Source: Ianthella basta (Eukaryota; Porifera; Demospongiae; Verongiida; Ianthellidae). From it: a DNA stretch of 64,000 nt. A model generated the notes under the pieces. The model worked only from the letters and a program-made list of their open reading frames with translations, made no database searches and had not been told where the DNA came from. The stretch's first letter is position 1, and every line of letters starts with the position of its first letter. The stretch covers positions 2,730,142 to 2,794,141 of the forward strand of contig OZ025869.1 of assembly GCA_964019415.1 (NCBI GenBank), given 5' to 3'. Shown one piece after another: positions 1-64,000 of this stretch. Both the position numbers and the translations under genes were made by a program.

Positions 1-317
1 ATGTGGGACAGAGCCTCACTCTCGTCAAAGTAGGAACTCCGCCCCCTCAGAATGTTCCCTCCTCTACCTACAACCTGCCTTGTGCTGGTTGTGGGGACAA
101 GACTTGTGGTGTACTGGTATAACTGTCGTTGGGTTGGCACATAATTTTATACAGGATAATAATACACAATTAAGCTCTACTTCAGTGAGTGATGTAGACT
201 CTCTCTCCAAGTGGATATTGGCTGTACAGGGCCTTTTTGAGTTCAACTGAGGAAATTTGGATAAACTGCATTTTCAATGAATCAATCAATCAATGGAATA
301 GGAATAAGAAGTGCAGT
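1..317. other. No gene seen; LINE-type (AATC)n tail
   Basis: I see no supported coding region here. A short (AATC)n run at about 281-294 follows an A/T-rich stretch. Similar runs occur at 41733-41771 and, in reverse, at 58387-58414, and this kind of short tetranucleotide tail is common at the 3' end of non-LTR retrotransposons. Confidence 0.4.
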
Positions 318-885
318 GCAGCTGGCACCCTCCGCCTTCTTGGCTTCAGCCACTGGCTCATCTGCCCTTATCCGCCAGATCCTCCCGGACGGTTTCAGTG
401 GCCTCCCGTATGCTGCAGAGGATGTAGCTCTCTCTCTCTGAAGTCAGAGTCACAACAGTCCTGCCCCTCAGGGGGTAGCTGCATGTCAGCAGAAAGTTTG
501 GGATGCACCCAGTGTTCAAGATATCTACCAAGCCATCTTGGCCAGCTCTACAGATTGCAGGTCCCGTGCCTGTCTCCTTGCCGCTGCTACTAAGGAGTCT
601 GGTGCTTGGCTTAATGCCTTGCCCATTTCCGCTGTAGGCCTCAGGATGGGTGACGAAGTGGTAAGGGTGGCAGTTGGTCTTCGCCTGGGGGCTGCGCATT
701 GCCTTGTGCCAACCCCATACCTGCCAGAGGTATGGAGCCCAGGTTGACTTGACTGATACTCATGGCCTAAGCTGCTCAAGGAGTGAGGGCAGACACCCTT
801 GCCATGCCGCCCTCAACGACGTCATTCGAAGATCCTTGGCAGCTGCCCACATCCCGTTCACCCACTCACTTGACATAGTTTCTCC
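318..885 (+). pseudogene. Retroelement polyprotein C-terminal fragment
   Basis: Read in two frames, this stretch matches the C-terminal part of a reverse-transcriptase-bearing element common in invertebrates. The recognisable words, in order, are SAFLASATGSSALIRQILP, VWDAPSVQDIY, KESGAWLNALP, LRVAVGLRLG-type spacing and HGLSCSRSEGRHPCHAALND. The last is the Cys/His-containing tail just before the usual end. The frame breaks near 465 (TAG in frame) and near 715-720, so it is a dead fragment. No reverse-transcriptase core is present. It may be the remains of a 5'-truncated insertion, but I see no target-site duplication. Confidence 0.7.
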
Positions 886-949
886 CTGATGTCTACATTC
901 CTTATCCTATCCAGTCTAATTACTCATTCAATCTGCCTCAAGACATCGA

Positions 950-3215
950 GTGGCTTGTACCCTAAATTGTAGATGCTTTGACAGGCACCACGTCTCACAA
1001 CCATACAATAGTGTGGGGACCATTGTCGCATTCACCACTTTCAATTTTGTGCTCCTGCTCAATTCCTTCCTCTTCAATACGGTTTTGTTCATGCCCCCAA
1101 TCACTCATGTTGCACTCCCAATCCTTGCCTTCACTTCTTTCTCCATCCTCCCATTACTACTTATTATCGCACCCAAGTACTTCATTTCATCTGCCCGATC
1201 TATTACCTCCTCACCAATTTTAACTTCACAATCCTCACTCTTCCTAGCCACCCTCATCTTCTTAGTCTTCCTCCAATTTACTTTCAACTCCAATTTGCTT
1301 AACACATCACTCATTACTTGCATATTATGCTGAGGTCCCTTCACCAATTCTGACATTACCACCATATTGTCTGCAAAGAGGAGTACTACTATATTCCCAG
1401 TAGACAACCTCACCTCACTCTGAAACTGCCTTTTTGCCTTCCTCATCACCCTGTCCATAAAGACTTTAGAAAGCCATGGAGATAGGGTACAACCCTGTCT
1501 TACACCTCTGCACACAACAAACAGCTCCGATGCCATTCTCCCAACTTTCGACCTTGTCCTCCCATCCACATACATTGCCTGTACTGCCTGAAGTAACTCC
1601 CCTTTAACCCCATACTCATCTAACACTTTCCAAATCTTCTCCCTACTTACACTGTCATATGCCTTCTGTAAGTCCACAAATGCCATGTATGTCTTCTTGT
1701 CCTTCTAAATGGTCTTCTCCACAATTTGTTTGACTGCAAAAATCTGGTCATTGCATCCCCTTCCATTCCTGAAACCTCCTTGCTCGTCCATCACTTTATC
1801 AACCATCAATTCCTTCACCCTCTCATTCAATACCTGTGCAAACATCTTGCCAACAACACTCATTAGGCAAAATTCTCCTGTAATTTGTGCATTCCAGCCT
1901 ACTGCCCTTCTTGTACACTGGCACAATCACTGCATTCTTCCATTCACTAGGGGCCACCCCCTCTCTCCAAACTATATTAAACACCTTTGCCAGCCAATCC
2001 ACCACCACTTCACCCCCTGCTTTTAACATCTCTGGTACAATCTCACAGGTCCCAGGTGCCTTTCTTGTCTTCAGCCTCTTTATCTCACTTCCTCCTTCAC
2101 TATCTCCAGATTGTCCTCCAGCATTACTTCACTGTGTTGCGCGGCCTGATAGGGTGAATCTGCTTCCTGAAATAGTCCTTCAAAATGCTCTTTCCACCTC
2201 CCTATAACGTCAATCACCTCTGACAATACTTGCCCATTCTTATCATTAATGTGTATCATACTCTCCTTCGTCCTCCTACTTTCGTTCAACCTAGCCCAGA
2301 ATCTCTGCTGATTGCCCTTAGCATCCTTTTCCAATTCCTTCCCAAATTGCACCCACTCCTCATTTTTAGCCCTTCTAACCATTCTCTCTGCCTCTAGCTT
2401 TGCCTCCTTGTACAGTTGGCAACCTATCTCTACCCCCCTCACTGCCTTGACATCGATTACCTGCTTCCTCACCTCGTTACCCACCAAGAAGTAGTCAAAG
2501 AGAGACCTGAGCCCTTTACCTTGACATTCCCACATGTATTTGTGAATTCGTTTGTGTGGGAACCATGTGTTAGAGATCCAAAGATTGTGCTCACTGCTGA
2601 ACTGTAGGAGTCTCCTCCCATTCTCATTGCACACTTCCTCACCATGCCTGCCTAGGACCTCACCCCAAATACCTGTGTCATCCCCCACTCTAGCATTCGT
2701 GTCTCCCGTTACTATCAACAGGTCACCCTGAGCCACTCTCCCCAATGCCTCCTGCAGCCTCAAGAATCCTTACTGGCCACACCACTATCATCAGTGGGCG
2801 TGTACACATGCACCAAAGACACCCAAACTCCCTCCACCTTCAGCCTAATCCACACAATTTGTTCATCTACGCACCTCCATTCCTTGAAATACCTACCAAA
2901 TCGTTCTGACAAGAAAATCGCTATACCCGCTTTTGCTCTTCCTCCCTGCACCCCTGAATACATGCATGTGGTATCACCAATCATTCGTACCCCATTCCCT
3001 CTCACCTTTGCTTCGCTCACACCTAACACCTCCAGTCGACACCTCTACATTTCTTCAACCCTTCAACTCCTGCTCTCTATATACCATTCATTGTACTGAC
3101 ATTCCAACAACTGAATCTACTAATGTTATCCAAAGCGCTATGATTTCTGTTCCTTCCACCCATCACTCTTCAATCTCATAAATCTACTCAATCCTTACGA
3201 TGCTGGCAGGCTGCC
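950..3215 (-). mobile_element. LINE copy 1 (APE-type non-LTR retrotransposon), decayed
   Basis: The minus strand encodes, 5' to 3', an AP-like endonuclease (LGVSEAKVRGNG about 3020; VTGDTNARVGDD about 2710), a linker and a reverse transcriptase (FVDLQKAYDSVSRE about 1680; GVRQGCTLSPWL about 1500; KYLGAIISSNG about 1160). The end resembles LLYGCETW at about 1000. The endonuclease part lacks the segment that follows VRGVEIG, compared with LINE copies at 19.9-22.1 and 41.9-44.8 kb, which indicates an internal deletion. Several frameshifts are present. The catalytic FADD box reads FADN (Asn codon at 1366-1368), so the copy is inactive even apart from the frame breaks. The architecture is that of RTE/CR1-like elements often mis-annotated as craniofacial development protein 2; the clade is not certain. 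A GCTGGCAGG word at 3202-3210 recurs at the 5' end of the two sister copies. Confidence 0.88.
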
Positions 3216-3345
3216 TACAACAAATCACCCAGCACAGCGCTCATCTGCTTACGCCAATTTAACTGCATTTTCAATCAAAGAAAACTTTCTGTGTCAAACA
3301 CTTCCACAGTGTTGTCAACACATCCATTTCGCTTTATTTCATTAA

Positions 3346-6300
3346 CTCTTTACTGCCGGAATTTTGAACAGCATGCACAACCTTGAGTGCCAGAATAAAA
3401 AATGACTGAAATACGTGGTGAGCTTTGCATAATAGGAATCACACGTTTTACACTTTCTTGAGCCACGAACAACGATGCTGGACATTGGTTTCTGTGAAAA
3501 TGTCTCTACACAACCTTCCGGATCATGAACATCAGCGACCAAGTGTCTACGCAAGCTTCTCGAAAAGATCCTGTGCTGATGTGGAAGTTCTACACGAGCA
3601 CGCTAGGAAGAACCAAACATGGTAAGTGTTCCATGCAAGTACCCTAGTATATGCCTGTTTGGTTTATGCAACTGTAATTCAGTGTGTGCTAAGATTTACA
3701 TTCTTTCAACAGTGTTGTGAAATATAGTACATACACTACAACAGAACAGTACAATGTCATGTGTGGGCAACACTGAGGAGTGATCTTGTACTTGTATGAT
3801 CATTCCTCACAGCCAGGTCCATGGTGACTGTGGTAAAGAAGGAAGCAGTCCTGCTCTGCACCATTGTGGTAGAGAAACAGGTTGCAGTCTTCACAGTACC
3901 ATACAGTGGCTCGACGCTCCTGTCTGTACTTCGCGCAGTAATGGCAGCGGTGGACCTGGTCACTGCCACCGCATGTGAGTTATTGCTATGTAAACAATGC
4001 CGTTGCTGCGTGTGGCCGATTTTGACCTTTGTATTTTCTTCCTATTGTCCTTTAAATCGAGTCTGGATAACAGCAAGAATGGGATGAAGACGAAGCCCAA
4101 ACTTTCATCTTTATGCAAATGTCTGCTATTCATCAGTATTCCTTCTGTGAAGCGAGAAATGTCGCCGTAAACAAACCCTATAAAATAACACTTATTACGG
4201 AAGCAGATTTTTTGAGACGGTTAAGAGGCAAAGTAAAGACATAGGCAAGTGCAGAAACGTACTACCTAACGTTTCCATGAGGGGGATTTTTGTAAACCAA
4301 CCAGTCATTAAGTTACATTAGTGCAACGGAATATTTTGAACACATTCATGCACTGCGCGCGCTTTAACTCTACACAGAGACCCAGTACAAAAATCCCCCA
4401 ACGATTGAACGATTCAATCAAACCTTTACATTTAGGATTGCCACTGTCTTCAAGCACTTACATAGTAGCAGAACACTACTTTTTAAGGGGGTTTCATCCA
4501 GAACTTCCTGTGCAGTCACACGAATGTCACAGGACAACGCTCGCATATCCATGACAACACAGGAAGTCACACCTATCAGGTGTCATAGTTCCTTATGTAA
4601 ACAGAACTGACATATCCCACATGCGACATGTGGAGAAATGATGTTGACAGAAGCGCTTGCCTGAAGTGATGCTAACCCTACCAGCCCTCTTCCGGCTGTT
4701 GCAGTTGCCAATAAGTTGCTTCGCCAATTCCACCCTGAAATTCTTCATTGTCTTGGTATCCAAGGCTGAAAACTCTTTAGAGAGTATGAAGGAATTTGTA
4801 ATGGCAATGTCACACAGAAAGCAGAAGTATTTGTAACTTTTGTGGCACTTAATGGGAGTGTGGTAGTAGCCTCTAAGTTGATCATTGTGATTCACACTTC
4901 CCATGTATCTATTGTAAAGGTCAATGGCAGGACAGGAGTAGGTCTCTCTACTACCATCTTTCTTCCTTCTTTGCACTGTTTCCTTCTTGGTAAAATCAGT
5001 GTTACTTGCAATGACAACAACAGGACAATTGTCTTTCCACAATGAGATGGTTATATTTATGCCCTTGTGTTGCACGATCATACTACCACCTCTTGCTTAC
5101 AGCCCTTTCTTCACGTAGAGTTTCAGTGTATTGGGAAATGCCTTACAATTGGATTGCAAGGTTCCACAGCCATACAGTCCCACACGCCAGAGATCCAGTA
5201 AGAGGTCTACGCTGGAGAAAAAAGTTGTCAAAGTACAGATGACGGTGCGTATGGTGCATGTCCGTACTGAGTTGTTTCACAATGTTTGCCCTCAATCCAT
5301 GTTCTGCCTTTTTCCTTTTCTTGCCAGTGTACACATCAAAGGCAGAAATGTAGCCATTTTCTGCCTCTGCTCTCATCCATACCTTGAAGCCCCATTTTAC
5401 GGGCTTCAAAGGTAGATATTGCTTCATACTCAACCTTCCTTTAAATGGTATCATATCATTGTCGATGCTAATGTTTTGTCCGGGTTCATACACTGCTGAA
5501 AATTGTTTACACAGGGCAGTTAGTATTGGCCTGATCTTCCCTAGCTTGTCATAATCTGGCAAACCTGGTGTGGAGAGTGATTCAATATTGATGAAATGTA
5601 AATAGTGATGTACGTCAATAAATCTATCTCGCGCAATCAGATTCGTTATGTGCCTTTCTTCCAGTAGTCACATACGTAGTAAAGGGAGCTTGACAAAGTC
5701 CATTAATATCAAGAACCCCATATAGGCACACACTTCCTTTGCTGTAACTGGTGTCAGTGTTGTGAACTTGTCTCCCATGCATGCTGCTGCATACCTGTTC
5801 GCTTCCACCACTAATATGTCAACTATGGCAGAGGTGAAAAACAAGGAAAAGATCTTCTTTGCTGTGCTTGGGATAGTGCAGCGCAGACCAGCCTGACAGG
5901 TAAATGGCCGTATCTGGTTTGGAGGACTTGGTGCTATATGCAGTATTCTGCATTGGTTACACCAACTAGTCTTACAGGAAGTGGAGCGAATACACACCTG
6001 AAGTCAGCAGATGAAGACTGTGTCTGCTGTGGTACCACTGTAAACATGTAGAGTGCATGTTCATTGTTAGTATATTATTGGTCATTCTGCAACCAACCTA
6101 GGCACGTCTTCATTCTCTTCTTTTTCCTCCTCCTCTAGAACACCAATTTCATCATCTCTACGAGGGAAAGGGCTTCATCCTCTTCCTCAATGTCTAGGAG
6201 AGCAAGGACTTCCTCTCCAGTGAGTTGGGAGCTGAAACTGGCCATGCTTTATTTGTTGTTGCTGTGTGTGTGTAAGATTATTTGTAAATGTTAGTTGGAT

Positions 6301-6667
6301 CACGCTCTTGTAGCCGGAAGACTTTACGTCTGGCGTTATCTAGTGCTGGTGTGTGCAGTTGTCTGTGGGTGCTCTTGTGCAACAGTTGCAACGAATTTCG
6401 TGCCTTTGAAAGGTTTCTTTCTTGCACGGAAAGGTTGTGAAATGGCGTCGGTTACTGCGCATTTTTCAGAAGGTTCGCTCTTTGAAAATCCACAGTTACG
6501 GCTAACGAACGAAGCATGGAGACTAAATGCTGCAGCGCCAATGATAAAAGAACAGCGCCTCTCTCCTGTGTTTCAGAAAGACTCGCTTTTTGACCCACCT
6601 GGAAATGTCCAGTGTACTGGTCATTCAGTACTCGGGGGTTATGCAGTGGTCATTTGGCGTTAATGGG
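3346..6667 (-). mobile_element. piggyBac-type DNA transposon, full length with TTAA ends
   Basis: The element is bounded by TTAA at 3342-3345 and TTAA at 6668-6671, the target duplication expected for piggyBac. Its ends are imperfect inverted repeats: CTCTTTACTGCCGG on the left, and CCCATTAACGCCAA when the right end is read inward. The central minus-strand open frames encode a piggyBac transposase. The roughly 1.2-kb left and 0.4-kb right flanks inside the element carry no recognisable gene. Length is 3322 bp. It lies downstream of the last NLR exon found and may sit in that gene's 3' part. Confidence 0.82.
4593..6245 (-). pseudogene. piggyBac transposase, broken
   Basis: The start is placed at ATG 6245 because an acidic N-terminus typical of the family follows (MASFSSQLTGEEVLALLD). 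It runs through frameshifts into an N-terminal domain (TPVTAKEVCAYMGFLILM, about 5720), the first catalytic block (ISIDNDMIPFKGRL, about 5450) and the second block (HLYFDNFF, about 5235). The third block is NRYMGSVNHNDQLRGYY, about 4900. The first two catalytic Asp are kept. The position of the third, normally GVD, reads GSVN, so the DDD triad is incomplete. Frame breaks near 6130, 5620 and 5110 also kill the gene. A Cys/His-rich tail (CNSRKRAGR...HHFSTCRMWD) closes it. Family assignment is firm; the exact reading frame between the blocks is not. Confidence 0.85.
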
Positions 6668-6887
6668 TTAACTCAAACATCAATATGTTTTGGGCAGAAA
6701 TGCATGCTAGTAACACTTGTTTGCATTTGACGTGTCTACCACGTTAATAGCTATCTTCTATATTAAGTTATTCTACATTTGAATTTCGAAGACTCCCCAT
6801 CTGCCTCAGACCTAGCCCAAAATGTAAACTGACCTTACATATGCAATAATACAGAACAGTTGTTCCAAAACAAGGTAATACGTTATA

Positions 6888-6950
6888 ACGTCCATGATAA
6901 AATACTGTCAAACAGTGATTGGTACTATTGCATCAACTAGCTTCCCAAGC
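6888..6950. repeat. Imperfect direct repeat, left copy
   Basis: About 60 bases here (CTGTCAAACAGTGATTGGTA core) recur in the same orientation at 9573-9632 (CTGTCAAATAGTGATTGGTA). The Harbinger element lies between them. Confidence 0.7.
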
Positions 6951-7156
6951 CAATTTTCGCCCGTGTGGAAGCCCCATTGTTTACATAGGACATAACCCAC
7001 ATGCGAAGGTTATATGTTATAATAGAGAGGTTTAGCATAGCGTATTTCAGTTACGGTATCCCATGGATACCGTTTTAAGATTTAACGTATATCCGGAAAT
7101 GTGGAAGCGTTTGGCATTGCATAGTTTCGGGAAAGTGGTAAATACGAACAAACGTC

Positions 7157-8369
7157 ATGGCGGCTTTCGCGGCAGACGCTCGGACCTTGCTGGATGGTCT
7201 GATATTGGAGGACGACAACGACTTAGAAGAACTTTTCATGCAGTACATGGTCGAGGAGATGGATTTACGTGAACAGGACCGTCTTAGCAGGAAGCGGCTG
7301 GATTTGAACGCTCTTTCGGACGAAAGGTTTGTCGCTGCGGTAGCTTGAAGATTATAAGATAGTTGGTCATGTAAAGTGCAACCAGCTTAGCAGTGACACA
7401 GTGTTGCTAGCTTGATGCGGTTTTGCTTGGATTCGTTCGATATGTACAGGTGTAAAGAACTGTTTAGGTTTACGAAGTTGGAGCTGGAGAGAATGCAAGC
7501 TACCCTACATATTCCAGACCAAATTAGAGGGAAGAACAGAAGTGTGTTCTCAGGAATGGAAGAACTGTGCGTTCTGCTTCGTAGACTCGCATTCCCTTGT
7601 CGTCTGTGTGAACTGGAGCCAATTTTTGGACGTGGAAAAGCAGAGCTGAGCATTATTGTCAACACCATGCCGCTTCTTCTCTACAAAGAGTGGAATCGCC
7701 TATTCACTAACATAGGTCATCACAGGCAACACTGGCTAACACAGGAGAGGATGGAGGAAGCCTGTGCAGCGGTTCAAGGGAAAGGCTCGCCACTGCCAAA
7801 CGTATGGGGCTTTGTAGATGGCACTATTCGACGAATCTGTCGTCCACAAAATGGCCAAAGATTGTTTTATAATGGACATAAAAGAATCCATGGCCTTAAA
7901 TTTCAAAGTGTTGTCACACCATTTGGCATTGTTGTTCATCTTTATGGCCCAGTAGAAGGGAAAAGACATGATGCTAGCATGCTGCGTGAAAGTGGCCTCT
8001 TGGACGATTTACAGAACAGAGCAAGCAGCAAACACCAAATGGTGTGTACAGCCTTTACGGAGACCCAGCATACCCATTATTACCATATTTGCTGGCTCCC
8101 TTTGGGGGTGCCACAATAACGCCTGCAGAGGCTCAGTTTAACCAGTCAATGAGTGCGGTTCGTGTCACGGTTGAATGGGCTTTTGGCCACACCACGGGCT
8201 GTTTCCTTTTGTTGATTTTCGAAAGAATTTGAAGGTTCTTTTGCAGCCCGTTGGTCTTTATTATATTATTGCTACTCTTCTCAGTAACTGCCACACTTGC
8301 ATCTACAGCAACCAGATTGCATCATTCTTTAATCTGGTTTCTCCCTCACTTGAAGACTATCTGCAGTAA
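7157..8369 (+). pseudogene. Harbinger DDE transposase, two frameshifts
   Basis: ATG 7157 opens an acidic N-terminus. Exon 1 ends at 7326 (AAG/GTTTGT) and exon 2 begins at 7450 (TGTACAG/G), which joins LSDER to CKELFRFTK in frame across a 123-bp intron. The DDE_Tnp_4-type core follows: VWGFVDGTIRRICRP (first Asp, about 7810), LYGDPAYPL (second Asp, about 8060) and VTVEWAFG (Glu, about 8180). A one-base loss in the A-run near 8037-8040 shifts the frame before LYGDPAYPL. A second shift near 8200 comes before FPFVDFRKNLKVLLQPVG, and the frame then runs to a stop at 8369. All three catalytic residues survive, so the two indels, or sequencing errors, are the only visible defects. Confidence 0.86.
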
Positions 8370-8588
8370 ATGTGATGTATAGCTATGCATATATACTATG
8401 ACTGCATGCATTATGTTGGTCACTATTTATTCAATGACTTCGTAACACATGTACATCTTATGTAATATACATGACAACTGTAATGCAATGTCCAGTAAAT
8501 AATAAGTACAATGTCATATACATATACATATATAATCATATACATATACATCATGAAGGTCTCAATTATACGCAGAGCTATATTTAAT

Positions 8589-9386
8589 TTACTTCTTGCT
8601 CAACTGGCTCATCAATAGACTTATCAGCATTTTTCTTTCTTTGGCATCTTCCTTAGCCCTCTGCTGCTCCATTGCCATGCGTTGTCTTTGTACCTCCAAC
8701 TCTTGCTGGCGTACATCCAATTCTCGTACCTTCAATTCCATTCGCTCTTCAAAGAGCTGACGAATATTCATTCGTTTCTTCTCTTTCCTTTCTACTGGAA
8801 TGTGGTCTGTATCAGCTTCACCACCTTCGACAATGGCTGCAGTAGAACATTTCCCCTTCTCTCCTAGGGGCACAAGTGCTGCACGTCTCATGGCTAAGGC
8901 AGTAGCACGGTCCTTAGCTTCCTTCTTCTTTGCTGCAGCAGTTTTCACTTTCAAGTCCTCATGCTCTTCATACCTCTGCCTTAGGTCCTCCAGCAATGAC
9001 TGTTTCTCAGTGTATTGCTCGTCAGTCCCACTCATCTTCTTAAGTTTGTTGTCATCTGTAATGTACAACTTTATGAGTGTCACTGTTCTCTCCTTGGCAG
9101 CGCGGGCTGTAATCCCTCGCAGACGGTCACAGTTGTCGCTTAAGTTCGCAGCGACTTCCTCCCATGCGGGTGACGCCCTAGCAAACGGTTGCTCGTGTAC
9201 AGTTACCTCGCGTAACAGTAGAATGTCCTCTGAAGTGCTGAAACGTATCCTTGAAGCTATCATGCTCGTTGAAGAAGTAGTTGACTCGCTTGCCAGCGAG
9301 AAAGGAGTGCCGCTCGCGGCTGTAGGAGCAGGCAAGCTCGACAGACCAGACGGAGTGTCTCCGGTGACTGGACAAGATGTAGACAT
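8589..9386 (-). CDS. SANT/Myb-like DNA-binding partner of Harbinger
   Basis: Intact 265-residue frame, ATG at 9386. A Ser/Thr-rich N-terminus (1-45) precedes a Myb/SANT-like trihelix (about 46-110; FSTSEDILLLREV...WEEVAANLSDN). A long charged coiled-coil tail follows (about 120-265; KKKEAKDRATALAMRRAAL and QQELEVQRQRMAMEQQRAKE). In Harbinger elements this second protein binds the terminal repeats or carries the transposase to the nucleus. That role is known for the family and not shown here. It is convergent with the transposase inside the 21-bp inverted repeats. Because it is intact while the transposase is frameshifted, it could still be expressed. Confidence 0.85.
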   Translation of the reverse strand: MSTSCPVTGDTPSGLSSLPAPTAASGTPFSLASESTTSSTSMIASRIRFSTSEDILLLREVTVHEQPFARASPAWEEVAANLSDNCDRLRGITARAAKERTVTLIKLYITDDNKLKKMSGTDEQYTEKQSLLEDLRQRYEEHEDLKVKTAAAKKKEAKDRATALAMRRAALVPLGEKGKCSTAAIVEGGEADTDHIPVERKEKKRMNIRQLFEERMELKVRELDVRQQELEVQRQRMAMEQQRAKEDAKERKMLISLLMSQLSKK

Positions 9387-9572
9387 GCTTTCTCATGAAG
9401 CAGGCTCGCAAAAACTGCTGGGAGAATCCAAAGACGTACTAAAACTCTTTACCGTCCTTGACAACGATAACTTCCTGCCGTATCGTAAAAAATGATAGCT
9501 TTTAACGTATTTCTGCTTCCGCGGTTACCGTAACAGAAATTCGTATCGTTTTACGCTATGCTAAACCTCTCT

Positions 9573-9632
9573 AATGTCCATAATTAAAACACTGTCAAAT
9601 AGTGATTGGTACAAATGACTAGTGCATCCCAA
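9573..9632. repeat. Imperfect direct repeat, right copy
   Basis: Direct repeat of 6888-6950. It abuts the Harbinger right end exactly. Confidence 0.7.
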
Positions 9633-9661
9633 GTCACACTGTACATGTACACACATTGTAC

Positions 9662-9786
9662 CTCTTTTGGGGGACAGATGACATGACACTTCATTTCTTT
9701 GATAGTACTGAACAAGGAGAACATCTTTGCCAACACGTCCACTGGAACACCACACAAAGTAAAATGTTGTATGCTCCCTTGATCAC
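9662..9786 (-). CDS. NLR gene exon 13: repeat module, 125 bases
   Basis: The acceptor GTGCCTGCAG/GTGATC and donor AAAGAG/GTACAA give phase 1 to 0 and exactly the length of exon 11. It ends 90 bases from the Harbinger insertion. A following phase-0 exon of about 200 bases is predicted, but I found none in the window. It may lie left of position 1 or have been lost. Confidence 0.62.
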
Positions 9787-12700
9787 CTGCAGGCACTGGG
9801 TCGGGAAACAGGACTGGTGTAGAGTTAAACATGTAAATACAATATATAACTATGTATACATTCTTAACTTCACATCGACGTCATCACTATTGCTTTTTAC
9901 ACACTATATAGTCACACAATACATGACTGACATACACTAACTTACCATTATCAGGACAATCCCAGGACTGCAGTTTAAAGGACAGGTCTATATCTGACAA
10001 GGAAGAATTCCTTCTGATTCCAAGGAGAAGGTAATGACAGAACTGCTCAGGTAGAGTCACACTACTACTATCCAGTGTCAGCTTGTTCATGGAGTTGTTT
10101 CCCGAGAGTGACCTTTCCATCTCCATCAGGACCTCATGATCTATTGCCTGTAGAATATGGCCCCAATAGAGTACATGATCCTCTTAACAGTTTGAGCCAC
10201 AAATGTGGCTCACACTGTGAATACCATTAAGTTGTGCGTATCATCGAGATTGCAAAATTGCTAAAACCAATATATAATTCGATTGAGCATAGCTTTCTCA
10301 ATGCGTATGCAGAATCTGAATGTGATATACACTTACTTATAAATCATAAAGAAAGCTTCAAAGTAGTCAAAATTAGTACAGAAAATGCACATTATCATTG
10401 GGTCCCACACTTATACAAACAAGTTTACAGAGGTTGAAGAGAGATATACCATGCACCAAAATACATCACCTGAGTATGTATGAATATATTTTCTGTTTCC
10501 ACGGAAACTGTGTGGCAGTTGAGATTAGATAGAAAATATTATACCAATAGTTGACTTTGTGGAAATGGTGTTGAACGTTTTCGTACAATTTTGATGTGAC
10601 ATGTACATTGATTGCTTATTGTGCCTTTGCGGCTCTTTTAATGGGCTTTCTACTGGTCTATGTTCAGTGCCCATACAAAACAGCATCACAGAGAAACTGC
10701 GACAGGAAGATGTAGGAAGATGCGCAAGGTACATGCGCTCTCTCTCAAAAGGCATGCACACTCTTTTTGGGGCGCCGAAGGCGCCCCTATATTGTTTTCA
10801 GATTTAGGTATTCGTATGGCTTCATGTTCGTATACATATATATATATATATACAGTGCAAGTTACAATATACACCACTAAAGTAAATAATATAATATAAT
10901 ATAAATAAATAAATTAATAAATAATTCCCAGGGGGGTTGGCGGCCTTCATGAGCATATGCTAGATATGTCTTTGAAGTACGGGAGATTTTAAGACTTTTA
11001 AATGAGACGAAATTTTTAATTCAGTCTTCATTCTTCTGCAAGCAGCCTGCAAAATACTAATATAAATACGCATAGGAGAACACTTAATGTATGGTGCATT
11101 TATATTGATGCATAGTGGTATCTTGTATATTAATGCAACTGGTCTCGTTGAGACATGAAACTTGGTGGACACATCCAAGTGGTCCACCTTCCTATGTTAT
11201 TAGCGGGATTTTTTAATTAGTCTCAAAATGGCTGACAAATGTGAGGTGTACGATTTATTTAACCAGCCAGGCCTGCTCAGTCTTGACACTTGGTGGACCT
11301 AGCCAGATAATCCAACTGTTCATGTCATTAACAGGATTTCTTAATTAGTTGCAAAATGGCCGAGAAAAGCGAGGTTCAATGCATATCCCACCTACCCGGC
11401 CCCGCTAAGTCTTGATACTAAGTGGACATAGTTAGATGGCCCATTTGCTCATGTCATTAGCAGGATTGCTTAATTAGTCACAAAATGGAGGCAATGTTTT
11501 GAACAATCACATTTTGGCACCAATTTGTAGGCATTTGCTGCTATGCTGGAGCAGAGCAGCACCCACATGTACACTTGCTCACAACTATCCAGCCACAATA
11601 TTCAGCTACTATACTACCAATAGATATATACAACCACCATCACCACCACAGTGGAAGTTGCAATGAGTAGTATATTATGTGCTACAGCTGAAAGAAAACA
11701 GACCACCATGCACATGCATCAGGTGCTGCTACCATATACTACTACCACCACCACACAGTGCAAGTTACAATATTACGGCCACCACATGCATTACTAGATG
11801 AAACGACCGCTGCCACCACCACACTGTGCAAGTTTCAATGCATGCATTCAGTATATGCGCCATTGCTCTAGAAAAAAAACACCACCGCCACCACCACCAC
11901 ACAGTGCAAGTTACAATATCGCAGCCACCACCACCTGTGCCAGTAGAGTATCTGTGTCAGTTGGTCATAGAAAAGACCACCAGTGCAAGTTACAGTAGCC
12001 ACCACCACATGTGCCAGTAGAGTATCTGTGCTAGTTGATCATAGATAAAGACCACCAGTGCAAGTTACAGTGGCTCCAGGCCAGCACATGCACGCACCAT
12101 TCGCACCACCACATGTGCCAGAAAGTGAATGCACTCAATGGCTGAAGGAAAAGACCACCAGCGCAAGTTACAGCCAGTCAGTACCTGCACCGCCACCATT
12201 GGAGTGCACGCTGCAGCAAGCAATTGTAACTTGCCCAAGGGCATGCCATTGAATTTCTTCCCATGCACTCTCAATTCAATGGCATGCCCTTAGGCAAGCT
12301 TACATTTGCTTGCTGCAGGGTGCACTCCAATGGCGGCGGTGCAGGTACTGACTGGCTGTAACTTGCGCTGGTGGTCTTTTCCTTCAGCCATTGAGTGCAT
12401 TCACTTTCTGGCACATGTGGTGGTGGGAATGGTGCGTGCATGTGCTGGCCTGGAGCCACTGTAACTTGCACTGGTGGTCTTTATCTATGACCAACTAGCA
12501 CAGATACTCTACTGGCACATGTGGTGGTGGCAGCTGTAACTTGCACTGGTGGTCTTTTCTATGACCAACTGACGCAGATACTCTACTGGCACAGGTGGTG
12601 GTGGCTGCGATATTGTAACTTGCACTGTGTGGTGGTGGTGGCGGTATATATATAAATATATTTCTGTCATTGCAAATGGCGGCGCTCACGTCAATCTTTA

Positions 12701-15700
12701 CAAAGCTTTAAATCCTCTCTAATGACGTTTCGCCATGTTTGAATCGAAGGAAATGTGGTCATAAACATGTGTTAATAGAGTGATACTAATAAAAAGCCTA
12801 AGGAACGTCTCTTCTGCGAGATACAGCTCCAATTATCACTGACGGACATTGTAAAATGGCCGCGCGCTCGACGCTTTCTGTTTGCTAGGCTCAAAACCAT
12901 CTTTCTTTAGATTTCGCCGTGTATCCAAAGAACACAAAGTGTTTCTAGAACATGTTTAAGTAATAGTATTGTGGTAGGAAGCTTACTTAACTGTTTTTTT
13001 TCTGCGAGGTACAGCCCTAAATACAACAGAAGTCTAGTGACCCGTAGGCCAATAATGGGAGACCAGCAAGTCATGACACATAATTACAGACATGATTCGC
13101 TCATAGAGTCATCATAGGGTAGCCTTTTAGCCAGCACACTCCTCCTCCAGGCACAAAGTAACAATTGCTCATTCAGAATGTAATATAGATCAAAAAGCAG
13201 TAGGCAAACATATGACAGTTTGGTAGGGATGCTTTCACTGGATATGGCTGGCTGCTCTGGAGACTTGGAACTCCTGCAAACCCAACGATCTAGTGTGTCT
13301 TTATGTATCTTTCAGGCCAATAACAATACTGTACCCCCAACTATCTGATTTACTGAATGTACATGGGAAAATTGCTAGCAAGTAGTTCGAGGTTCAGGGG
13401 CGCCCTGGTGCCCCACGAGTTTTTTAACTCGAAATACTTGTTTAAGTTGCCCGGACTCCCCTCCGAAGCGTGGGCACTCCTGCTGAAGGTGCAAGCACTC
13501 CCCCATCAAGACACAAACACTTCTTCTCTAGGGACTCGCACATAATGACCCAAATACTCTTTATCCAGGCCAAAGCACTCTCCCGCACAGTGTGAGAACT
13601 CGTTTTATCCCTTTAGTTACCAATGACACAAGCATGTGCCATGGTGAACTAGGCTCAGAAACGTCGCTTTTCTCTGGCTATATACGAGTAGTACCTGTCT
13701 CTTTCACAGGACTTGCAGCAGTGTTAGAGCCTTCCTTCGGCATACCTACCTCATCTGTGTGAAAACAACTGCTTTAGTTTGCGAGCAATATTATGCAATG
13801 TTTTAAGCTTATTGTAAGCTTAGGCATGCATGCGCTGTCATGAATTGGTGTAGGAAATACTCCTGTGATACTGAGTCAAGCAGCAAATGTTCATCATCAT
13901 GGTTTGGGGCTGATAAAAGGCTCGAACAATACGAATATGCATGTGCATTCTGCTCACAGGAGTCTTGTATCACGCAAGGAGTCCGGATTGTGTTTGAGAA
14001 TGCTGTCGAGTGTAATCGACTACTTCTGGGAACAGAGCATTAATTCCTCCTACATCGCTGTTTGAATGGAGAAATGGCCTTAAGGCGTGAAACACAGTAT
14101 AGCAAATTTCCTTGATGCGCAGCCATTTTAATTCCGTAATTGGGTGCATGGCACAAAGTTTACACTTAAACTCTCCCAGGCCACTTAAGTGGCGCACGCA
14201 AGAAACCACGAAAGTTGCATTTTATTATTATCGATTTTATTATACTTGATTATTAGGGCCTAATTTTATTTCAATTGGCATACTATGTTAGCGTTTGCTA
14301 GCAATACGTTCAGTAATAATGGCAGTAAAATGATACGCACATGCATATGTTATACAAGAGACTACAAATACCTATAAGTAATTTTACGGATAGATTGTAG
14401 TTATACGGAGGCCTCGTGCTGTATACGATTGGTTCTGCCTTGTCTGGTAAAGGCCAAAGCACGGAGAAGGACAAAGGTGTACAGGATTGTGTACAGGATT
14501 ACACTCTTCGCAAGTGAAGATCGTCCTCACTCATTTTGCCTTTGAACTACAGACATGGCATTCCTGCTGTCTGGCAGCCTTGCTGGAAAAGTGGCAGTCA
14601 CAAAAGTGTCCAGATGGCGGCCCGTCACCTCATGGTCTTCCTTTCTGCTTTCTGGAGTTGTGCTGGGCTGGGACATCATCTTCTTTGTGACCGAACAGAC
14701 ATACTTCTTCAATGGCATCTCGAAGCAGTGGGAGACTCATGCATCAAGATGTGCGTGTTGATGACCGAGACATTGACGAGGAAGTAGAACAGTCGCATCC
14801 ACCAGCGCCTCGACTTACGGCTGCAACTGTAGAGCATCCTCCGGGAATCAGCCAGATCAACACCTGTCATGTACTGGTTGTAGAGCTTCATGGGCAAAGG
14901 ACAAGAAACATCTTGGCACCGTCCATCCTTTGCTTTCCTGGGTACAGTTGTGTGCGTTCCAGGCTGAGCAATGGTGTTGATGAATGGTACGCACTTGTTG
15001 TCCTTCCGCACTATGCACTCAACCGAACCATTCACCACTGTGCCGACGTGCTCTCTTTGCTTCAGTGCCTTCTGCTGCGCCTTGGTGTCCTTCGTGGAAG
15101 TTGGCCAATTCTTTCTATTGGTACGCGTAGTTGCAATGTAGTACAAGTCATCTTGGAGTAACTCCTGAGCAAGATCAATTGAGGAGAAGAAGTTATCAAA
15201 GTAAAGATGATATCCTATCTTCTTCAGTTTCTGTGTGAGATGCTTGACCACTGTTGCAGACCTTCAGATGACCCCTCTGTGGCACCTGTGTACACCTCAA
15301 CTGTTTGTAGGTAGCCATTGCGAGACACAGCAAGACACCACACCCTGAAGCCCCTCTTCACCGGATTCTGTGGCATGTACTGCTTGTAGCTGCTGTGGCC
15401 CTGGAAAAGTACCATGCCTTCATCAATGGAGACTTCATGGTGTGGAACGTAGAGGTGATTGGAGCTCTTCAGTACCTCATCTAGGAAAGGGTGTATCTTG
15501 AACAGCTTATCATAGCCTTCTTCACCTGGTCTTTTTACTTGGGTGTTGTCATTCAGAGGAAGTGTACGAAGTAGTACCTTGAAGCGGCGGTTGGGCATAC
15601 AATCGGAGATGGCATGAACAGACAAAAGGGGGTTAGTTGACTGGTAGTCAATTGTGGCAGGAAGACGGATGATGCCCATGCAAATCACCATCCCAAGGAA

Positions 15701-18700
15701 CAGCATGATTTCATTTGCTGTTGTAGGATACCATCGGTGTCCATTAGGAGGTGGGTTTTGCTGGGCATACACGTTTGTCTGCTCTGCAATGTGTTCACAT
15801 GTGCCTATACCAAAAACTTGCAGAAAGGCGTCAATTGGAGTGGCATCTCTACTCAATGGATGGGTTGGTCCTGGAGTCTTCCTGAATTCTTTGATCTAAA
15901 AGGCTGGTGGTGTGCTGGTGGAAGTTGGAGTGCTTACAGATGACAAGCTGGAAATAGATTGCCACTAGATGACACCTGGATGGAAGAGTTCACGGGGCCC
16001 ATGCTGGAAGATGGATTGCTGGATACTGGTGAGATTGTGCTTTGCTGTGTATCTGTATCTTCCTCCTCATCCATGTCATCCTCATCTTCATCTAGGACCA
16101 ATTGAGCCCTTGCTTGCTCCAGAGCATCCATCCTGTTGTTGCCGTTCAACTCCCCTTCTTCTCCAGCACAGTCCTCATCTTCAGAGTTCAGCCAGTACTC
16201 CAGCTCTTCAAGAATAGCTTCCAGAGGAACTTTAGTTGATGTTTTGCGTTTCTGTTACTGTATTTGATAAGTAAATGTGTATTCTCGTACATTGCATGAC
16301 CTTATTGTGCTTGAATACGAATGGGTATTAAAATTGTGCGCAGAACTCACTGATTTTGAGGCCATTGCAAGTTTTTGTGAGAAATCGAACAGGCTAGACC
16401 CAAGCAAAACCAGCTCCAGTTGTATACTAAGCGCTGGGTAAGGCAAGTGCTTTGTACAGAGAATACGTGCGCAGAAAACCGTCGGCGAAGTAAAGACGCA
16501 GGTACCTTCGTTTATTGGCAGCTTCATTAGGATCACTATAAATACTTTACTACCCTACTTAAAAGATTTCAAACCACTTTTACTTGAGGTCCACGAGACG
16601 CGGGTCCCATTTTAATTGCCTTATTAATATTCAGTCATGTAGAAGTACAGATTTGTAAACCTTCTTAACTTCTACACTTTGTATCTCCTCCGTAACAATG
16701 TATTTCTTTTCAGAGCGATAGGTAGAGCTAGAGGTAGAGCGATAGAACAAGAGCTGTTGCACCCAATTATGTCAAAATCATTTCAACAAATGAGTCTAAT
16801 GTTCGTATTTCAACCTCACCTGCCATATGTACTAATGAGAGTTTTAAGGCATGAATTACCAGCACATCTCACACTGAAGCTTACCTTACAATCTTGTATG
16901 TGCTCACATCTAATTTCTGTCACATGTTGCAGACACAGCAACTTCACTACTGTGCTGAGTGGAGGCGCCTCCAAGTACACCTTGCCAAAGTGTTCTTTCA
17001 TGGCACCATCTGTGAATAGAAATATGACAACATGTATGCACTCAGTCAACTCTATAAATGGCAGACAAATTCTGCAGCTCATAATGACATTCATTGCCTA
17101 ACATCACACCACAACAGTGACTAGTGGTACACAGTGTCAGTCTGAGAGCAGTTCATGCAGAGCCACTCCATGTAAACACTACCTAGTGGACATGCATGGC
17201 AATGCCACTACAAATGTGGATGCCTCACCATGCTGTGTTACTCATTCTACCCTAACGGAAACTTAACAGATCTTGCTGGCTTTCAAATAAACCCTATAAT
17301 TAAAGTAGATGTATACCTACTCTTACCACAGTTTATGCTTTCCTGGAACATAATATTCTGAAGAAGGCCATCTACATCTCTCCAGTTTTTGGAATCACTA
17401 CCTCCACCTGTAGTCAATGACAATACACTATGAGAGGAGCAGCACTCACTGGCACTGTGTGTTATTCATTCACAGAAGGCTCATTCTTCAAATATACTAC
17501 AAAATTAAAAGTAAACTTAAAACGTGACGAGTGGAACTGGCAACAATACTATCTATTGTACACAGAGTTACACACAGTTAAATGAAAGTTTAACATTTGA
17601 CCTCTGACATTGGTCCATTTCATTTGGGTAATGTAGTCACAAGGTCCAGTAATAAAGTTCTATGAATATGAGTATTGTGGGCAACATCATGCCATACAAA
17701 TAGTGTACAAGGGAAGAAAGTTGTACTTTCTAGTTCTCACAGTACATGAAGTTACACCTATCCCACTGATTAATAAAGTGATTCCATCAAGTAAAACACA
17801 GCATACATGTATAGTGTACTAATGAACATCAAAAAGGCCGTCAACTTCCTTGTGAATACATACAAGAATACACACTGTATAATAGAAACATGTGATGCAC
17901 ATAAAAATGCCTCCCTGATAGGTGACGGCAATTCAAAGTGAAGCATGTCAGAAGCTTGGCTGTCCGCTGTTCCTCCGTTTCAGCAGTAAGGTGCTGTGCC
18001 TGCATGGACCTGTGGCGTTTAAGCCTAGAGGCCTGCTGACAAACTGTTTCCTCAGCTCTGCAGCGCTACTTCCAAGATACTCGGCTGTCAAGTGAGCCCC
18101 CTTCGCGCTGCAATTTCACTTGCTCTTTGCTTCCTGTGCGCTGCAGCTGTACGTGTACGGCACATGTGCAACAGTTGTTACGGTCACCAATGCAACGGTT
18201 GTTACGGTAAGGGTTCTGGATTGAGTTGTAATAGTACTAATAATGGAATTTTCAAGATTCTTCTGTATATGTTCAGTCCTCTCGGCAACCACTACAATAT
18301 CATCAGCAAACAGTAACAGCTAGACGTCAGCACCGTGTGCTCAGGACCACTCAAACAAGAATGCAACTAGCAGAGGCAGTACGGGCATTGACCACTATGT
18401 ATACCACAAAACAGGAGCAGTACTATTCACAGCTGGCAGACAAAGTAGAGGAGGCAACAATGGAGAGCAGACATGCTGCAGTGTGGGTTACCATTAACAT
18501 CATCACTGGCAGGAGGCTCGGACAGAATTGTAACATACTTTCCCCAACAGCGGCTTACCCAATGGAGGAACCACTTCCAACAACTACTCACTGCTGTAGA
18601 TGCAACTGAACCCTGTATTTCCCAGTCAATTGTCACAGAAGAATTGGACATTGACACGGCTCCATCGCAGCTGCTGAAGTGCAACTTGCAGCACGCACAC

Positions 18701-19839
18701 TCAGAAACAAGAAGTGTCCAGGGCTTGATGGCATTCCATCAGAGCTACTGAAGCTAGCTGGCATTCAAGACATCATTCTCCCTAGCCTAAACCTGGCCTT
18801 AGACAATGGGGACACCCCCCATGAATGGAGGCATGCAGTCAGGTCTGTTAAGGTGACAGGAGCTCCTGAACTACAGAGGGATTTCACTCATGTCCCTGGT
18901 AGGGAAACTCTACAACAGAGTGCTGCTCCACCAAATCAGAGGAAAGATAGAACCACTCCTTCGTTACAACCAGAATAGTTTTGATGAATCCCAGAAACCT
19001 GCTGGCCACATCGCAGATCTCGACTATGCTGATGACATAGTCCTTCTGCCAACTCAGCTGACAACGCTCACAACTGCTCACTGCCCTCGAAACCAATGCC
19101 AAAATTGTGGGCCTCAAGATTAACATCTCCAAAACAGAATTCATGCTAGCAGGAGACTTCAGTGAACAACCTGTTCTCACTGCATCAGATGGGCCAATCA
19201 GACAGGTTGATGACTTCAAGTACTTGGGTTGTAGGACAAGGGACTCCAGGAAGGACTTCCTGGTTCGGTGAGCACAGGCATTTGACGCAGCCAATCACAT
19301 GTGGCAAGTGTGGAAGTCAGATATCTCTTGGAACTTGAAGATCCAGTTGTTCCATGTCACAGTTGAGAGTGTCCTCCTGCTTGGCAGTGAGACATGGTAC
19401 ATGACTTGGTGGATGAAAAAGAGGCTGGAAGGAGCATACACTCTACTACTGCGGAAGGCTCTCAACATCAGCTGGAAGCTAAAGAACCCCAACGCTGAAC
19501 TTAATGGAATGCTACCATGGCTGTTCACACTGGTCACAAAGCGGAGACTACAACTAGCTGGCCACTGCTTCAGAGCAAGTGGCACACAATACCAACCTGC
19601 TACGGACCTGGTGTTCTGGCAGAGCCATGAGAAGTTCTGAACTGGTCATTGCAACACCCTAACCCACACCCGTATGCTTAGACGTGACAATGGACTTGAA
19701 TTGGATAAGTTGCACAGAGTTGCCTTGAACAGAGACGAGTGGAGAAACTTGTGCCTTAGGGCTACTTGACATTGATAGAAACATTAGCATCAAACCTCCG
19801 ACTTAACATTGCATGTATTTGTACTGTAGTTGCATTGAC

Positions 19840-19898
<59 letters not shown>

Positions 19899-22800
19899 CG
19901 ATGATGATGATGAAACAGTAGCACCTGCACCTTTGTGTTGGATAGCTGTACACCACCTACAAATTTGTCCATTGCCTCCTTAATTATTTCATCAATATAA
20001 ATGTTAAATAACCACGGCGACATAACACACCCCTGCCAAGCACCTTGTGAAATTGGGTACCATCTTGAGAGTTTTCCATTAACCTGCACACATGCTTGAC
20101 TCGCCCTGTAAAATGACTGACTAGCTCTCAGTAGCTGTCCACTTACTGACCAACATCTTCCATAGGTTTTTCCCTGCATACGCCTTTTCCAAATCAATAC
20201 ACGCTATTGCAATTGTCTTCTGCTTATTCTTCTCCAGAATCTTCCCACTCAACTGCATAATGGTAAAAATCTGAACAGAGCTTCTCCCACTTTGCAAACT
20301 CCCTTGTATTTCGTCATGCTCTCTGTCTTTTTTCTAAGTTGATTATTTAGGATTTTGGAGTATACTATACTTGGTGCACTTAACAAGCCGATCCCTCTGT
20401 AATTGCTACAAGCCAATTTACTGCCTTTCTTATGCAGAGGTACACTAATAACTCTTCTCCAATCTTCAACCACTTCACCCCTCTTCCACATCAATTCTAT
20501 GACTAAGTGTAACCACTTAACTACTACACTCCCTCCTCCTTTTAACATCTCTGCATTGATTCCACACACTCCTGGTGTGTTCCTATTCTTTAGCTTTCCA
20601 ATGGCTGTAGCAACTTCATTGCAACTAATGTCTTCCTCTTCTTGCAAAACACCTGCATCATCTCCACTCACCTCATCTGCCACCTGGGTACCCCCTTGCA
20701 ATAATTCCGCAAAATACTCTCGCCAACATTCTAGGATGCCCTGCTCATCACCGATCACTTGGGCATCAGCAGCACACATTTTATCAGGCTCTTCTCTACT
20801 CCTCTCAGATGTCCTAACTCCCTTCCAAAACCGCTGCTGATTCTTTTGAAATCATCTTGTAAGGACTTGCCCAACTCTGCCCATTCTTCATTTCGTGCTT
20901 GTCTTATTATTCTCCTTGCATTTTTCTTAGCTTTTTGATATACCTCTTTAGCTTCCACTGTCTTCTGCTGCAACCATCTCAGATATGTTACCTTTTTTGT
21001 TTCACAGCTTTCCTTACCTTGTCATTCTATGCACCAACTTGTTCTCTTTCTCCCATCCTTAGACTGTCTTGCCCCACATACCTTTATTGCTGCACCTATC
21101 ACACCCTCCTTATAAACTTCAAGCACACATCTTCCACACTTTCTCCTGTCTCATGTATCGTCTCTTCCCTATTTACACCCAGTTCATTCATCTTCATTAG
21201 CAATTTTGCCTGAAACTTCATGCTCACCTCTCTCACCTCTTTCAGCCGATCTGTCTGAATTGACACATTTTCACCCTTCTTTTCAGCCTTTTGCACCTTG
21301 CACCCCATACTCATCTTCATCACCAGCAAGTAATGGTCACTGCTTACCTCCGCCCCTCTCACCATCTTGACATCCTTCACTCTCATACGAATTTCCCTTC
21401 TTACAACACAATAATCAATAATGCTCTTCAAACCCCTACCTGGACAGACCCACGTAAAATTATGTATATCCTTATGCTGGAACCAAGAGTTCGTCACCAA
21501 CATGTCATTCATGGCACCAAACCTCAACAGCCTATCCCCATTGTCATTCTTCACCTCCTCACCATTTCTGCCTATCACACTTCCCAAGCCTCAGTCCTTC
21601 CCTACTCGAGCATTAAGTTCTCCCATAAGAATCAATGTTTCCTTCCTTCCTAATTACCTTGTCGACAACCACCTGTAGATCACAATAGAAGCATTCCTTT
21701 TCCTTCCTTTTACTATCATCCGTTGGGGCACTTGACCAAGGCCAACCACTCTCTGTCTATCTTCAGTTTCATCACTACTATTCTTTCATTTATACACTGC
21801 CAGCTTTTCACACACCTGCTTACATCCTCTGACAGGAACACTGCCACACCTGCTCTTGATCTATCCTCGCTTACACCAGAATAGCCTACGTAAGAATCCT
21901 CCACATTCTTCGCACCATTTCCTCTCCATTTGTCTCACTAACGCCTAAAATATCAAGCTTACATTTCTTCATCTCTGCAATTACCTCTACATCTTTCCCT
22001 CTTTACAATCGCACATTCCATGCTCCAAATCTGAACAAATCATCCTTCCGGCTTGCTAGCATCTCCGCTGGCAGGTTGTCCTTGACTGTTTCTCTAGCAC
22101 GGCTGTCATGCAGCCGTCATTTTTGAATAAATTATAATATATATACAAAAATAACACGAAATCCCAAATAGACCATGATTATTCGCATCGCTTTGCTTAC
22201 TTATGCTCGATGCTCGGCAAAGTTATGAACAACTGTACATACATGTTGAGGTACAACACCTCATGTCTGACATGCACTAGTGTTTACTCAACAACAACTC
22301 ACCATGAATGGTCAGTGTCTGAAGCTGTCGGGAACACAAAACAGGCTCCAGTAGACGCTTTACCTCTGCGTGAACACCACCACCAGGAAGGTCTACCATG
22401 AGATCTTGGAGTAGAGAATGGTTTCTGAGGCAGTAGCCAAAAGCCATGCTATCATAATTTGTCTTAGGTGACACTTCTACCTCTTCTCCCAGGGCATTTG
22501 GCACTAGTCGACCAACTAAAGCTGTATCTTGAGTTTCAAAGAGTGATTGCATCAGAAGCTCATCAAAGTTTTTGAAACCCCTAATGTTGCTGTTCTGAAG
22601 GAGGTCATAGTGTGCCAGTTTACTGAGTCCTGAATAAAATCTCCATGTCTGTGCCATGTGGAGCTTCCCAAGGTGCTCATCCCAGATTGCACACTGAACT
22701 GTGACCTCCTGTAGTGCAATGTACACTGCACTAAGGAACTCCTGGACGGTGAGGTGAATGAAGTAGAAGCTCTCAGCGATGACAAAGCGCAGCTTGTCTA

Positions 22801-24770
22801 TGGGTCTTGCAGTGAGTAGGTTGCATCCAGTCTCACGGTTGCTATATTTACCTTGGAGTCCCTTGAGGTCTGAAGTAGTGAAAATCATTTTCTGCTGTTT
22901 GGTGCAGCGATAAGCTATTTCACAAAGTTCAAGAAAGTCATGATCTTGGCAAGGGAGCTTGAGTGCACTCTGTAGGCCTGGAAACATTGGGGTTAGTGTC
23001 TCACAGATAAAATCATCATATATCTGTGTTAAAGTTGAGGGGAGGTCTTTCTTAGACAAGAACACACGAGAAATAATAGAAAGCACAACAGGAATGGCAC
23101 AGAGGCCTTTGATTTGGGGAAGAGTCTCCAGCTTGGCACACAGATTTGCAGACAGTTCTGATTTGCCTTCTTCACGGAAATAACTCTCTATATATAGTTG
23201 TATTTGTTCACTTGTAAAGCCCAGGACTTCTATGTTGGCAAAAGGAGTCTTTGTAGACTCGAAGTGATGGTAAATTTCACTCGTCACGATAGAGCGAGAG
23301 GTGAGGATCACATGGCTGTGTGGGAGAGGTGACTTCAGGGAGTGGGTCAGCAGGTCAATGAAGAAGGGGCTATGGCGAAGCTCATGAGGAAGTTCGTCGT
23401 ACCCGTCCAGAATCAGCAACATGTCAGCACCGCAGGTAGCTTTCATCATCTGAACAACACTCTCCATATGACCAACCTGCTCAAATAACTCCATCAGGTG
23501 TTCAAGTTCAAATGAAGATGACTGCTGCAGGCATGTGAGAGGGACGAGGTCACGAAGCTCTACCATCACCACCAACTTGTAACCGAGTGATTCCATGTCC
23601 CTGGATGCATCTTTACAGAGTTTCTTGGCCAAGGTGCTCTTGCCTGTGCCGGGGGCACCACTGATCACCACCAACTGGTTCCTCTTCATTAGCCTCGGAA
23701 TGTCCTCATATTCAACCTTACCCTTTAACTCAGTGAACACCTTGTCAACTCCTTCAGTTAACGAGCAAACAAGCTGCCGGTGGTCATCCTCAATATCTAG
23801 TTTAAATTTGGAAAGCACTAAGTTAATGTACTCCATCTCCTGATGCCTCCTGTATCGGTCTTCCACTACATTCATCTTAGCATAGTGCTTGCGGAGGTTG
23901 TCAGAGAATCGCCTCAACTATAATAAGTGGAGATGTCAACAAAGAAGTAGACACATTATACTCAGCATATGTACATGTTCTATTGAATACAATTAAATAA
24001 TGCAAATGTGAGCGGATTTGAGAAAATGACCCACTTCACGCAGTTTATTGATTTTGAGTTAGTGCCATCGTGTTAAAGTAGAATGGTTGATCTCTCTATT
24101 GCCCTTTGTTGCGCTTCGATAGCTGTGTCAGTTCCCGAGATATGCTTGCCAAAAATACGAAATTATGCTACGTAGGTGCTTGGCTGAAAAAAGCATTTAA
24201 ACATGGACTTCTGGTCACAGCACGAAAGGTGGACAACTGGGGTTGGTCGTCGTGGGAAGCGTATCTTCCTCGTCCTTGGCAAGGGAAGGTCTTCATGCTC
24301 ATCAGGAATGCTGGAGTAGTGTACATATGTTGAATTTGAGCAAGGCCTGGTTGTCTTGAAGAACATTGGTAGCTTCTTATGCTTACATGACATGTTCGTA
24401 ACATCACGCCCGATGGCCACCGTGTAAATTTGCAGTCTTCATTTGAGCTTTAGAGAAGGACTATAGGATTCAAACTTGGCCACAAGATAGGGACTGTACC
24501 ATAGATATGAACGATGCCATAATCTGTTTTTCGGGGAATAATCACCCGCATGACTGTTTTGTCCCATAACTATTTGTTCACATATTGCGCAAAGTGGGTT
24601 GTTTTGTCTAATCCACTCACAAATAACATTAATATAACTGTATGCTGCACACATTACTACACATACAGAAGGAGACAACATACCACACTAATAGACATGG
24701 CTACACAGGCCTACATAGACAGTTAAACATGGCTATATATTGTTGGCATAACCAATGATCAGCATAGCAT

Positions 24771-24850
<80 letters not shown>

Positions 24851-25040
24851 CACACACATGCATGCACAAGCAACCAACCTCTTTCTCATAATCATCCACA
24901 CTAGTTAACAAGGCTGATCCTTTATCAGGCCCTGTATAATGCAGTGGTTGAGAGACACAATCACAATGATATGACCATGAAGTGAATAATATGAAATGAG
25001 AAGGCAACATGCATGTGTACACACATGCGTGCACACACGC

Positions 25041-25071
<31 letters not shown>

Positions 25072-25084
25072 TGCACACGCGCAC

Positions 25085-25125
<41 letters not shown>

Positions 25126-25596
25126 CACGCACGCACGCACACAACACACACACACGTGCACACCTGTCTCCAGTTTCCCTTTCATTGCTTCTGCTAGAGC
25201 TTTCATCTTTGGATTCCCTTTGACTCCAATGATGACATCACATACTATCTTCAAGGCATCATCAGTGCATTTTTTTGTTAGACACAAATGAAGCATCTCA
25301 TTCTGTTGCTTGGGATCATTTGTCATTGATATTTCCTTTTGATCACCACCATCAATTATACCCCTCTGCAACAGTTCATATATGACAGCATTTGCATCCA
25401 TTTCTGCAATGAATTGCTTCCTAAAGCAGTCCAGAACCACCTCAGCTACATGAAAAGAGAGGAGTCATGATACACCAATATAGTCTTTGTGCAGGATCAC
25501 CCCACCCACATAGAGCAGATTCACCCAATGTGTGTGCACATGTGTGTGAAAATGTGTGTTGTGTGTGTTGTGTGCATGTGCATGTGCATGTGTGTT

Positions 25597-25659
<63 letters not shown>

Positions 25660-28600
25660 CACGGCAGTACAAGACCAACCCCTCCTCAATGTGGTATTCA
25701 GGTGAAGGGCAGCATCTTGCCGGCTAACGGGGCTATGGCATCACGTTCAAGGAATGAGATGAATTCAGGCTTTGGATGCGACTGATGGTGTCACCTAGAT
25801 CTTCCTTTGTGCATCGATCCACGAAGAACTTGCAGCACTCCCAGAGAAACACGATGACTGTACATAGAGCAAGGCGAAGGGGCTCAACTTGGTTCTTGGG
25901 CTCGTGGAATGTAAGGTCTTTACTGGACTATGAGTGTCCAGTGGAGACAGCAAGACAGTATGCTGAGACAGGGCAATTTGATGACCATAGAATAGATCAA
26001 GTTGTGAAAGAACTGGAGAGGTAAAAAATTTCTGTGGCTGCTCTGCAGGAGACTAAGTGGTTTAATGATGCAGTGTATAAGGTTGGAGAGAATATTGTAA
26101 TTGCAGCAGGTAGACCATCTGTTGGAGAGATTAGACGAAGGGGAGAGGGAGTAGCAGCTGTATTCAATGGACAAGCAATGCAGGCATGGGAGGCAAGTGG
26201 AAAACAATGGAAGGCTTGGAGCTCACGACTTGTAACAGTTACTCTGCTTACAGGAAAGCGTGCATCAGACCGCATTCACATTCTATCTTGTTATGCACCG
26301 ACATTCTCAGCAAGCAGAGCAGACAAGGAGAGGTTCAAGAATGAAGTGCAGCTGGCTTTGAATGCCATCCCACCAAGTGAAGGCTATGTTGTCGTGAGAG
26401 ACTTCATGCTCATGTTGGTTTCAGGCAAGGTGAAGGAGATATGTGGGCAAGTGTTCGCAGCCTGCATGGACTGGGGAAGATGAATGAGTCTGGATGAGCA
26501 CTTCTGGCTTCCTTATCCATTGGTGAGGCATCTTTGTGCAACACATGGTTCTGCAAAAAAGACATCCACAAGCAGACCCGGAAACACCCCAAGATGAAGA
26601 AACGACACTGTATTGAATTTGCCATTATGTGGCAAAGAGATAGAAGGAGGTGCCTTGATGCGTGTGTGAAGCAAGGCGCGGCGTGCAACACCGACCACCA
26701 ACTCCTCCGCATTAAGATAAAAGTGACAGGAAAGGGGGAGGCCATCTCAGGACCAAGAAGTGCAAGAGGTTTGATGTTTCACGGCTTACAGGCAGAGATG
26801 GAACAGGTAGACAACTCTACAGAGAGCTTGATTGCAGGACAACAGAAGTATGGGTCAGTGAGGGCACTGTGGAAAAGAAGTGGTCAGCTACATAGTCAGG
26901 CTTAGTCAAAGCAGCGGAAGAGGCTCTGGGTCATGAAGCATGTCGACAACTTGACCGGTTTAGAGACAGTGCAGAAGTTCTGGAGCCCCGTTTTCAACAA
27001 AGAAACTTAGTAATACCGTATATATGTGTATACTATATAGATGGCTTGGCATTGGTAGAGTGAGTGATCATCAGAAGTTTGCAAAGGCACACCAGGATGC
27101 ACGCAAAGCCGTGAGGAGTGCAAAGGTTGCTTGGTTCCATAGTAAGGCAGATGTAGCACAGCAATGAAGGTTTGGAGGGAAGGAAGTGTGGCGATCCATA
27201 CGTGACCTGCAGCAGGGGGCTGATACCACAGAGAACTGGTATCATTAAAGATGAAGAAGGACAACCTTGCACCTCAGTGGATGCTAAACAACAGTGCTGA
27301 AGACGACATTTCATTAGCATCCTGAATGTTGTGAGTCAGTTCAACCATGAAGAGCTGGACAGTATAAGGCAGTGACCAATGAGACCGCAGTTAGCTGAGA
27401 TACCATCAATGGAAGAGCTAGTGGGGGCTGTTAGCAAGCTCAAGAATGGGAAAGCTGGGGGAAGCTCAGGGATTCTGCCTGAAATGTTGAAACTAGCTTG
27501 TCAAAGCCCAGTTTTTATGAATTGACTGCCTGATCTTGTGAACACAACCTGGAAAGAGCAGTCAGTTCCCAAAGACTGGACGGATGCAGTACTGATTCCT
27601 ATCTCTGAGAAAGGATACCTGTCCAACTGTGACAACTGGGGGGGGGGGGTATTTCTCTAAATGATGTGATTGGTAAAATGATAGCCAGGATCCTACAGGA
27701 CTGTCTACAACAACTTGCAGAGGAAGAACTGCCCAAGCCCCAGTGCAGTTTCCACAAAGGTAAAGGGTGCACAGACATGATATTTGCCATACGCCAACTA
27801 GCAGAGAAAGTTTGGGAGCACTGGTCAAAGACATTCTTCCTCTTTATTGATCTCAGAAAGGCCTATGACTAGGTTCCACATGAGGCACTGTGGCAAGTTC
27901 TTGCTAAGTTGGGAGTACTGATCCAACCATCCAGCTAATCAAAGCATTCCATCAAGACATGCAAGCCACTATACAGCTGGATGGACAGATTTTGGAACCA
28001 AATGATATTGACAACGACTGCGACAGGGGTGCTGCATGGCACCGGTGCTTTTCAACCTTTATGCACGTGTCTTTGTGGAGCACTGGCTAACCAGAGTTGA
28101 GAATTCAGATGGAGTTGGGGCGAGCCTAAAGTACAAGCATGATTGGAAGCTGTTTAGGAAGTATACCCACAATGCAGAAGAAACCAAACTTACTGAGTTT
28201 CAGTTTGCAGAGATGCAGCCCTACTTGCCAGAACCAGAGAAGTGCCGAGGTGGCTATTCAGAAGTACATGGAAGTAGCCAGTGACTTTGGATTGACAGTT
28301 AGTGTGCCAAAGACAAAGGTGTTGGTGAGCGGTAGAAAAGCTACTGCTGAAGACAAAGCTCCCATTGCAGCAGGAGATGATCAGGTTGAGAGTGTGAATG
28401 CGTTCTCGTACTTAAGGTCAGTGATTTTGTCATTAGGAAGAGTGTGACCAGACATTGACAAGAGGATAGCTCAAGCCTCATGATCCTTTGGAGCACTCCA
28501 TCAACCAGTGTTCAACAACAGAGATCTGAGGGTGGAGACCAAATGTAAGGTGTACCAAGCCTGTGTCCTGTGTACTCCATGGAGCTGAATGTTGGACACC

Positions 28601-31600
28601 CTGAGTAAGGACCTGAAGAGGCTAGATTTCTTCCATCATAGATGCATTCGCAGTACCTTAGGCATCACAAACCAACAACAATGGGACAACCACATTACAT
28701 CTCAGAGCATCAGGCGGCAATGGGGAGACACGGGAACTGTGTCGGATAAGGTCTCCAAATGCCATCTGGAATGGCTTGGACATATTGCTCGAATGCCTGA
28801 CAAATGTATACCCAAAGTCTGTCTGTTCAGCTGGTTTCCGGAACCTCGCCCACAAGGAGGCCCACTGAAATGGTGGGGAGATGTGGTACGCAGTGATCTG
28901 AAGGACATTCAAATCCCAGAAGACACGTGGTATGCAAAGGCAACAACATCAAGGGAAGAGTGGCGTGGTACCTATAGAGAGGCTCGTGCAGACATCACCC
29001 ACACAGAGCAACTCAGAGGACAAACTGACAATCAGGTACAAAGCCCAGAATGCTTGAGGAAGTTTCATAGAGAAAGTGACATGAAGAGGCACAAGTGTGT
29101 GGCTGAAAGACACAAACCAGTTCATGAACAACAAGAAACTGTACAGTACGAAGTAGTTCAAACATCGTGGAGGATTCACAGTCCACTCTTGCAACCCAGC
29201 CCAGTAGAAGATCTAGACTCTTTGCTTTGCTCCCCTATTTTGGGGTTACCTTACCGAATTCGGTAGTGAAACAAAAGGATAGAAGGAAGGTGTGTGCACG
29301 CATGCGCGTGTGTGCGTGGGTGTGTGTAAACGCATGCAGGGCTCAAATGTCCAATGAGTAAATAGTGAGTAATGAGTAAGGTATCTTAATATTCTCAAGA
29401 TTCTCAGACACTAAGGATGGGATGTACGCACATTGCAAAGGAAAAGTCCAATGACCACACTAGATGAAGGCACACAGTATACGTACATGGAACAAATACC
29501 AAGTCTGTCCACTCTCAAGAGGAAGATTTGTACATACAGTGGAACCTGTCTATAAAGGACATCATGAATACGGGGACCTCTCTATAGAGGGTACCATGAA
29601 GAAAGGTAGCTCTCAATTTATGGGCATCCTGAAAGAGGGAACCTCTCTATAAAGGACAATTTGACTAAGAACACTCTCACTAAGGATACTTGTCCTCTAT
29701 TCGCACATTAGCTGACTTTACGTATGCAGGTTAGGGACATGTAGTGCTAGTCTTCTACACTTCTGAGGCCTGTTCAATCACACACATATACGTAAATGCA
29801 TGCACACACCCACATTCAACATCCACACTCACAAACACATCCACCCACTCAAGTGCAAAATAAGCGCATACATGCAGTATGTTTGCATGTATTGTAGAAC
29901 ATGCTACAATACATGCTACAATACCTACTATATACTACCTCATACTACAATAGTACAATCGTGTACAAATCACATTAACTGATAGTGTAACCACAAATGT
30001 TGATCTGAAAATGTCCATCTGTACCACTACCACCTGCACAACTGACAATGCACAGCTGCCGCATAACAAAAGGATATTGGACGAAACCTTTGTAGTTCAT
30101 GCGGCTAAAGAAGCTATCTGGGAAATATATTATTATATATAATACAGTATTGTCCTTAATTTTTCAGCTCCCTAATTGTGTGGCACCTGCCTAAATAGTA
30201 CATCATACTCAAATTTTTGACGAAAAAGGCTACCCCTTATTCTTATTGTTCGTCTTGGACTCTAATAAGTCGTCATCTGCTACAGAGTCTAATGAATCAT
30301 TGGCTGCTGAGGATTCTAATGAATTTTCAGCTGCTTCACTCTAATGAATTGTCGGCTGCTGCCATTTCTTTTTTTGCCGAGGCTTTATTTCTTGTCAATA
30401 TTGACAGCGAAGAAGGCTTTCCAGCCACGCCTAAATCTCCCACTCTTCCTGGTGATCGAACTCCAAACAGATGGCCACCAACAACTCCATCCCGCATCAG
30501 AAATGTCTTCGGACAGCGACTCTGACCGGCGATTCAGCGACGAGTCTGAGAAATCATTTTGTTTCCTATTATTCCATCACGTACTCTAATTAGTCATCAT
30601 AATTTTCTAATGTATTCTGCCAAAAAGTTAGGGACAATACGGTAGACTTAATTGGTGAATAATTTAATGAATTACTGCACATACATTGTGTGGACAGTGA
30701 TGCCAACATTGACTGCTGTTGCATTTGGTTTGTGCAAAGTGCAAGTATGGACGGAGTTTTCGCATGTGGAACATGTCCAATATAAGCAATGGGGGCCACT
30801 TTCAACCTTCATATTCTTTGCTCTTTCTCCTGCAGATAGGATTTGAGGATTTTGAAATAAGCTGTGTATGCAATTGAAGCTGCATTCTTCTACTTCAATT
30901 ATGTGTAACAAGTATTTCAGTGATGATTTCCTTGGCAGCGAATCGCTGCCTACAAGAGTACCCATATAGATACACAAAATCGCCAAATTGACTTAGGCGG
31001 AGAGGTTTAAAGACTACAGGAAGACAAATAGCACTGAGCCATGCACAATCACAGCATCAAACTTCTTCATGTGGTGGGGGATTTTGAAAAACAGATTCGT
31101 TGGTGAGTTATGTCTTGAAAACTAAACTTTTCCTTCAACTTTTCTGAGTCACTGGTACTGGATTCCTCAAAGCCGGAACCTTGGACCAAAGACTCCCACA
31201 TGGAGAAGTTGTAAAGCATCACTGCGTTACCAAATCTGGTCTCATTGTGCAGAAAGCTGGCATTCTAAGTTGTCAGAACGGCACTTTACACCCTAGTTCT
31301 ATTCTGCTTCCTCAAACAGCTTCAGTCACACGACAATCTCGTGACCTGCCATTTTCATTTGAACTTACATACCTAATTCACAAGAAGTGTGATGCACTTG
31401 AGTGTGATGGAGAATGTCTTCCTGCTTCCAGACCTGTTGTGCCCATGCTTCTTGTCATCATGCATGATGACAAGAGACATGTGTGACACTTAAGGTTAGA
31501 AGTCAAAAATTATAGGTCACACAAAAGAAATTGCAATTTTTTCATTAATGTGTAGAATGGCTCTTAAGCTAGCTGTATACCAAGTGCTACAGCTGCATTC

Positions 31601-34600
31601 ATCTCCGCAAAGGAGATATAGCCTGTAGAAGATCGCGAAATGACACAATATTCGACATTTGAATATTAATGAGGGCAAAAAATGGCCACCTGAGAAGACA
31701 ACCGGTGTGTATTTTGTCAAATTCCAAGCATTTGCTCTACTGCATTCACGGTTACAATGCTGTTCCATCCCTTCTGTGTCCTCTTCATCTGTTGCTGAGC
31801 TTCCTGAGCTCGATATACTTCTTTCCAGTTCAGGCGATTCGCCATAATCCGATCTTGACTTGCCCGTGAAGAAACTTTCCAGTCAGTGAGGTTTTCTTCC
31901 TTGAAGCAACCTTGACACCGAGTTAGTGAGGTTCTGCGTTGTATGAATGACCACTTCAGTAGCACAAAGAGTGCTGCAGATGGCTTCCGAAGCCATAAAC
32001 TTGCTGATACGCGGCACATCTTCTGACATAACTGCAAGTTCGGAGTTTGTTGTCCATGGTGCAAGCTCGTACGGCTTTTAATTAAACTCTGAAAGATAGC
32101 CAAAAGAGTGCCAAACACGTTCGCATGAGCCAATCATAGGCGCAGTGCACCATTCATGCTGCGTTAGGTCATGAATGTTTCAGTGCCATTTTTCAAAAAC
32201 TTATGCATTGCGTTATTCTCAACTGCAACATTATAAACTATTATAAATTATTATTTATAAACTAATTCTCTGCACAGAAACGGATTGGGCATGTTTGCAA
32301 AACTAGTTTTGGCTGGTGAGTCCTAAGGCAGCTCGTGCAGTGAAAAGGCTGAAACAATGGCAAAGAAGTGCACTACAACTGCAGCAAAGGATAGCGTGTC
32401 AACATTACATTATACCATATGACTGCAATTTTGGTGGGAAACTAATTTTGGTAGATTGGCGGTTTTCAGAGCAACTCGCCAATATTTCTTATCCACCAAA
32501 GTTTGCATCAGTACTATTGCACAAAACTAGTTTCCCTGTATATATACTAGGCAGCCTGACTTGTAGCTGGATGCGCCGGGCCTATAGCTTAATCGTCGGC
32601 ATGGATTTCATAACCAACAGCTGCACACAAGGACACCAGGTTTCCAAAGGGTTTTGGACACCAGAAGTAGGTGAACAGCTATAGGCCTGTTCTCTGTTTC
32701 TGCCCTGGAGCAGTATGATTGTGTGCAAAGTCAGAGGCAGCAAGTGCAAGTGTCAGTACATCTACCAAAAGGAGGCTAGGATCTCCATTGTATGCCAAAG
32801 AGTTCGTGGACAAGGCTAAGGATTGGAACAAAAAAGTCCAGATGTGGTCAAACAACAGCATGTATACTCCGCAGCCACTGTTCATCATCATTGCAATCTA
32901 GCTCTTGACCGTTTTAGATTAGCCATTTTGCTATGAATATCATTAAAGCATAAGAGTTGTCCAACTGCCAAAGTAAATTCCGCCAAATTCAATAATTTCA
33001 TCAATCTGCCAAAGTAACTTTCCAGCCATACGGTACATTACTTACTACACTTACATTAAGTATTTCTTGCACTCGGCATTTGCATGCTCTCCCTTCTTAA
33101 ATGTGACATGACCACAGAAGTAAAATTGTAGTAACCAATTATATAGTGCATGCAGATATAAGGAAAGTAATCCAGCATCAATGAAAATCAAAACCATAAC
33201 TATAATTCTGCATTAGATGACAAAACATTTATATAGTCTCTTCCAGTACAACACAGCACTGCTGACCTTGCCCACTCCTTACCTAGGATAGGCCCAGGGT
33301 TGACCTCCACATCGCCAGCAAGAAGTAAAAGTGTTCGCAAGAAGAAATGGGGATGAAGCTTCACAACTGGAGCCAACATCTTGACAAGGAGGGCCAAATG
33401 CCTTATGAATGCAAGACAGGAACTGGAGTCTTTGAACTGTGAGGAGAGCAAGGGAAATAGCCTTTGAGACACTGACTGGGTAGAGAAGAAGTAAAACGTG
33501 ATAGAGAAATGTGATACACATGACACTGTGACAGTTGCAGGGTATGCAGAGCAGTGTGGTGGAGCTCACTTACCCTAATGTGGCTCACACAGGACCTTGG
33601 GATGGTAAACGACATCACTAAATGACCATGTACTCTCCTTGCACACTTTAATCCTCTCCGTAGCTTCAGTGAAGGAAATTTCACCAGCAGACTGCAAAGC
33701 TGCTTAAATACTGCTCGGCACTTGTACCTGCAAAATGAATAGCATCAGGTTAGTATTAACTATTCATTTCAACTGTAACAATGGTGCACGACACATAAAA
33801 ATGTGTATAAAAAGTGCTTTTCAACAGAACTCACCTCATCCCACCTGAAATACAGACAATGGTTAGAGTTGATAGACGGCATGCTAAAGTGCACAGGACA
33901 TCACATGTCTTCTGGTGTGAGTGGCGTCTGTGACCTACATTTGACAGGAAGTGTTGCCACGGAATGGAATCAGCTAGTACTGGCAATGTGCTAATGGTAC
34001 ATGTTTCCATGGAAACACCTCACCTGATAATGAGGTCGCTTTCCGACCTCTCCGCCTCCTGGCCGAGTGAGGGAGTCCTTCATGTACAATTAACGCCAGG
34101 TGGAGGAATAGGTCATAGGTAACCAATGTGGCTTGACAAAGGATGAACTCAAGCACTACAGCCATCTTCTCAATCGTGTCCTTAATGGTCAGGTTGTACC
34201 TTGTTACAGGAAGACAAAGAAGGGTTTGTCCACTTAGTCCATTAGGAGCCACAGAAACCTTTATGGAAATGAGGACAACACAACTCAGTTAGGGAGGTAA
34301 CCATGTGCCTGGCCTGATGGTGTGCCCATAGCTACAGCAGTAACTTGTGCAGGCTGTGTATAGGTTAGCCTAAGGGAATTGGGTTCAAACACGTACATGT
34401 AGGTATGGCGTATATGTGGATTCATTTAACAGAGACATTACACAACGAATGTCACATCATACCAGTGCAGAAAGGAGGCATTACATGCAAATAGTGACCC
34501 TTACTGTGTGAGGGCTCCACATTAACAAGTGGAGAAGAGTATCTTGTGGTTGGAAAGCAAAGGGACTGATTTTGAGGTGGTCACCACACTCCGCATTTAC

Positions 34601-35183
34601 TGCTGGTAGTGGGCAGCCCAAATGGCACAATCCCGGGTCGTGTGATGTCCATTTTCTAAACAGAAAACTCCGGCAATTGTCAATCACTTTAGTACAAGGC
34701 CACCCAACACAGAGCAGACTATTACCCAGGTAAGGATTGGGCCAGTTGGTTTCTAAGTGCAGAATGGAATAGCAACAAGTCAATAAACATGGAGTCTGGG
34801 TGGAGGCATGACAAAGATGAGTAAGTGTGATGTGGGCACACTCCACAACAAAGGAGCAGATAAACAGGTGCTTGGCAGTTACATGTACGTACTATGAATC
34901 ATCAGTTTTAGCTTGAGTGTGGCACAACATACACAGAAGACATGCTATGATCAACCCACCAACCTGATATTGGTGTCTCTGGTGGTGGAGTGATGAGCTG
35001 TGCTGAGGTGCACACAGCTGTCCACAGGAATAGACATAGGAAGAACACACACATCACTGTTAGAACAAGAAATGCGACATGTCCTGGAACAATTCCTGGT
35101 CTGGCAGGACCAAAGATGGTTGGTCTATAAGTTGGGTGTAAACCACGAGTAGGAGCTCTGTAACGATTGTGGGAGTGCCTCAT
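9662..35183 (-). CDS. 2A-linked membrane protein + CARD-NACHT-LRR (NLR) gene, 13 exons found, 3' end missing
   Basis: The exons I place are 35183-34964, 34795-34726, 34655-34505, 34258-34024, 33844-33835, 33727-33574, 33475-33283, 25445-25164, 24931-24879, 23917-22303, 17009-16885, 10147-9946 and 9786-9662. All have GT and AG borders, all 12 junction phases agree, and the joined frame of 1145 codons has no stop. Residues 1-341 form an unknown single-pass membrane protein ending in 2A (NPG/P). From residue 342 on come a CARD-like fold, a linker, a NACHT ATPase and LRR modules. NLRs are cytosolic pattern receptors that oligomerise through NACHT and signal through CARD. 2A-like motifs are known in some sea urchin NLR genes and in non-LTR retrotransposons. 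The last exon ends in an open donor, so the C-terminus is missing. The structure was read by eye and needs transcript proof. Confidence 0.78.
9946..10147 (-). CDS. NLR gene exon 12: leucine-rich repeat module, 202 bases
   Basis: The acceptor ATTCTACAG/GCAATAG and donor GATAATG/GTAAGT give phase 0 to phase 1. It carries two LRR-type strands ([17 protein letters not shown] and [17 protein letters not shown]) separated by a helix ([12 protein letters not shown]), the NLR kind of LRR. Its first 20 residues ([21 protein letters not shown]) echo the end of exon 10 ([20 protein letters not shown]), which suggests a repeating exon module. Confidence 0.72.
10148..11130. other. Intron sequence; short GC hairpin
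   Basis: No coding exon is seen. An exact palindrome, GGGGCGCC-GAA-GGCGCCCC, lies at 10769-10787 in otherwise AT-rich DNA, followed by TA-rich simple sequence near 10840-10920. Confidence 0.6.
11140..11490. repeat. Tandem repeat, about 129-base unit, nearly 3 copies
   Basis: The phrase GGATT(T/G)(T/C)TTAATTAGT..CAAAATGG occurs at about 11205, 11333 and 11462, each preceded by a CTTG..ACT..GTGGAC block. The unit period is 128-129 bases. A related reverse-oriented piece lies at about 62465-62550. Confidence 0.75.
11474..12655 (+). repeat. Fold-back element 1 with 75-base tandem arms
   Basis: Arms 11878-12255 and 12273-12645 are near-perfect inverted repeats around a 17-base spacer. Each arm is itself built of tandem units of about 75 bases whose core is CTGTAACTTGCACTGGTGG plus TACTCTACTGGCACATGTGG. 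The left side extends unpaired to 11474. The whole is the reverse complement of 62808-63990. It shows no coding capacity and no recognisable transposase. It lies in NLR intron 11. Confidence 0.85.
12888..13444 (+). repeat. Dispersed repeat, copy 1 (inverted copy at 35885-36440)
   Basis: About 550 bases are the reverse complement of 35885-36440 at high identity. Landmarks are TCTAGTGACCCGTAGGCCAA and GAAAATTGCTAGCAAGTAGT. The terminal 64 bases (13378-13441) can fold: CAAGTAGTTCGAG pairs with CTCGAAATACTTG around a second palindrome, GGGGCGCCCTGGTGCCCC. Confidence 0.85.
13445..14500. other. No gene seen
   Basis: Intron 11 sequence of the NLR gene. Only short open frames without family resemblance are present. 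The last 100 bases probably belong to the piggyBac copy that follows. Confidence 0.5.
14527..16365 (-). pseudogene. Second piggyBac transposase, one frameshift in core, one intron
   Basis: I place the start at ATG 16365: MASKS, donor TCA/GTGAGT, a 99-bp intron (16252-16350), acceptor AACAG, then [21 protein letters not shown] strongly acidic N-region ([14 protein letters not shown]) precedes the transposase. The catalytic blocks are [20 protein letters not shown] (about 15430), [18 protein letters not shown] (about 15200) and [12 protein letters not shown] (about 14850), so all three Asp are kept. A one-base indel near 15262 separates block 1 from block 2. A second frame change near 14709 leads into a likely Cys-type tail. 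It is less decayed than the 3.3-6.7 kb copy. I could not find its TTAA ends with confidence. It sits in NLR intron 11, in the same orientation. Confidence 0.82.
16885..17009 (-). CDS. NLR gene exon 11: repeat module, 125 bases
   Basis: The acceptor CTATTCACAG/ATGG and donor TGTAAG/GTAAGC give 42 residues, phase 1 to 0. It resembles exon 13 in length, phase and sequence (VTEIRCEHI here, IKEMKCHVI there). It completes GAT (Asp) with the last base of exon 10. It lies alone in intron sequence, 5.3 kb from exon 10 because nested LINEs separate them. Confidence 0.65.
17010..18240. other. NLR intron 10, no exon seen
   Basis: No supported coding exon. Around 17960-18090 the minus strand has a short Glu/Arg/Gln-rich reading ([12 protein letters not shown]) reminiscent of repetitive N-terminal regions of Helitron-like proteins. 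That likeness is weak. Confidence 0.35.
18318..19913 (+). mobile_element. LINE copy 2 (plus), nested inside LINE copy 3, with (GAT)n tail
   Basis: A plus-strand reverse-transcriptase fragment in several frames: [21 protein letters not shown] (about 18690), [19 protein letters not shown] (about 18893), [14 protein letters not shown] (active site, about 19020), [11 protein letters not shown] (about 19218) and [21 protein letters not shown] (about 19335). It lacks the endonuclease and has an internal deletion between the fingers and YADD, so it is a 5'-truncated, dead copy. The 3' end is a (GAT)n run at 19837-19913. It differs in sequence from the three minus-strand LINEs. Confidence 0.82.
19837..19913. 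repeat. (GAT)n microsatellite
   Basis: About 77 bases of nearly pure GAT repeat, interpreted as the 3' tail of the plus-strand LINE. Confidence 0.95.
22303..23917 (-). CDS. NLR gene exon 10: NACHT NTPase and start of LRRs
   Basis: This is a 538-codon open exon with acceptor TTATTATAG/TTGAGG and donor ATTCATG/GTGAGT (phase 1). After a roughly 80-residue helical lead it shows Walker A (GAPGTGKST, exon residues 87-95, about 23,650), Walker B/NACHT box ([12 protein letters not shown], about 166-177, about 23,400) and a sensor-1-like strand (HVILTSR, about 202-208). Winged-helix and superhelical regions then follow ([30 protein letters not shown], the usual NLR FLxA box). It ends in the first LRR-like strand ([10 protein letters not shown]). 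Key nucleotide-binding residues are intact, so ATPase function is expected. Tandem NACHT genes are abundant in sponges and cnidarians. Confidence 0.93.
23918..24771. other. NLR intron 9, no exon seen
   Basis: Two overlapping minus-strand open frames at about 24163-24420 have no recognisable domain and are not needed for the NLR phases. No promoter or RNA gene is apparent. Confidence 0.5.
24772..24846. repeat. (CA)n microsatellite
   Basis: A nearly uninterrupted CA run of about 75 bases in the intron between NLR exons 9 and 10. Confidence 0.98.
24879..24931 (-). CDS. NLR gene exon 9: 53-base linker exon
   Basis: The exon lies between acceptor CATTATACAG/GG and donor AAAGAG/GTTGGT. It enters in phase 1, leaves in phase 0 and encodes [18 protein letters not shown]. 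It is needed: joining exon 8 straight to exon 10 hits a stop, whereas through this exon the frame runs into [12 protein letters not shown]. The exon is sandwiched between two CA microsatellites. Confidence 0.72.
25020..25162. repeat. (CA)n-rich tract beside NLR exon 8 donor
   Basis: Interrupted CA/GCAC repeats of about 140 bases end directly at the donor of the CARD exon (GT at 25163-25162). On the transcribed strand this is GTGTGTG, so the splice donor lies at the mouth of a GU-rich tract. Confidence 0.95.
25164..25445 (-). CDS. NLR gene exon 8: CARD-like death-fold domain
   Basis: The acceptor TTTTCATGTAG/CTGAG and the donor GAGACAG/GTGTGC give 282 bases, phase 1 to phase 1. The roughly 93 residues form a six-helix death-fold pattern ([71 protein letters not shown]). 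The spacing fits CARD better than Pyrin or DED, but the assignment is by eye. In NLRs this domain recruits adaptor or caspase CARDs. The intron upstream is 7.8 kb and holds a plus-strand LINE. The downstream intron begins inside a CA-rich tract. Confidence 0.75.
25542..25655. repeat. (TG)n microsatellite followed by (GA)n
   Basis: A TG-rich run ending in GAGAGAGAGAGAGA, in NLR intron 7 just upstream of the CARD exon. Confidence 0.95.
25690..29270 (+). mobile_element. LINE copy 4 (plus), near full length but decayed
   Basis: In order: an AP endonuclease start ([16 protein letters not shown] about 25900; [19 protein letters not shown] about 26035; [20 protein letters not shown] about 26265), reverse-transcriptase fingers/palm ([14 protein letters not shown] about 27565; [10 protein letters not shown] then TAG at about 27840; [10 protein letters not shown] about 28035) and a thumb/connection part ([11 protein letters not shown] about 28640; [17 protein letters not shown] about 28760). 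The tail is C2H2-like ([16 protein letters not shown] about 29050), typical for one family of these elements. The YADD region is missing or badly altered between 28080 and 28260. Many stops and frameshifts. It is a different family from copies 1, 3 and 5. It fills NLR intron 7 in antisense to the gene. Confidence 0.83.
29271..33282. other. NLR intron 7 remainder: repeats, no exon seen
   Basis: About 4 kb without a supported exon. At 29537-29700 phrases such as CAGTGGAACCTGTCTATAAAGG recur (29537, about 29575, 29640), resembling the ends of pogo/Tigger-like elements. Only one end is convincing. Around 32437-32545 and 32960-33040, words such as GATTGGCGG...CGCCAA suggest short MITE-like inverted sequence. 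Short open frames on both strands (for example 31181-31486 plus and 31717-32133 minus) show no family resemblance. Confidence 0.45.
33283..33475 (-). CDS. NLR gene exon 7: 2A-like ribosome-skipping motif
   Basis: The acceptor has a long pyrimidine run (TTCTTCTCTACCCAG) and the exon opens in phase 0. After a helical stretch ([15 protein letters not shown]) comes [14 protein letters not shown], a full match to the 2A consensus D(V/I)ExNPGP with the usual preceding Gly and Leu-rich run. Three codons later the donor CTAG/GTAAGG ends the exon in phase 1. The 2A reaction would release the upstream chain at NPG and restart at Pro 342. The first base of the next codon (G) is completed by CT of the CARD exon, which gives [10 protein letters not shown] without interruption. 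A Met 30 residues before the cleavage point ([12 protein letters not shown]) could serve as an alternative start, giving only a short leader peptide before the 2A site. Confidence 0.82.
33574..34795 (-). CDS. NLR gene exons 2-6: unknown domain of the upstream 2A product
   Basis: Exon 2 (34795-34726, phase 1 to 2) reads [20 protein letters not shown]. Exon 3 (34655-34505, to phase 0) is Cys-containing ([20 protein letters not shown]). Exon 4 (34258-34024, to phase 1) is largely helical ([20 protein letters not shown]) and ends basic (ARRRRGRK). Exon 5 is a 10-base micro-exon (33844-33835). Exon 6 (33727-33574, to phase 0) is basic and helical ([18 protein letters not shown]). Every intron has a good donor (GTAATA, GTAAGG, GTGAGG, GTGAGT, GTAAGT). 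No stop appears in the chosen frames, while alternative joins stop quickly. The fold and function are unknown to me. Placed after the membrane segment, this part would face the opposite side from the N-tail. Confidence 0.6.
34964..35183 (-). CDS. NLR gene exon 1: start and membrane segment
   Basis: ATG 35183 begins 73 codons and ends in phase 1 (ATATCAG/GTTGGT). A basic, Arg/Tyr/Pro-rich N-tail of about 34 residues is followed by one strong hydrophobic segment ([20 protein letters not shown], residues 35-54) and a Pro-rich stretch. With positive charge before the segment, a type II (N-in) single-pass topology is likely. No cleavable signal peptide is evident. I do not recognise the protein. 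Confidence 0.65.
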
Positions 35184-35884
35184 GTTCTACCATGGGACAG
35201 AATGAAGGAACTGGTTGAGCATTGCTTGCATGTTTGTACAACTAGAGGATATTAAATGGTAAGAAGGAATGATCCACCAGTAAAGTATGCAGTACAGAAA
35301 TGAGAGTAGTTTAGCAAACGTCTGTGTGACGTCACCACGTTAAACTTCTCGTACACGTAGCCGTGGAAGAAAAGTAACTTTAGATTGGCATGTAAAGTTG
35401 TACGTACTTACAACGAGATTACAGGGTCAAAAAGTTGGAATGAAGGCAAAACTCAGGTTTGTTCAGCCGTAGACTGCACTGCTAGAAGTGACACACATTT
35501 GTCTTTTCAATTCAAGGACATTCTGGAAGAGACGGTGTACAAAAACAGCAGCCCCAACTTTTGAGTCAAGAAGCGACGAAGATGACTTGAACTTTCTGTT
35601 AGCAAATTAGTAACGTCTTGCCAAGGCACTGGTCACCTGATTGAAGGCATCTGGTGAACTTCTAGACAGAAAAAGGCTAGGAACAACATAGCTAGCGCAA
35701 AACTTACCCTCTGTCATATAACGTAGTTTTACTCTATGAAAGACTTAGGATCTCATGTAAATGGTATTCACATAGCTGCACAAGATGTTATTCTGCACAG
35801 TTCAACTCACAAAATGGCAAACAAACAAAGAAGAGTGAAGAGCGCAGTGATCAAAATCTGCACGGCTAGCAAGGGGGCTAGCTG
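35184..35884 (-). promoter_or_regulatory. Candidate promoter region of the 2A-NLR gene, with a CRE-like palindrome
   Basis: No coding exon is seen upstream of ATG 35183. A palindromic GTGACGTCAC (CRE/ATF type) lies at 35326-35335, about 145 bases upstream of the start codon. No clear TATA box. The assignment rests on position and this single motif. Confidence 0.35.
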
Positions 35885-36440
35885 TAAACAAGTATTTCGA
35901 GTTAAAAAAACTCGTGGGGCACCAGGGCGCCCCTGAACCTCGAACTACTTGCTAGCAATTTTCCCATGTACGTTCAGTAAATCAGATAGTTGGGAGTACA
36001 GTATTGTTGTTGGCCTGAAAGATACATAAAGACACACTAGACCGTTGGGTTTGCAAGAGTTTCAAGTCTCCAGAGCAGCCAGTCATATCCAGTGAAAGCA
36101 CCCCTACCAAGCTGTCAAATGTTTGCTTACTGCTTTTTGATCTATATGACATTCTGAATGAGCAATTGCTACTTTGTGCCTGGAGGGGGAGTGTGCTGGC
36201 TGAAAGGCTACCCTATGATGACTATATGAGCGAATCATGGCTATAATTATGTGTCATGATTTGCTGGTCTCCCATTATTGGCCTACGGGTCACTAGACCT
36301 CTGTTGTATTTAGGGCTGTACCTCGCAGGAAAACAGTTAAGTAAGCTTCCTACTACAATAATATTACTTAAACATGTTCTAGAAACACTTTGTGTTCCTT
36401 GGGTACACGGCAAAATACAAAGAATGGCGATTATGAGCCT
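35885..36440 (-). repeat. Dispersed repeat, copy 2 (inverted relative to 12888-13444)
   Basis: Reverse complement of 12888-13444, with the same terminal hairpin (about 35890-35955). Together with copy 1 it brackets most of the NLR gene in inverted orientation. Confidence 0.85.
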
Positions 36441-36539
36441 AAGGTGAGATATGAGGTTTTAGGAAGCTGCCAGTCATTCACAAGGCTTGTACGTAGGTCA
36501 TGCTCCACCATTGTTAGGCTTCTCATGTGATAAGATTTA

Positions 36540-37500
36540 TATCTCTTCACCAAAGCGCTATCATGCAGGTCCATGTCACCAAGTCACAAAATGCTGCTTC
36601 AGTGATTACAAGTTGACCCATCACCTGGAAGTAGTAATCATTGTTCTTCCGCAGTTAGATCTGTCCACCAATGAGCTGCAGATGAAACTGCATGCATCTT
36701 CAATGAAATGAAGACGGTGCTTGTAGGGGCATTTCACCTCCACGATTCCAAAATCTCCGTCGTCACCCACAAGCACACCATCTGGAGATGCTCCAACAAA
36801 AGAATTCTCCCAGCAAAGAAAAACATTGGATATAATATCCAGGGTCACGGTGGCGATTGTAAATTCTTCCAAAGTTACTGGCTGTTACCCTCTACTGCCT
36901 TGCATCCATCCACAACAGGTTTTTTCTCTGTCCAGTTGTCATCACTTGCATCAAGGCTACCTCTTGAGGTGTTACTTCCAGGGTCTCCATCAAGTCATAA
37001 ACTGTGATTTCACTGTTGTCCTGAAGAGACAGCTTGTCTATGGGGTCAGTTAGCACAGCCTCTGAAGCTAAATCAGTAGTGAGGTCATTGTGTGACCTCA
37101 CAGCTCTCTGCCTTTGCTAAAGAAACCTCCTGTGACTATGCCAGCCTGCTCACAGCTGAGCAGCAATTCTGAAATTTGTCCCACCACCATTGGGTTTGTA
37201 CCCTTTGACTGAAGCCTTCCCAAAATTGAGCTGTGTTATTTGGAAGGCTTGGCCACACGTTGATGGTGTGGACCATGTAGATGGCACAATTGTGAATGCA
37301 GTGTGGGTGACTTCAACAAGGGTGAGTAAACATGTTGCCACATGAACACAACTCTGAGACTGCCAAGCAGGGCACATGCAGTTGGCCCCTTTAATGCTGA
37401 TGTTGCCTCCTGTTGTGTCACTAGCGAAGCATACAAAATTAATACCATGTAGAAGGGGCGGATTCGTTCTCATTGTGGTTTGGCCTTCACAAATGAATTT
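36540..37500 (-). pseudogene. SWIM zinc finger + YqaJ-type nuclease gene, decayed
   Basis: Read on minus from the right: a SWIM-type Cys/His box (CMCPAWQSQSCVHVATCLL, about 37380), an acidic linker, VTPQEVALMQVMTTGQRKNL (about 36960) and DARQ-TAG-RVTASNFGRIYNR (about 36900). These are followed by the lambda-exonuclease-like YqaJ core SFVGASPDGVLVG...GIVEVKCPYKHR (about 36790-36720). In a shifted frame comes NNDYYFQVMGQLVITEAAFC (about 36650-36590). The order SWIM then YqaJ is that of large invertebrate proteins that I associate with mobile or captured nucleases. An in-frame TAG and at least two frameshifts show decay. The Asp and Glu-x-Lys of the nuclease site are still visible (SPDG, EVKC). 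The first exons may be the inverted duplicated blocks to the right. Confidence 0.72.
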
Positions 37501-37604
37501 TTGGTGCCTGTGCCTTCCTCCTCCTCACAGCTTTGCAGCACCAATGCACATTCAATTGTCTGTTGCCCCAAGGGCGGTATCAAATATGGAGCAAATGTGC
37601 CAGA

Positions 37605-38275
37605 CCACCAAGGGGGGTCGGACAAGGTGCTGAGATTGTGCAATACCAGCACCTTAATAATTGCATTCCTGACATTCCAATCGCGTCTCCGTGTATTAGC
37701 TGACTGTGCTCCAAGGCCAAGTGTGCCTACCCTGAGCTATGGCAGGGCCTTGTACTGCATTCGTGCCCCTGGTATGACCCGTACGTACGTAGCCGAGGAG
37801 CTATATGGTGGATTGGGCTTAATTGTTGGACTGCTTTCACAATTGAGTTGTTGCAAGTTATCGCAACATTTCCTGAGGATTGCATAGACTTGGCTGCCGA
37901 TTGCACTCCAATTTCAGAAGCAGTCAACCTATCGGTCTTGCAGTCCTGAAGTGATCAATGAGGACTTGCCACCAGAAGTCACTTCCACAGCAGCACTTGC
38001 TCAGTACTCCAGATTAGGCTCAATCTGTCTCATAGCCAGCATTAGCGAACACTGGTACACCGGCGTTGTAAAATGCTTACAAAACCTACCTAGATGCTGG
38101 GGAAGGGTGGGGAAGAATCCATTTTCTGAAAGTCCTTGTCCAACTATGTGCTCAGAAGCAAAGAAACAAGCAATGCAACGTGTTTCTTGCAATATGTCTG
38201 CTCTTAGCTAGTATTGGTGAAATACACAGTAAAGAGCAGCTACGTCGGCCATTTTTTGAAGGCACGTGACCTTGA
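37605..38275. repeat. Long inverted repeat, left arm
   Basis: About 670 bases are the reverse complement of 39535-40305 at roughly 85-90% by eye. Landmarks are CCAAGGGGGGTCGGACAAGG at the outer edge and AAGAGCAGCTACGTCGGCCA at the inner edge. Read on minus, the inner edge begins ATGGCCGACGTAGCTGC, which could be the start of an upstream exon of the SWIM/YqaJ gene. Confidence 0.85.
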
Positions 38276-39534
38276 CTGACTCCTTGCCAGACCACCTTTC
38301 GGGCCATTGCAAAATGGCGGCCAGAAGTGGGCTGGGGACACGGCTGTTTTTCACGTAACCTTTCGTTTGAACTGGAAGTTGGAGTTCTGGGCATTACGTC
38401 ATCGATCCTTCGCCACACACGTAGCGACCGTGTATGTTTTACCCCCTTTTCAAGTGCAGGCAGTGAAGAAACAGAAGTTTTGCAGCGAAAACAGGAGTGA
38501 AGGAAGAACAGAACAATGTCTTAACTTTGTTTTCTTGCTGTATCTGGGACTGTGCGATTTTTTCTGTATGCAACAGAATGTTTCTAAGATGACGGTCTTA
38601 GCTACGTAACTTGCTATAGTAACATATTACCGTTTGCACAGCAGTTTGGCGCGACACAAGTGCCCAATGAGCTAGCACGGCAGGTCTTATAATCCTTTTG
38701 ATTTTGTTCTTGCGTGCATTCCTATAGCTATTCAGCTGGAAGAATCGATATCGAAGAGAGAGCAGATCGCACACAGGTCGTCAGGCTTCATTCACGCGTT
38801 CGAACAAAGGCTTAAGGTACAGCACTAGCTAGCTAGTATAACATAACCACTCGATCGGTACAATGAAACGCTAATTGTGCTAAGTTGGCACGAAGATAGG
38901 ACAGTCGAATAAAAGCTGTCAATCTTCCTCGAGGCGAGGCAATAGATATGATTGAAACGTACATACAATATGTATATAGCTATTCTTTGCCCTTCAGGCT
39001 TGCCTCTGTTAAAAAGAACAGCATCATACCATTACTCTGCAATGGCTTGCAAGCTGCTGCTTCAGTGCCATGTGGAGAGCCGCTCCATGCTCGGTGCCCC
39101 AAATGCTCGTTATCTAGCGGCTACCTAGCTAGCTAACTTTGCGTATTTAAATAACTGCATTTGATACATCGAAAAAATTCGTACAAGAAAGCAGACAATT
39201 GCAACACGGGACACATTACCTTGTAGTGATATACGCTAAAGGAGATGTCTGGGAAAACTGCCATCGAGGAGATACAGCTAGTTGTTCGGAAGCCCTGTCA
39301 CGTACAAAGTGAGCGCATTAGGCAAGTATCCTAAGAGATAGATCCCAGTTAACCAGTTTACAGAGTTCTGATGGCGATGCGGACAGCAACTACACATGCT
39401 TCCATTACCGAAAACCATTGCGCGCTTCGCCTCGAGGAAGACTGACAGGTTCTGTATTCGACTGCTAAAATATCTTCGTGACAACTGAGCACATTCCCAT
39501 TCCAAACTTAAAGTTCCAAATCATATGATTGGAA
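38276..39534. other. Spacer between inverted arms, no gene seen
   Basis: About 1.26 kb. It contains open frames without family resemblance and clustered CTAGCTAG words. If each arm carries a first exon, this would be a shared head-to-head promoter region, but I see no motif to prove it. Confidence 0.4.
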
Positions 39535-40305
39535 CACCCCAGGGGGGTCGGTCAAGGTCACGTGTGTCCGCAAAATGGCCGACGCGGCTGCTCTTTACCG
39601 TGTATTTTACCTATACTAGCAAAGAGCAGACATATTTCGAGAAACACGTCGCATCGCTTGTTTCTTTGCTTCTGAGCACACAGTTGGACAAGGGCTATCA
39701 GAAAATGGACCCTTCCCCGCCCTTCCCCAGCATCTAGGTAGGTTTTGCGAGCATTTTCCAACACCGGTGTATGAGTGTTCGCTGCTGCTGGCTACGAGGC
39801 AGATGAAGCCTAATCTGGAGTACTGAGCAAGTGCTCCTGTGGAAGTGACTCTTTAGAAGCTGGTAGCGAGTCCTCATTGATCACTTCAGGACTGCAAGAC
39901 TGATAGGTTGACTGCTTTTGCAATGGGAGTGCAATCGGCAGCCACGTCCTTGCAATCGTCTTGGTTCTGTACACGATTTGTCACATTCGATAGCAGGGAT
40001 GCTAGAAATGGCTTAAGCGTGCTGGCAATCCTTAGGAAACGCTGCAATAACTTGCAAAACTAAATCGTGAAAGCGGTCAGACAATTAAGCCCAATCCACT
40101 GTATGGCTCCTTGGCTACGTACGTACGGGTCATACCAGGGGCGCGAATGCAGTACAAGGCCCTGCCATGGCTCAGGGTATGCACATTCGGCCTTGGAGCA
40201 CAGTCAGCTAACATATGGATACGCGATTGGAATGTCAGGAATGCAATTATTGAGGTGCTGGTATTGCGCAATCCCAGGACTTGTCCGACCCCCCCTGGGA
40301 ACACC
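39535..40305. repeat. Long inverted repeat, right arm
   Basis: Inverted partner of 37605-38275. It starts CCCCAGGGGGGTCGGTCAAG, then ATGGCCGACGCGGCTGC, and ends TTGTCCGACCCCCCCTGG. Confidence 0.85.
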
Positions 40306-41731
40306 CGGGCCGTGGGGACGAGACTAGTCTGGAGTTAGCTCGACTGTTGTCGTGTAATATCCGTGACGCCGGACTAGGTGTTTTATAACACCTCTTTGTT
40401 GTGGGCCAAGTTCAACCCGAGGCGGTGTGCGAAGAAGACGCAAGAGTGGCTGCTGCGGCAGGGTTTCAGGGCTAAGTAGAAAGTGCAAGCAGTGGTTGAA
40501 TTCGTACGTGGGCGCGATGTTTTCGTCCCCTTCCCACTGGCTACGGCAAATCACCCATTTATGGGGTTCTATATACCTGCGGTATTAGAGCTAGCGCGGG
40601 GGCGTCTACCAAAGACGTCGATCGCTCTAGTTATTAGCCCATTTTCGGCACCCAAAACAGCAGTGTTCTATCTCCATTGTAAGTCAATAAGCCAGAGAGC
40701 ATAGCCGACGAAGCTGATTGCTAGTAACAATTCGAATTTCTTGTACCAGACTCTCCTCCAGGAAAACGGTCTGTCTACGCGAGATAGTCAGATCAGCACA
40801 ATTTCTTGTGAATATTCAATGTGCATCTTATGCCGTAGGCTACACGATTCGTATTCAGCATTACTGAGGCATTGAAATGTGTGCCCCCACTACGATAGGG
40901 CGACTTCATTTCGCTATTCCTAGAAATAGGCTACCTGCCACTTCTTCATTTTAAGCGCCAAAGCGACAATGTAGCTACCCAGCTAACTACCTACACGCAA
41001 TTAAGCAATCGCGTGAAAGGATTGTTAGGCACTATCCTGTGGGAAGAGTTAGAGGTAACACTGTAGCTACAAGAACGCGACCTATTCCCTAATAGCTTAC
41101 CGTCTATGGCCAAAATTACAGCGTTTCCCTAAGGGTACAACAGACAACAAACAGTGGTGTCGTACGGATGGTTCTTGTCTCTCAAACAAAACAGAGACCT
41201 TAACTCAAGAACTCTGGGTCAGTCTGTTGTCAGTCGGAGGACACACAAATATGATTGATGCATGCTTACTTATAGACCACTGGCATAATGACGTCATGAA
41301 ACGTCACGATGTTGCGCAATGCCGGAAATGTTGGCAAAAGCTGTTCCAGGGCAATGTTCGCTGAACGATTTTTCGGGTTCTTTGACCCTCTGGTGGAGTG
41401 CGCGCGACTTGTGTTGAGGCTTGAAACGTTGAATTTCGATGCAGAGAAGATGGATGGCAACAATCACTGAATCCAAGCCACTTTGTACGGAAAATTCTGC
41501 AGAGGCGGCGTGAGACAAGGCAAAGCTACTTAACGGGTTCCCAACTCGATGGGAGCGCGAATGCTAGCTGAAACACGGCGGAAATTACAGATGACAATAG
41601 CTCTGCTCTAATGATGGCTTCGATGATCGCCAACCTGCTGATTCCTTCTGAAATCTGTGCGTACTCTGGAGGAGGGACTACCTTCGGTGTAATAAACATG
41701 CCATCACCATGGCCGCTTACTGTGCACAAGT

Positions 41732-41732
<1 letters not shown>
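40306..41732. other. Unassigned stretch, no supported gene
   Basis: CpG-containing unique-looking DNA. Minus-strand open frames at 41294-41518 and 41526-41735 (IEAIIRAELLSSVISAVF; LDSVIVAIHLLCIEIQRF) look protein-like, but I cannot place them in a family or give them splice partners. Confidence 0.35.

Positions 41733-41771
<39 letters not shown>
41733..41771. repeat. (CAAT)n run
   Basis: About nine CAAT/AATC units, probably a LINE tail. Confidence 0.9.
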
Positions 41772-41889
41772 CACAGCTTATCTCCTATGCAGGAGGTCGC
41801 TGCTATCTTTACAGTATTTAAAAATTAGTGTCATAGTGTAACATCTATGCATAGTCTATAGTCACTATGTAGTATTATTTGAATCTGTA

Positions 41890-44790
41890 GCTAGAAACTA
41901 TCAATCCAATTCTTTCTAAGTCTTCCTCTTGGCCTTTTCCCTGCAATTTCCTCAGTGTACACCTTTTTCACTAATCTGCTGTCTTCCATCTGCTCCAGCT
42001 TCTCCTTCCATGCTCTTCGTTTTCGTCTCACTTTCTCCATCACTTCCTCTTGTCCAACTGCCTCTCTCACATCTGCATTTCATACTCGGTCCATCCTCGT
42101 CACTCCTTCAACTTTTCTCGGGTAAGCCATCTCTGTTGCCCCTAATCTACTCTCATGTCTCTTCATCACTGTCCATGTCTCACTGCCATACAGCATGGCT
42201 GGTAGCACTATCGCATTGTACACCCTCATCTTAGTGGCTTTCTTCAACTCCTTCCTTTCTAACACCTGCTTCCGCATTGCTCCTATCACCCTGACTCCTC
42301 CTCCCACTCTCTGTTCAATTTCCTCTTCACATGTCCCATCTGCACTCAGGATAGCTCCTAGGTATTTCATATTCTGCACTTGTTCTATCTCTTCCCCATC
42401 CACACACACTTTGCATTCTTCTCCTTTCCTACTAAACATCATCACTTTAGTCTTGCCTCAATGTATCTTCATTCCCCAGTTACTCATTGCCTTCGAACTC
42501 CCTCAAATTTGCTTCCATGTCCTCCTTCCTTTCTGTTAGTAGCATCATGTCATCTGCAAATAGCACTACACTCACTTCAGTAGTTGACATCTTCACACCT
42601 CCAACAAAATCCTCCATTCCTTCCCTCACTATCTTTACCATGAACACATTGAACAGCCATGGTGACATGACACAGCCCTGCCTCACTCCTTGTGTTATTG
42701 GGAACCAGCTTGACAATTCATCCTTTACTCTGACACACCCTTCACTCTTCTTGTACAATGATCTAATGGCCCTCAGCAGTCTTCCCTTCACACCATATTC
42801 CTCTAGCACTTTCCATAACTTATCTCTACCCACCCTGTCATACGCCTTTTCCAAATCAACACATGCATGCCACCACCATCTTCTTGTTCTTCACTATCAT
42901 CTTCTCACTCAATTGTCTTATGGTAAAGAGCTGATCCATGCAACTTCTGCCCTTTCTAAAGCCCCCCTGAGCCTCAAGTACCTTGCTCTGTCATACTTCT
43001 TATCCTTTCATCCACTATCCTTGTATAGGCCTTGCTTGGGATGCTCAGCAGGCTAATGCCACATTATAGTTCTCACACTTTGCTTCCTTTCTTATGTACT
43101 AGCACAATTACAGCTTGTCGCCAGTCTTCTGGGACTTGTCAGTTCTCCCATGCAAGACTCATTATTCTTTGTAACCACTTCACCACTACAGTCCTTCCAG
43201 CTTTCATCATCTCTGCACTAATTCCACATATACCTGGTGACTTTCTGTTTTTCAGCTTCAATATGGCCACTTCTACTTCCTCAACTGCAATTGGTGCCCT
43301 CTCTTCTTCATCAAGTTACGCCTCCCTATCTACTTGGTTAACATTCTGGCCTTGGGCATCTTCTTGCAGTAAGTCACTAAAATAAGCCTTCCATCGGTTA
43401 CGAACTTCCTCATCATCTACTATCAACTGGCCACTCTCATCGCATATTTTCCCAGCTACATCTGCTTTATTTTCATTACACATGCAGACCCTACTCCAAA
43501 ACCTTTTCTGATTCTTTTGAAAGTGATCCTCTAGTGATCTGCCAAGCTCAATCCACTCCTCATTTCTCGCTTGTCTCACCACTCTTTTAGCTTCCTTTCT
43601 TGCCTCTTGATACCTCTCCTTTGCCTCCACTGTCTGCTGCTGCAGCCACTTCAAATAAGCCACCTTCGTATTCTTTATTGCCTGGTTCACCTCCTCATTC
43701 CACCATCTAGTTCTTTTCTCAGTATTTCTGTACTGTTTTATTCCACACACCTCAGCTGCAGTTTCCATTACATTCTTCTTAAACTCTCCCCAGACGTCCT
43801 CTACATTGCTGCCCTCCCAGTACCTTGCCCTATCCAGTCTCCTTCCTAACTTCATCCTGAATCTCCATCGTGCTTCCTTCTCTTTGAGCTTCCATCTGTT
43901 TAAGTGCTGCCTTCTGTGATCACTTCGCCTTACCTACTGCCATATATGTGAGGCCTTCTTGTTAACTTCAGCACCACTAAAATGATCACTACCAATTTCT
44001 GCCCCTTTCACAACCTTAAGTTGGTAACCTTGACCCTTCTCCTATCTTCTCTTCTTACTAGGAAGTAATCCAGAATAGATTTTAGCCCTCTACCTCTGCA
44101 TTCCCATGTAAATTGATGTATTTCTTTGTGTTGGTACCATGTGTTAGAGATAATCAACCCATTTGTAGAACATAACTCAAGTAACCTCTTTCCATTTTCA
44201 TTACATGTCTCTTCACCACACCCTCCAATCACCTCTCACCATCCTCTTTTATTCCCCACTCTAGCATTGAAATCTCCCAGTTTTTATTATCTTATCTTTT
44301 CTTTGTAGGCCCAACACTGTTTCCTGCAAGGTATCAAAAACTCTTCCTTACCTTCAACAGAACAGTTATCTGTCGGGGCATACACTTGGACAAAGCACAC
44401 CCATTCCTCCCTTATCTTCAGCCTCACTAGCACGTGCCATGCATTCTCTCATTAATACACTTCCACTCCTTAATGCACATCGCCAATTCTTCCACCATGT
44501 AAATAGCTACACCAGCCTTAGCTCTTCCTTGCTGCACACCAGAGTACACACAAGTCATACCATCTACAGTTTTCATTCCATTTCCTCTCATCTTCCCTTC
44601 ACTTACTCCTAGCACATTCAATTTGTACTTCTTCATTTCTTCAATCAGCTCCATCTCTTTCCCTGTCAATGATCTCACATTCCAGGTTCCAAATCTGTAA
44701 CAGCCATTGTTATTCCCTAACTTAGGATCACTCTGCTTGTTCTTTTTTGGCCCCATAACGCTGGCAGGCTCTCAATCCAGACAACTTTTA
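41890..44790 (-). mobile_element. LINE copy 5, near full length
   Basis: The minus strand carries an endonuclease (FGTWNVRSLTGKEMELIEE about 44690; VLGVSEGKMRGNG about 44610; NTWYQHKEIHQFTWECRGRG about 44150), a linker (ARNEEWIELGRSLEDHFQ about 43560) and a reverse transcriptase. The RT motifs are KAYDRVGRDKLWKVLEEYG (about 42850), [17 protein letters not shown] (about 42680), VVLFADDMMLL with catalytic FADD intact (about 42570) and MKYLGAILSADG (about 42370). The end reads LYGSETWTVMKRHESRLG. It starts ATGGGGCCAAAAAAGAAC at 44756. Frameshifts separate the parts, but it is the best-kept of the three related minus-strand copies. The 5' GCTGGCAGG word lies at 44760-44768. Confidence 0.88.
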
Positions 44791-44916
44791 CCTAGCACAG
44801 CTGGGATCCTCCATTTTGTTTTTGACAGCAGATGATACATGTGTACAAGTACATATTCTAGGAAACCCCCTGCACATGTGCAAGTGGCATACTGTTGTGC
44901 AGTGTAGCAGGAGTGT

Positions 44917-44932
44917 AGCTATAGTGGTAGCT
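44917..44932. repeat. Target-site duplication, left copy
   Basis: AGCTATAGTGGTAGCT, identical to 45958-45973. Confidence 0.92.
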
Positions 44933-45957
44933 ATGGAAGTTCGCCTGAAACAGAGACACGCTGCCATTCGCACCAACAACCGCAATGATGCCGCCGAAGA
45001 GGCGATGGCACTCAAGCCTAAGCTTTCCAATGCCCAACAGTGTGCCATGGAGCAAGCCAGCGAGAAGGGGGCCTCTTCATGGTTGACCGCCCTTCCGCTG
45101 GCGAAGTATGACTTCTGCCTCCACAAGCAGGCATTCAGGGATGCCTTATGCCTCCGATTTGGATGGACACCAACTCGACTTCCATCCCACTGCCCATGTG
45201 GAAAGCTATTCCCTGTTGATCATGCCTTCAGTTGCCCTAATGGAGCCCTGCCATCTATCCGCCATGACCGAATCCGGGACATCACTGCTAATTTCCTGAC
45301 AGAAGTCTGCCCGAACGTTGGCCTCGAGCCCACTCTCCAGCCCCTGACTGGAGAGAGTTTCCCCCTCCGTAGTACCAATACGGAAGAAGGGGCAAGGCTC
45401 GACATCAAGGCCCAGAACGTCTGGAACAACAGCCAGAGAAGTGCCTTCTTTGATGTTAGAGTGTTTAATTCCTTTGCCCCCACCAACAGCTCATCCTCAA
45501 CCAGCTCCACATATCGCAGACATGAAAGAGAAAAAAGGAGAGCGTATGAGCAGAGAGTCCTGCAAGTTGAACATGGAACCTTCACTCCATTGGTCCTGTC
45601 CTCAAGTGGTGGCTGGGGCCCCTCTGCCACAGTTGCCTTCAGAAGACTGGCTGGCCTCATCGCCACCAAGCATGGACAATCCTACAGCACGACACTGAGT
45701 TTCATCAGATGCAAGATTGGATACTCACTCATACAATCAGGAATCATGTGCCTGCGTGGACCGAGATCGTCATTCCATGCCCCTGCCAAGGCCATCAGCC
45801 TCGAGGAACACCCCCTGGACCTCATCCGCCAGGAGGTGCGCTTGTATTGACTGACCCAACTATCTTCATTCACCTCATCTATGCTATTACATTAACAAAC
45901 ACATACTTTACACATCACCTTTGTTATCGCCGTTATGTTAACTATTGTAAAAAAAAA
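44933..45957 (+). mobile_element. 5'-truncated non-LTR retrotransposon insertion with poly(A) and 16-base target duplication
   Basis: The insertion begins at 44933 and ends in ten A at 45949-45958. It is bracketed by AGCTATAGTGGTAGCT (the first A of the right copy is shared with the poly(A)). It carries an uninterrupted 305-codon C-terminal frame to the TGA at 45848-45850. Landmarks are EKGASSWLTALPLAKYDF, AFRDALCLRFGWTPTRLPSH, CPCGKLFPVDHAFSCPNG (Cys/His pattern), RHDRIRDITANFLTEVCPN, AFFDVRVFNSFAP and VEHGTFTPLVLSSSGGWG. This is the tail of a reverse-transcriptase protein common in cnidarians and sponges, seen also at 55.35-57.3 kb. The intact frame, perfect duplication and A-tail indicate a recent insertion by target-primed reverse transcription. 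Confidence 0.92.
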
Positions 45958-45973
45958 AGCTATAGTGGTAGCT
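45958..45973. repeat. Target-site duplication, right copy
   Basis: AGCTATAGTGGTAGCT, identical to 44917-44932. Confidence 0.92.
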
Positions 45974-47269
45974 GTACTGCTCCTTCAGGCTTGCGATTGA
46001 CTGTAGTGCATGATGTTGGTCATTGGTATATGCGTTCATTGTTATGCGCACGCGTATTCTTGCTCGGTGCATGTTTGCCTGGCATGTATTCGGAATTCAG
46101 GGTTGCGCATGTGCCTCATTGTGATTGCAGGAGTTACCAAGCTGCTGCAATCATACGGGTGTCATCCATTTAATATGCACTGGAGCACATACGCAGCTAA
46201 TTATACACAGTCCCTGGTATGAGGAAGTGGGTGAAATCCCTTCAAATGCTCAGTAAGTGAAACCATCAACCTGTGGACAAAGATGCCTGGTATACAAATG
46301 CCTATTATTATTGTTATTCTACTTGCTATCATTTTAACCCTTCTCAGCCTCAAACTATAATATAATTATAGCTATGACATGTATGTAGTATACATGTATG
46401 CAATGTTTGCATCAAGCCCAGCATCTGGTGCAGGTGATCCAAACTACCATCTGACGTGTGTGTGCTACTGTATATGCACATGTGCTTGTACATATGTACA
46501 CATAAATGAATAATAATTATTATACATTGTTTGTGCATACATAATTCTACATGAAAATTGCTTTGTCTGTGCATGCATACGTGACATTACGGTTGGTTGA
46601 GTGTAGTCTGACCAACGTTGCAACCATGTGAGAAACTCTCTTTGAATTTGCCTCTTTGCCTGTACACTGTCATATACTTTATATAATTATTATTCATTAT
46701 ATGCTGTACAAAGTATGCAGTGGTCGTGTACACTGTGGCCAGGTTCATTCCCTGAAGACTCCTGTGTTGATGGCATTGCACGAATAGGAAAAAAAAATCC
46801 AAGTTTCCCCTGCAATGCTGCTCCCTTGAATGGTTCCCAATGACTCTCCTATTCACCTATTCTTGGTTAACATTCATGGGTATTTCTGAAGTATTGTTGC
46901 CTGTAAGCGAATTCATACCTATATATAAGCAGGTTCTGTATAGACACAGTATAGATCAGTATATCAAGTCACAACATTTGGCATGCAATTCACTGTTATG
47001 ACTGTATAATACTGCAGTTCAAAATGAACGGCAATGATCTTAATAGCACAACCTGTCATTTGAGTCACACTAGTGACAAATGACAAATTATGGTACAGAG
47101 AAAGCCTTAAGCCCACAGAAAACCTTAAAGATATATGTTCACTACAAACTACTCAAATGCATAAAGACCCGATGCATGAACACACCTTAGACTATTTGAA
47201 TGTGGGAACACAGGTATGTGCAATGCTGCAAAACCTACTACAGCACTGTTGAATCTGCTGAACGTGATC
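45974..47269. other. No gene seen
   Basis: AT-rich intergenic DNA downstream of collagen-like gene A. No domain-bearing frame is visible. Confidence 0.6.
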
Positions 47270-48458
47270 TCAGTAGACGAATATCTCCAGTTGTTCCACT
47301 CCAATGTTTTCCAAGGTGCCCCAATGATGAGAGCACAATCTCATTTCAATGTCATCACTTGTTTCTACGTTCAGTGTAGTAGTGAACCACGGCCCACCAC
47401 GATTGCAGCAAGTACTCCTGCTAGTGCATCCCTGTGAGTCCCACAAAGGGTCATTCAGCTGCCACTGATCCTCATTCGCTCCAGTGTTCCCCAACTCGCA
47501 GAAGTAGTTCTGACCAACGAATGGAGGTGAAGCAGGACCAGGATAGGGTGAAGCACAAGGGCAGTTGTGTCTGTTGTAGTTGTAGTCTTTGACTAACCTG
47601 ATGCAAAGGTCCAGATGTGATTTCGAGGACTGCCGTGTGTCACTGACAGACCTTGAACGTAGGGGTAGTTCAGAGTAGTCTGGCTACCATAGTTGTAATT
47701 GAAGAATGCATATGTTTGGCCATATTGGTATCCCCGGGCTCTTCCGCAGACCTTAGTGTACTGTACTCCATGTGTTGGGAAGGTGGCTGAAGAGCAGGTG
47801 TACGCACTGTAAAAGTAACTGTGCACATTCGAGTGTTGGAATAGAGTGTGTACTTGAGCCCAGTTGGGCAGGTATTACCGGCAATTGTCATATCAATGTA
47901 AGCTGCCCTCATCCATCCTCCTTTGATATCTCCACAGTTGTTGGTGTCCATCTCACAGTAAACCTGAACTGCTCTAGTGATAGTGCTTATCCAGTAATTC
48001 CCAGATGGAGCGTGGGGGTTACTTTCATACACTGACTTGCAGGAGGTGGCGGGACAGGTTTCAGTCAATCCCTTGCGCACCTCCCAAATTATCTCTGTCC
48101 TCAGCTGCTGCACTTGAGTAGCTGATAGTGCACCAGGTGGTCCAGTTGGTCCCCGTGAGCCTGTTGGTCCAGCTGGTCCACGTGAGCCAGTTGGTCCAGC
48201 CGGTCCCTGGAGGCCTGTCACTCCCTTCTCTCCAGCATCTCCTTTTGTTCCACTTGGTCCCTGTGCTCCGTTACTTCCATTCAGTCCAGGTACACCCGGG
48301 ATTCCATTCTTACCAGGTCTTCCAGGCAGCAGTGTAATAGTTGAGAATGGAGATCTTTCTCGGCAGGCAGCCTGTGCTGCTTCTCCTCTCATCACAAAAA
48401 GGGCTGTGACTGAGCTCAGAGCAAATAGGAGCTTGGCAATGAACATGATAGATTGCAT
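47270..48458 (-). pseudogene. Collagen-like secreted protein A, two frameshifts
   Basis: ATG 48458 opens a signal peptide ([19 protein letters not shown]), then 21 collagen Gly-X-Y triplets ([16 protein letters not shown] ... GPTGPPG), a short linker and the family's Cys-rich C-terminal domain. That domain has [84 protein letters not shown] and the end IGVEQLEIFVY. A frame break near 47820 (after NTRMC) and a second near 47600 (after ASG) interrupt it. Each is repaired by a single base, so sequencing error, recent death or both are possible. The PSGxYW..VYCEM part is shared with fibrinogen-related proteins; the remainder is not a canonical fibrinogen domain. A CATAAAAG box lies on the minus strand at 48617-48610. 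Likely role: extracellular matrix or lectin-like recognition (inferred). Confidence 0.82.
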
Positions 48459-49339
<881 letters not shown>

Positions 49340-49618
49340 AGTGTTTGGGAGAAGCTGTGTGAGTATGCCAGAAGGGTGACAGAGGTCTAGCATTCGGAAG
49401 ATTGAAAACTTGGTTTTTTGCTTTGGTTACAAGTAAAGTCATACTTGTGAATCACAAACCACTGGAAAAGTAAGGAACTTATGTAATTCTCTGTTAGGTG
49501 CTAGTGCACTTTCAAGTGTTTAACACTGGTAGTGCAACGTATGCTAGTCACCTAGACATTACCAAGTGTAGGTGGGGAATTCTACGGTCAGGAGCACAGG
49601 ACGGATACTCTGATGCCG

Positions 49619-49930
49619 TCACTCAAGGCCGTACCCCACCTCTCTCATCTCATGGGTCTTGCAAGCCCATAGATGAGTACCCTTACTGCACCGAGGGGGC
49701 CATGCAACTGGGGTGATAAGGCTGATGTCTCCGCAGCCAACGGTGCCACCGGTCTTGTTGCCACCTGCTGGCTTACCCCATTCATGGGGTCCACTTAGCC
49801 AAGTCTTGGCTGTGGCATTACAAGTACAAGTGTGTGTGTATGAATGTGCACATGTTATGTATGAATGAATGTGTCTTTGTATCAGAACCACAACAGAGCA
49901 CAGAACGAATAGAAGCTTGACTCCAAACAT
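49619..49930 (-). pseudogene. Possible fourth collagen-like family fragment (signal peptide only) joined to an unknown open frame
   Basis: From ATG 49930 the minus strand reads MFGVKLLFVLCSVVVLI, similar to the start of gene A ([17 protein letters not shown]). After a CA-rich stretch it continues in an unrelated frame rich in Trp, Gly and Cys (HEWGKPAGGNKTGGTVGCGD) that I do not recognise. No collagen triplets or C-terminal domain follow. It may be a truncated duplicate of gene A interrupted by another repeat. Confidence 0.35.
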
Positions 49931-50739
49931 TTTGGAAGCCACAGTGTATCCCTTGGTTGTAGCAAACACTATTACGGTATCAACCTTTTATTTTGAAGGA
50001 TGGTGTTGATCATAATAGGGTAAGCTGTACATAGCTATAGTGTTGTGGTATTAGTGCAATATAAGTACATTCCCTTATATAACTATATAATAATTCTATG
50101 AGGTGTACACATTCATTACACATGTGACTTGCATGTGCAGGCCTAGGATATTGGGCAGTCATAATGGGGACCACTTCCTGTATTTACATCATGCATGGAG
50201 ACAAGTAGAGTTACAAACTTCAACACCATATAATACAATTATCCACTCCATCTGTCCTGCACACAGCTTCTGCTGATGGTATATGGTATGTGCCTGTCTC
50301 TTGTATATATATATGTACTGCACAGTGTATGGAAGCTGTGCATGGTCTATATTGTGCTTCTGCTACATACAGCAGGTTGGGCTTCTAGTCATATACATTG
50401 TATAAGCCTATCCTACACTATGGACCTACTGTACGTGTTGCACCATGACCGCTCTAATGAGCACATACATACCTGGACTTGAGCTATAGGTGTACTGTTT
50501 GCTCACAATTCCCTCAACAGCAATTATAATTGGAATGGTGTATACGTATACACAATGATTACATACCATGCTCCTTGCATACAGTCATGCACTTTTGGAC
50601 TTTATAGCTATGAGCTGTGTGATGTCCCCATGTACACTAGGAAGTACAAGTCCTCATGGTATGCAGTGTGCTTTGTGGGCTCCATGTCCGTATATAGTGC
50701 TAAGTATTCACTGACACTCGCAAACACTTCATCTGATGG

Positions 50740-51386
50740 TACACTGTTAAAAATAGGGAGTGATGATTACACTCATAGTTGGTGTGAATTGCTTACCACT
50801 GTGAGCACACCCATTTACAGTGTGATGTTCACTCCAACCATGCAGTACACAAGATACCATTTATGTGAACAGTTTGAAGTGAGGGCTTCTTAGCTGGCTC
50901 AGGCATCAGAAAGGGTTGGTTACAAGGGAGGCCAGGGAGGCAGGAGAACCAACCCTTTCTGATGTGAACAGTTTGTAAGAGACTAAGCACTTCATGGTAC
51001 ATTTCACTACCGATAGAGTACACAGCATACCGTCTGGTGGGATTGTTTGTGGGTGACACAAAGTACCTAATTAAATGGTACATTAAATTGCACACTTAGT
51101 TTGATGAGGTCCTCCCACTGTACACAACATGCCATGATCAGGCTAAGCTGTATCCTGGGTAGCTATATATGTACTTAGATAGCTCATAGGATGTAGGATT
51201 CCAAGTAAACTCTCATCTTTGCGTGTAAATTACTTCAAAGTCTCTTAATCTATCAGAAATGATGTGAACAACAGTGTGGACACTGGTGTCAGTGTGAATG
51301 TCAAACTAAAGTAACAGTGTGACTGATCACACCCTTGGTGTGAGCACTGAGTGGTGTGATGGTCACACCATATTTTTAACAGTGTA
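50740..51386. mobile_element. MITE-like element with 16-base inverted ends
   Basis: TACACTGTTAAAAATA at 50740-50755 is mirrored by TATTTTTAACAGTGTA at 51371-51386. The 647 bases between have no coding capacity but contain further GTGTGA/TCACAC palindromes near the right end. A hairpin inside (CATCAGAAAGGGTTGGTT at about 50904, AACCAACCCTTTCTGATG at about 50948) may be a second, nested small element. A target duplication is not evident. Confidence 0.72.
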
Positions 51387-51539
51387 CGTATGGTACGTAT
51401 GTTGTGTCTGCATGATCCTACAGTGACTCCATATCTACAACGTGGTATCTATCCTGTGAGCTTGTTATAGGTGTAGCATTATTCATTACTTCTACTAGGG
51501 CATACATAAGAATGCAATAGGCCTCGCTGAGGCGCCGCT

Positions 51540-51653
51540 AATGACGTCATTAAGATGGCCGCTCAAGCCGCCGGCCCGTCGACGCGATGCAAGAAACTGG
51601 CTTACCCACTGGCCCAGGTTAACTGCAGAGGCATGTGTCGAGGTAAGAACATC
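51540..51653 (+). other. GC-rich block with CRE palindrome; possible first exon
   Basis: In AT-rich surroundings, TGACGTCA (about 51543) is followed by ATGGCCGCTCAAGCCGCC at 51555. The open frame MAAQAAGPSTRCKKLAYPLA leads to a good donor (CGAG/GTAAGAAC, about 51643). It could be the promoter and first exon of an unseen gene or a repeat piece. I found no downstream partner exon. Confidence 0.3.
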
Positions 51654-52730
51654 CCGCGAGTTGATGTAGGCCGTGCGCTGGCCTGGGGAGCCATTCGTGA
51701 TTATCACGTGGTAGCTATTCACACGTCCTTTTGGTAATCACCGTAGGTAGTTTGCAATTGCTCTGCATGGGCTCTACATACAGTATCCTGTATACTGTCC
51801 ATATATATATACATCCATACTGTCCACACTGTCCTATACATATCCCATATGTATACTCTATGGGGAGATCACACTGTATGTGGGGGCTCATGATCAATGT
51901 ATACATCAAAGGGATTATGTTACATGATAACCTGAAGCCATGTGACCACTATCATGTGTTGGTCTGTAGTTTGTGTAAGGTATACATGAAAGGAATGCTT
52001 TATATACGCGAGATACTGCATGGGCAGGAGTGCATGCACATCCGTACTGAAAGTGATGTATAAACAAGTTACAGGAACTGGTGTCATCTATAGACATTGT
52101 ACGTGATGCATGTATACCAACCGGTGTGTGGGAGTTATGTACAGTATATAGGTGTGACATAATTATATATATAGCCATGCATAGCACCCCATTCATTATG
52201 GTTCCCACAGCACCGCAACTCTATAGTATTAATGTATATGCGTGTATACATATATTATATTCCAATGGTGCATTGTGTACTTTACAACATCATCAATATG
52301 CAAGGTTGTGGTCATGAGCTGCCTTCAATTATATACTGTGCACAAGAATACCTGACATTCAACCTACAAATCATCAAAGTAGTATAATTATTGATTAAAT
52401 GCCCATACAGGTGTCCTACATTAGGGAATAGAGACATTAAGCTGTTTAATGATAGGCTATAGCTATGCACTAATGATTAAGATTTTCCTATTCTGACTAC
52501 ATTATTCCATACATTCACAAGTTCCCATACATGTCTGTAGGAAAGAGCCTGGGTGTGAAATCTTTAGTGTGGACAGGTCCTTGCATGTAGAGATGATCCG
52601 GCACTGCACTTGGCAACAGAATTTACCAACAGACATTTTACTTCAATCCACAGCCATCATCAATGTGTATAAATTGTGTGAGCAGGAATGTACTGTATTT
52701 ACAGCACACATTGCAACTAGAGTAACTCAC

Positions 52731-52820
<90 letters not shown>

Positions 52821-53018
52821 GTCAAAATCATCTCTGTATCTATTGGCTGAACTATCTGATCATAAACCACATTTTGCACTTCCACTATAGCTCTCTGAAT
52901 GCAAATGATCTACTGAATAGTTAATACAATCAACATTGGATGTACAACAAACAGCCCACAATGTCATGACAGTCAATACCCACATCAAAGGAATGTGGTT
53001 ATCTGGCATTCCAGCTAC
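51654..53018. other. No gene seen; (CA)n at 52734-52812
   Basis: AT-rich intergenic DNA with TATATA-rich stretches. A pure CA run of about 79 bases occupies 52734-52812. Confidence 0.6.
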
Positions 53019-53026
53019 TATAAAAG
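53019..53026 (+). promoter_or_regulatory. TATA box of gene B
   Basis: TATAAAAG, about 140 bases before the start codon. It leaves room for a start site near 53050 and a 5' UTR of about 110 bases. Confidence 0.6.
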
Positions 53027-53161
53027 GAAGGAACAACTGCCAGTTTCAGTACAGCAGAAGTGAGCCGACAAGATAGCCTCTGTGTACCAAAAGCTGTTTA
53101 AAGCAGTGAACCCAATTTCTAAGAGAAGAGACTGAGGCTGATCAAGTTTCATACATTGAAC

Positions 53162-54265
53162 ATGCTTCCCCTCACTGTCCAGCTCCTTGTAGCAGTTACC
53201 TGCTTCACTGCTGTGTACATCAGAGGAGAAGCAGCTGACACCTGCCCAACCACTACAACATCTTGCATCCCTGGACTGCCGGGACGGGACGGCAAAGATG
53301 GCCAGCCAGGACGGGATGGAGCACCTGGACGTGACGGCCGAGATGGTCTCCCTGGACCAACTGGTTCATTGACTGTAGCTCAACAGCAAGAAATGAAAGA
53401 AAGCATTTTAAGCATGCTCAGGGAAGAAATAAGTCAGCTAAACTGTTGCAATACAAGTCAAACCACTCCAGCCCCAGAACCGTCTTGCAGCATCACCTCT
53501 CAAGATAATCCTGCTACCTCCTGCCAAGAGATCTATAGATGTGACCCCACCGCTCCATCTGGGTATTACTGGGTCAGAACTGACCGTGTGCATGGGCCAC
53601 AGCAGGTGTATTGTGAAATGAACACAACTCGTTGAGGCAATGTCACAGGCGGCTGGACAAGAGTAGCTCATATTAACATGACTGACCCTGAACAGTCCTG
53701 CCCTTCAGTGCTCAGGACCATCGAATCTCCACTGAGAATGTGTGCTGGGCTAACATCTGCTGGTTGCGCTTCTGTTCACTACACCACACTGGGCCTCAAC
53801 TTCACTCATGTGTGTGGACAGGCATTAGGATACCAGTACTATTTCACTGATGGGTTGGATGCCGTAGCAACGACTAAGACCATTGACAATCCCTACGTTG
53901 ATGGACTTTCCATCACTTACGGTACTCCACGTAACCATCTGTGGTCATATGCTAATGGCCACAATGGTCGCTGTCGTTGCCACCCAGGCAGTGGGGCAGC
54001 TCCGCCACCTTCCTTTGTTGGGCAGAACTTCTACTGTGACGGCCTTCCGGTACAGCCTCAGCAGATCTGGCACACGGAGTACCGCCTCTGGGATGGTGAG
54101 GGCTGCCCTAGTGGCAACACCTGTTGTGACCCACCAAACCTGCCTTGGTTTTATAGGGCCCTTGATACACCTATTACTGGTGACATTGAAGTACGGTGGT
54201 GCCGTGATGAACCTAGCAACATTGAAGACTTTGCTGTGGAATTGATGGAATTGTATGTATACTGA
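53162..54265 (+). CDS. Collagen-like secreted protein B with one in-frame TGA at a conserved Cys
   Basis: The first ATG after the TATA box is 53162. Signal peptide 1-25, ten Gly-X-Y triplets at residues 38-68 (GLPGRDGKDGQPGRDGAPG...), a coiled linker (QQEMKESILSMLREEI), then the family domain: CQEIYRCDPTAPSGYYWV, VYCEMNTTR-TGA-GNVTGGWTRVA, VCGQALGYQYY, DGLSITYGTPRNHLWSYANG, YRLWDGEGCPSGNTCCDPPN, and the end VELMELYVY at 54265. The frame is otherwise open for 367 codons. TGA (53633-53635, codon 158) stands where genes A and C have Cys, one base from TGT or TGC. The simplest reading is a point mutation to a stop, giving a pseudogene. Selenocysteine is the alternative, but I see no convincing SECIS element in the first 250 bases after the stop. 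Confidence 0.82.
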
Positions 54266-55349
54266 ACTGAGCAAGCTGCCAACACTACAAGCCACTCTGT
54301 GTATACTGTACAATTATATATAGTAGTATATTATTATACAGAAGTGGTGAATTGTTGTTATTAAAAAGTACAGTTACCACTATTAAGTGGTGTTGCTGCA
54401 TTATATATAATATTATGACAGTCTTAGTATATATGACTAGCAGTCAGTAGCTAAGAACATTCTTTATCAAATTAATGAAACCATGAATTTCTTCATTCAT
54501 TCTTTGTAGGCATACTGAGTATATACTTACTGTATTCACTGTAGCCTCGATAATTACATAGCCTCCATGAACATACAACTTGCGCATTTAGTGCAACCTG
54601 CATGCACTGTATGTATACGCATATGTGGCATGCAAGGTAATGTGAGGTATGCACTTCTTACTGAAAGTGCTAAATATGCTAGAAATGCGGAGGTGCAGAC
54701 ATTATCACTATCTGCTGTGAAAGATGATACCATCTTATCAAACATGCGGTATGCTGTCCAGTAAGGTGATATAGGCGCACAGACTGCTATCTTAGACTAC
54801 ATGACTGCTTTATGAGTTTAGGAGGTTCTCTCTGTATTCTCCTTGGTTAGAGATGTTCCCCTCTCTTTACATATCTTGCATGTAGTGTGTAGACTCTGTT
54901 TAGTTTCTTGACTGTTCAACATGTACAGCTGATCAATCATTCAATCAGTCAATCACAATGGCTTTTCTCCTATGCAGTATGTTACCCTAGACCTGATATA
55001 TACTGCACATGATGCATTAAGTGTTCGAAATAGATCCAAATGTTGTTTATAGAATCTATCCTATACCTAGCTAGCTAATCATATTCATTCTCATAACTAA
55101 TATATACACAGCAGCAATAAAATACTGTTTTCAGTGGGACACTATAGCTAGTACTGCATGAATATCACTGAGCCAATCATTAGTGCATGCAAGCCTTTAA
55201 ATTTATTAAAACATTCAGTCACAATCTGACTTGAGCTCACCAGTTAAAGATTATGCAAAATGCTCCTTCTATAGTGAACACACAAAAACAGCAGAATTAT
55301 AGCCCTCTCTTTTTAACCCTTTAGTGGTAGAGCACCAAATATTATATTG
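54266..55349. other. No gene seen
   Basis: 3' flank of gene B and AT-rich intergenic DNA, with no recognisable frame. Confidence 0.6.
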
Positions 55350-57310
55350 TTATACATTATGGGTTAGTGCGGAGGATCATCGGCAGAGCAATCATCTCCA
55401 TCATCAAGGATGACATCCAGGCAGCTGCAGGTACTGCACAACTATGTGCAGGTCAGGAAGCTGGTTGTGAAGCTGCCGTGCACACCATGAAGCAGGTGTT
55501 TGAATCACCAGATGCCGATGCTACCTTGTCGATGCAAACAAAAGCCTTCAATACACATAACTGTGAGAATGCACTGAGGAACATATATACAGCATCTCTG
55601 TCCCCCAATTGCCAAGGCTCTCATTAACACCTATTGGGACGATGCACAGCTCTCCATTGATGGGGAAACACTCATGTCCCAAGAGAGAACCACGCAGGGA
55701 AACCCCTTAGCCATGGCAATGTACGGCAATGCCATCATCCCACTTATCCATAGGCTGACAAATGAACAAGTGCAACAAGTCTGGTTCGCGGATGATGTTA
55801 CTGCAGGACCCAACTCACAGACTGGTGGGACCAACTGCAGCTCATTGGCCCTGACTTTGGCTATCTTCCCAATGCCTCCAAAACCTGGCTGATAGTGAAA
55901 GAAGACAAACTTCAGACTGCAACAGCCACGTTTCAAGGCACAGGTATTAACATCACCACACAAGGGAAAAGACACCTCGGAGCTGCACAGGGCACGAGAC
56001 GTTTGTGGAGGAATACGTCCATAGTAAGGTTGCAGGCTGGATCCAGGAAGTGGAACGCCTCTCCCTAGTGGCACTTTCTCATCCCCATGCTGCCTACGCA
56101 GCCTTTTTTCATGGTCTGAGTAGCTGAAGGACTTACGTGGCCAGGACAATATACCGGACATTGGAGACCTCCTATTACCACTGGAAGAGGCGATAAGGCA
56201 TCGCTTCCTAACATCCCTCACTGGACGAAGTGCCTTCAGCGAGGCTGAATGAGATGTCATGGCCCTACCAGTCTGTCTAGGGGGCCTAGGCATAACAACC
56301 CCACTCAACAAGCAGTCCACCATCACAACACATCTCCGAAGGTGACTGCTCCCTTGGTTGCTCTCATTCTGCAACAGTCCAATGTCTACTGCATGGAATC
56401 CAAGGACACCCAAAGACAAGCAAAGCTTGATGCCTGCAAGACTTGTCAGCAGTGGCTGACAAAAGATGCAGCAGAGCTCATGGAAAGAGTACCAAATGAC
56501 ATGAGAAGGGCCCTCCAAGCCTCCGGTGAGAAAGGAGCATCAAGCTGGTTTTCCACCCTGCCTATAGCGGAGCACGGTTTCACACTCGATAAGGGAGCTT
56601 TTCGAGATGCACTCTGCTTACGCTTTGGGTGGCGTTCCGCAGGCCTGCCCACAACCTGTGTATGTGGCAAGAACTTCTCTGTAGAACATGCCCTGAATTG
56701 TCCCCTGTGGTGGCCTCCCCTCGAAGAGGCACAACGAGTTGTGAGACATCACGGCCCAGTGCCTCACAGAGATCTGCCATGGAGTTGGCATAGAACCTCA
56801 TCTACAACCTCTGTCAGATGAGCCACTTCACCACAGCACTGCGAACAGGGATGATGGCGCCTGCCTCGACATTGTAGGTGAAGGTTTTGGGGAGGTAGAA
56901 GACAACGCGCATTCTTTGACGTGAAAGTGTTCAACCCATTTGCGCAGAGTCACAGTAAGTCTATCTTTGCCCAGTGCTACAGAAAGAACGAACAAGAAAA
57001 GAAGAGGGCGTACAAAGAGAGGGCCAGAGAGGTTGAGCATGGCTCTTTTTCTGCATTGGTGTTTTCCACCTTGGGCGGAATGGGACCCATCGCTACCGTG
57101 GTGTATCGAAGACTTGCCTCAATGATCGCTGAGAGACGGGATGAACCGTTCAGCCGAACCCTTTTTTGGCTGAGGTCCAGCTAAGTTTTTCACTGATGCG
57201 CTTGGCAATCGCATGCCTGCGTGGGGCTCGCTCATCAAGAGGGAAGCCGGCAACATGTGAAGCGATTGACTTAACCTGTGCTGAGGGTCGAGTCCCAGCC
57301 TTCTAAATAA
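55350..57310 (+). mobile_element. Reverse-transcriptase element, second copy, decayed
   Basis: It begins with RRIIGRAIISIIKDDIQAAA and LCAGQEAGCEAAVHTM (about 55370-55490). A shifted frame gives SIDGETLMSQERTTQGNPLAM (about 55650) and VQQVWFADDVTAGP (active site, about 55775). It then has the same C-terminal tail as the 44.9-45.9 kb insertion: EKGASSWFSTLPIAEHGF, AFRDALCLRFGWRSAGLP, CVCGKNFSVEHALNC, KVFNPFAQSH, VEHGSFSALVFSTLGGMG. It ends in MRLAIACLRGARSS near 57230. At least four frame breaks. The FADD box is intact. It lies between collagen-like genes B and C. Confidence 0.85.
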
Positions 57311-57462
57311 TGACACTGGCATGACTCCTACTTTATTTGTTTACCCATACTTCCAATTTTTGCTTCAGTTACTCTTTTCTTATTCTTATTTTATCATAGA
57401 GGCAGTGCGCATGTGTGCCTATAACTTTTGTGAATAGGACAGGACGCGACGTGTGCCAAAAA

Positions 57463-58092
57463 TACTCCTATATAGAATCCCTTTACTGCTGGTTCAATAG
57501 AACTACTTTCAGCACCAACGGCTAGTGGGTTGAAGTAAATTAGCACAAACACAAACACACGTTGTGGCATGGACATAGATACACTCATGATCACACTGTT
57601 AGAAATGATGAACACATAACTAAATGAAATAATGCACATGTGAGCACACTCAAATGATGTCATGACTAATGTGATAATGACATGACTACTGTGATATTAA
57701 TTGCCATTACTATATAATGTGACAACTTTGGAATGACATCCTTTTGTCAATGGCATGTACAGTTGCAGCCTACCAATACAGCACAAGTGCATCTGCCTAC
57801 ATGGTTACCACGGCTCTGGACCTACTGTGAAGGTATATACTAACTCAAAGAGCAGCTGTGCACGATACAGATATAACACCGTGTACGCATGTACGCAAAA
57901 CGGTTTCCTTTTTGAAGCTGTTTACGCACAAAGTTGAATAGCAATTGAGCACTTCTGTGTTTTGCATGGGAACCGGAAATGTATACTCCTATAGAATCCC
58001 TTTACTGTATGCTGGTTCAATAGAACTATTTTCAATACCCACAGCTAGTGGGTTGAAGTTGATTAAGCACACTTCAGTGTTTTGCGTGGGAA
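57463..58092. repeat. Diverged direct repeats upstream of gene C
   Basis: An 84-base block (ACTCCTATATAGAATCCCTT ... GCTAGTGGGTTGAAGT) at 57463-57546 recurs at 57983-58070. A second block (GCACTTCTGTGTTTTGCATGGGAA at about 57949) recurs at about 58067. Together they suggest old tandem duplications. No gene is seen in 57311-58414. Confidence 0.7.
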
Positions 58093-58386
58093 ATTCCTAG
58101 AATCTGAGAAGCCTTACAGTAGACATCTGAAGAGTTTTTGTAATTCACTATATACACTGTGCCTGGCTTGCCACAACCACAAGATAGCAGCAGATATCCA
58201 CACCATGTGGAAGGCGCGTTTTGGCACATAGGCCAGAATGAATTCCCTATACCCTGCAGGCCCTTAACTGATTTGTATATTGTATATGTGAAGGACATCA
58301 TCTAAACAGTTTTATGTAAATGTTTGTATATATAGTGCTGCTTTGGGCCAGCCTGGGCCCTAGTGCTGTATGGCATGATGCACTCA

Positions 58387-58420
58387 AATATTGATTGATT
58401 GATTGATTGATTGATATAAG
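58387..58420 (+). promoter_or_regulatory. (ATTG)n run joined to the TATA-like box of gene C
   Basis: Several ATTG units end directly in GATATAAGG (TATAAG at 58415-58420), 85 bases before the start codon. If this is the TATA box, a LINE-type tail forms the immediate upstream promoter. Confidence 0.4.
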
Positions 58421-58504
58421 GACTGCAGAGCATGTGCACGCAATACAGTGAAAGCACGACCACAGTTTACGTAGAGATATTCACTTGTCAACAAGTGACC
58501 AGCA

Positions 58505-59482
58505 ATGAATCTCTCTGTCACTGTGGCTATGATCCTTCTCCTGCTCCAGCTACCTGCTGCTGCAAGGAATGTCTGCCAGAGCATTCCAGGACTCCCAGGC
58601 AGGGATGGCAGAGATGGGAGGGACGGCACACCCGGTGTTCCAGGGCCAGCAGGACCTCCAGGAACAACTACTGAAGAAAGTTGCTTCCAAACCCTTAAAA
58701 CAGCCTCTTCATGCAAGGAAGTCTATGATTGCAACCCAAACAGCCCTTCTGGATACTACTGGATCTCAAAGGACGGCTCGCCTCCAGAGCTGATGTACTG
58801 TGGAATGAACCTAACACGCTGTGGCAGCATTACTGGAGGCTGGACAAGAGTGGCACACTTCAATATGACAAGCCCAGTGGGGACCTGTCCTTCTCCATTA
58901 GATACTATTGCCAATCCTCGGTCTTGTTCGCATTCTGGAGGAATAGGATGTTCCTCAGTGAACTACTCTACCTTTGGTATCAACTACACCCAAGTCTGTG
59001 GCCGAGCTATTGGATACCAACACCATTCACCAGATGCTTTTGGTGGCACTGACATGAACAGATCCATTGATTCCCATTATGTTCATGGCCTGTCCATCAC
59101 TTTTGACACACCTCGCCGCCACTTGTGGACATATGCAGCAGGTTTCTCTGAGTCTCCATCACTAAATAATCCGGCAAATTGTCCTTGTTCAGATGATCAC
59201 GGAAATCAACCTCCAACCTTTGTGCAGGACCACTACTACTGTGAATCGGGTAATGCCGGCCGTAGCAATACATTAAGAGACCAGTGGTACACTGATGATC
59301 CACTCTGGGATGGTGAAGGGTGTCCTACTGGCAACACCTGCTGCGAACCTCCAAACCTGCCATGGTTTAACAGAGTAATCGACACACCATCTACTGCTGA
59401 TATTGAATTGCGATTGTGTCAGGATGAAATTCTCACAAATGAAGATGTGGGTTTGGAGCAGTTTGAACTTTACGTGTACTGA
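58505..59482 (+). CDS. Collagen-like secreted protein C, intact
   Basis: A complete single-exon frame of 325 residues. Signal peptide 1-20 (MNLSVTVAMILLLLQLPAAA), eight collagen triplets at 29-53 (GLPGRDGRDGRDGTPGVPG...), then a Cys-rich domain of about 260 residues: CKEVYDCNPNSPSGYYWI, MYCGMNLTRCGSITGGWTRV, VCGRAIGYQHH, HGLSITFDTPRRHLWTYAAG, DPLWDGEGCPTGNTCCEPPN, DIELRLCQDE and terminal FELYVY. The SGYYWI...YC.M start is shared with fibrinogen-related domains; the rest is a separate family known to me only as uncharacterised proteins of sponges and cnidarians. The short collagen stem suggests trimers displaying three C-terminal heads outside the cell, so matrix or microbial-glycan binding is plausible but not shown. 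Several NxS/T sites are present. Confidence 0.92.
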   Translation: MNLSVTVAMILLLLQLPAAARNVCQSIPGLPGRDGRDGRDGTPGVPGPAGPPGTTTEESCFQTLKTASSCKEVYDCNPNSPSGYYWISKDGSPPELMYCGMNLTRCGSITGGWTRVAHFNMTSPVGTCPSPLDTIANPRSCSHSGGIGCSSVNYSTFGINYTQVCGRAIGYQHHSPDAFGGTDMNRSIDSHYVHGLSITFDTPRRHLWTYAAGFSESPSLNNPANCPCSDDHGNQPPTFVQDHYYCESGNAGRSNTLRDQWYTDDPLWDGEGCPTGNTCCEPPNLPWFNRVIDTPSTADIELRLCQDEILTNEDVGLEQFELYVY

Positions 59483-59865
59483 ACTGAGTGAACTGCTGAA
59501 TAGATTTAGGCTTGTGAATTGCGGAATAGATTTACAATAGGCTTCATTAGACCCCAAGTAGTCCATCTTCATTAGTGACTGTAGAACTGTTTGTGTATAT
59601 AGCCTAGACCAGCAAGTGATGTAGACTTTACTCAGTTAGCATTAATTCTAGTGTGCTCTGTAATCTGTATAAAACTATAGTGATCAGGGAAGTACAATCA
59701 CCTCTGTGAGTTGTATGGCATAGACTTATCCTATTCACCCCTGCATGAAATCCCTCTTAGACGGATGGGACTGGCTGCTGTAACGACGATGAGTTTAATT
59801 CGAACGTTTGCCGACAACGAATAAGATCTTTCGTAACCGAAAGTTCCAGAAACCAATAATTAAAA

Positions 59866-60190
59866 ATGGCGTCTCGGCCCGCGGGAACAAAAGGAAGCGC
59901 GCTCTTCGGTTGCAGGGCAGCTAGGTGAGCGGCACCCCTCTAAGCTCGTGTCCCCCCACTCCCTTAACCGGCATGACTCGTATCAAGTACGCTAATGACC
60001 GGTAGTGGAAGGGTCGGTCGATAATGTTAAAAATGGCGTATCGGCCCGCGGAGAATTGACGAAGGACATCTCCTACTTCGGCCGCAAGGCAGCTAGGCGA
60101 ACGGCACCTCGCTAAGAACATGGCCCCCGAGTCCATCAACTGGCACGGAACGTCTCGAGTCGATTCCAGGCAAGGCGCCGATTTTATGGT
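59866..60190. repeat. GC-rich tandem duplication, unit about 165 bases
   Basis: AAAAATGGCGTCTCGGCCCGCGG at about 59863 and AAAAATGGCGTATCGGCCCGCGG at about 60030 start two copies. Both continue with GGCAGCTAGG.GA.CGGCACC. The composition is clearly more GC/CpG-rich than the flanks. Confidence 0.75.
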
Positions 60191-60316
60191 TGGACAAACT
60201 AACATAAAAATTCTAGATCCCGTGAATTATACTAGGATTGTTCCCATTAATTTCCGTTTTTTAACGGACTTGATTCGCTGTCGTCTTACGTTCTAATTTA
60301 AGCGATACACATTAAT

Positions 60317-60835
60317 TTTTGAGCCGTATCAGTAACGTGGTTGCTGAGGGCATCGGGCGTAGGGGCGTAGGAACCATATAACCAGGGTGGGCTTGAGCCC
60401 CTTGGATTGTAATTGGGGGGGCAGCCCCCCTTAGACAATTAGCCGTAGCAGTTACATGGTTGCTGAGGGCATCGGGCGCCGTAACTCGCCGAAGGCGGGC
60501 CACTCTGCTAGTATAATATATAAAGCCGAAATTGTCTGTCTGTGTGCGTGTTCGCGATAACCGTGCGCGTTTCTCGCTCCACCGCCCTCAAACTCGCTGT
60601 GGTTGCTCGGGGGACAGGTTATAGCGAGGTTGACATCGCCCGTCTTGCGGTCCGCAGAGAGCTATCCGACGATTTCTGCTTTTGCCTTCGCGGACGACGG
60701 TCATTTTCTAATTATCGTTCTCATCCACTTCCGGTTTTTATGGGACTTAATTCGCTGGCGTCCCACGTTCGAATTTAAACCGATAATCATAATTTTGAGC
60801 TGTAGCAGTAACGTGGTTGCTGAGGGCATCGGGGG
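60317..60835. repeat. Three dispersed copies of a 35-base phrase
   Basis: GTAACGTGGTTGCTGAGGGC-ATCGGG occurs at about 60331, 60449 (GTTACATGG variant) and 60809. Between them is ATATAAAGCCGAAATTGTCT followed by GTCTGTGTGCGTG, a phrase I associate with dispersed repeats in aquatic invertebrates. No gene is seen. Confidence 0.7.
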
Positions 60836-60847
60836 ACATGCGTCTGG

Positions 60848-61113
60848 TGGAAAAGACTACCAGCGCAAGTTACAGAGGGTCAGGACAAGCACGAGCACCA
60901 TTGGAGTGCCCGATGCAGGAAGCAATTGTTACTTGCACAAGGGCAGCAGAATTTGGTACTTCTTCTATTATAGACAATTTGGTACTTCTTCTATTATAGA
61001 CATTAAATGGGCTGCCCTTGTGCAAGTAACAATTGCTTCCTGCATCGGGCACTCCAATGGTGCTCGTGCTTGTCCTGACCCTCTGTAACTTGCGCTGGTA
61101 GTCTTTTCCACCA
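60848..61113. repeat. Fold-back element 2 (arms about 105 bases)
   Basis: 60848-60952 (AAGACTACCAGCGCAAGTTACAG ... TTGCACAAGGGCAGC) is the near-exact reverse complement of 61011-61113. The spacer has a duplicated AATTTGGTACTTCTTCTATT. The core words are those of fold-back elements 1 and 3. Confidence 0.88.
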
Positions 61114-61429
61114 CCAAGTAATTGGGTGGGGTTTGGGGGTGCTGGTGGGCTAGAGTGCAAGGTACAAGGTTCAAGGTTCAAGAGCCAGAGATTATGGGAT
61201 GTCAATGGATCACACCCAGGCCATGGCGGCAGGATTTTCAGTGACTGCACCCCCTAACAACAAACATTGCCCACTGAACACAAATTTAAACTGATTCACT
61301 CTGACTGACCAAATTGCTTGTGTATAAGTCTGTGTGTATTGTGGGCTGCTCGCTAAAGGGATTCCCCTAATGCATGTTAATTACATTACTGATTCCAATT
61401 CCGATTCCCATTTGTTTACTCTGAGGGCA

Positions 61430-61992
61430 CATGTGGTCCTGACCCTTTGTTACTTGTGCTGGTGGTCTTTTCTGCCACCAACTAGTGCATTCACTCTACT
61501 GGCACACGTGGTTCTGCACTCTGTTACTTGCACTGGTGGTCTTTTTCTATCTCCAACTACCACATTTACTCTACTGCCACATGTGGTGGTCCCATTGTTA
61601 CTTGCACTGTGTGGTGGTGGTGGTGGTGGTGGTGGTTGTATGTGGCGGTGGTATTATGCATTTTTTGTAATCTCAGAAAAATGATCAATTCTTCAAAGTA
61701 CAACATACAACGTACAGCTACACACGTATATACCAGAAGTTCTACAGTCCTTGAGAACTAAACTACATATAATTGCATACTATAGAGATATAATATAGCT
61801 AGTTACATGTGGTCCTAACCCTCTGCTACTTGTGCTGTTGGTCAATTCTGCCACCAGCTAGTGCATTTACTCTACTGGCATATGTGGTTCTAACCCTCTG
61901 TTACTTGCACTGGTAGTCTTTTTCTACCTCCAACTACCACATTTACTCTACTATCACATGTGGTAGTCCCATTGTTACTTGCACTGTGAAGT
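61430..61992. repeat. Direct duplication of fold-back arm units
   Basis: 61430-61625 and 61805-61992 are about 190-base direct copies (ACATGTGGTCCT.ACCCT ... CCCATTGTTACTTGCACTGTG), each containing two to three of the 75-base arm units. A GGT-rich run lies at 61612-61635. Confidence 0.8.
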
Positions 61993-62051
61993 TTGGGTGT
62001 GGAGGTGGTGGACAGATATGATATAGTGACCCTATATGGTAGTGGTCTAGC

Positions 62052-62054
<3 letters not shown>

Positions 62055-62113
<59 letters not shown>

Positions 62114-62133
62114 CGTGTGTGTGTGTGTGTGTG
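62055..62133. repeat. (GT)n microsatellite
   Basis: GT run with two GC interruptions near its right end. Confidence 0.97.
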
Positions 62134-62323
62134 CACGCATGAGTGCTCCCTTCAGTGGCTTTACCTGCTACAGCAAATCTAGCCAGTTTAGCTTTACATA
62201 GCAATGGATGGGTTGAATATATGCATCCACCACTGTGTCATGCTATTGGTGCAGAAAAAAGCATGTGACAATGCTAAAGATTGGTAGGCAAACAAACAGC
62301 TAAGATGAAAGAAAAGTTAAAAA

Positions 62324-62400
62324 GTGGCTGTAGTAGGATTTGAACCTAGAACTTTGGATTGTTAAGCAACCACACTAGACTGTGTGGGCCTTGGCTAATG
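62324..62400 (-). ncRNA. tRNA-like (SINE-type?) sequence
   Basis: On minus, GTGTGGTTGCTTAAC...GGTTCAAATCC (a good B box) is followed by a short T run (near 62320), as in Pol III genes. The A box is poor and a full cloverleaf does not form by eye (acceptor stem unpaired). This is more likely a tRNA pseudogene or SINE head than a working tRNA. Confidence 0.35.
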
Positions 62401-62807
62401 CAAAGGTGACACATTCCTGCTAATTGGGTGTCATTATTTGATTTTTGCCCTGTATATTTGGCATTCTGGCACTAATTAAGAAATTCTGCTAATGACATAG
62501 ACTGGTGGACCACCTGGCCATGTCCACCAAGTTTCGTGATAATCTGCTTACATCTATATTTCAACTAACACTACACTATGTATCTGTATAAATACGCTAT
62601 ACACTATGTATTATTCTAGGCGAATTTATATTTGCTGTTTGACTGCAATTTGCACAAGGCCGAAAGCCTAATTGAATAATCTATTCAATTTAAAATCCAT
62701 TAAATTCTTCATAGTTTGTATGCATACTGAGTACTTGTCCGCAGCATCCTCTATAGCCTCTGTGAATTATATTATTTATTTATATTATATTATATTATAT
62801 TATATTA

Positions 62808-63990
62808 CCACCACCACCACACAGTGCAAGTTACAATATTGCAGCCACCACCACCTGTGCCAGTAGAGTATCTGTGCTAGTTGGTCATAGAAAAAGACCA
62901 CCACCAGTGCAAGTTACAGTAGCCACCACCACATGTGTCAGTAGAGTGTCTGCGCTAGCTTGTCATGGAAAAAGAACACCAGTGCAAGTTACAGTAGCCA
63001 CCACCACATGTGCCAGTAGAATATCTGCGCTAGTTGGTAATTGAAAAAGACCACCAGTGCAAGTTACAGTGGCTCCGGGCCAGCACATGCAAGTTACAGC
63101 TGGTCAGAACCTGCACTGCTGCCATTGTAATGCACGCTGCAGCAAGCAATTGTAAGCTTGCCTAAGGGCATGCCATTGAATTGAGGGTGCATGGGAAGAA
63201 ATTCAATGGCATGCCCTTAGGCAAGTTACAATTGCTTGCTGCAGCGTGCATTACAATGGCAGCAGTGCAGGTTCTGACCAGCTGTAACTTGCATGTGCTG
63301 GCCCGGAGCCACTGTAACTTGCACTGGTGGTCTTTTTCAATTACCAACTAGCGCAGATATTCTACTGGCACATGTGGTGGTGGCTACTGTAACTTGCACT
63401 GGTGTTCTTTTTCCATGACAAGCTAGCGCAGACACTCTACTGACACATGTGGTGGTGGCTACTGTAACTTGCACTGGTGGTGGTCTTTTTCTATGACCAA
63501 CTAGCACAGATACTCTACTGGCACAGGTGGTGGTGGCTGCAATATTGTAACTTGCACTGTGTGGTGGTGGTGGTGGTGTTTTTTCTAGAGCAATGGCGCA
63601 TATACTGAATGCATGCATTGTACTGGCACCATGTGGTGGTGGTGGTGGTGGTCATTTTCATCTAGGAATGCATGTGGTGGCCGTAATATTGTAACTTGCA
63701 CTGTGTGGTGGTGGTGGTAGTAGTATGTGGTAGCAGCACCTGATGTGGTGGTCTGTTTCCTTGCAGCTCTGGCACATAATATTATACTGGTGTGCTCATT
63801 GCAACTTCCGCTGTGGTGGTGATGATGGCGGTTGTATTTATCTATGTGGTGGTGAATAGCTGGATATTGTGGCTGGATAGTTGTGAGCAAGTGTTGGTGC
63901 TGCTCTGCTCCAGCATAGCGGCAAATGCCTACAAATTGATGTCAAAATGTGATTGTTCAAAACATTGCCTCCATTTTGTGACTAATTAAG
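62808..63990 (-). repeat. Fold-back element 3 (inverted copy of element 1)
   Basis: Arms 62808-63182 and 63200-63585 pair around a short spacer. The right side continues unpaired to about 63990 and ends in the same CAATCACATTTTG / CTAATTAAGCAAT border as element 1. Three successive 75-base units are clear in 63310-63545. The window ends within 10-15 bases of the apparent border. Confidence 0.87.
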
Positions 63991-64000
63991 CAATACTGCT

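Follow-up and report, generated by a model that had tools for sequence, protein, structure and literature searches.

The 64,000-nucleotide stretch of the Ianthella basta genome that we analysed (the window) carries a gene that probably represents a whole NLR family, in which a membrane leader encoded by six exons would be split by a 2A from a CARD-NACHT receptor on the same mRNA. The joined gene lies on the minus strand, as do all features below, and comprises 13 exons and 1193 codons (337 residues of leader and 856 of receptor), ending in a TAA at 9586-9584. The occurrence of a 2A before NLRs is already known from the sea urchin; what appears to be new here, judging from the sequence, is the conserved protein of about 337 residues that precedes it. 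No description of a conserved 337-residue protein before an NLR 2A was found in a literature search (Rao 2025, Yuen 2014 and Odon 2013 lay outside its scope), and within that scope the search agrees with the initial annotation, which knew of no described example with this upstream domain.

In the mechanism that we propose, for a large NLR gene family, the first six exons would encode the conserved leader of about 337 residues, and splicing of a single pre-mRNA would link the leader exons, the 2A exon and the CARD exon in that order. From its basic N-terminus the leader would run through a strong membrane segment and a loop with cysteines to a weaker hydrophobic segment trailed by a basic stretch; a basic block and then a hydrophobic end, with the leucine-rich 2A inside it, would complete the protein. 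At the 2A most ribosomes would skip the Gly-Pro bond, and the products from the one mRNA would be the membrane leader and a free CARD-NACHT receptor starting with proline; ribosomes that fail to skip would yield a receptor tethered to the membrane. We infer the single transcript, the skipping and its efficiency, the topology and an independent role for the leader. The idea in the initial annotation that membrane partner and cytosolic NLR are made in equal amounts is likewise a prediction.

StopGo/2A sequences are described as rare in cellular genes in a passage of PMC12846837. Here one heads a large immune-receptor family in an animal genome, preceded by a conserved protein. A collagen ORF is in keeping with an animal host. 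If skipping works, this would be a natural two-protein immune gene with a ratio set during translation, and the question of membrane-bound NLRs in sponges becomes testable by one reporter assay. The constant leader and the variable receptors would also provide an example of separate evolution inside one gene.

Gene structure of the leader

Exon borders were compared in 20 close copies beside the window, and in the distant copies L029, L030 and L033. The paralogues give a leader of six exons and 337 residues; the initial annotation had drawn seven, which do stay open in the window with their own borders, and an upstream protein of 341 residues. Leader splice sites are kept in 21/21 copies, except for the acceptor of one microexon. 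The first exon (34964..35183) supplies the start codon (ATG in 21/21, donor GT in 21/21), the basic N-terminus and the strongest hydrophobic segment. The second (34505..34752; acceptor and donor 21/21) encodes the cysteine-bearing body, and merges what had been exons 2 and 3, with a shifted acceptor. The acceptor AG at 34655, on which that split depended, occurs in just 1/21 copies and the one before 34752 in all 21, so this is one exon; L030 and L029 read openly across the supposed intron. Exon 3 (34024..34258; 21/21) encodes a weaker hydrophobic segment followed by basic RRRRGRK. Next come the microexon of 10 nt (33835..33844; acceptor 20/21, donor 21/21), which has the same length in L030, L029 and L033, and exon 5 (33574..33727; 21/21), with the basic conserved block RYKCRAV...SHIR and 20 of 52 columns invariant in an alignment of 8 copies. 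Exon 6 (33283..33436; 21/21) contains a hydrophobic stretch and the 2A box and ends in phase 1. Its earlier start at 33475 was discarded, the preceding AG being present in only 2/21 copies; the AG before 33436 is present in 21/21 and is kept in L029, L030 and L033. Borders in the close copies come from alignment, and the L030 splice model and microexon lengths from regular-expression splicing.

In the distant copy L030 (on C4, 73% exon identity) the same six exons join without a stop into 358 residues including the 2A. Exon 1 has a match in 8 of 13 distant loci and none in the other 5. It starts with MRHSHN in L029, L034, L037, L040 and L043, with MRHFPN in L030 and with MSHSHN in L033, and the match in L041 begins at residue 8. 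Exon 3 was located in 5 of the 13 (L030, L033, L040, L041 and L043). The leader is open through to the 2A in 17/21 copies; it is frameshifted in L009, L021 and L022 and interrupted by a stop in L023. Since the NACHTs of L009 and L022 align free of stops despite their frameshifted leaders, the leader may be dispensable.

The 2A box and the receptor exons

The 2A motif of the initial annotation is real: the core D(V/I)ExNPGP, at 33291-33313, is the single match within the window, against 0.00 expected. The 14-residue box (33290..33331), whose translation joins the leader to the CARD-NACHT protein, occupies residues 325-338 of the corrected product, where 329-342 had been given, and is read in the spliced frame in 18/21 copies. 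For motifs 2 and 6, a passage of PMC12846837 describes an upstream run rich in leucine that closes with (A/S/C)G directly ahead of the D, and the window gene fits this with LLLLAG-D.

The first full codon of the CARD exon (25164..25445) lies four residues past the 2A proline. Besides a phase-matched acceptor, it has a Pfam CARD match (E 0.0029, 18 bits, under the cut-off of 23.9) and an AF2 single-sequence model with six helices, the best of five reaching a pLDDT of 75 and three of the five staying below 50. A Foldseek search with this model returned the Apaf-1 CARD at the top (TM 0.79, E 0.041), the best rows being mostly CARDs and none reaching E<=0.001. The assignment rests mainly on the predicted CARD-like fold. 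Such a fold ahead of an NTPase module recalls Apaf-1 and NLRC4-type CARD-NTPase proteins, which are not known to carry a leader or a 2A.

A short linker exon (24879..24931) preserves the frame into the NACHT exon (22303..23917), whose domain identity is clear from its Pfam match (NACHT 3e-17, 63.4 bits, cut-off 26.7). The C-terminus is encoded by in-frame exons at 17327..17407, where the surrounding DNA is 79-86% identical to paralogues, at 16885..17009 and 9946..10147, both with paralogue homology, and at 9584..9786. The last of these runs on past 9662, where the gene had been ended earlier, to the TAA at 9586-9584, and paralogue homology ceases near 9572. The joining of 2A, CARD and NACHT in one frame is thus confirmed; the LRR that completed the receptor in the initial annotation is unsupported, as the 203 C-terminal residues match no Pfam family (E<=5) and no PDB chain (E<=1), and an LRR-like pattern near the end, in the 9946..10147 exon, is visible by eye only.

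Nature and possible role of the leader

We read the leader as most likely a membrane protein, its anchoring being predicted from hydropathy. Averaged over 19 residues, hydropathy has a strong peak at residues 36-54 (2.85) and weaker ones near 190-213 (1.73) and at 296-314 (1.87), so that two or three hydrophobic segments replace the single membrane segment first proposed; the exon-3 segment scores 1.73 in the window, 2.03 in L012 and 1.94 in L025. We favour a predicted topology of two crossings with both ends cytosolic, to which the third segment, before the 2A, leaves alternatives. Neither Pfam (E<=1) nor PHROGs (E<=0.1) nor PDB (E<=1) contains a match to the leader, and a profile of exon 5 returned four PDB rows, all with E of at least 0.42. 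The sole match on a prokaryote contig (L051) was rejected as a 22-residue chance match to an ordinary bacterial contig.

Codon comparison argues that the leader is protein-coding, its frame being constrained between distant copies. Seven distant pairs (197-326 codons) gave dN/dS of 0.43-0.53, with upper 95% bootstrap bounds of 0.61-0.73, and the other two frames of the same pairs gave 0.66-1.04, both above the bound in 6/7 pairs; the codon pairs came from tblastn alignments made in the open frame, a choice that biases the number of stops counted. Between the window and L030, gapped positions number 3 in 1006 exon bases and 117 in 794 intron bases. Exon and intron identities are 0.664 and 0.571 against L029 and 0.733 and 0.724 against L030; because they are close even against L030, the coding case rests on frame and gaps. 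Individual leader exons gave window-L030 dN/dS of 0.56 (exon 1), 0.49 (2), 0.67 (3), 0.47 (5) and 0.44 (6). Values above 1 were found for exon 3 in the three close pairs and in L030-L040, and for exon 1 in two close pairs. Introns of close copies are nearly as conserved as exons, and a codon-position test on these young copies, in the frames of the initial annotation, found no consistent third-position excess, which is why distant copies were used for constraint.

One may tentatively propose, at somewhat less than even likelihood, that these are paired-protein genes. According to this proposal, each of tens of NLR loci would place a membrane protein that stays constant and a CARD-NACHT receptor that varies on one mRNA, with the 2A setting their ratio, the leader block being exchanged or homogenised across copies while the receptors diverge, and a second leader body occurring near the same membrane exon. 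Leader DNA identity is 93% even where NACHTs share 48% of residues (NACHT typing retained 10/21 copies, 9 besides the window, and dropped rows under 350 residues or with a stop within the aligned part). If the proposal is true, the leader would serve the receptor as a stoichiometric partner, as a guard or as a membrane platform, and some published 'membrane-bound' sponge NLRs would be two proteins.

A rather unlikely alternative is that the 2A mainly serves to divide the receptor between two forms, one tethered (unskipped) and the other free in the cytosol (skipped), with a leader that is a mere anchor and functionless once released. Class B leaders, in which another body lies close to the same membrane exon, look as though the anchor mattered most. 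A passage of PMC4981915 describes an N-terminal NLR 2A as both signal sequence and recoding element, with ~80% recoding in the one tested, and the membrane segments of sponge NLRs are interpreted as marking membrane-bound receptors in part of PMC12909245. However, the leader body is also constrained in the window-L030 exons, and 337 constrained residues would be needless for a plain anchor.

Comparison with known systems

Sea-urchin NLRs with a 2A are known, with a 26-residue signal sequence (Roulston 2016, PMC4981915, in part), and are proposed there to leave a share membrane-tethered. These SpNLR2A resemble the window gene in being an NLR family with a D(V/I)ExNPGP 2A before the receptor, a leucine-rich stretch before the core, a hydrophobic sequence capable of membrane targeting, and many members (85/241 in the sea urchin, by the same passages). 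In 14 sea-urchin database entries, however, the 26-residue N-terminal 2A is itself the signal sequence, whereas in the window gene a six-exon leader of ~337 residues with its own membrane exon comes before the 2A. A 2A does precede an NLR here, and its residues 325-338 lie far from the top segment at 36-54, unlike a leader of ~26 residues that is its own signal. Some sea-urchin 2As are placed 'within the N-terminal region' in PMC4981915, and longer leaders are possible there.

Receptor mRNAs might instead have their 5' ends within the 2A exon or shortly ahead of it, so that translation starts at a Met 20-30 residues before the 2A end; this would resemble the 26-residue leaders of the sea urchin, and exons 1-5 would then belong to a separate or alternative transcript. 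A Met is present ahead of the 2A in 19/21 close copies, and at a different position in L030, L034 and L040, and some copies combine a broken leader with an open NACHT. We nevertheless regard such a short start as improbable: L012 and L026 no longer have the Met, it is displaced in distant copies and absent in L029, exons 1-5 are in frame with the 2A exon in 17/21 copies, and the upstream block is kept as one unit.

Yuen 2014 is said to describe putative membrane-bound NLRs, with NACHT and predicted membrane segments, in Amphimedon. Published sponge NLRs may be two products if the membrane segment precedes a 2A. The Dysidea avara NLRs of PMC12909245 are similarly sponge NACHT receptors with predicted membrane segments; they differ in that a 2A goes unmentioned in the passages on them, and 'ribosome' has 0 occurrences in the main text.

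Linkage of leader, 2A and receptor across copies

That leader, 2A and CARD-NACHT form a single gene is well supported at the sequence level: phase, order, strand and frame agree across many copies, distant ones among them, and the leader is under purifying selection; these parts of the initial reading stand, without its LRR and single membrane segment. The phase-1 donor of the 2A exon fits the CARD-exon acceptor in all 21 copies in which a CARD was found, a set spanning copies on C1 and C4 and two CARD types (~30% identical), the second of which has no Pfam CARD match. Among the matches listed (150 of 643 and 150 of 759 candidates), 43/65 leader-2A places are followed on their own strand by a CARD at no more than 9 kb, 1 has one upstream, none has one on the opposite strand, and 22 have none within 9 kb, a limit set once the 8 kb spacing in the window gene was known (2A to CARD, 7.8 kb). 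In each of the 20 close paralogue loci examined, a CARD or NACHT follows downstream, encoded on the same strand. In the C2 array, 37/40 NACHTs among the matches listed have a 2A within 15 kb upstream, and 32 have one within 12 kb, a number matched in 0/2000 uniform random placements. The receptors L049 (C4) and L050 (C16) have no 2A within 5.9 and 3.9 kb upstream, which is weak evidence, as the 2A-CARD distance in the window is already 7.8 kb.

It is highly improbable that the leader block (33275..35305) is a separate gene that merely lies upstream. The block is conserved as a unit including its introns, its homology stops sharply just past the 2A-exon donor, and leader and NACHT histories partly differ, as a separate gene would have it. 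Yet the leader lacks a terminal stop and enters a splice donor kept in 21/21 copies, leader-CARD order and strand are fixed, and the CARD frame of the window opens just 21 bases upstream of the domain with no Met there. Candidate poly(A) hexamers in the intron that separates 2A from CARD (3 on C4, where it has 494 bases; ATTAAA in 17/17 and AATAAA in 5/17 further 2A-CARD introns) do not decide for or against one transcript.

Least probable of all is that the block is left over from a mobile element or virus with a 2A: 2A occurs in non-LTR elements (PMC4981915, in part) and the motif has 360 matches across the genome, but the leader is unmatched in the family and structure databases searched, its exon 5 has no relative among viral contigs, and it has introns and is under purifying selection. 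Viral and non-LTR 2A/StopGo sequences, as described in parts of PMC12846837 and PMC11512398, share the core motif and leucine-rich upstream context; here, by contrast, the 2A sits in a spliced host gene and would part a membrane protein from an immune receptor. Other copies of the leader-2A are found at C2:15.15-15.33 Mb, on C8 and C12, and at C11:3.67 Mb.

A conserved leader ahead of the 2A box

The window (G000:C2:2730142-2794141) belongs to a 209-Mb genome assembly of 96 contigs, and its gene can therefore be compared with its own paralogues. The 2A box, seen by translating an exon of the initial annotation, lies on the minus strand at 33331-33290, and its core has a single match in the 64-kb window against 0.00 expected by chance. 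The block 35305-33275, introns included, aligns to 20 close copies (paralogue loci of 10 kb each, 18 on contig C2, one on C9 and one on C11), in some of them as two or three pieces, and homology among the copies drops directly past the donor of the 2A exon. Two leader borders drawn previously had to be abandoned, as the acceptor at 34655 has an AG in 1 of the 21 copies and that of the 2A exon at 33475 in 2. With the acceptors moved before 34752 and 33436, all splice sites are kept in 21/21 copies (the microexon acceptor in 20). The leader frame is open through to 2A in 17 copies and broken in four, by a stop in L023 and by frameshifts in L009, L021 and L022. Joined, the window gene has 13 exons and 1193 codons, ending with TAA at 9586-9584. 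In L030, a distant copy on C4, the same six exons, exon 2 being longer, give an open frame of 358 residues ending just past 2A; the earlier intron 2 reads open both there and in L029, another distant copy. Two partial leader copies, L031 (C2:4067500) and L032 (C2:3984400), contain stops and have a degenerate or missing 2A end; they are probably pseudogenes with internal duplication.

The leader had no match in Pfam, PHROGs or the PDB. Its hydropathy profile, which L030 resembles, has a strong hydrophobic segment at residues 36-54 and two weaker ones, around 190-213 and 296-314. Basic stretches of membrane proteins tend to lie on the cytosolic side (the positive-inside rule), which suggests that the one preceding the first segment and the one following the second would both be cytosolic; the third segment makes the predicted side of the leader's end ambiguous.

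In close copies, the conservation of introns nearly equals that of exons, and no consistent difference between codon positions was found. Judged from codon substitution in distant copies, the leader is a protein under constraint. Seven distant pairs (197-326 codons) have an in-frame dN/dS of 0.43-0.53, with bootstrap upper bounds of 0.61-0.73, against 0.66-1.04 in the other two frames; in six pairs each of these two frames lies above the bound, the exception being L009-L037, where one frame (0.68) does not. These codon alignments come from tblastn, which biases stop counts toward the open frame. Over a set of 15 pairs, dN/dS ranges from 0.43 to 0.71, close pairs being highest, and it exceeds 1 for exon 3 in the three close pairs and L030-L040 and for exon 1 in two close pairs. 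Between the window and L030, with exon 2 drawn from 34747, gapped positions number 3 in 1006 exon bases against 117 in 794 intron bases, at nearly equal identity (0.733 and 0.724). Among 13 distant loci, exon 5 and the 2A exon are matched in all, exon 1 in eight and exon 3 in five.

From the 2A box to the receptor

Splicing out of the 2A exon is in phase 1. Each of the 21 copies with an identified CARD (the window, L047, L048 and 18 of the 20 loci; L021 and L025 yielded none) has a phase-matched acceptor of the CARD exon at the same place. This match is common to two CARD types that are only about 30% identical. A CARD or NACHT lies downstream on the same strand at 20/20 loci, NACHT at 18. Searching at the DNA level with the 2A exon gave 58 candidates, 40 of them scored; 34 of the scored hits, the window among them, fall at 1.10-4.07 Mb of C2, all on one strand. 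Of the 40 NACHTs listed in this array, 37 have an upstream 2A no more than 15 kb away, and for 32 it is within 12 kb, a number that none of 2000 uniform random placements reached. Genome-wide, a listed CARD follows within 9 kb on the same strand at 43 of 65 leader-2A places (13 of 30 outside the C2 array), against one place with a CARD upstream and none with a CARD on the opposite strand. The 9-kb limit was picked once the window gene's distance was known, and the CARD lists cover 150 scored of 643 candidates for one type and 150 of 759 for the other, two candidate sets that may overlap. On C4, the intron from 2A to CARD is 494 bases.

Across the genome the pattern D(V/I/M)ExNPGP matches 360 times and its reversed control never; restricted to V, the count is 307. 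Two 2A types are interleaved in the C2 array, at 31 and 23 places. Many 2A cores lie outside the NLR array among the roughly 100 places listed of the 360.

The initial annotation had described a CARD-NACHT-LRR receptor. NACHT is clear in Pfam, and the CARD scores 18 bits there, under the 23.9 cut-off; the LRRs found no support in Pfam or the PDB. A single-sequence model of the CARD gives a six-helix bundle (pLDDT 75 for the best of five models, below 50 for three of them), and its top matches in Foldseek are mostly CARDs, led by Apaf-1 (TM 0.79), all with E above 0.001. The second CARD type, which had no match to Pfam CARD, is recognised solely through similarity to the first. A first look across the genome gave very many CARD-like exon candidates (643 and 759) and 443 and 469 NACHT candidates (79 and 102 scored), both in arrays on several contigs.

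Proposed working and alternatives

Most likely, one mRNA would yield two products through 2A skipping, the membrane leader and a CARD-NACHT receptor released from it, with some receptor remaining fused to the leader and so tethered. Confidence in this reading is reasonable, lowered very slightly by the third hydrophobic segment.

One alternative is dual targeting, as the element before sea-urchin NLRs is interpreted in the accessible text of PMC4981915, the leader having no further role. Constraint on the leader body argues that the leader does have a further role, whereas a second leader type, class B, has a different body, which points the other way. Class B goes with the second of the two 2A types; read at three loci, L044-L046 (C2:1170300, 3752000 and 3800700), it has the same first membrane exon upstream and ends in LLLRSGDVEANPGP. 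Exon 1 and body are each open in L044; a frameshift breaks the body in L045 and exon 1 in L046. The leader may also be dispensable, because L009 and L022 pair a broken leader with a NACHT open over the aligned stretch.

The leader block looks, from these alignments, to have been exchanged or homogenised largely independently of the receptor, since its DNA identity averages 0.931 over 22 pairs of matching NACHT type and 0.926 over 14 pairs in which the NACHTs agree at 47.6% of residues (nine copies, only two being of one type). Block and NACHT identities are weakly correlated (Spearman 0.35, p 0.036).

The accessible parts of PMC4981915, PMC12846837, PMC11512398, PMC12909245, PMC6208332 and PMC5890393 describe no long conserved leader before an NLR 2A; Rao 2025 (a survey of eukaryotic 2A), Yuen 2014 and Odon 2013 may contain one. 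Sponge NLRs with membrane segments are taken as putative membrane-bound receptors in PMC12909245, whose accessible text mentions no 2A.

Neighbouring features

A DDE_Tnp_1_7 transposase fragment lies within an intron of the gene (15227-15895, minus strand) and a DDE_Tnp_4 fragment about 1.5 kb past its 3' end (7397-8116, plus strand). Two collagen ORFs occur in the window, one under the Pfam cut-off (58499-59479, plus strand) and one above it (47673-48479, minus strand), the latter with a weak COLFI match under that model's cut-off.
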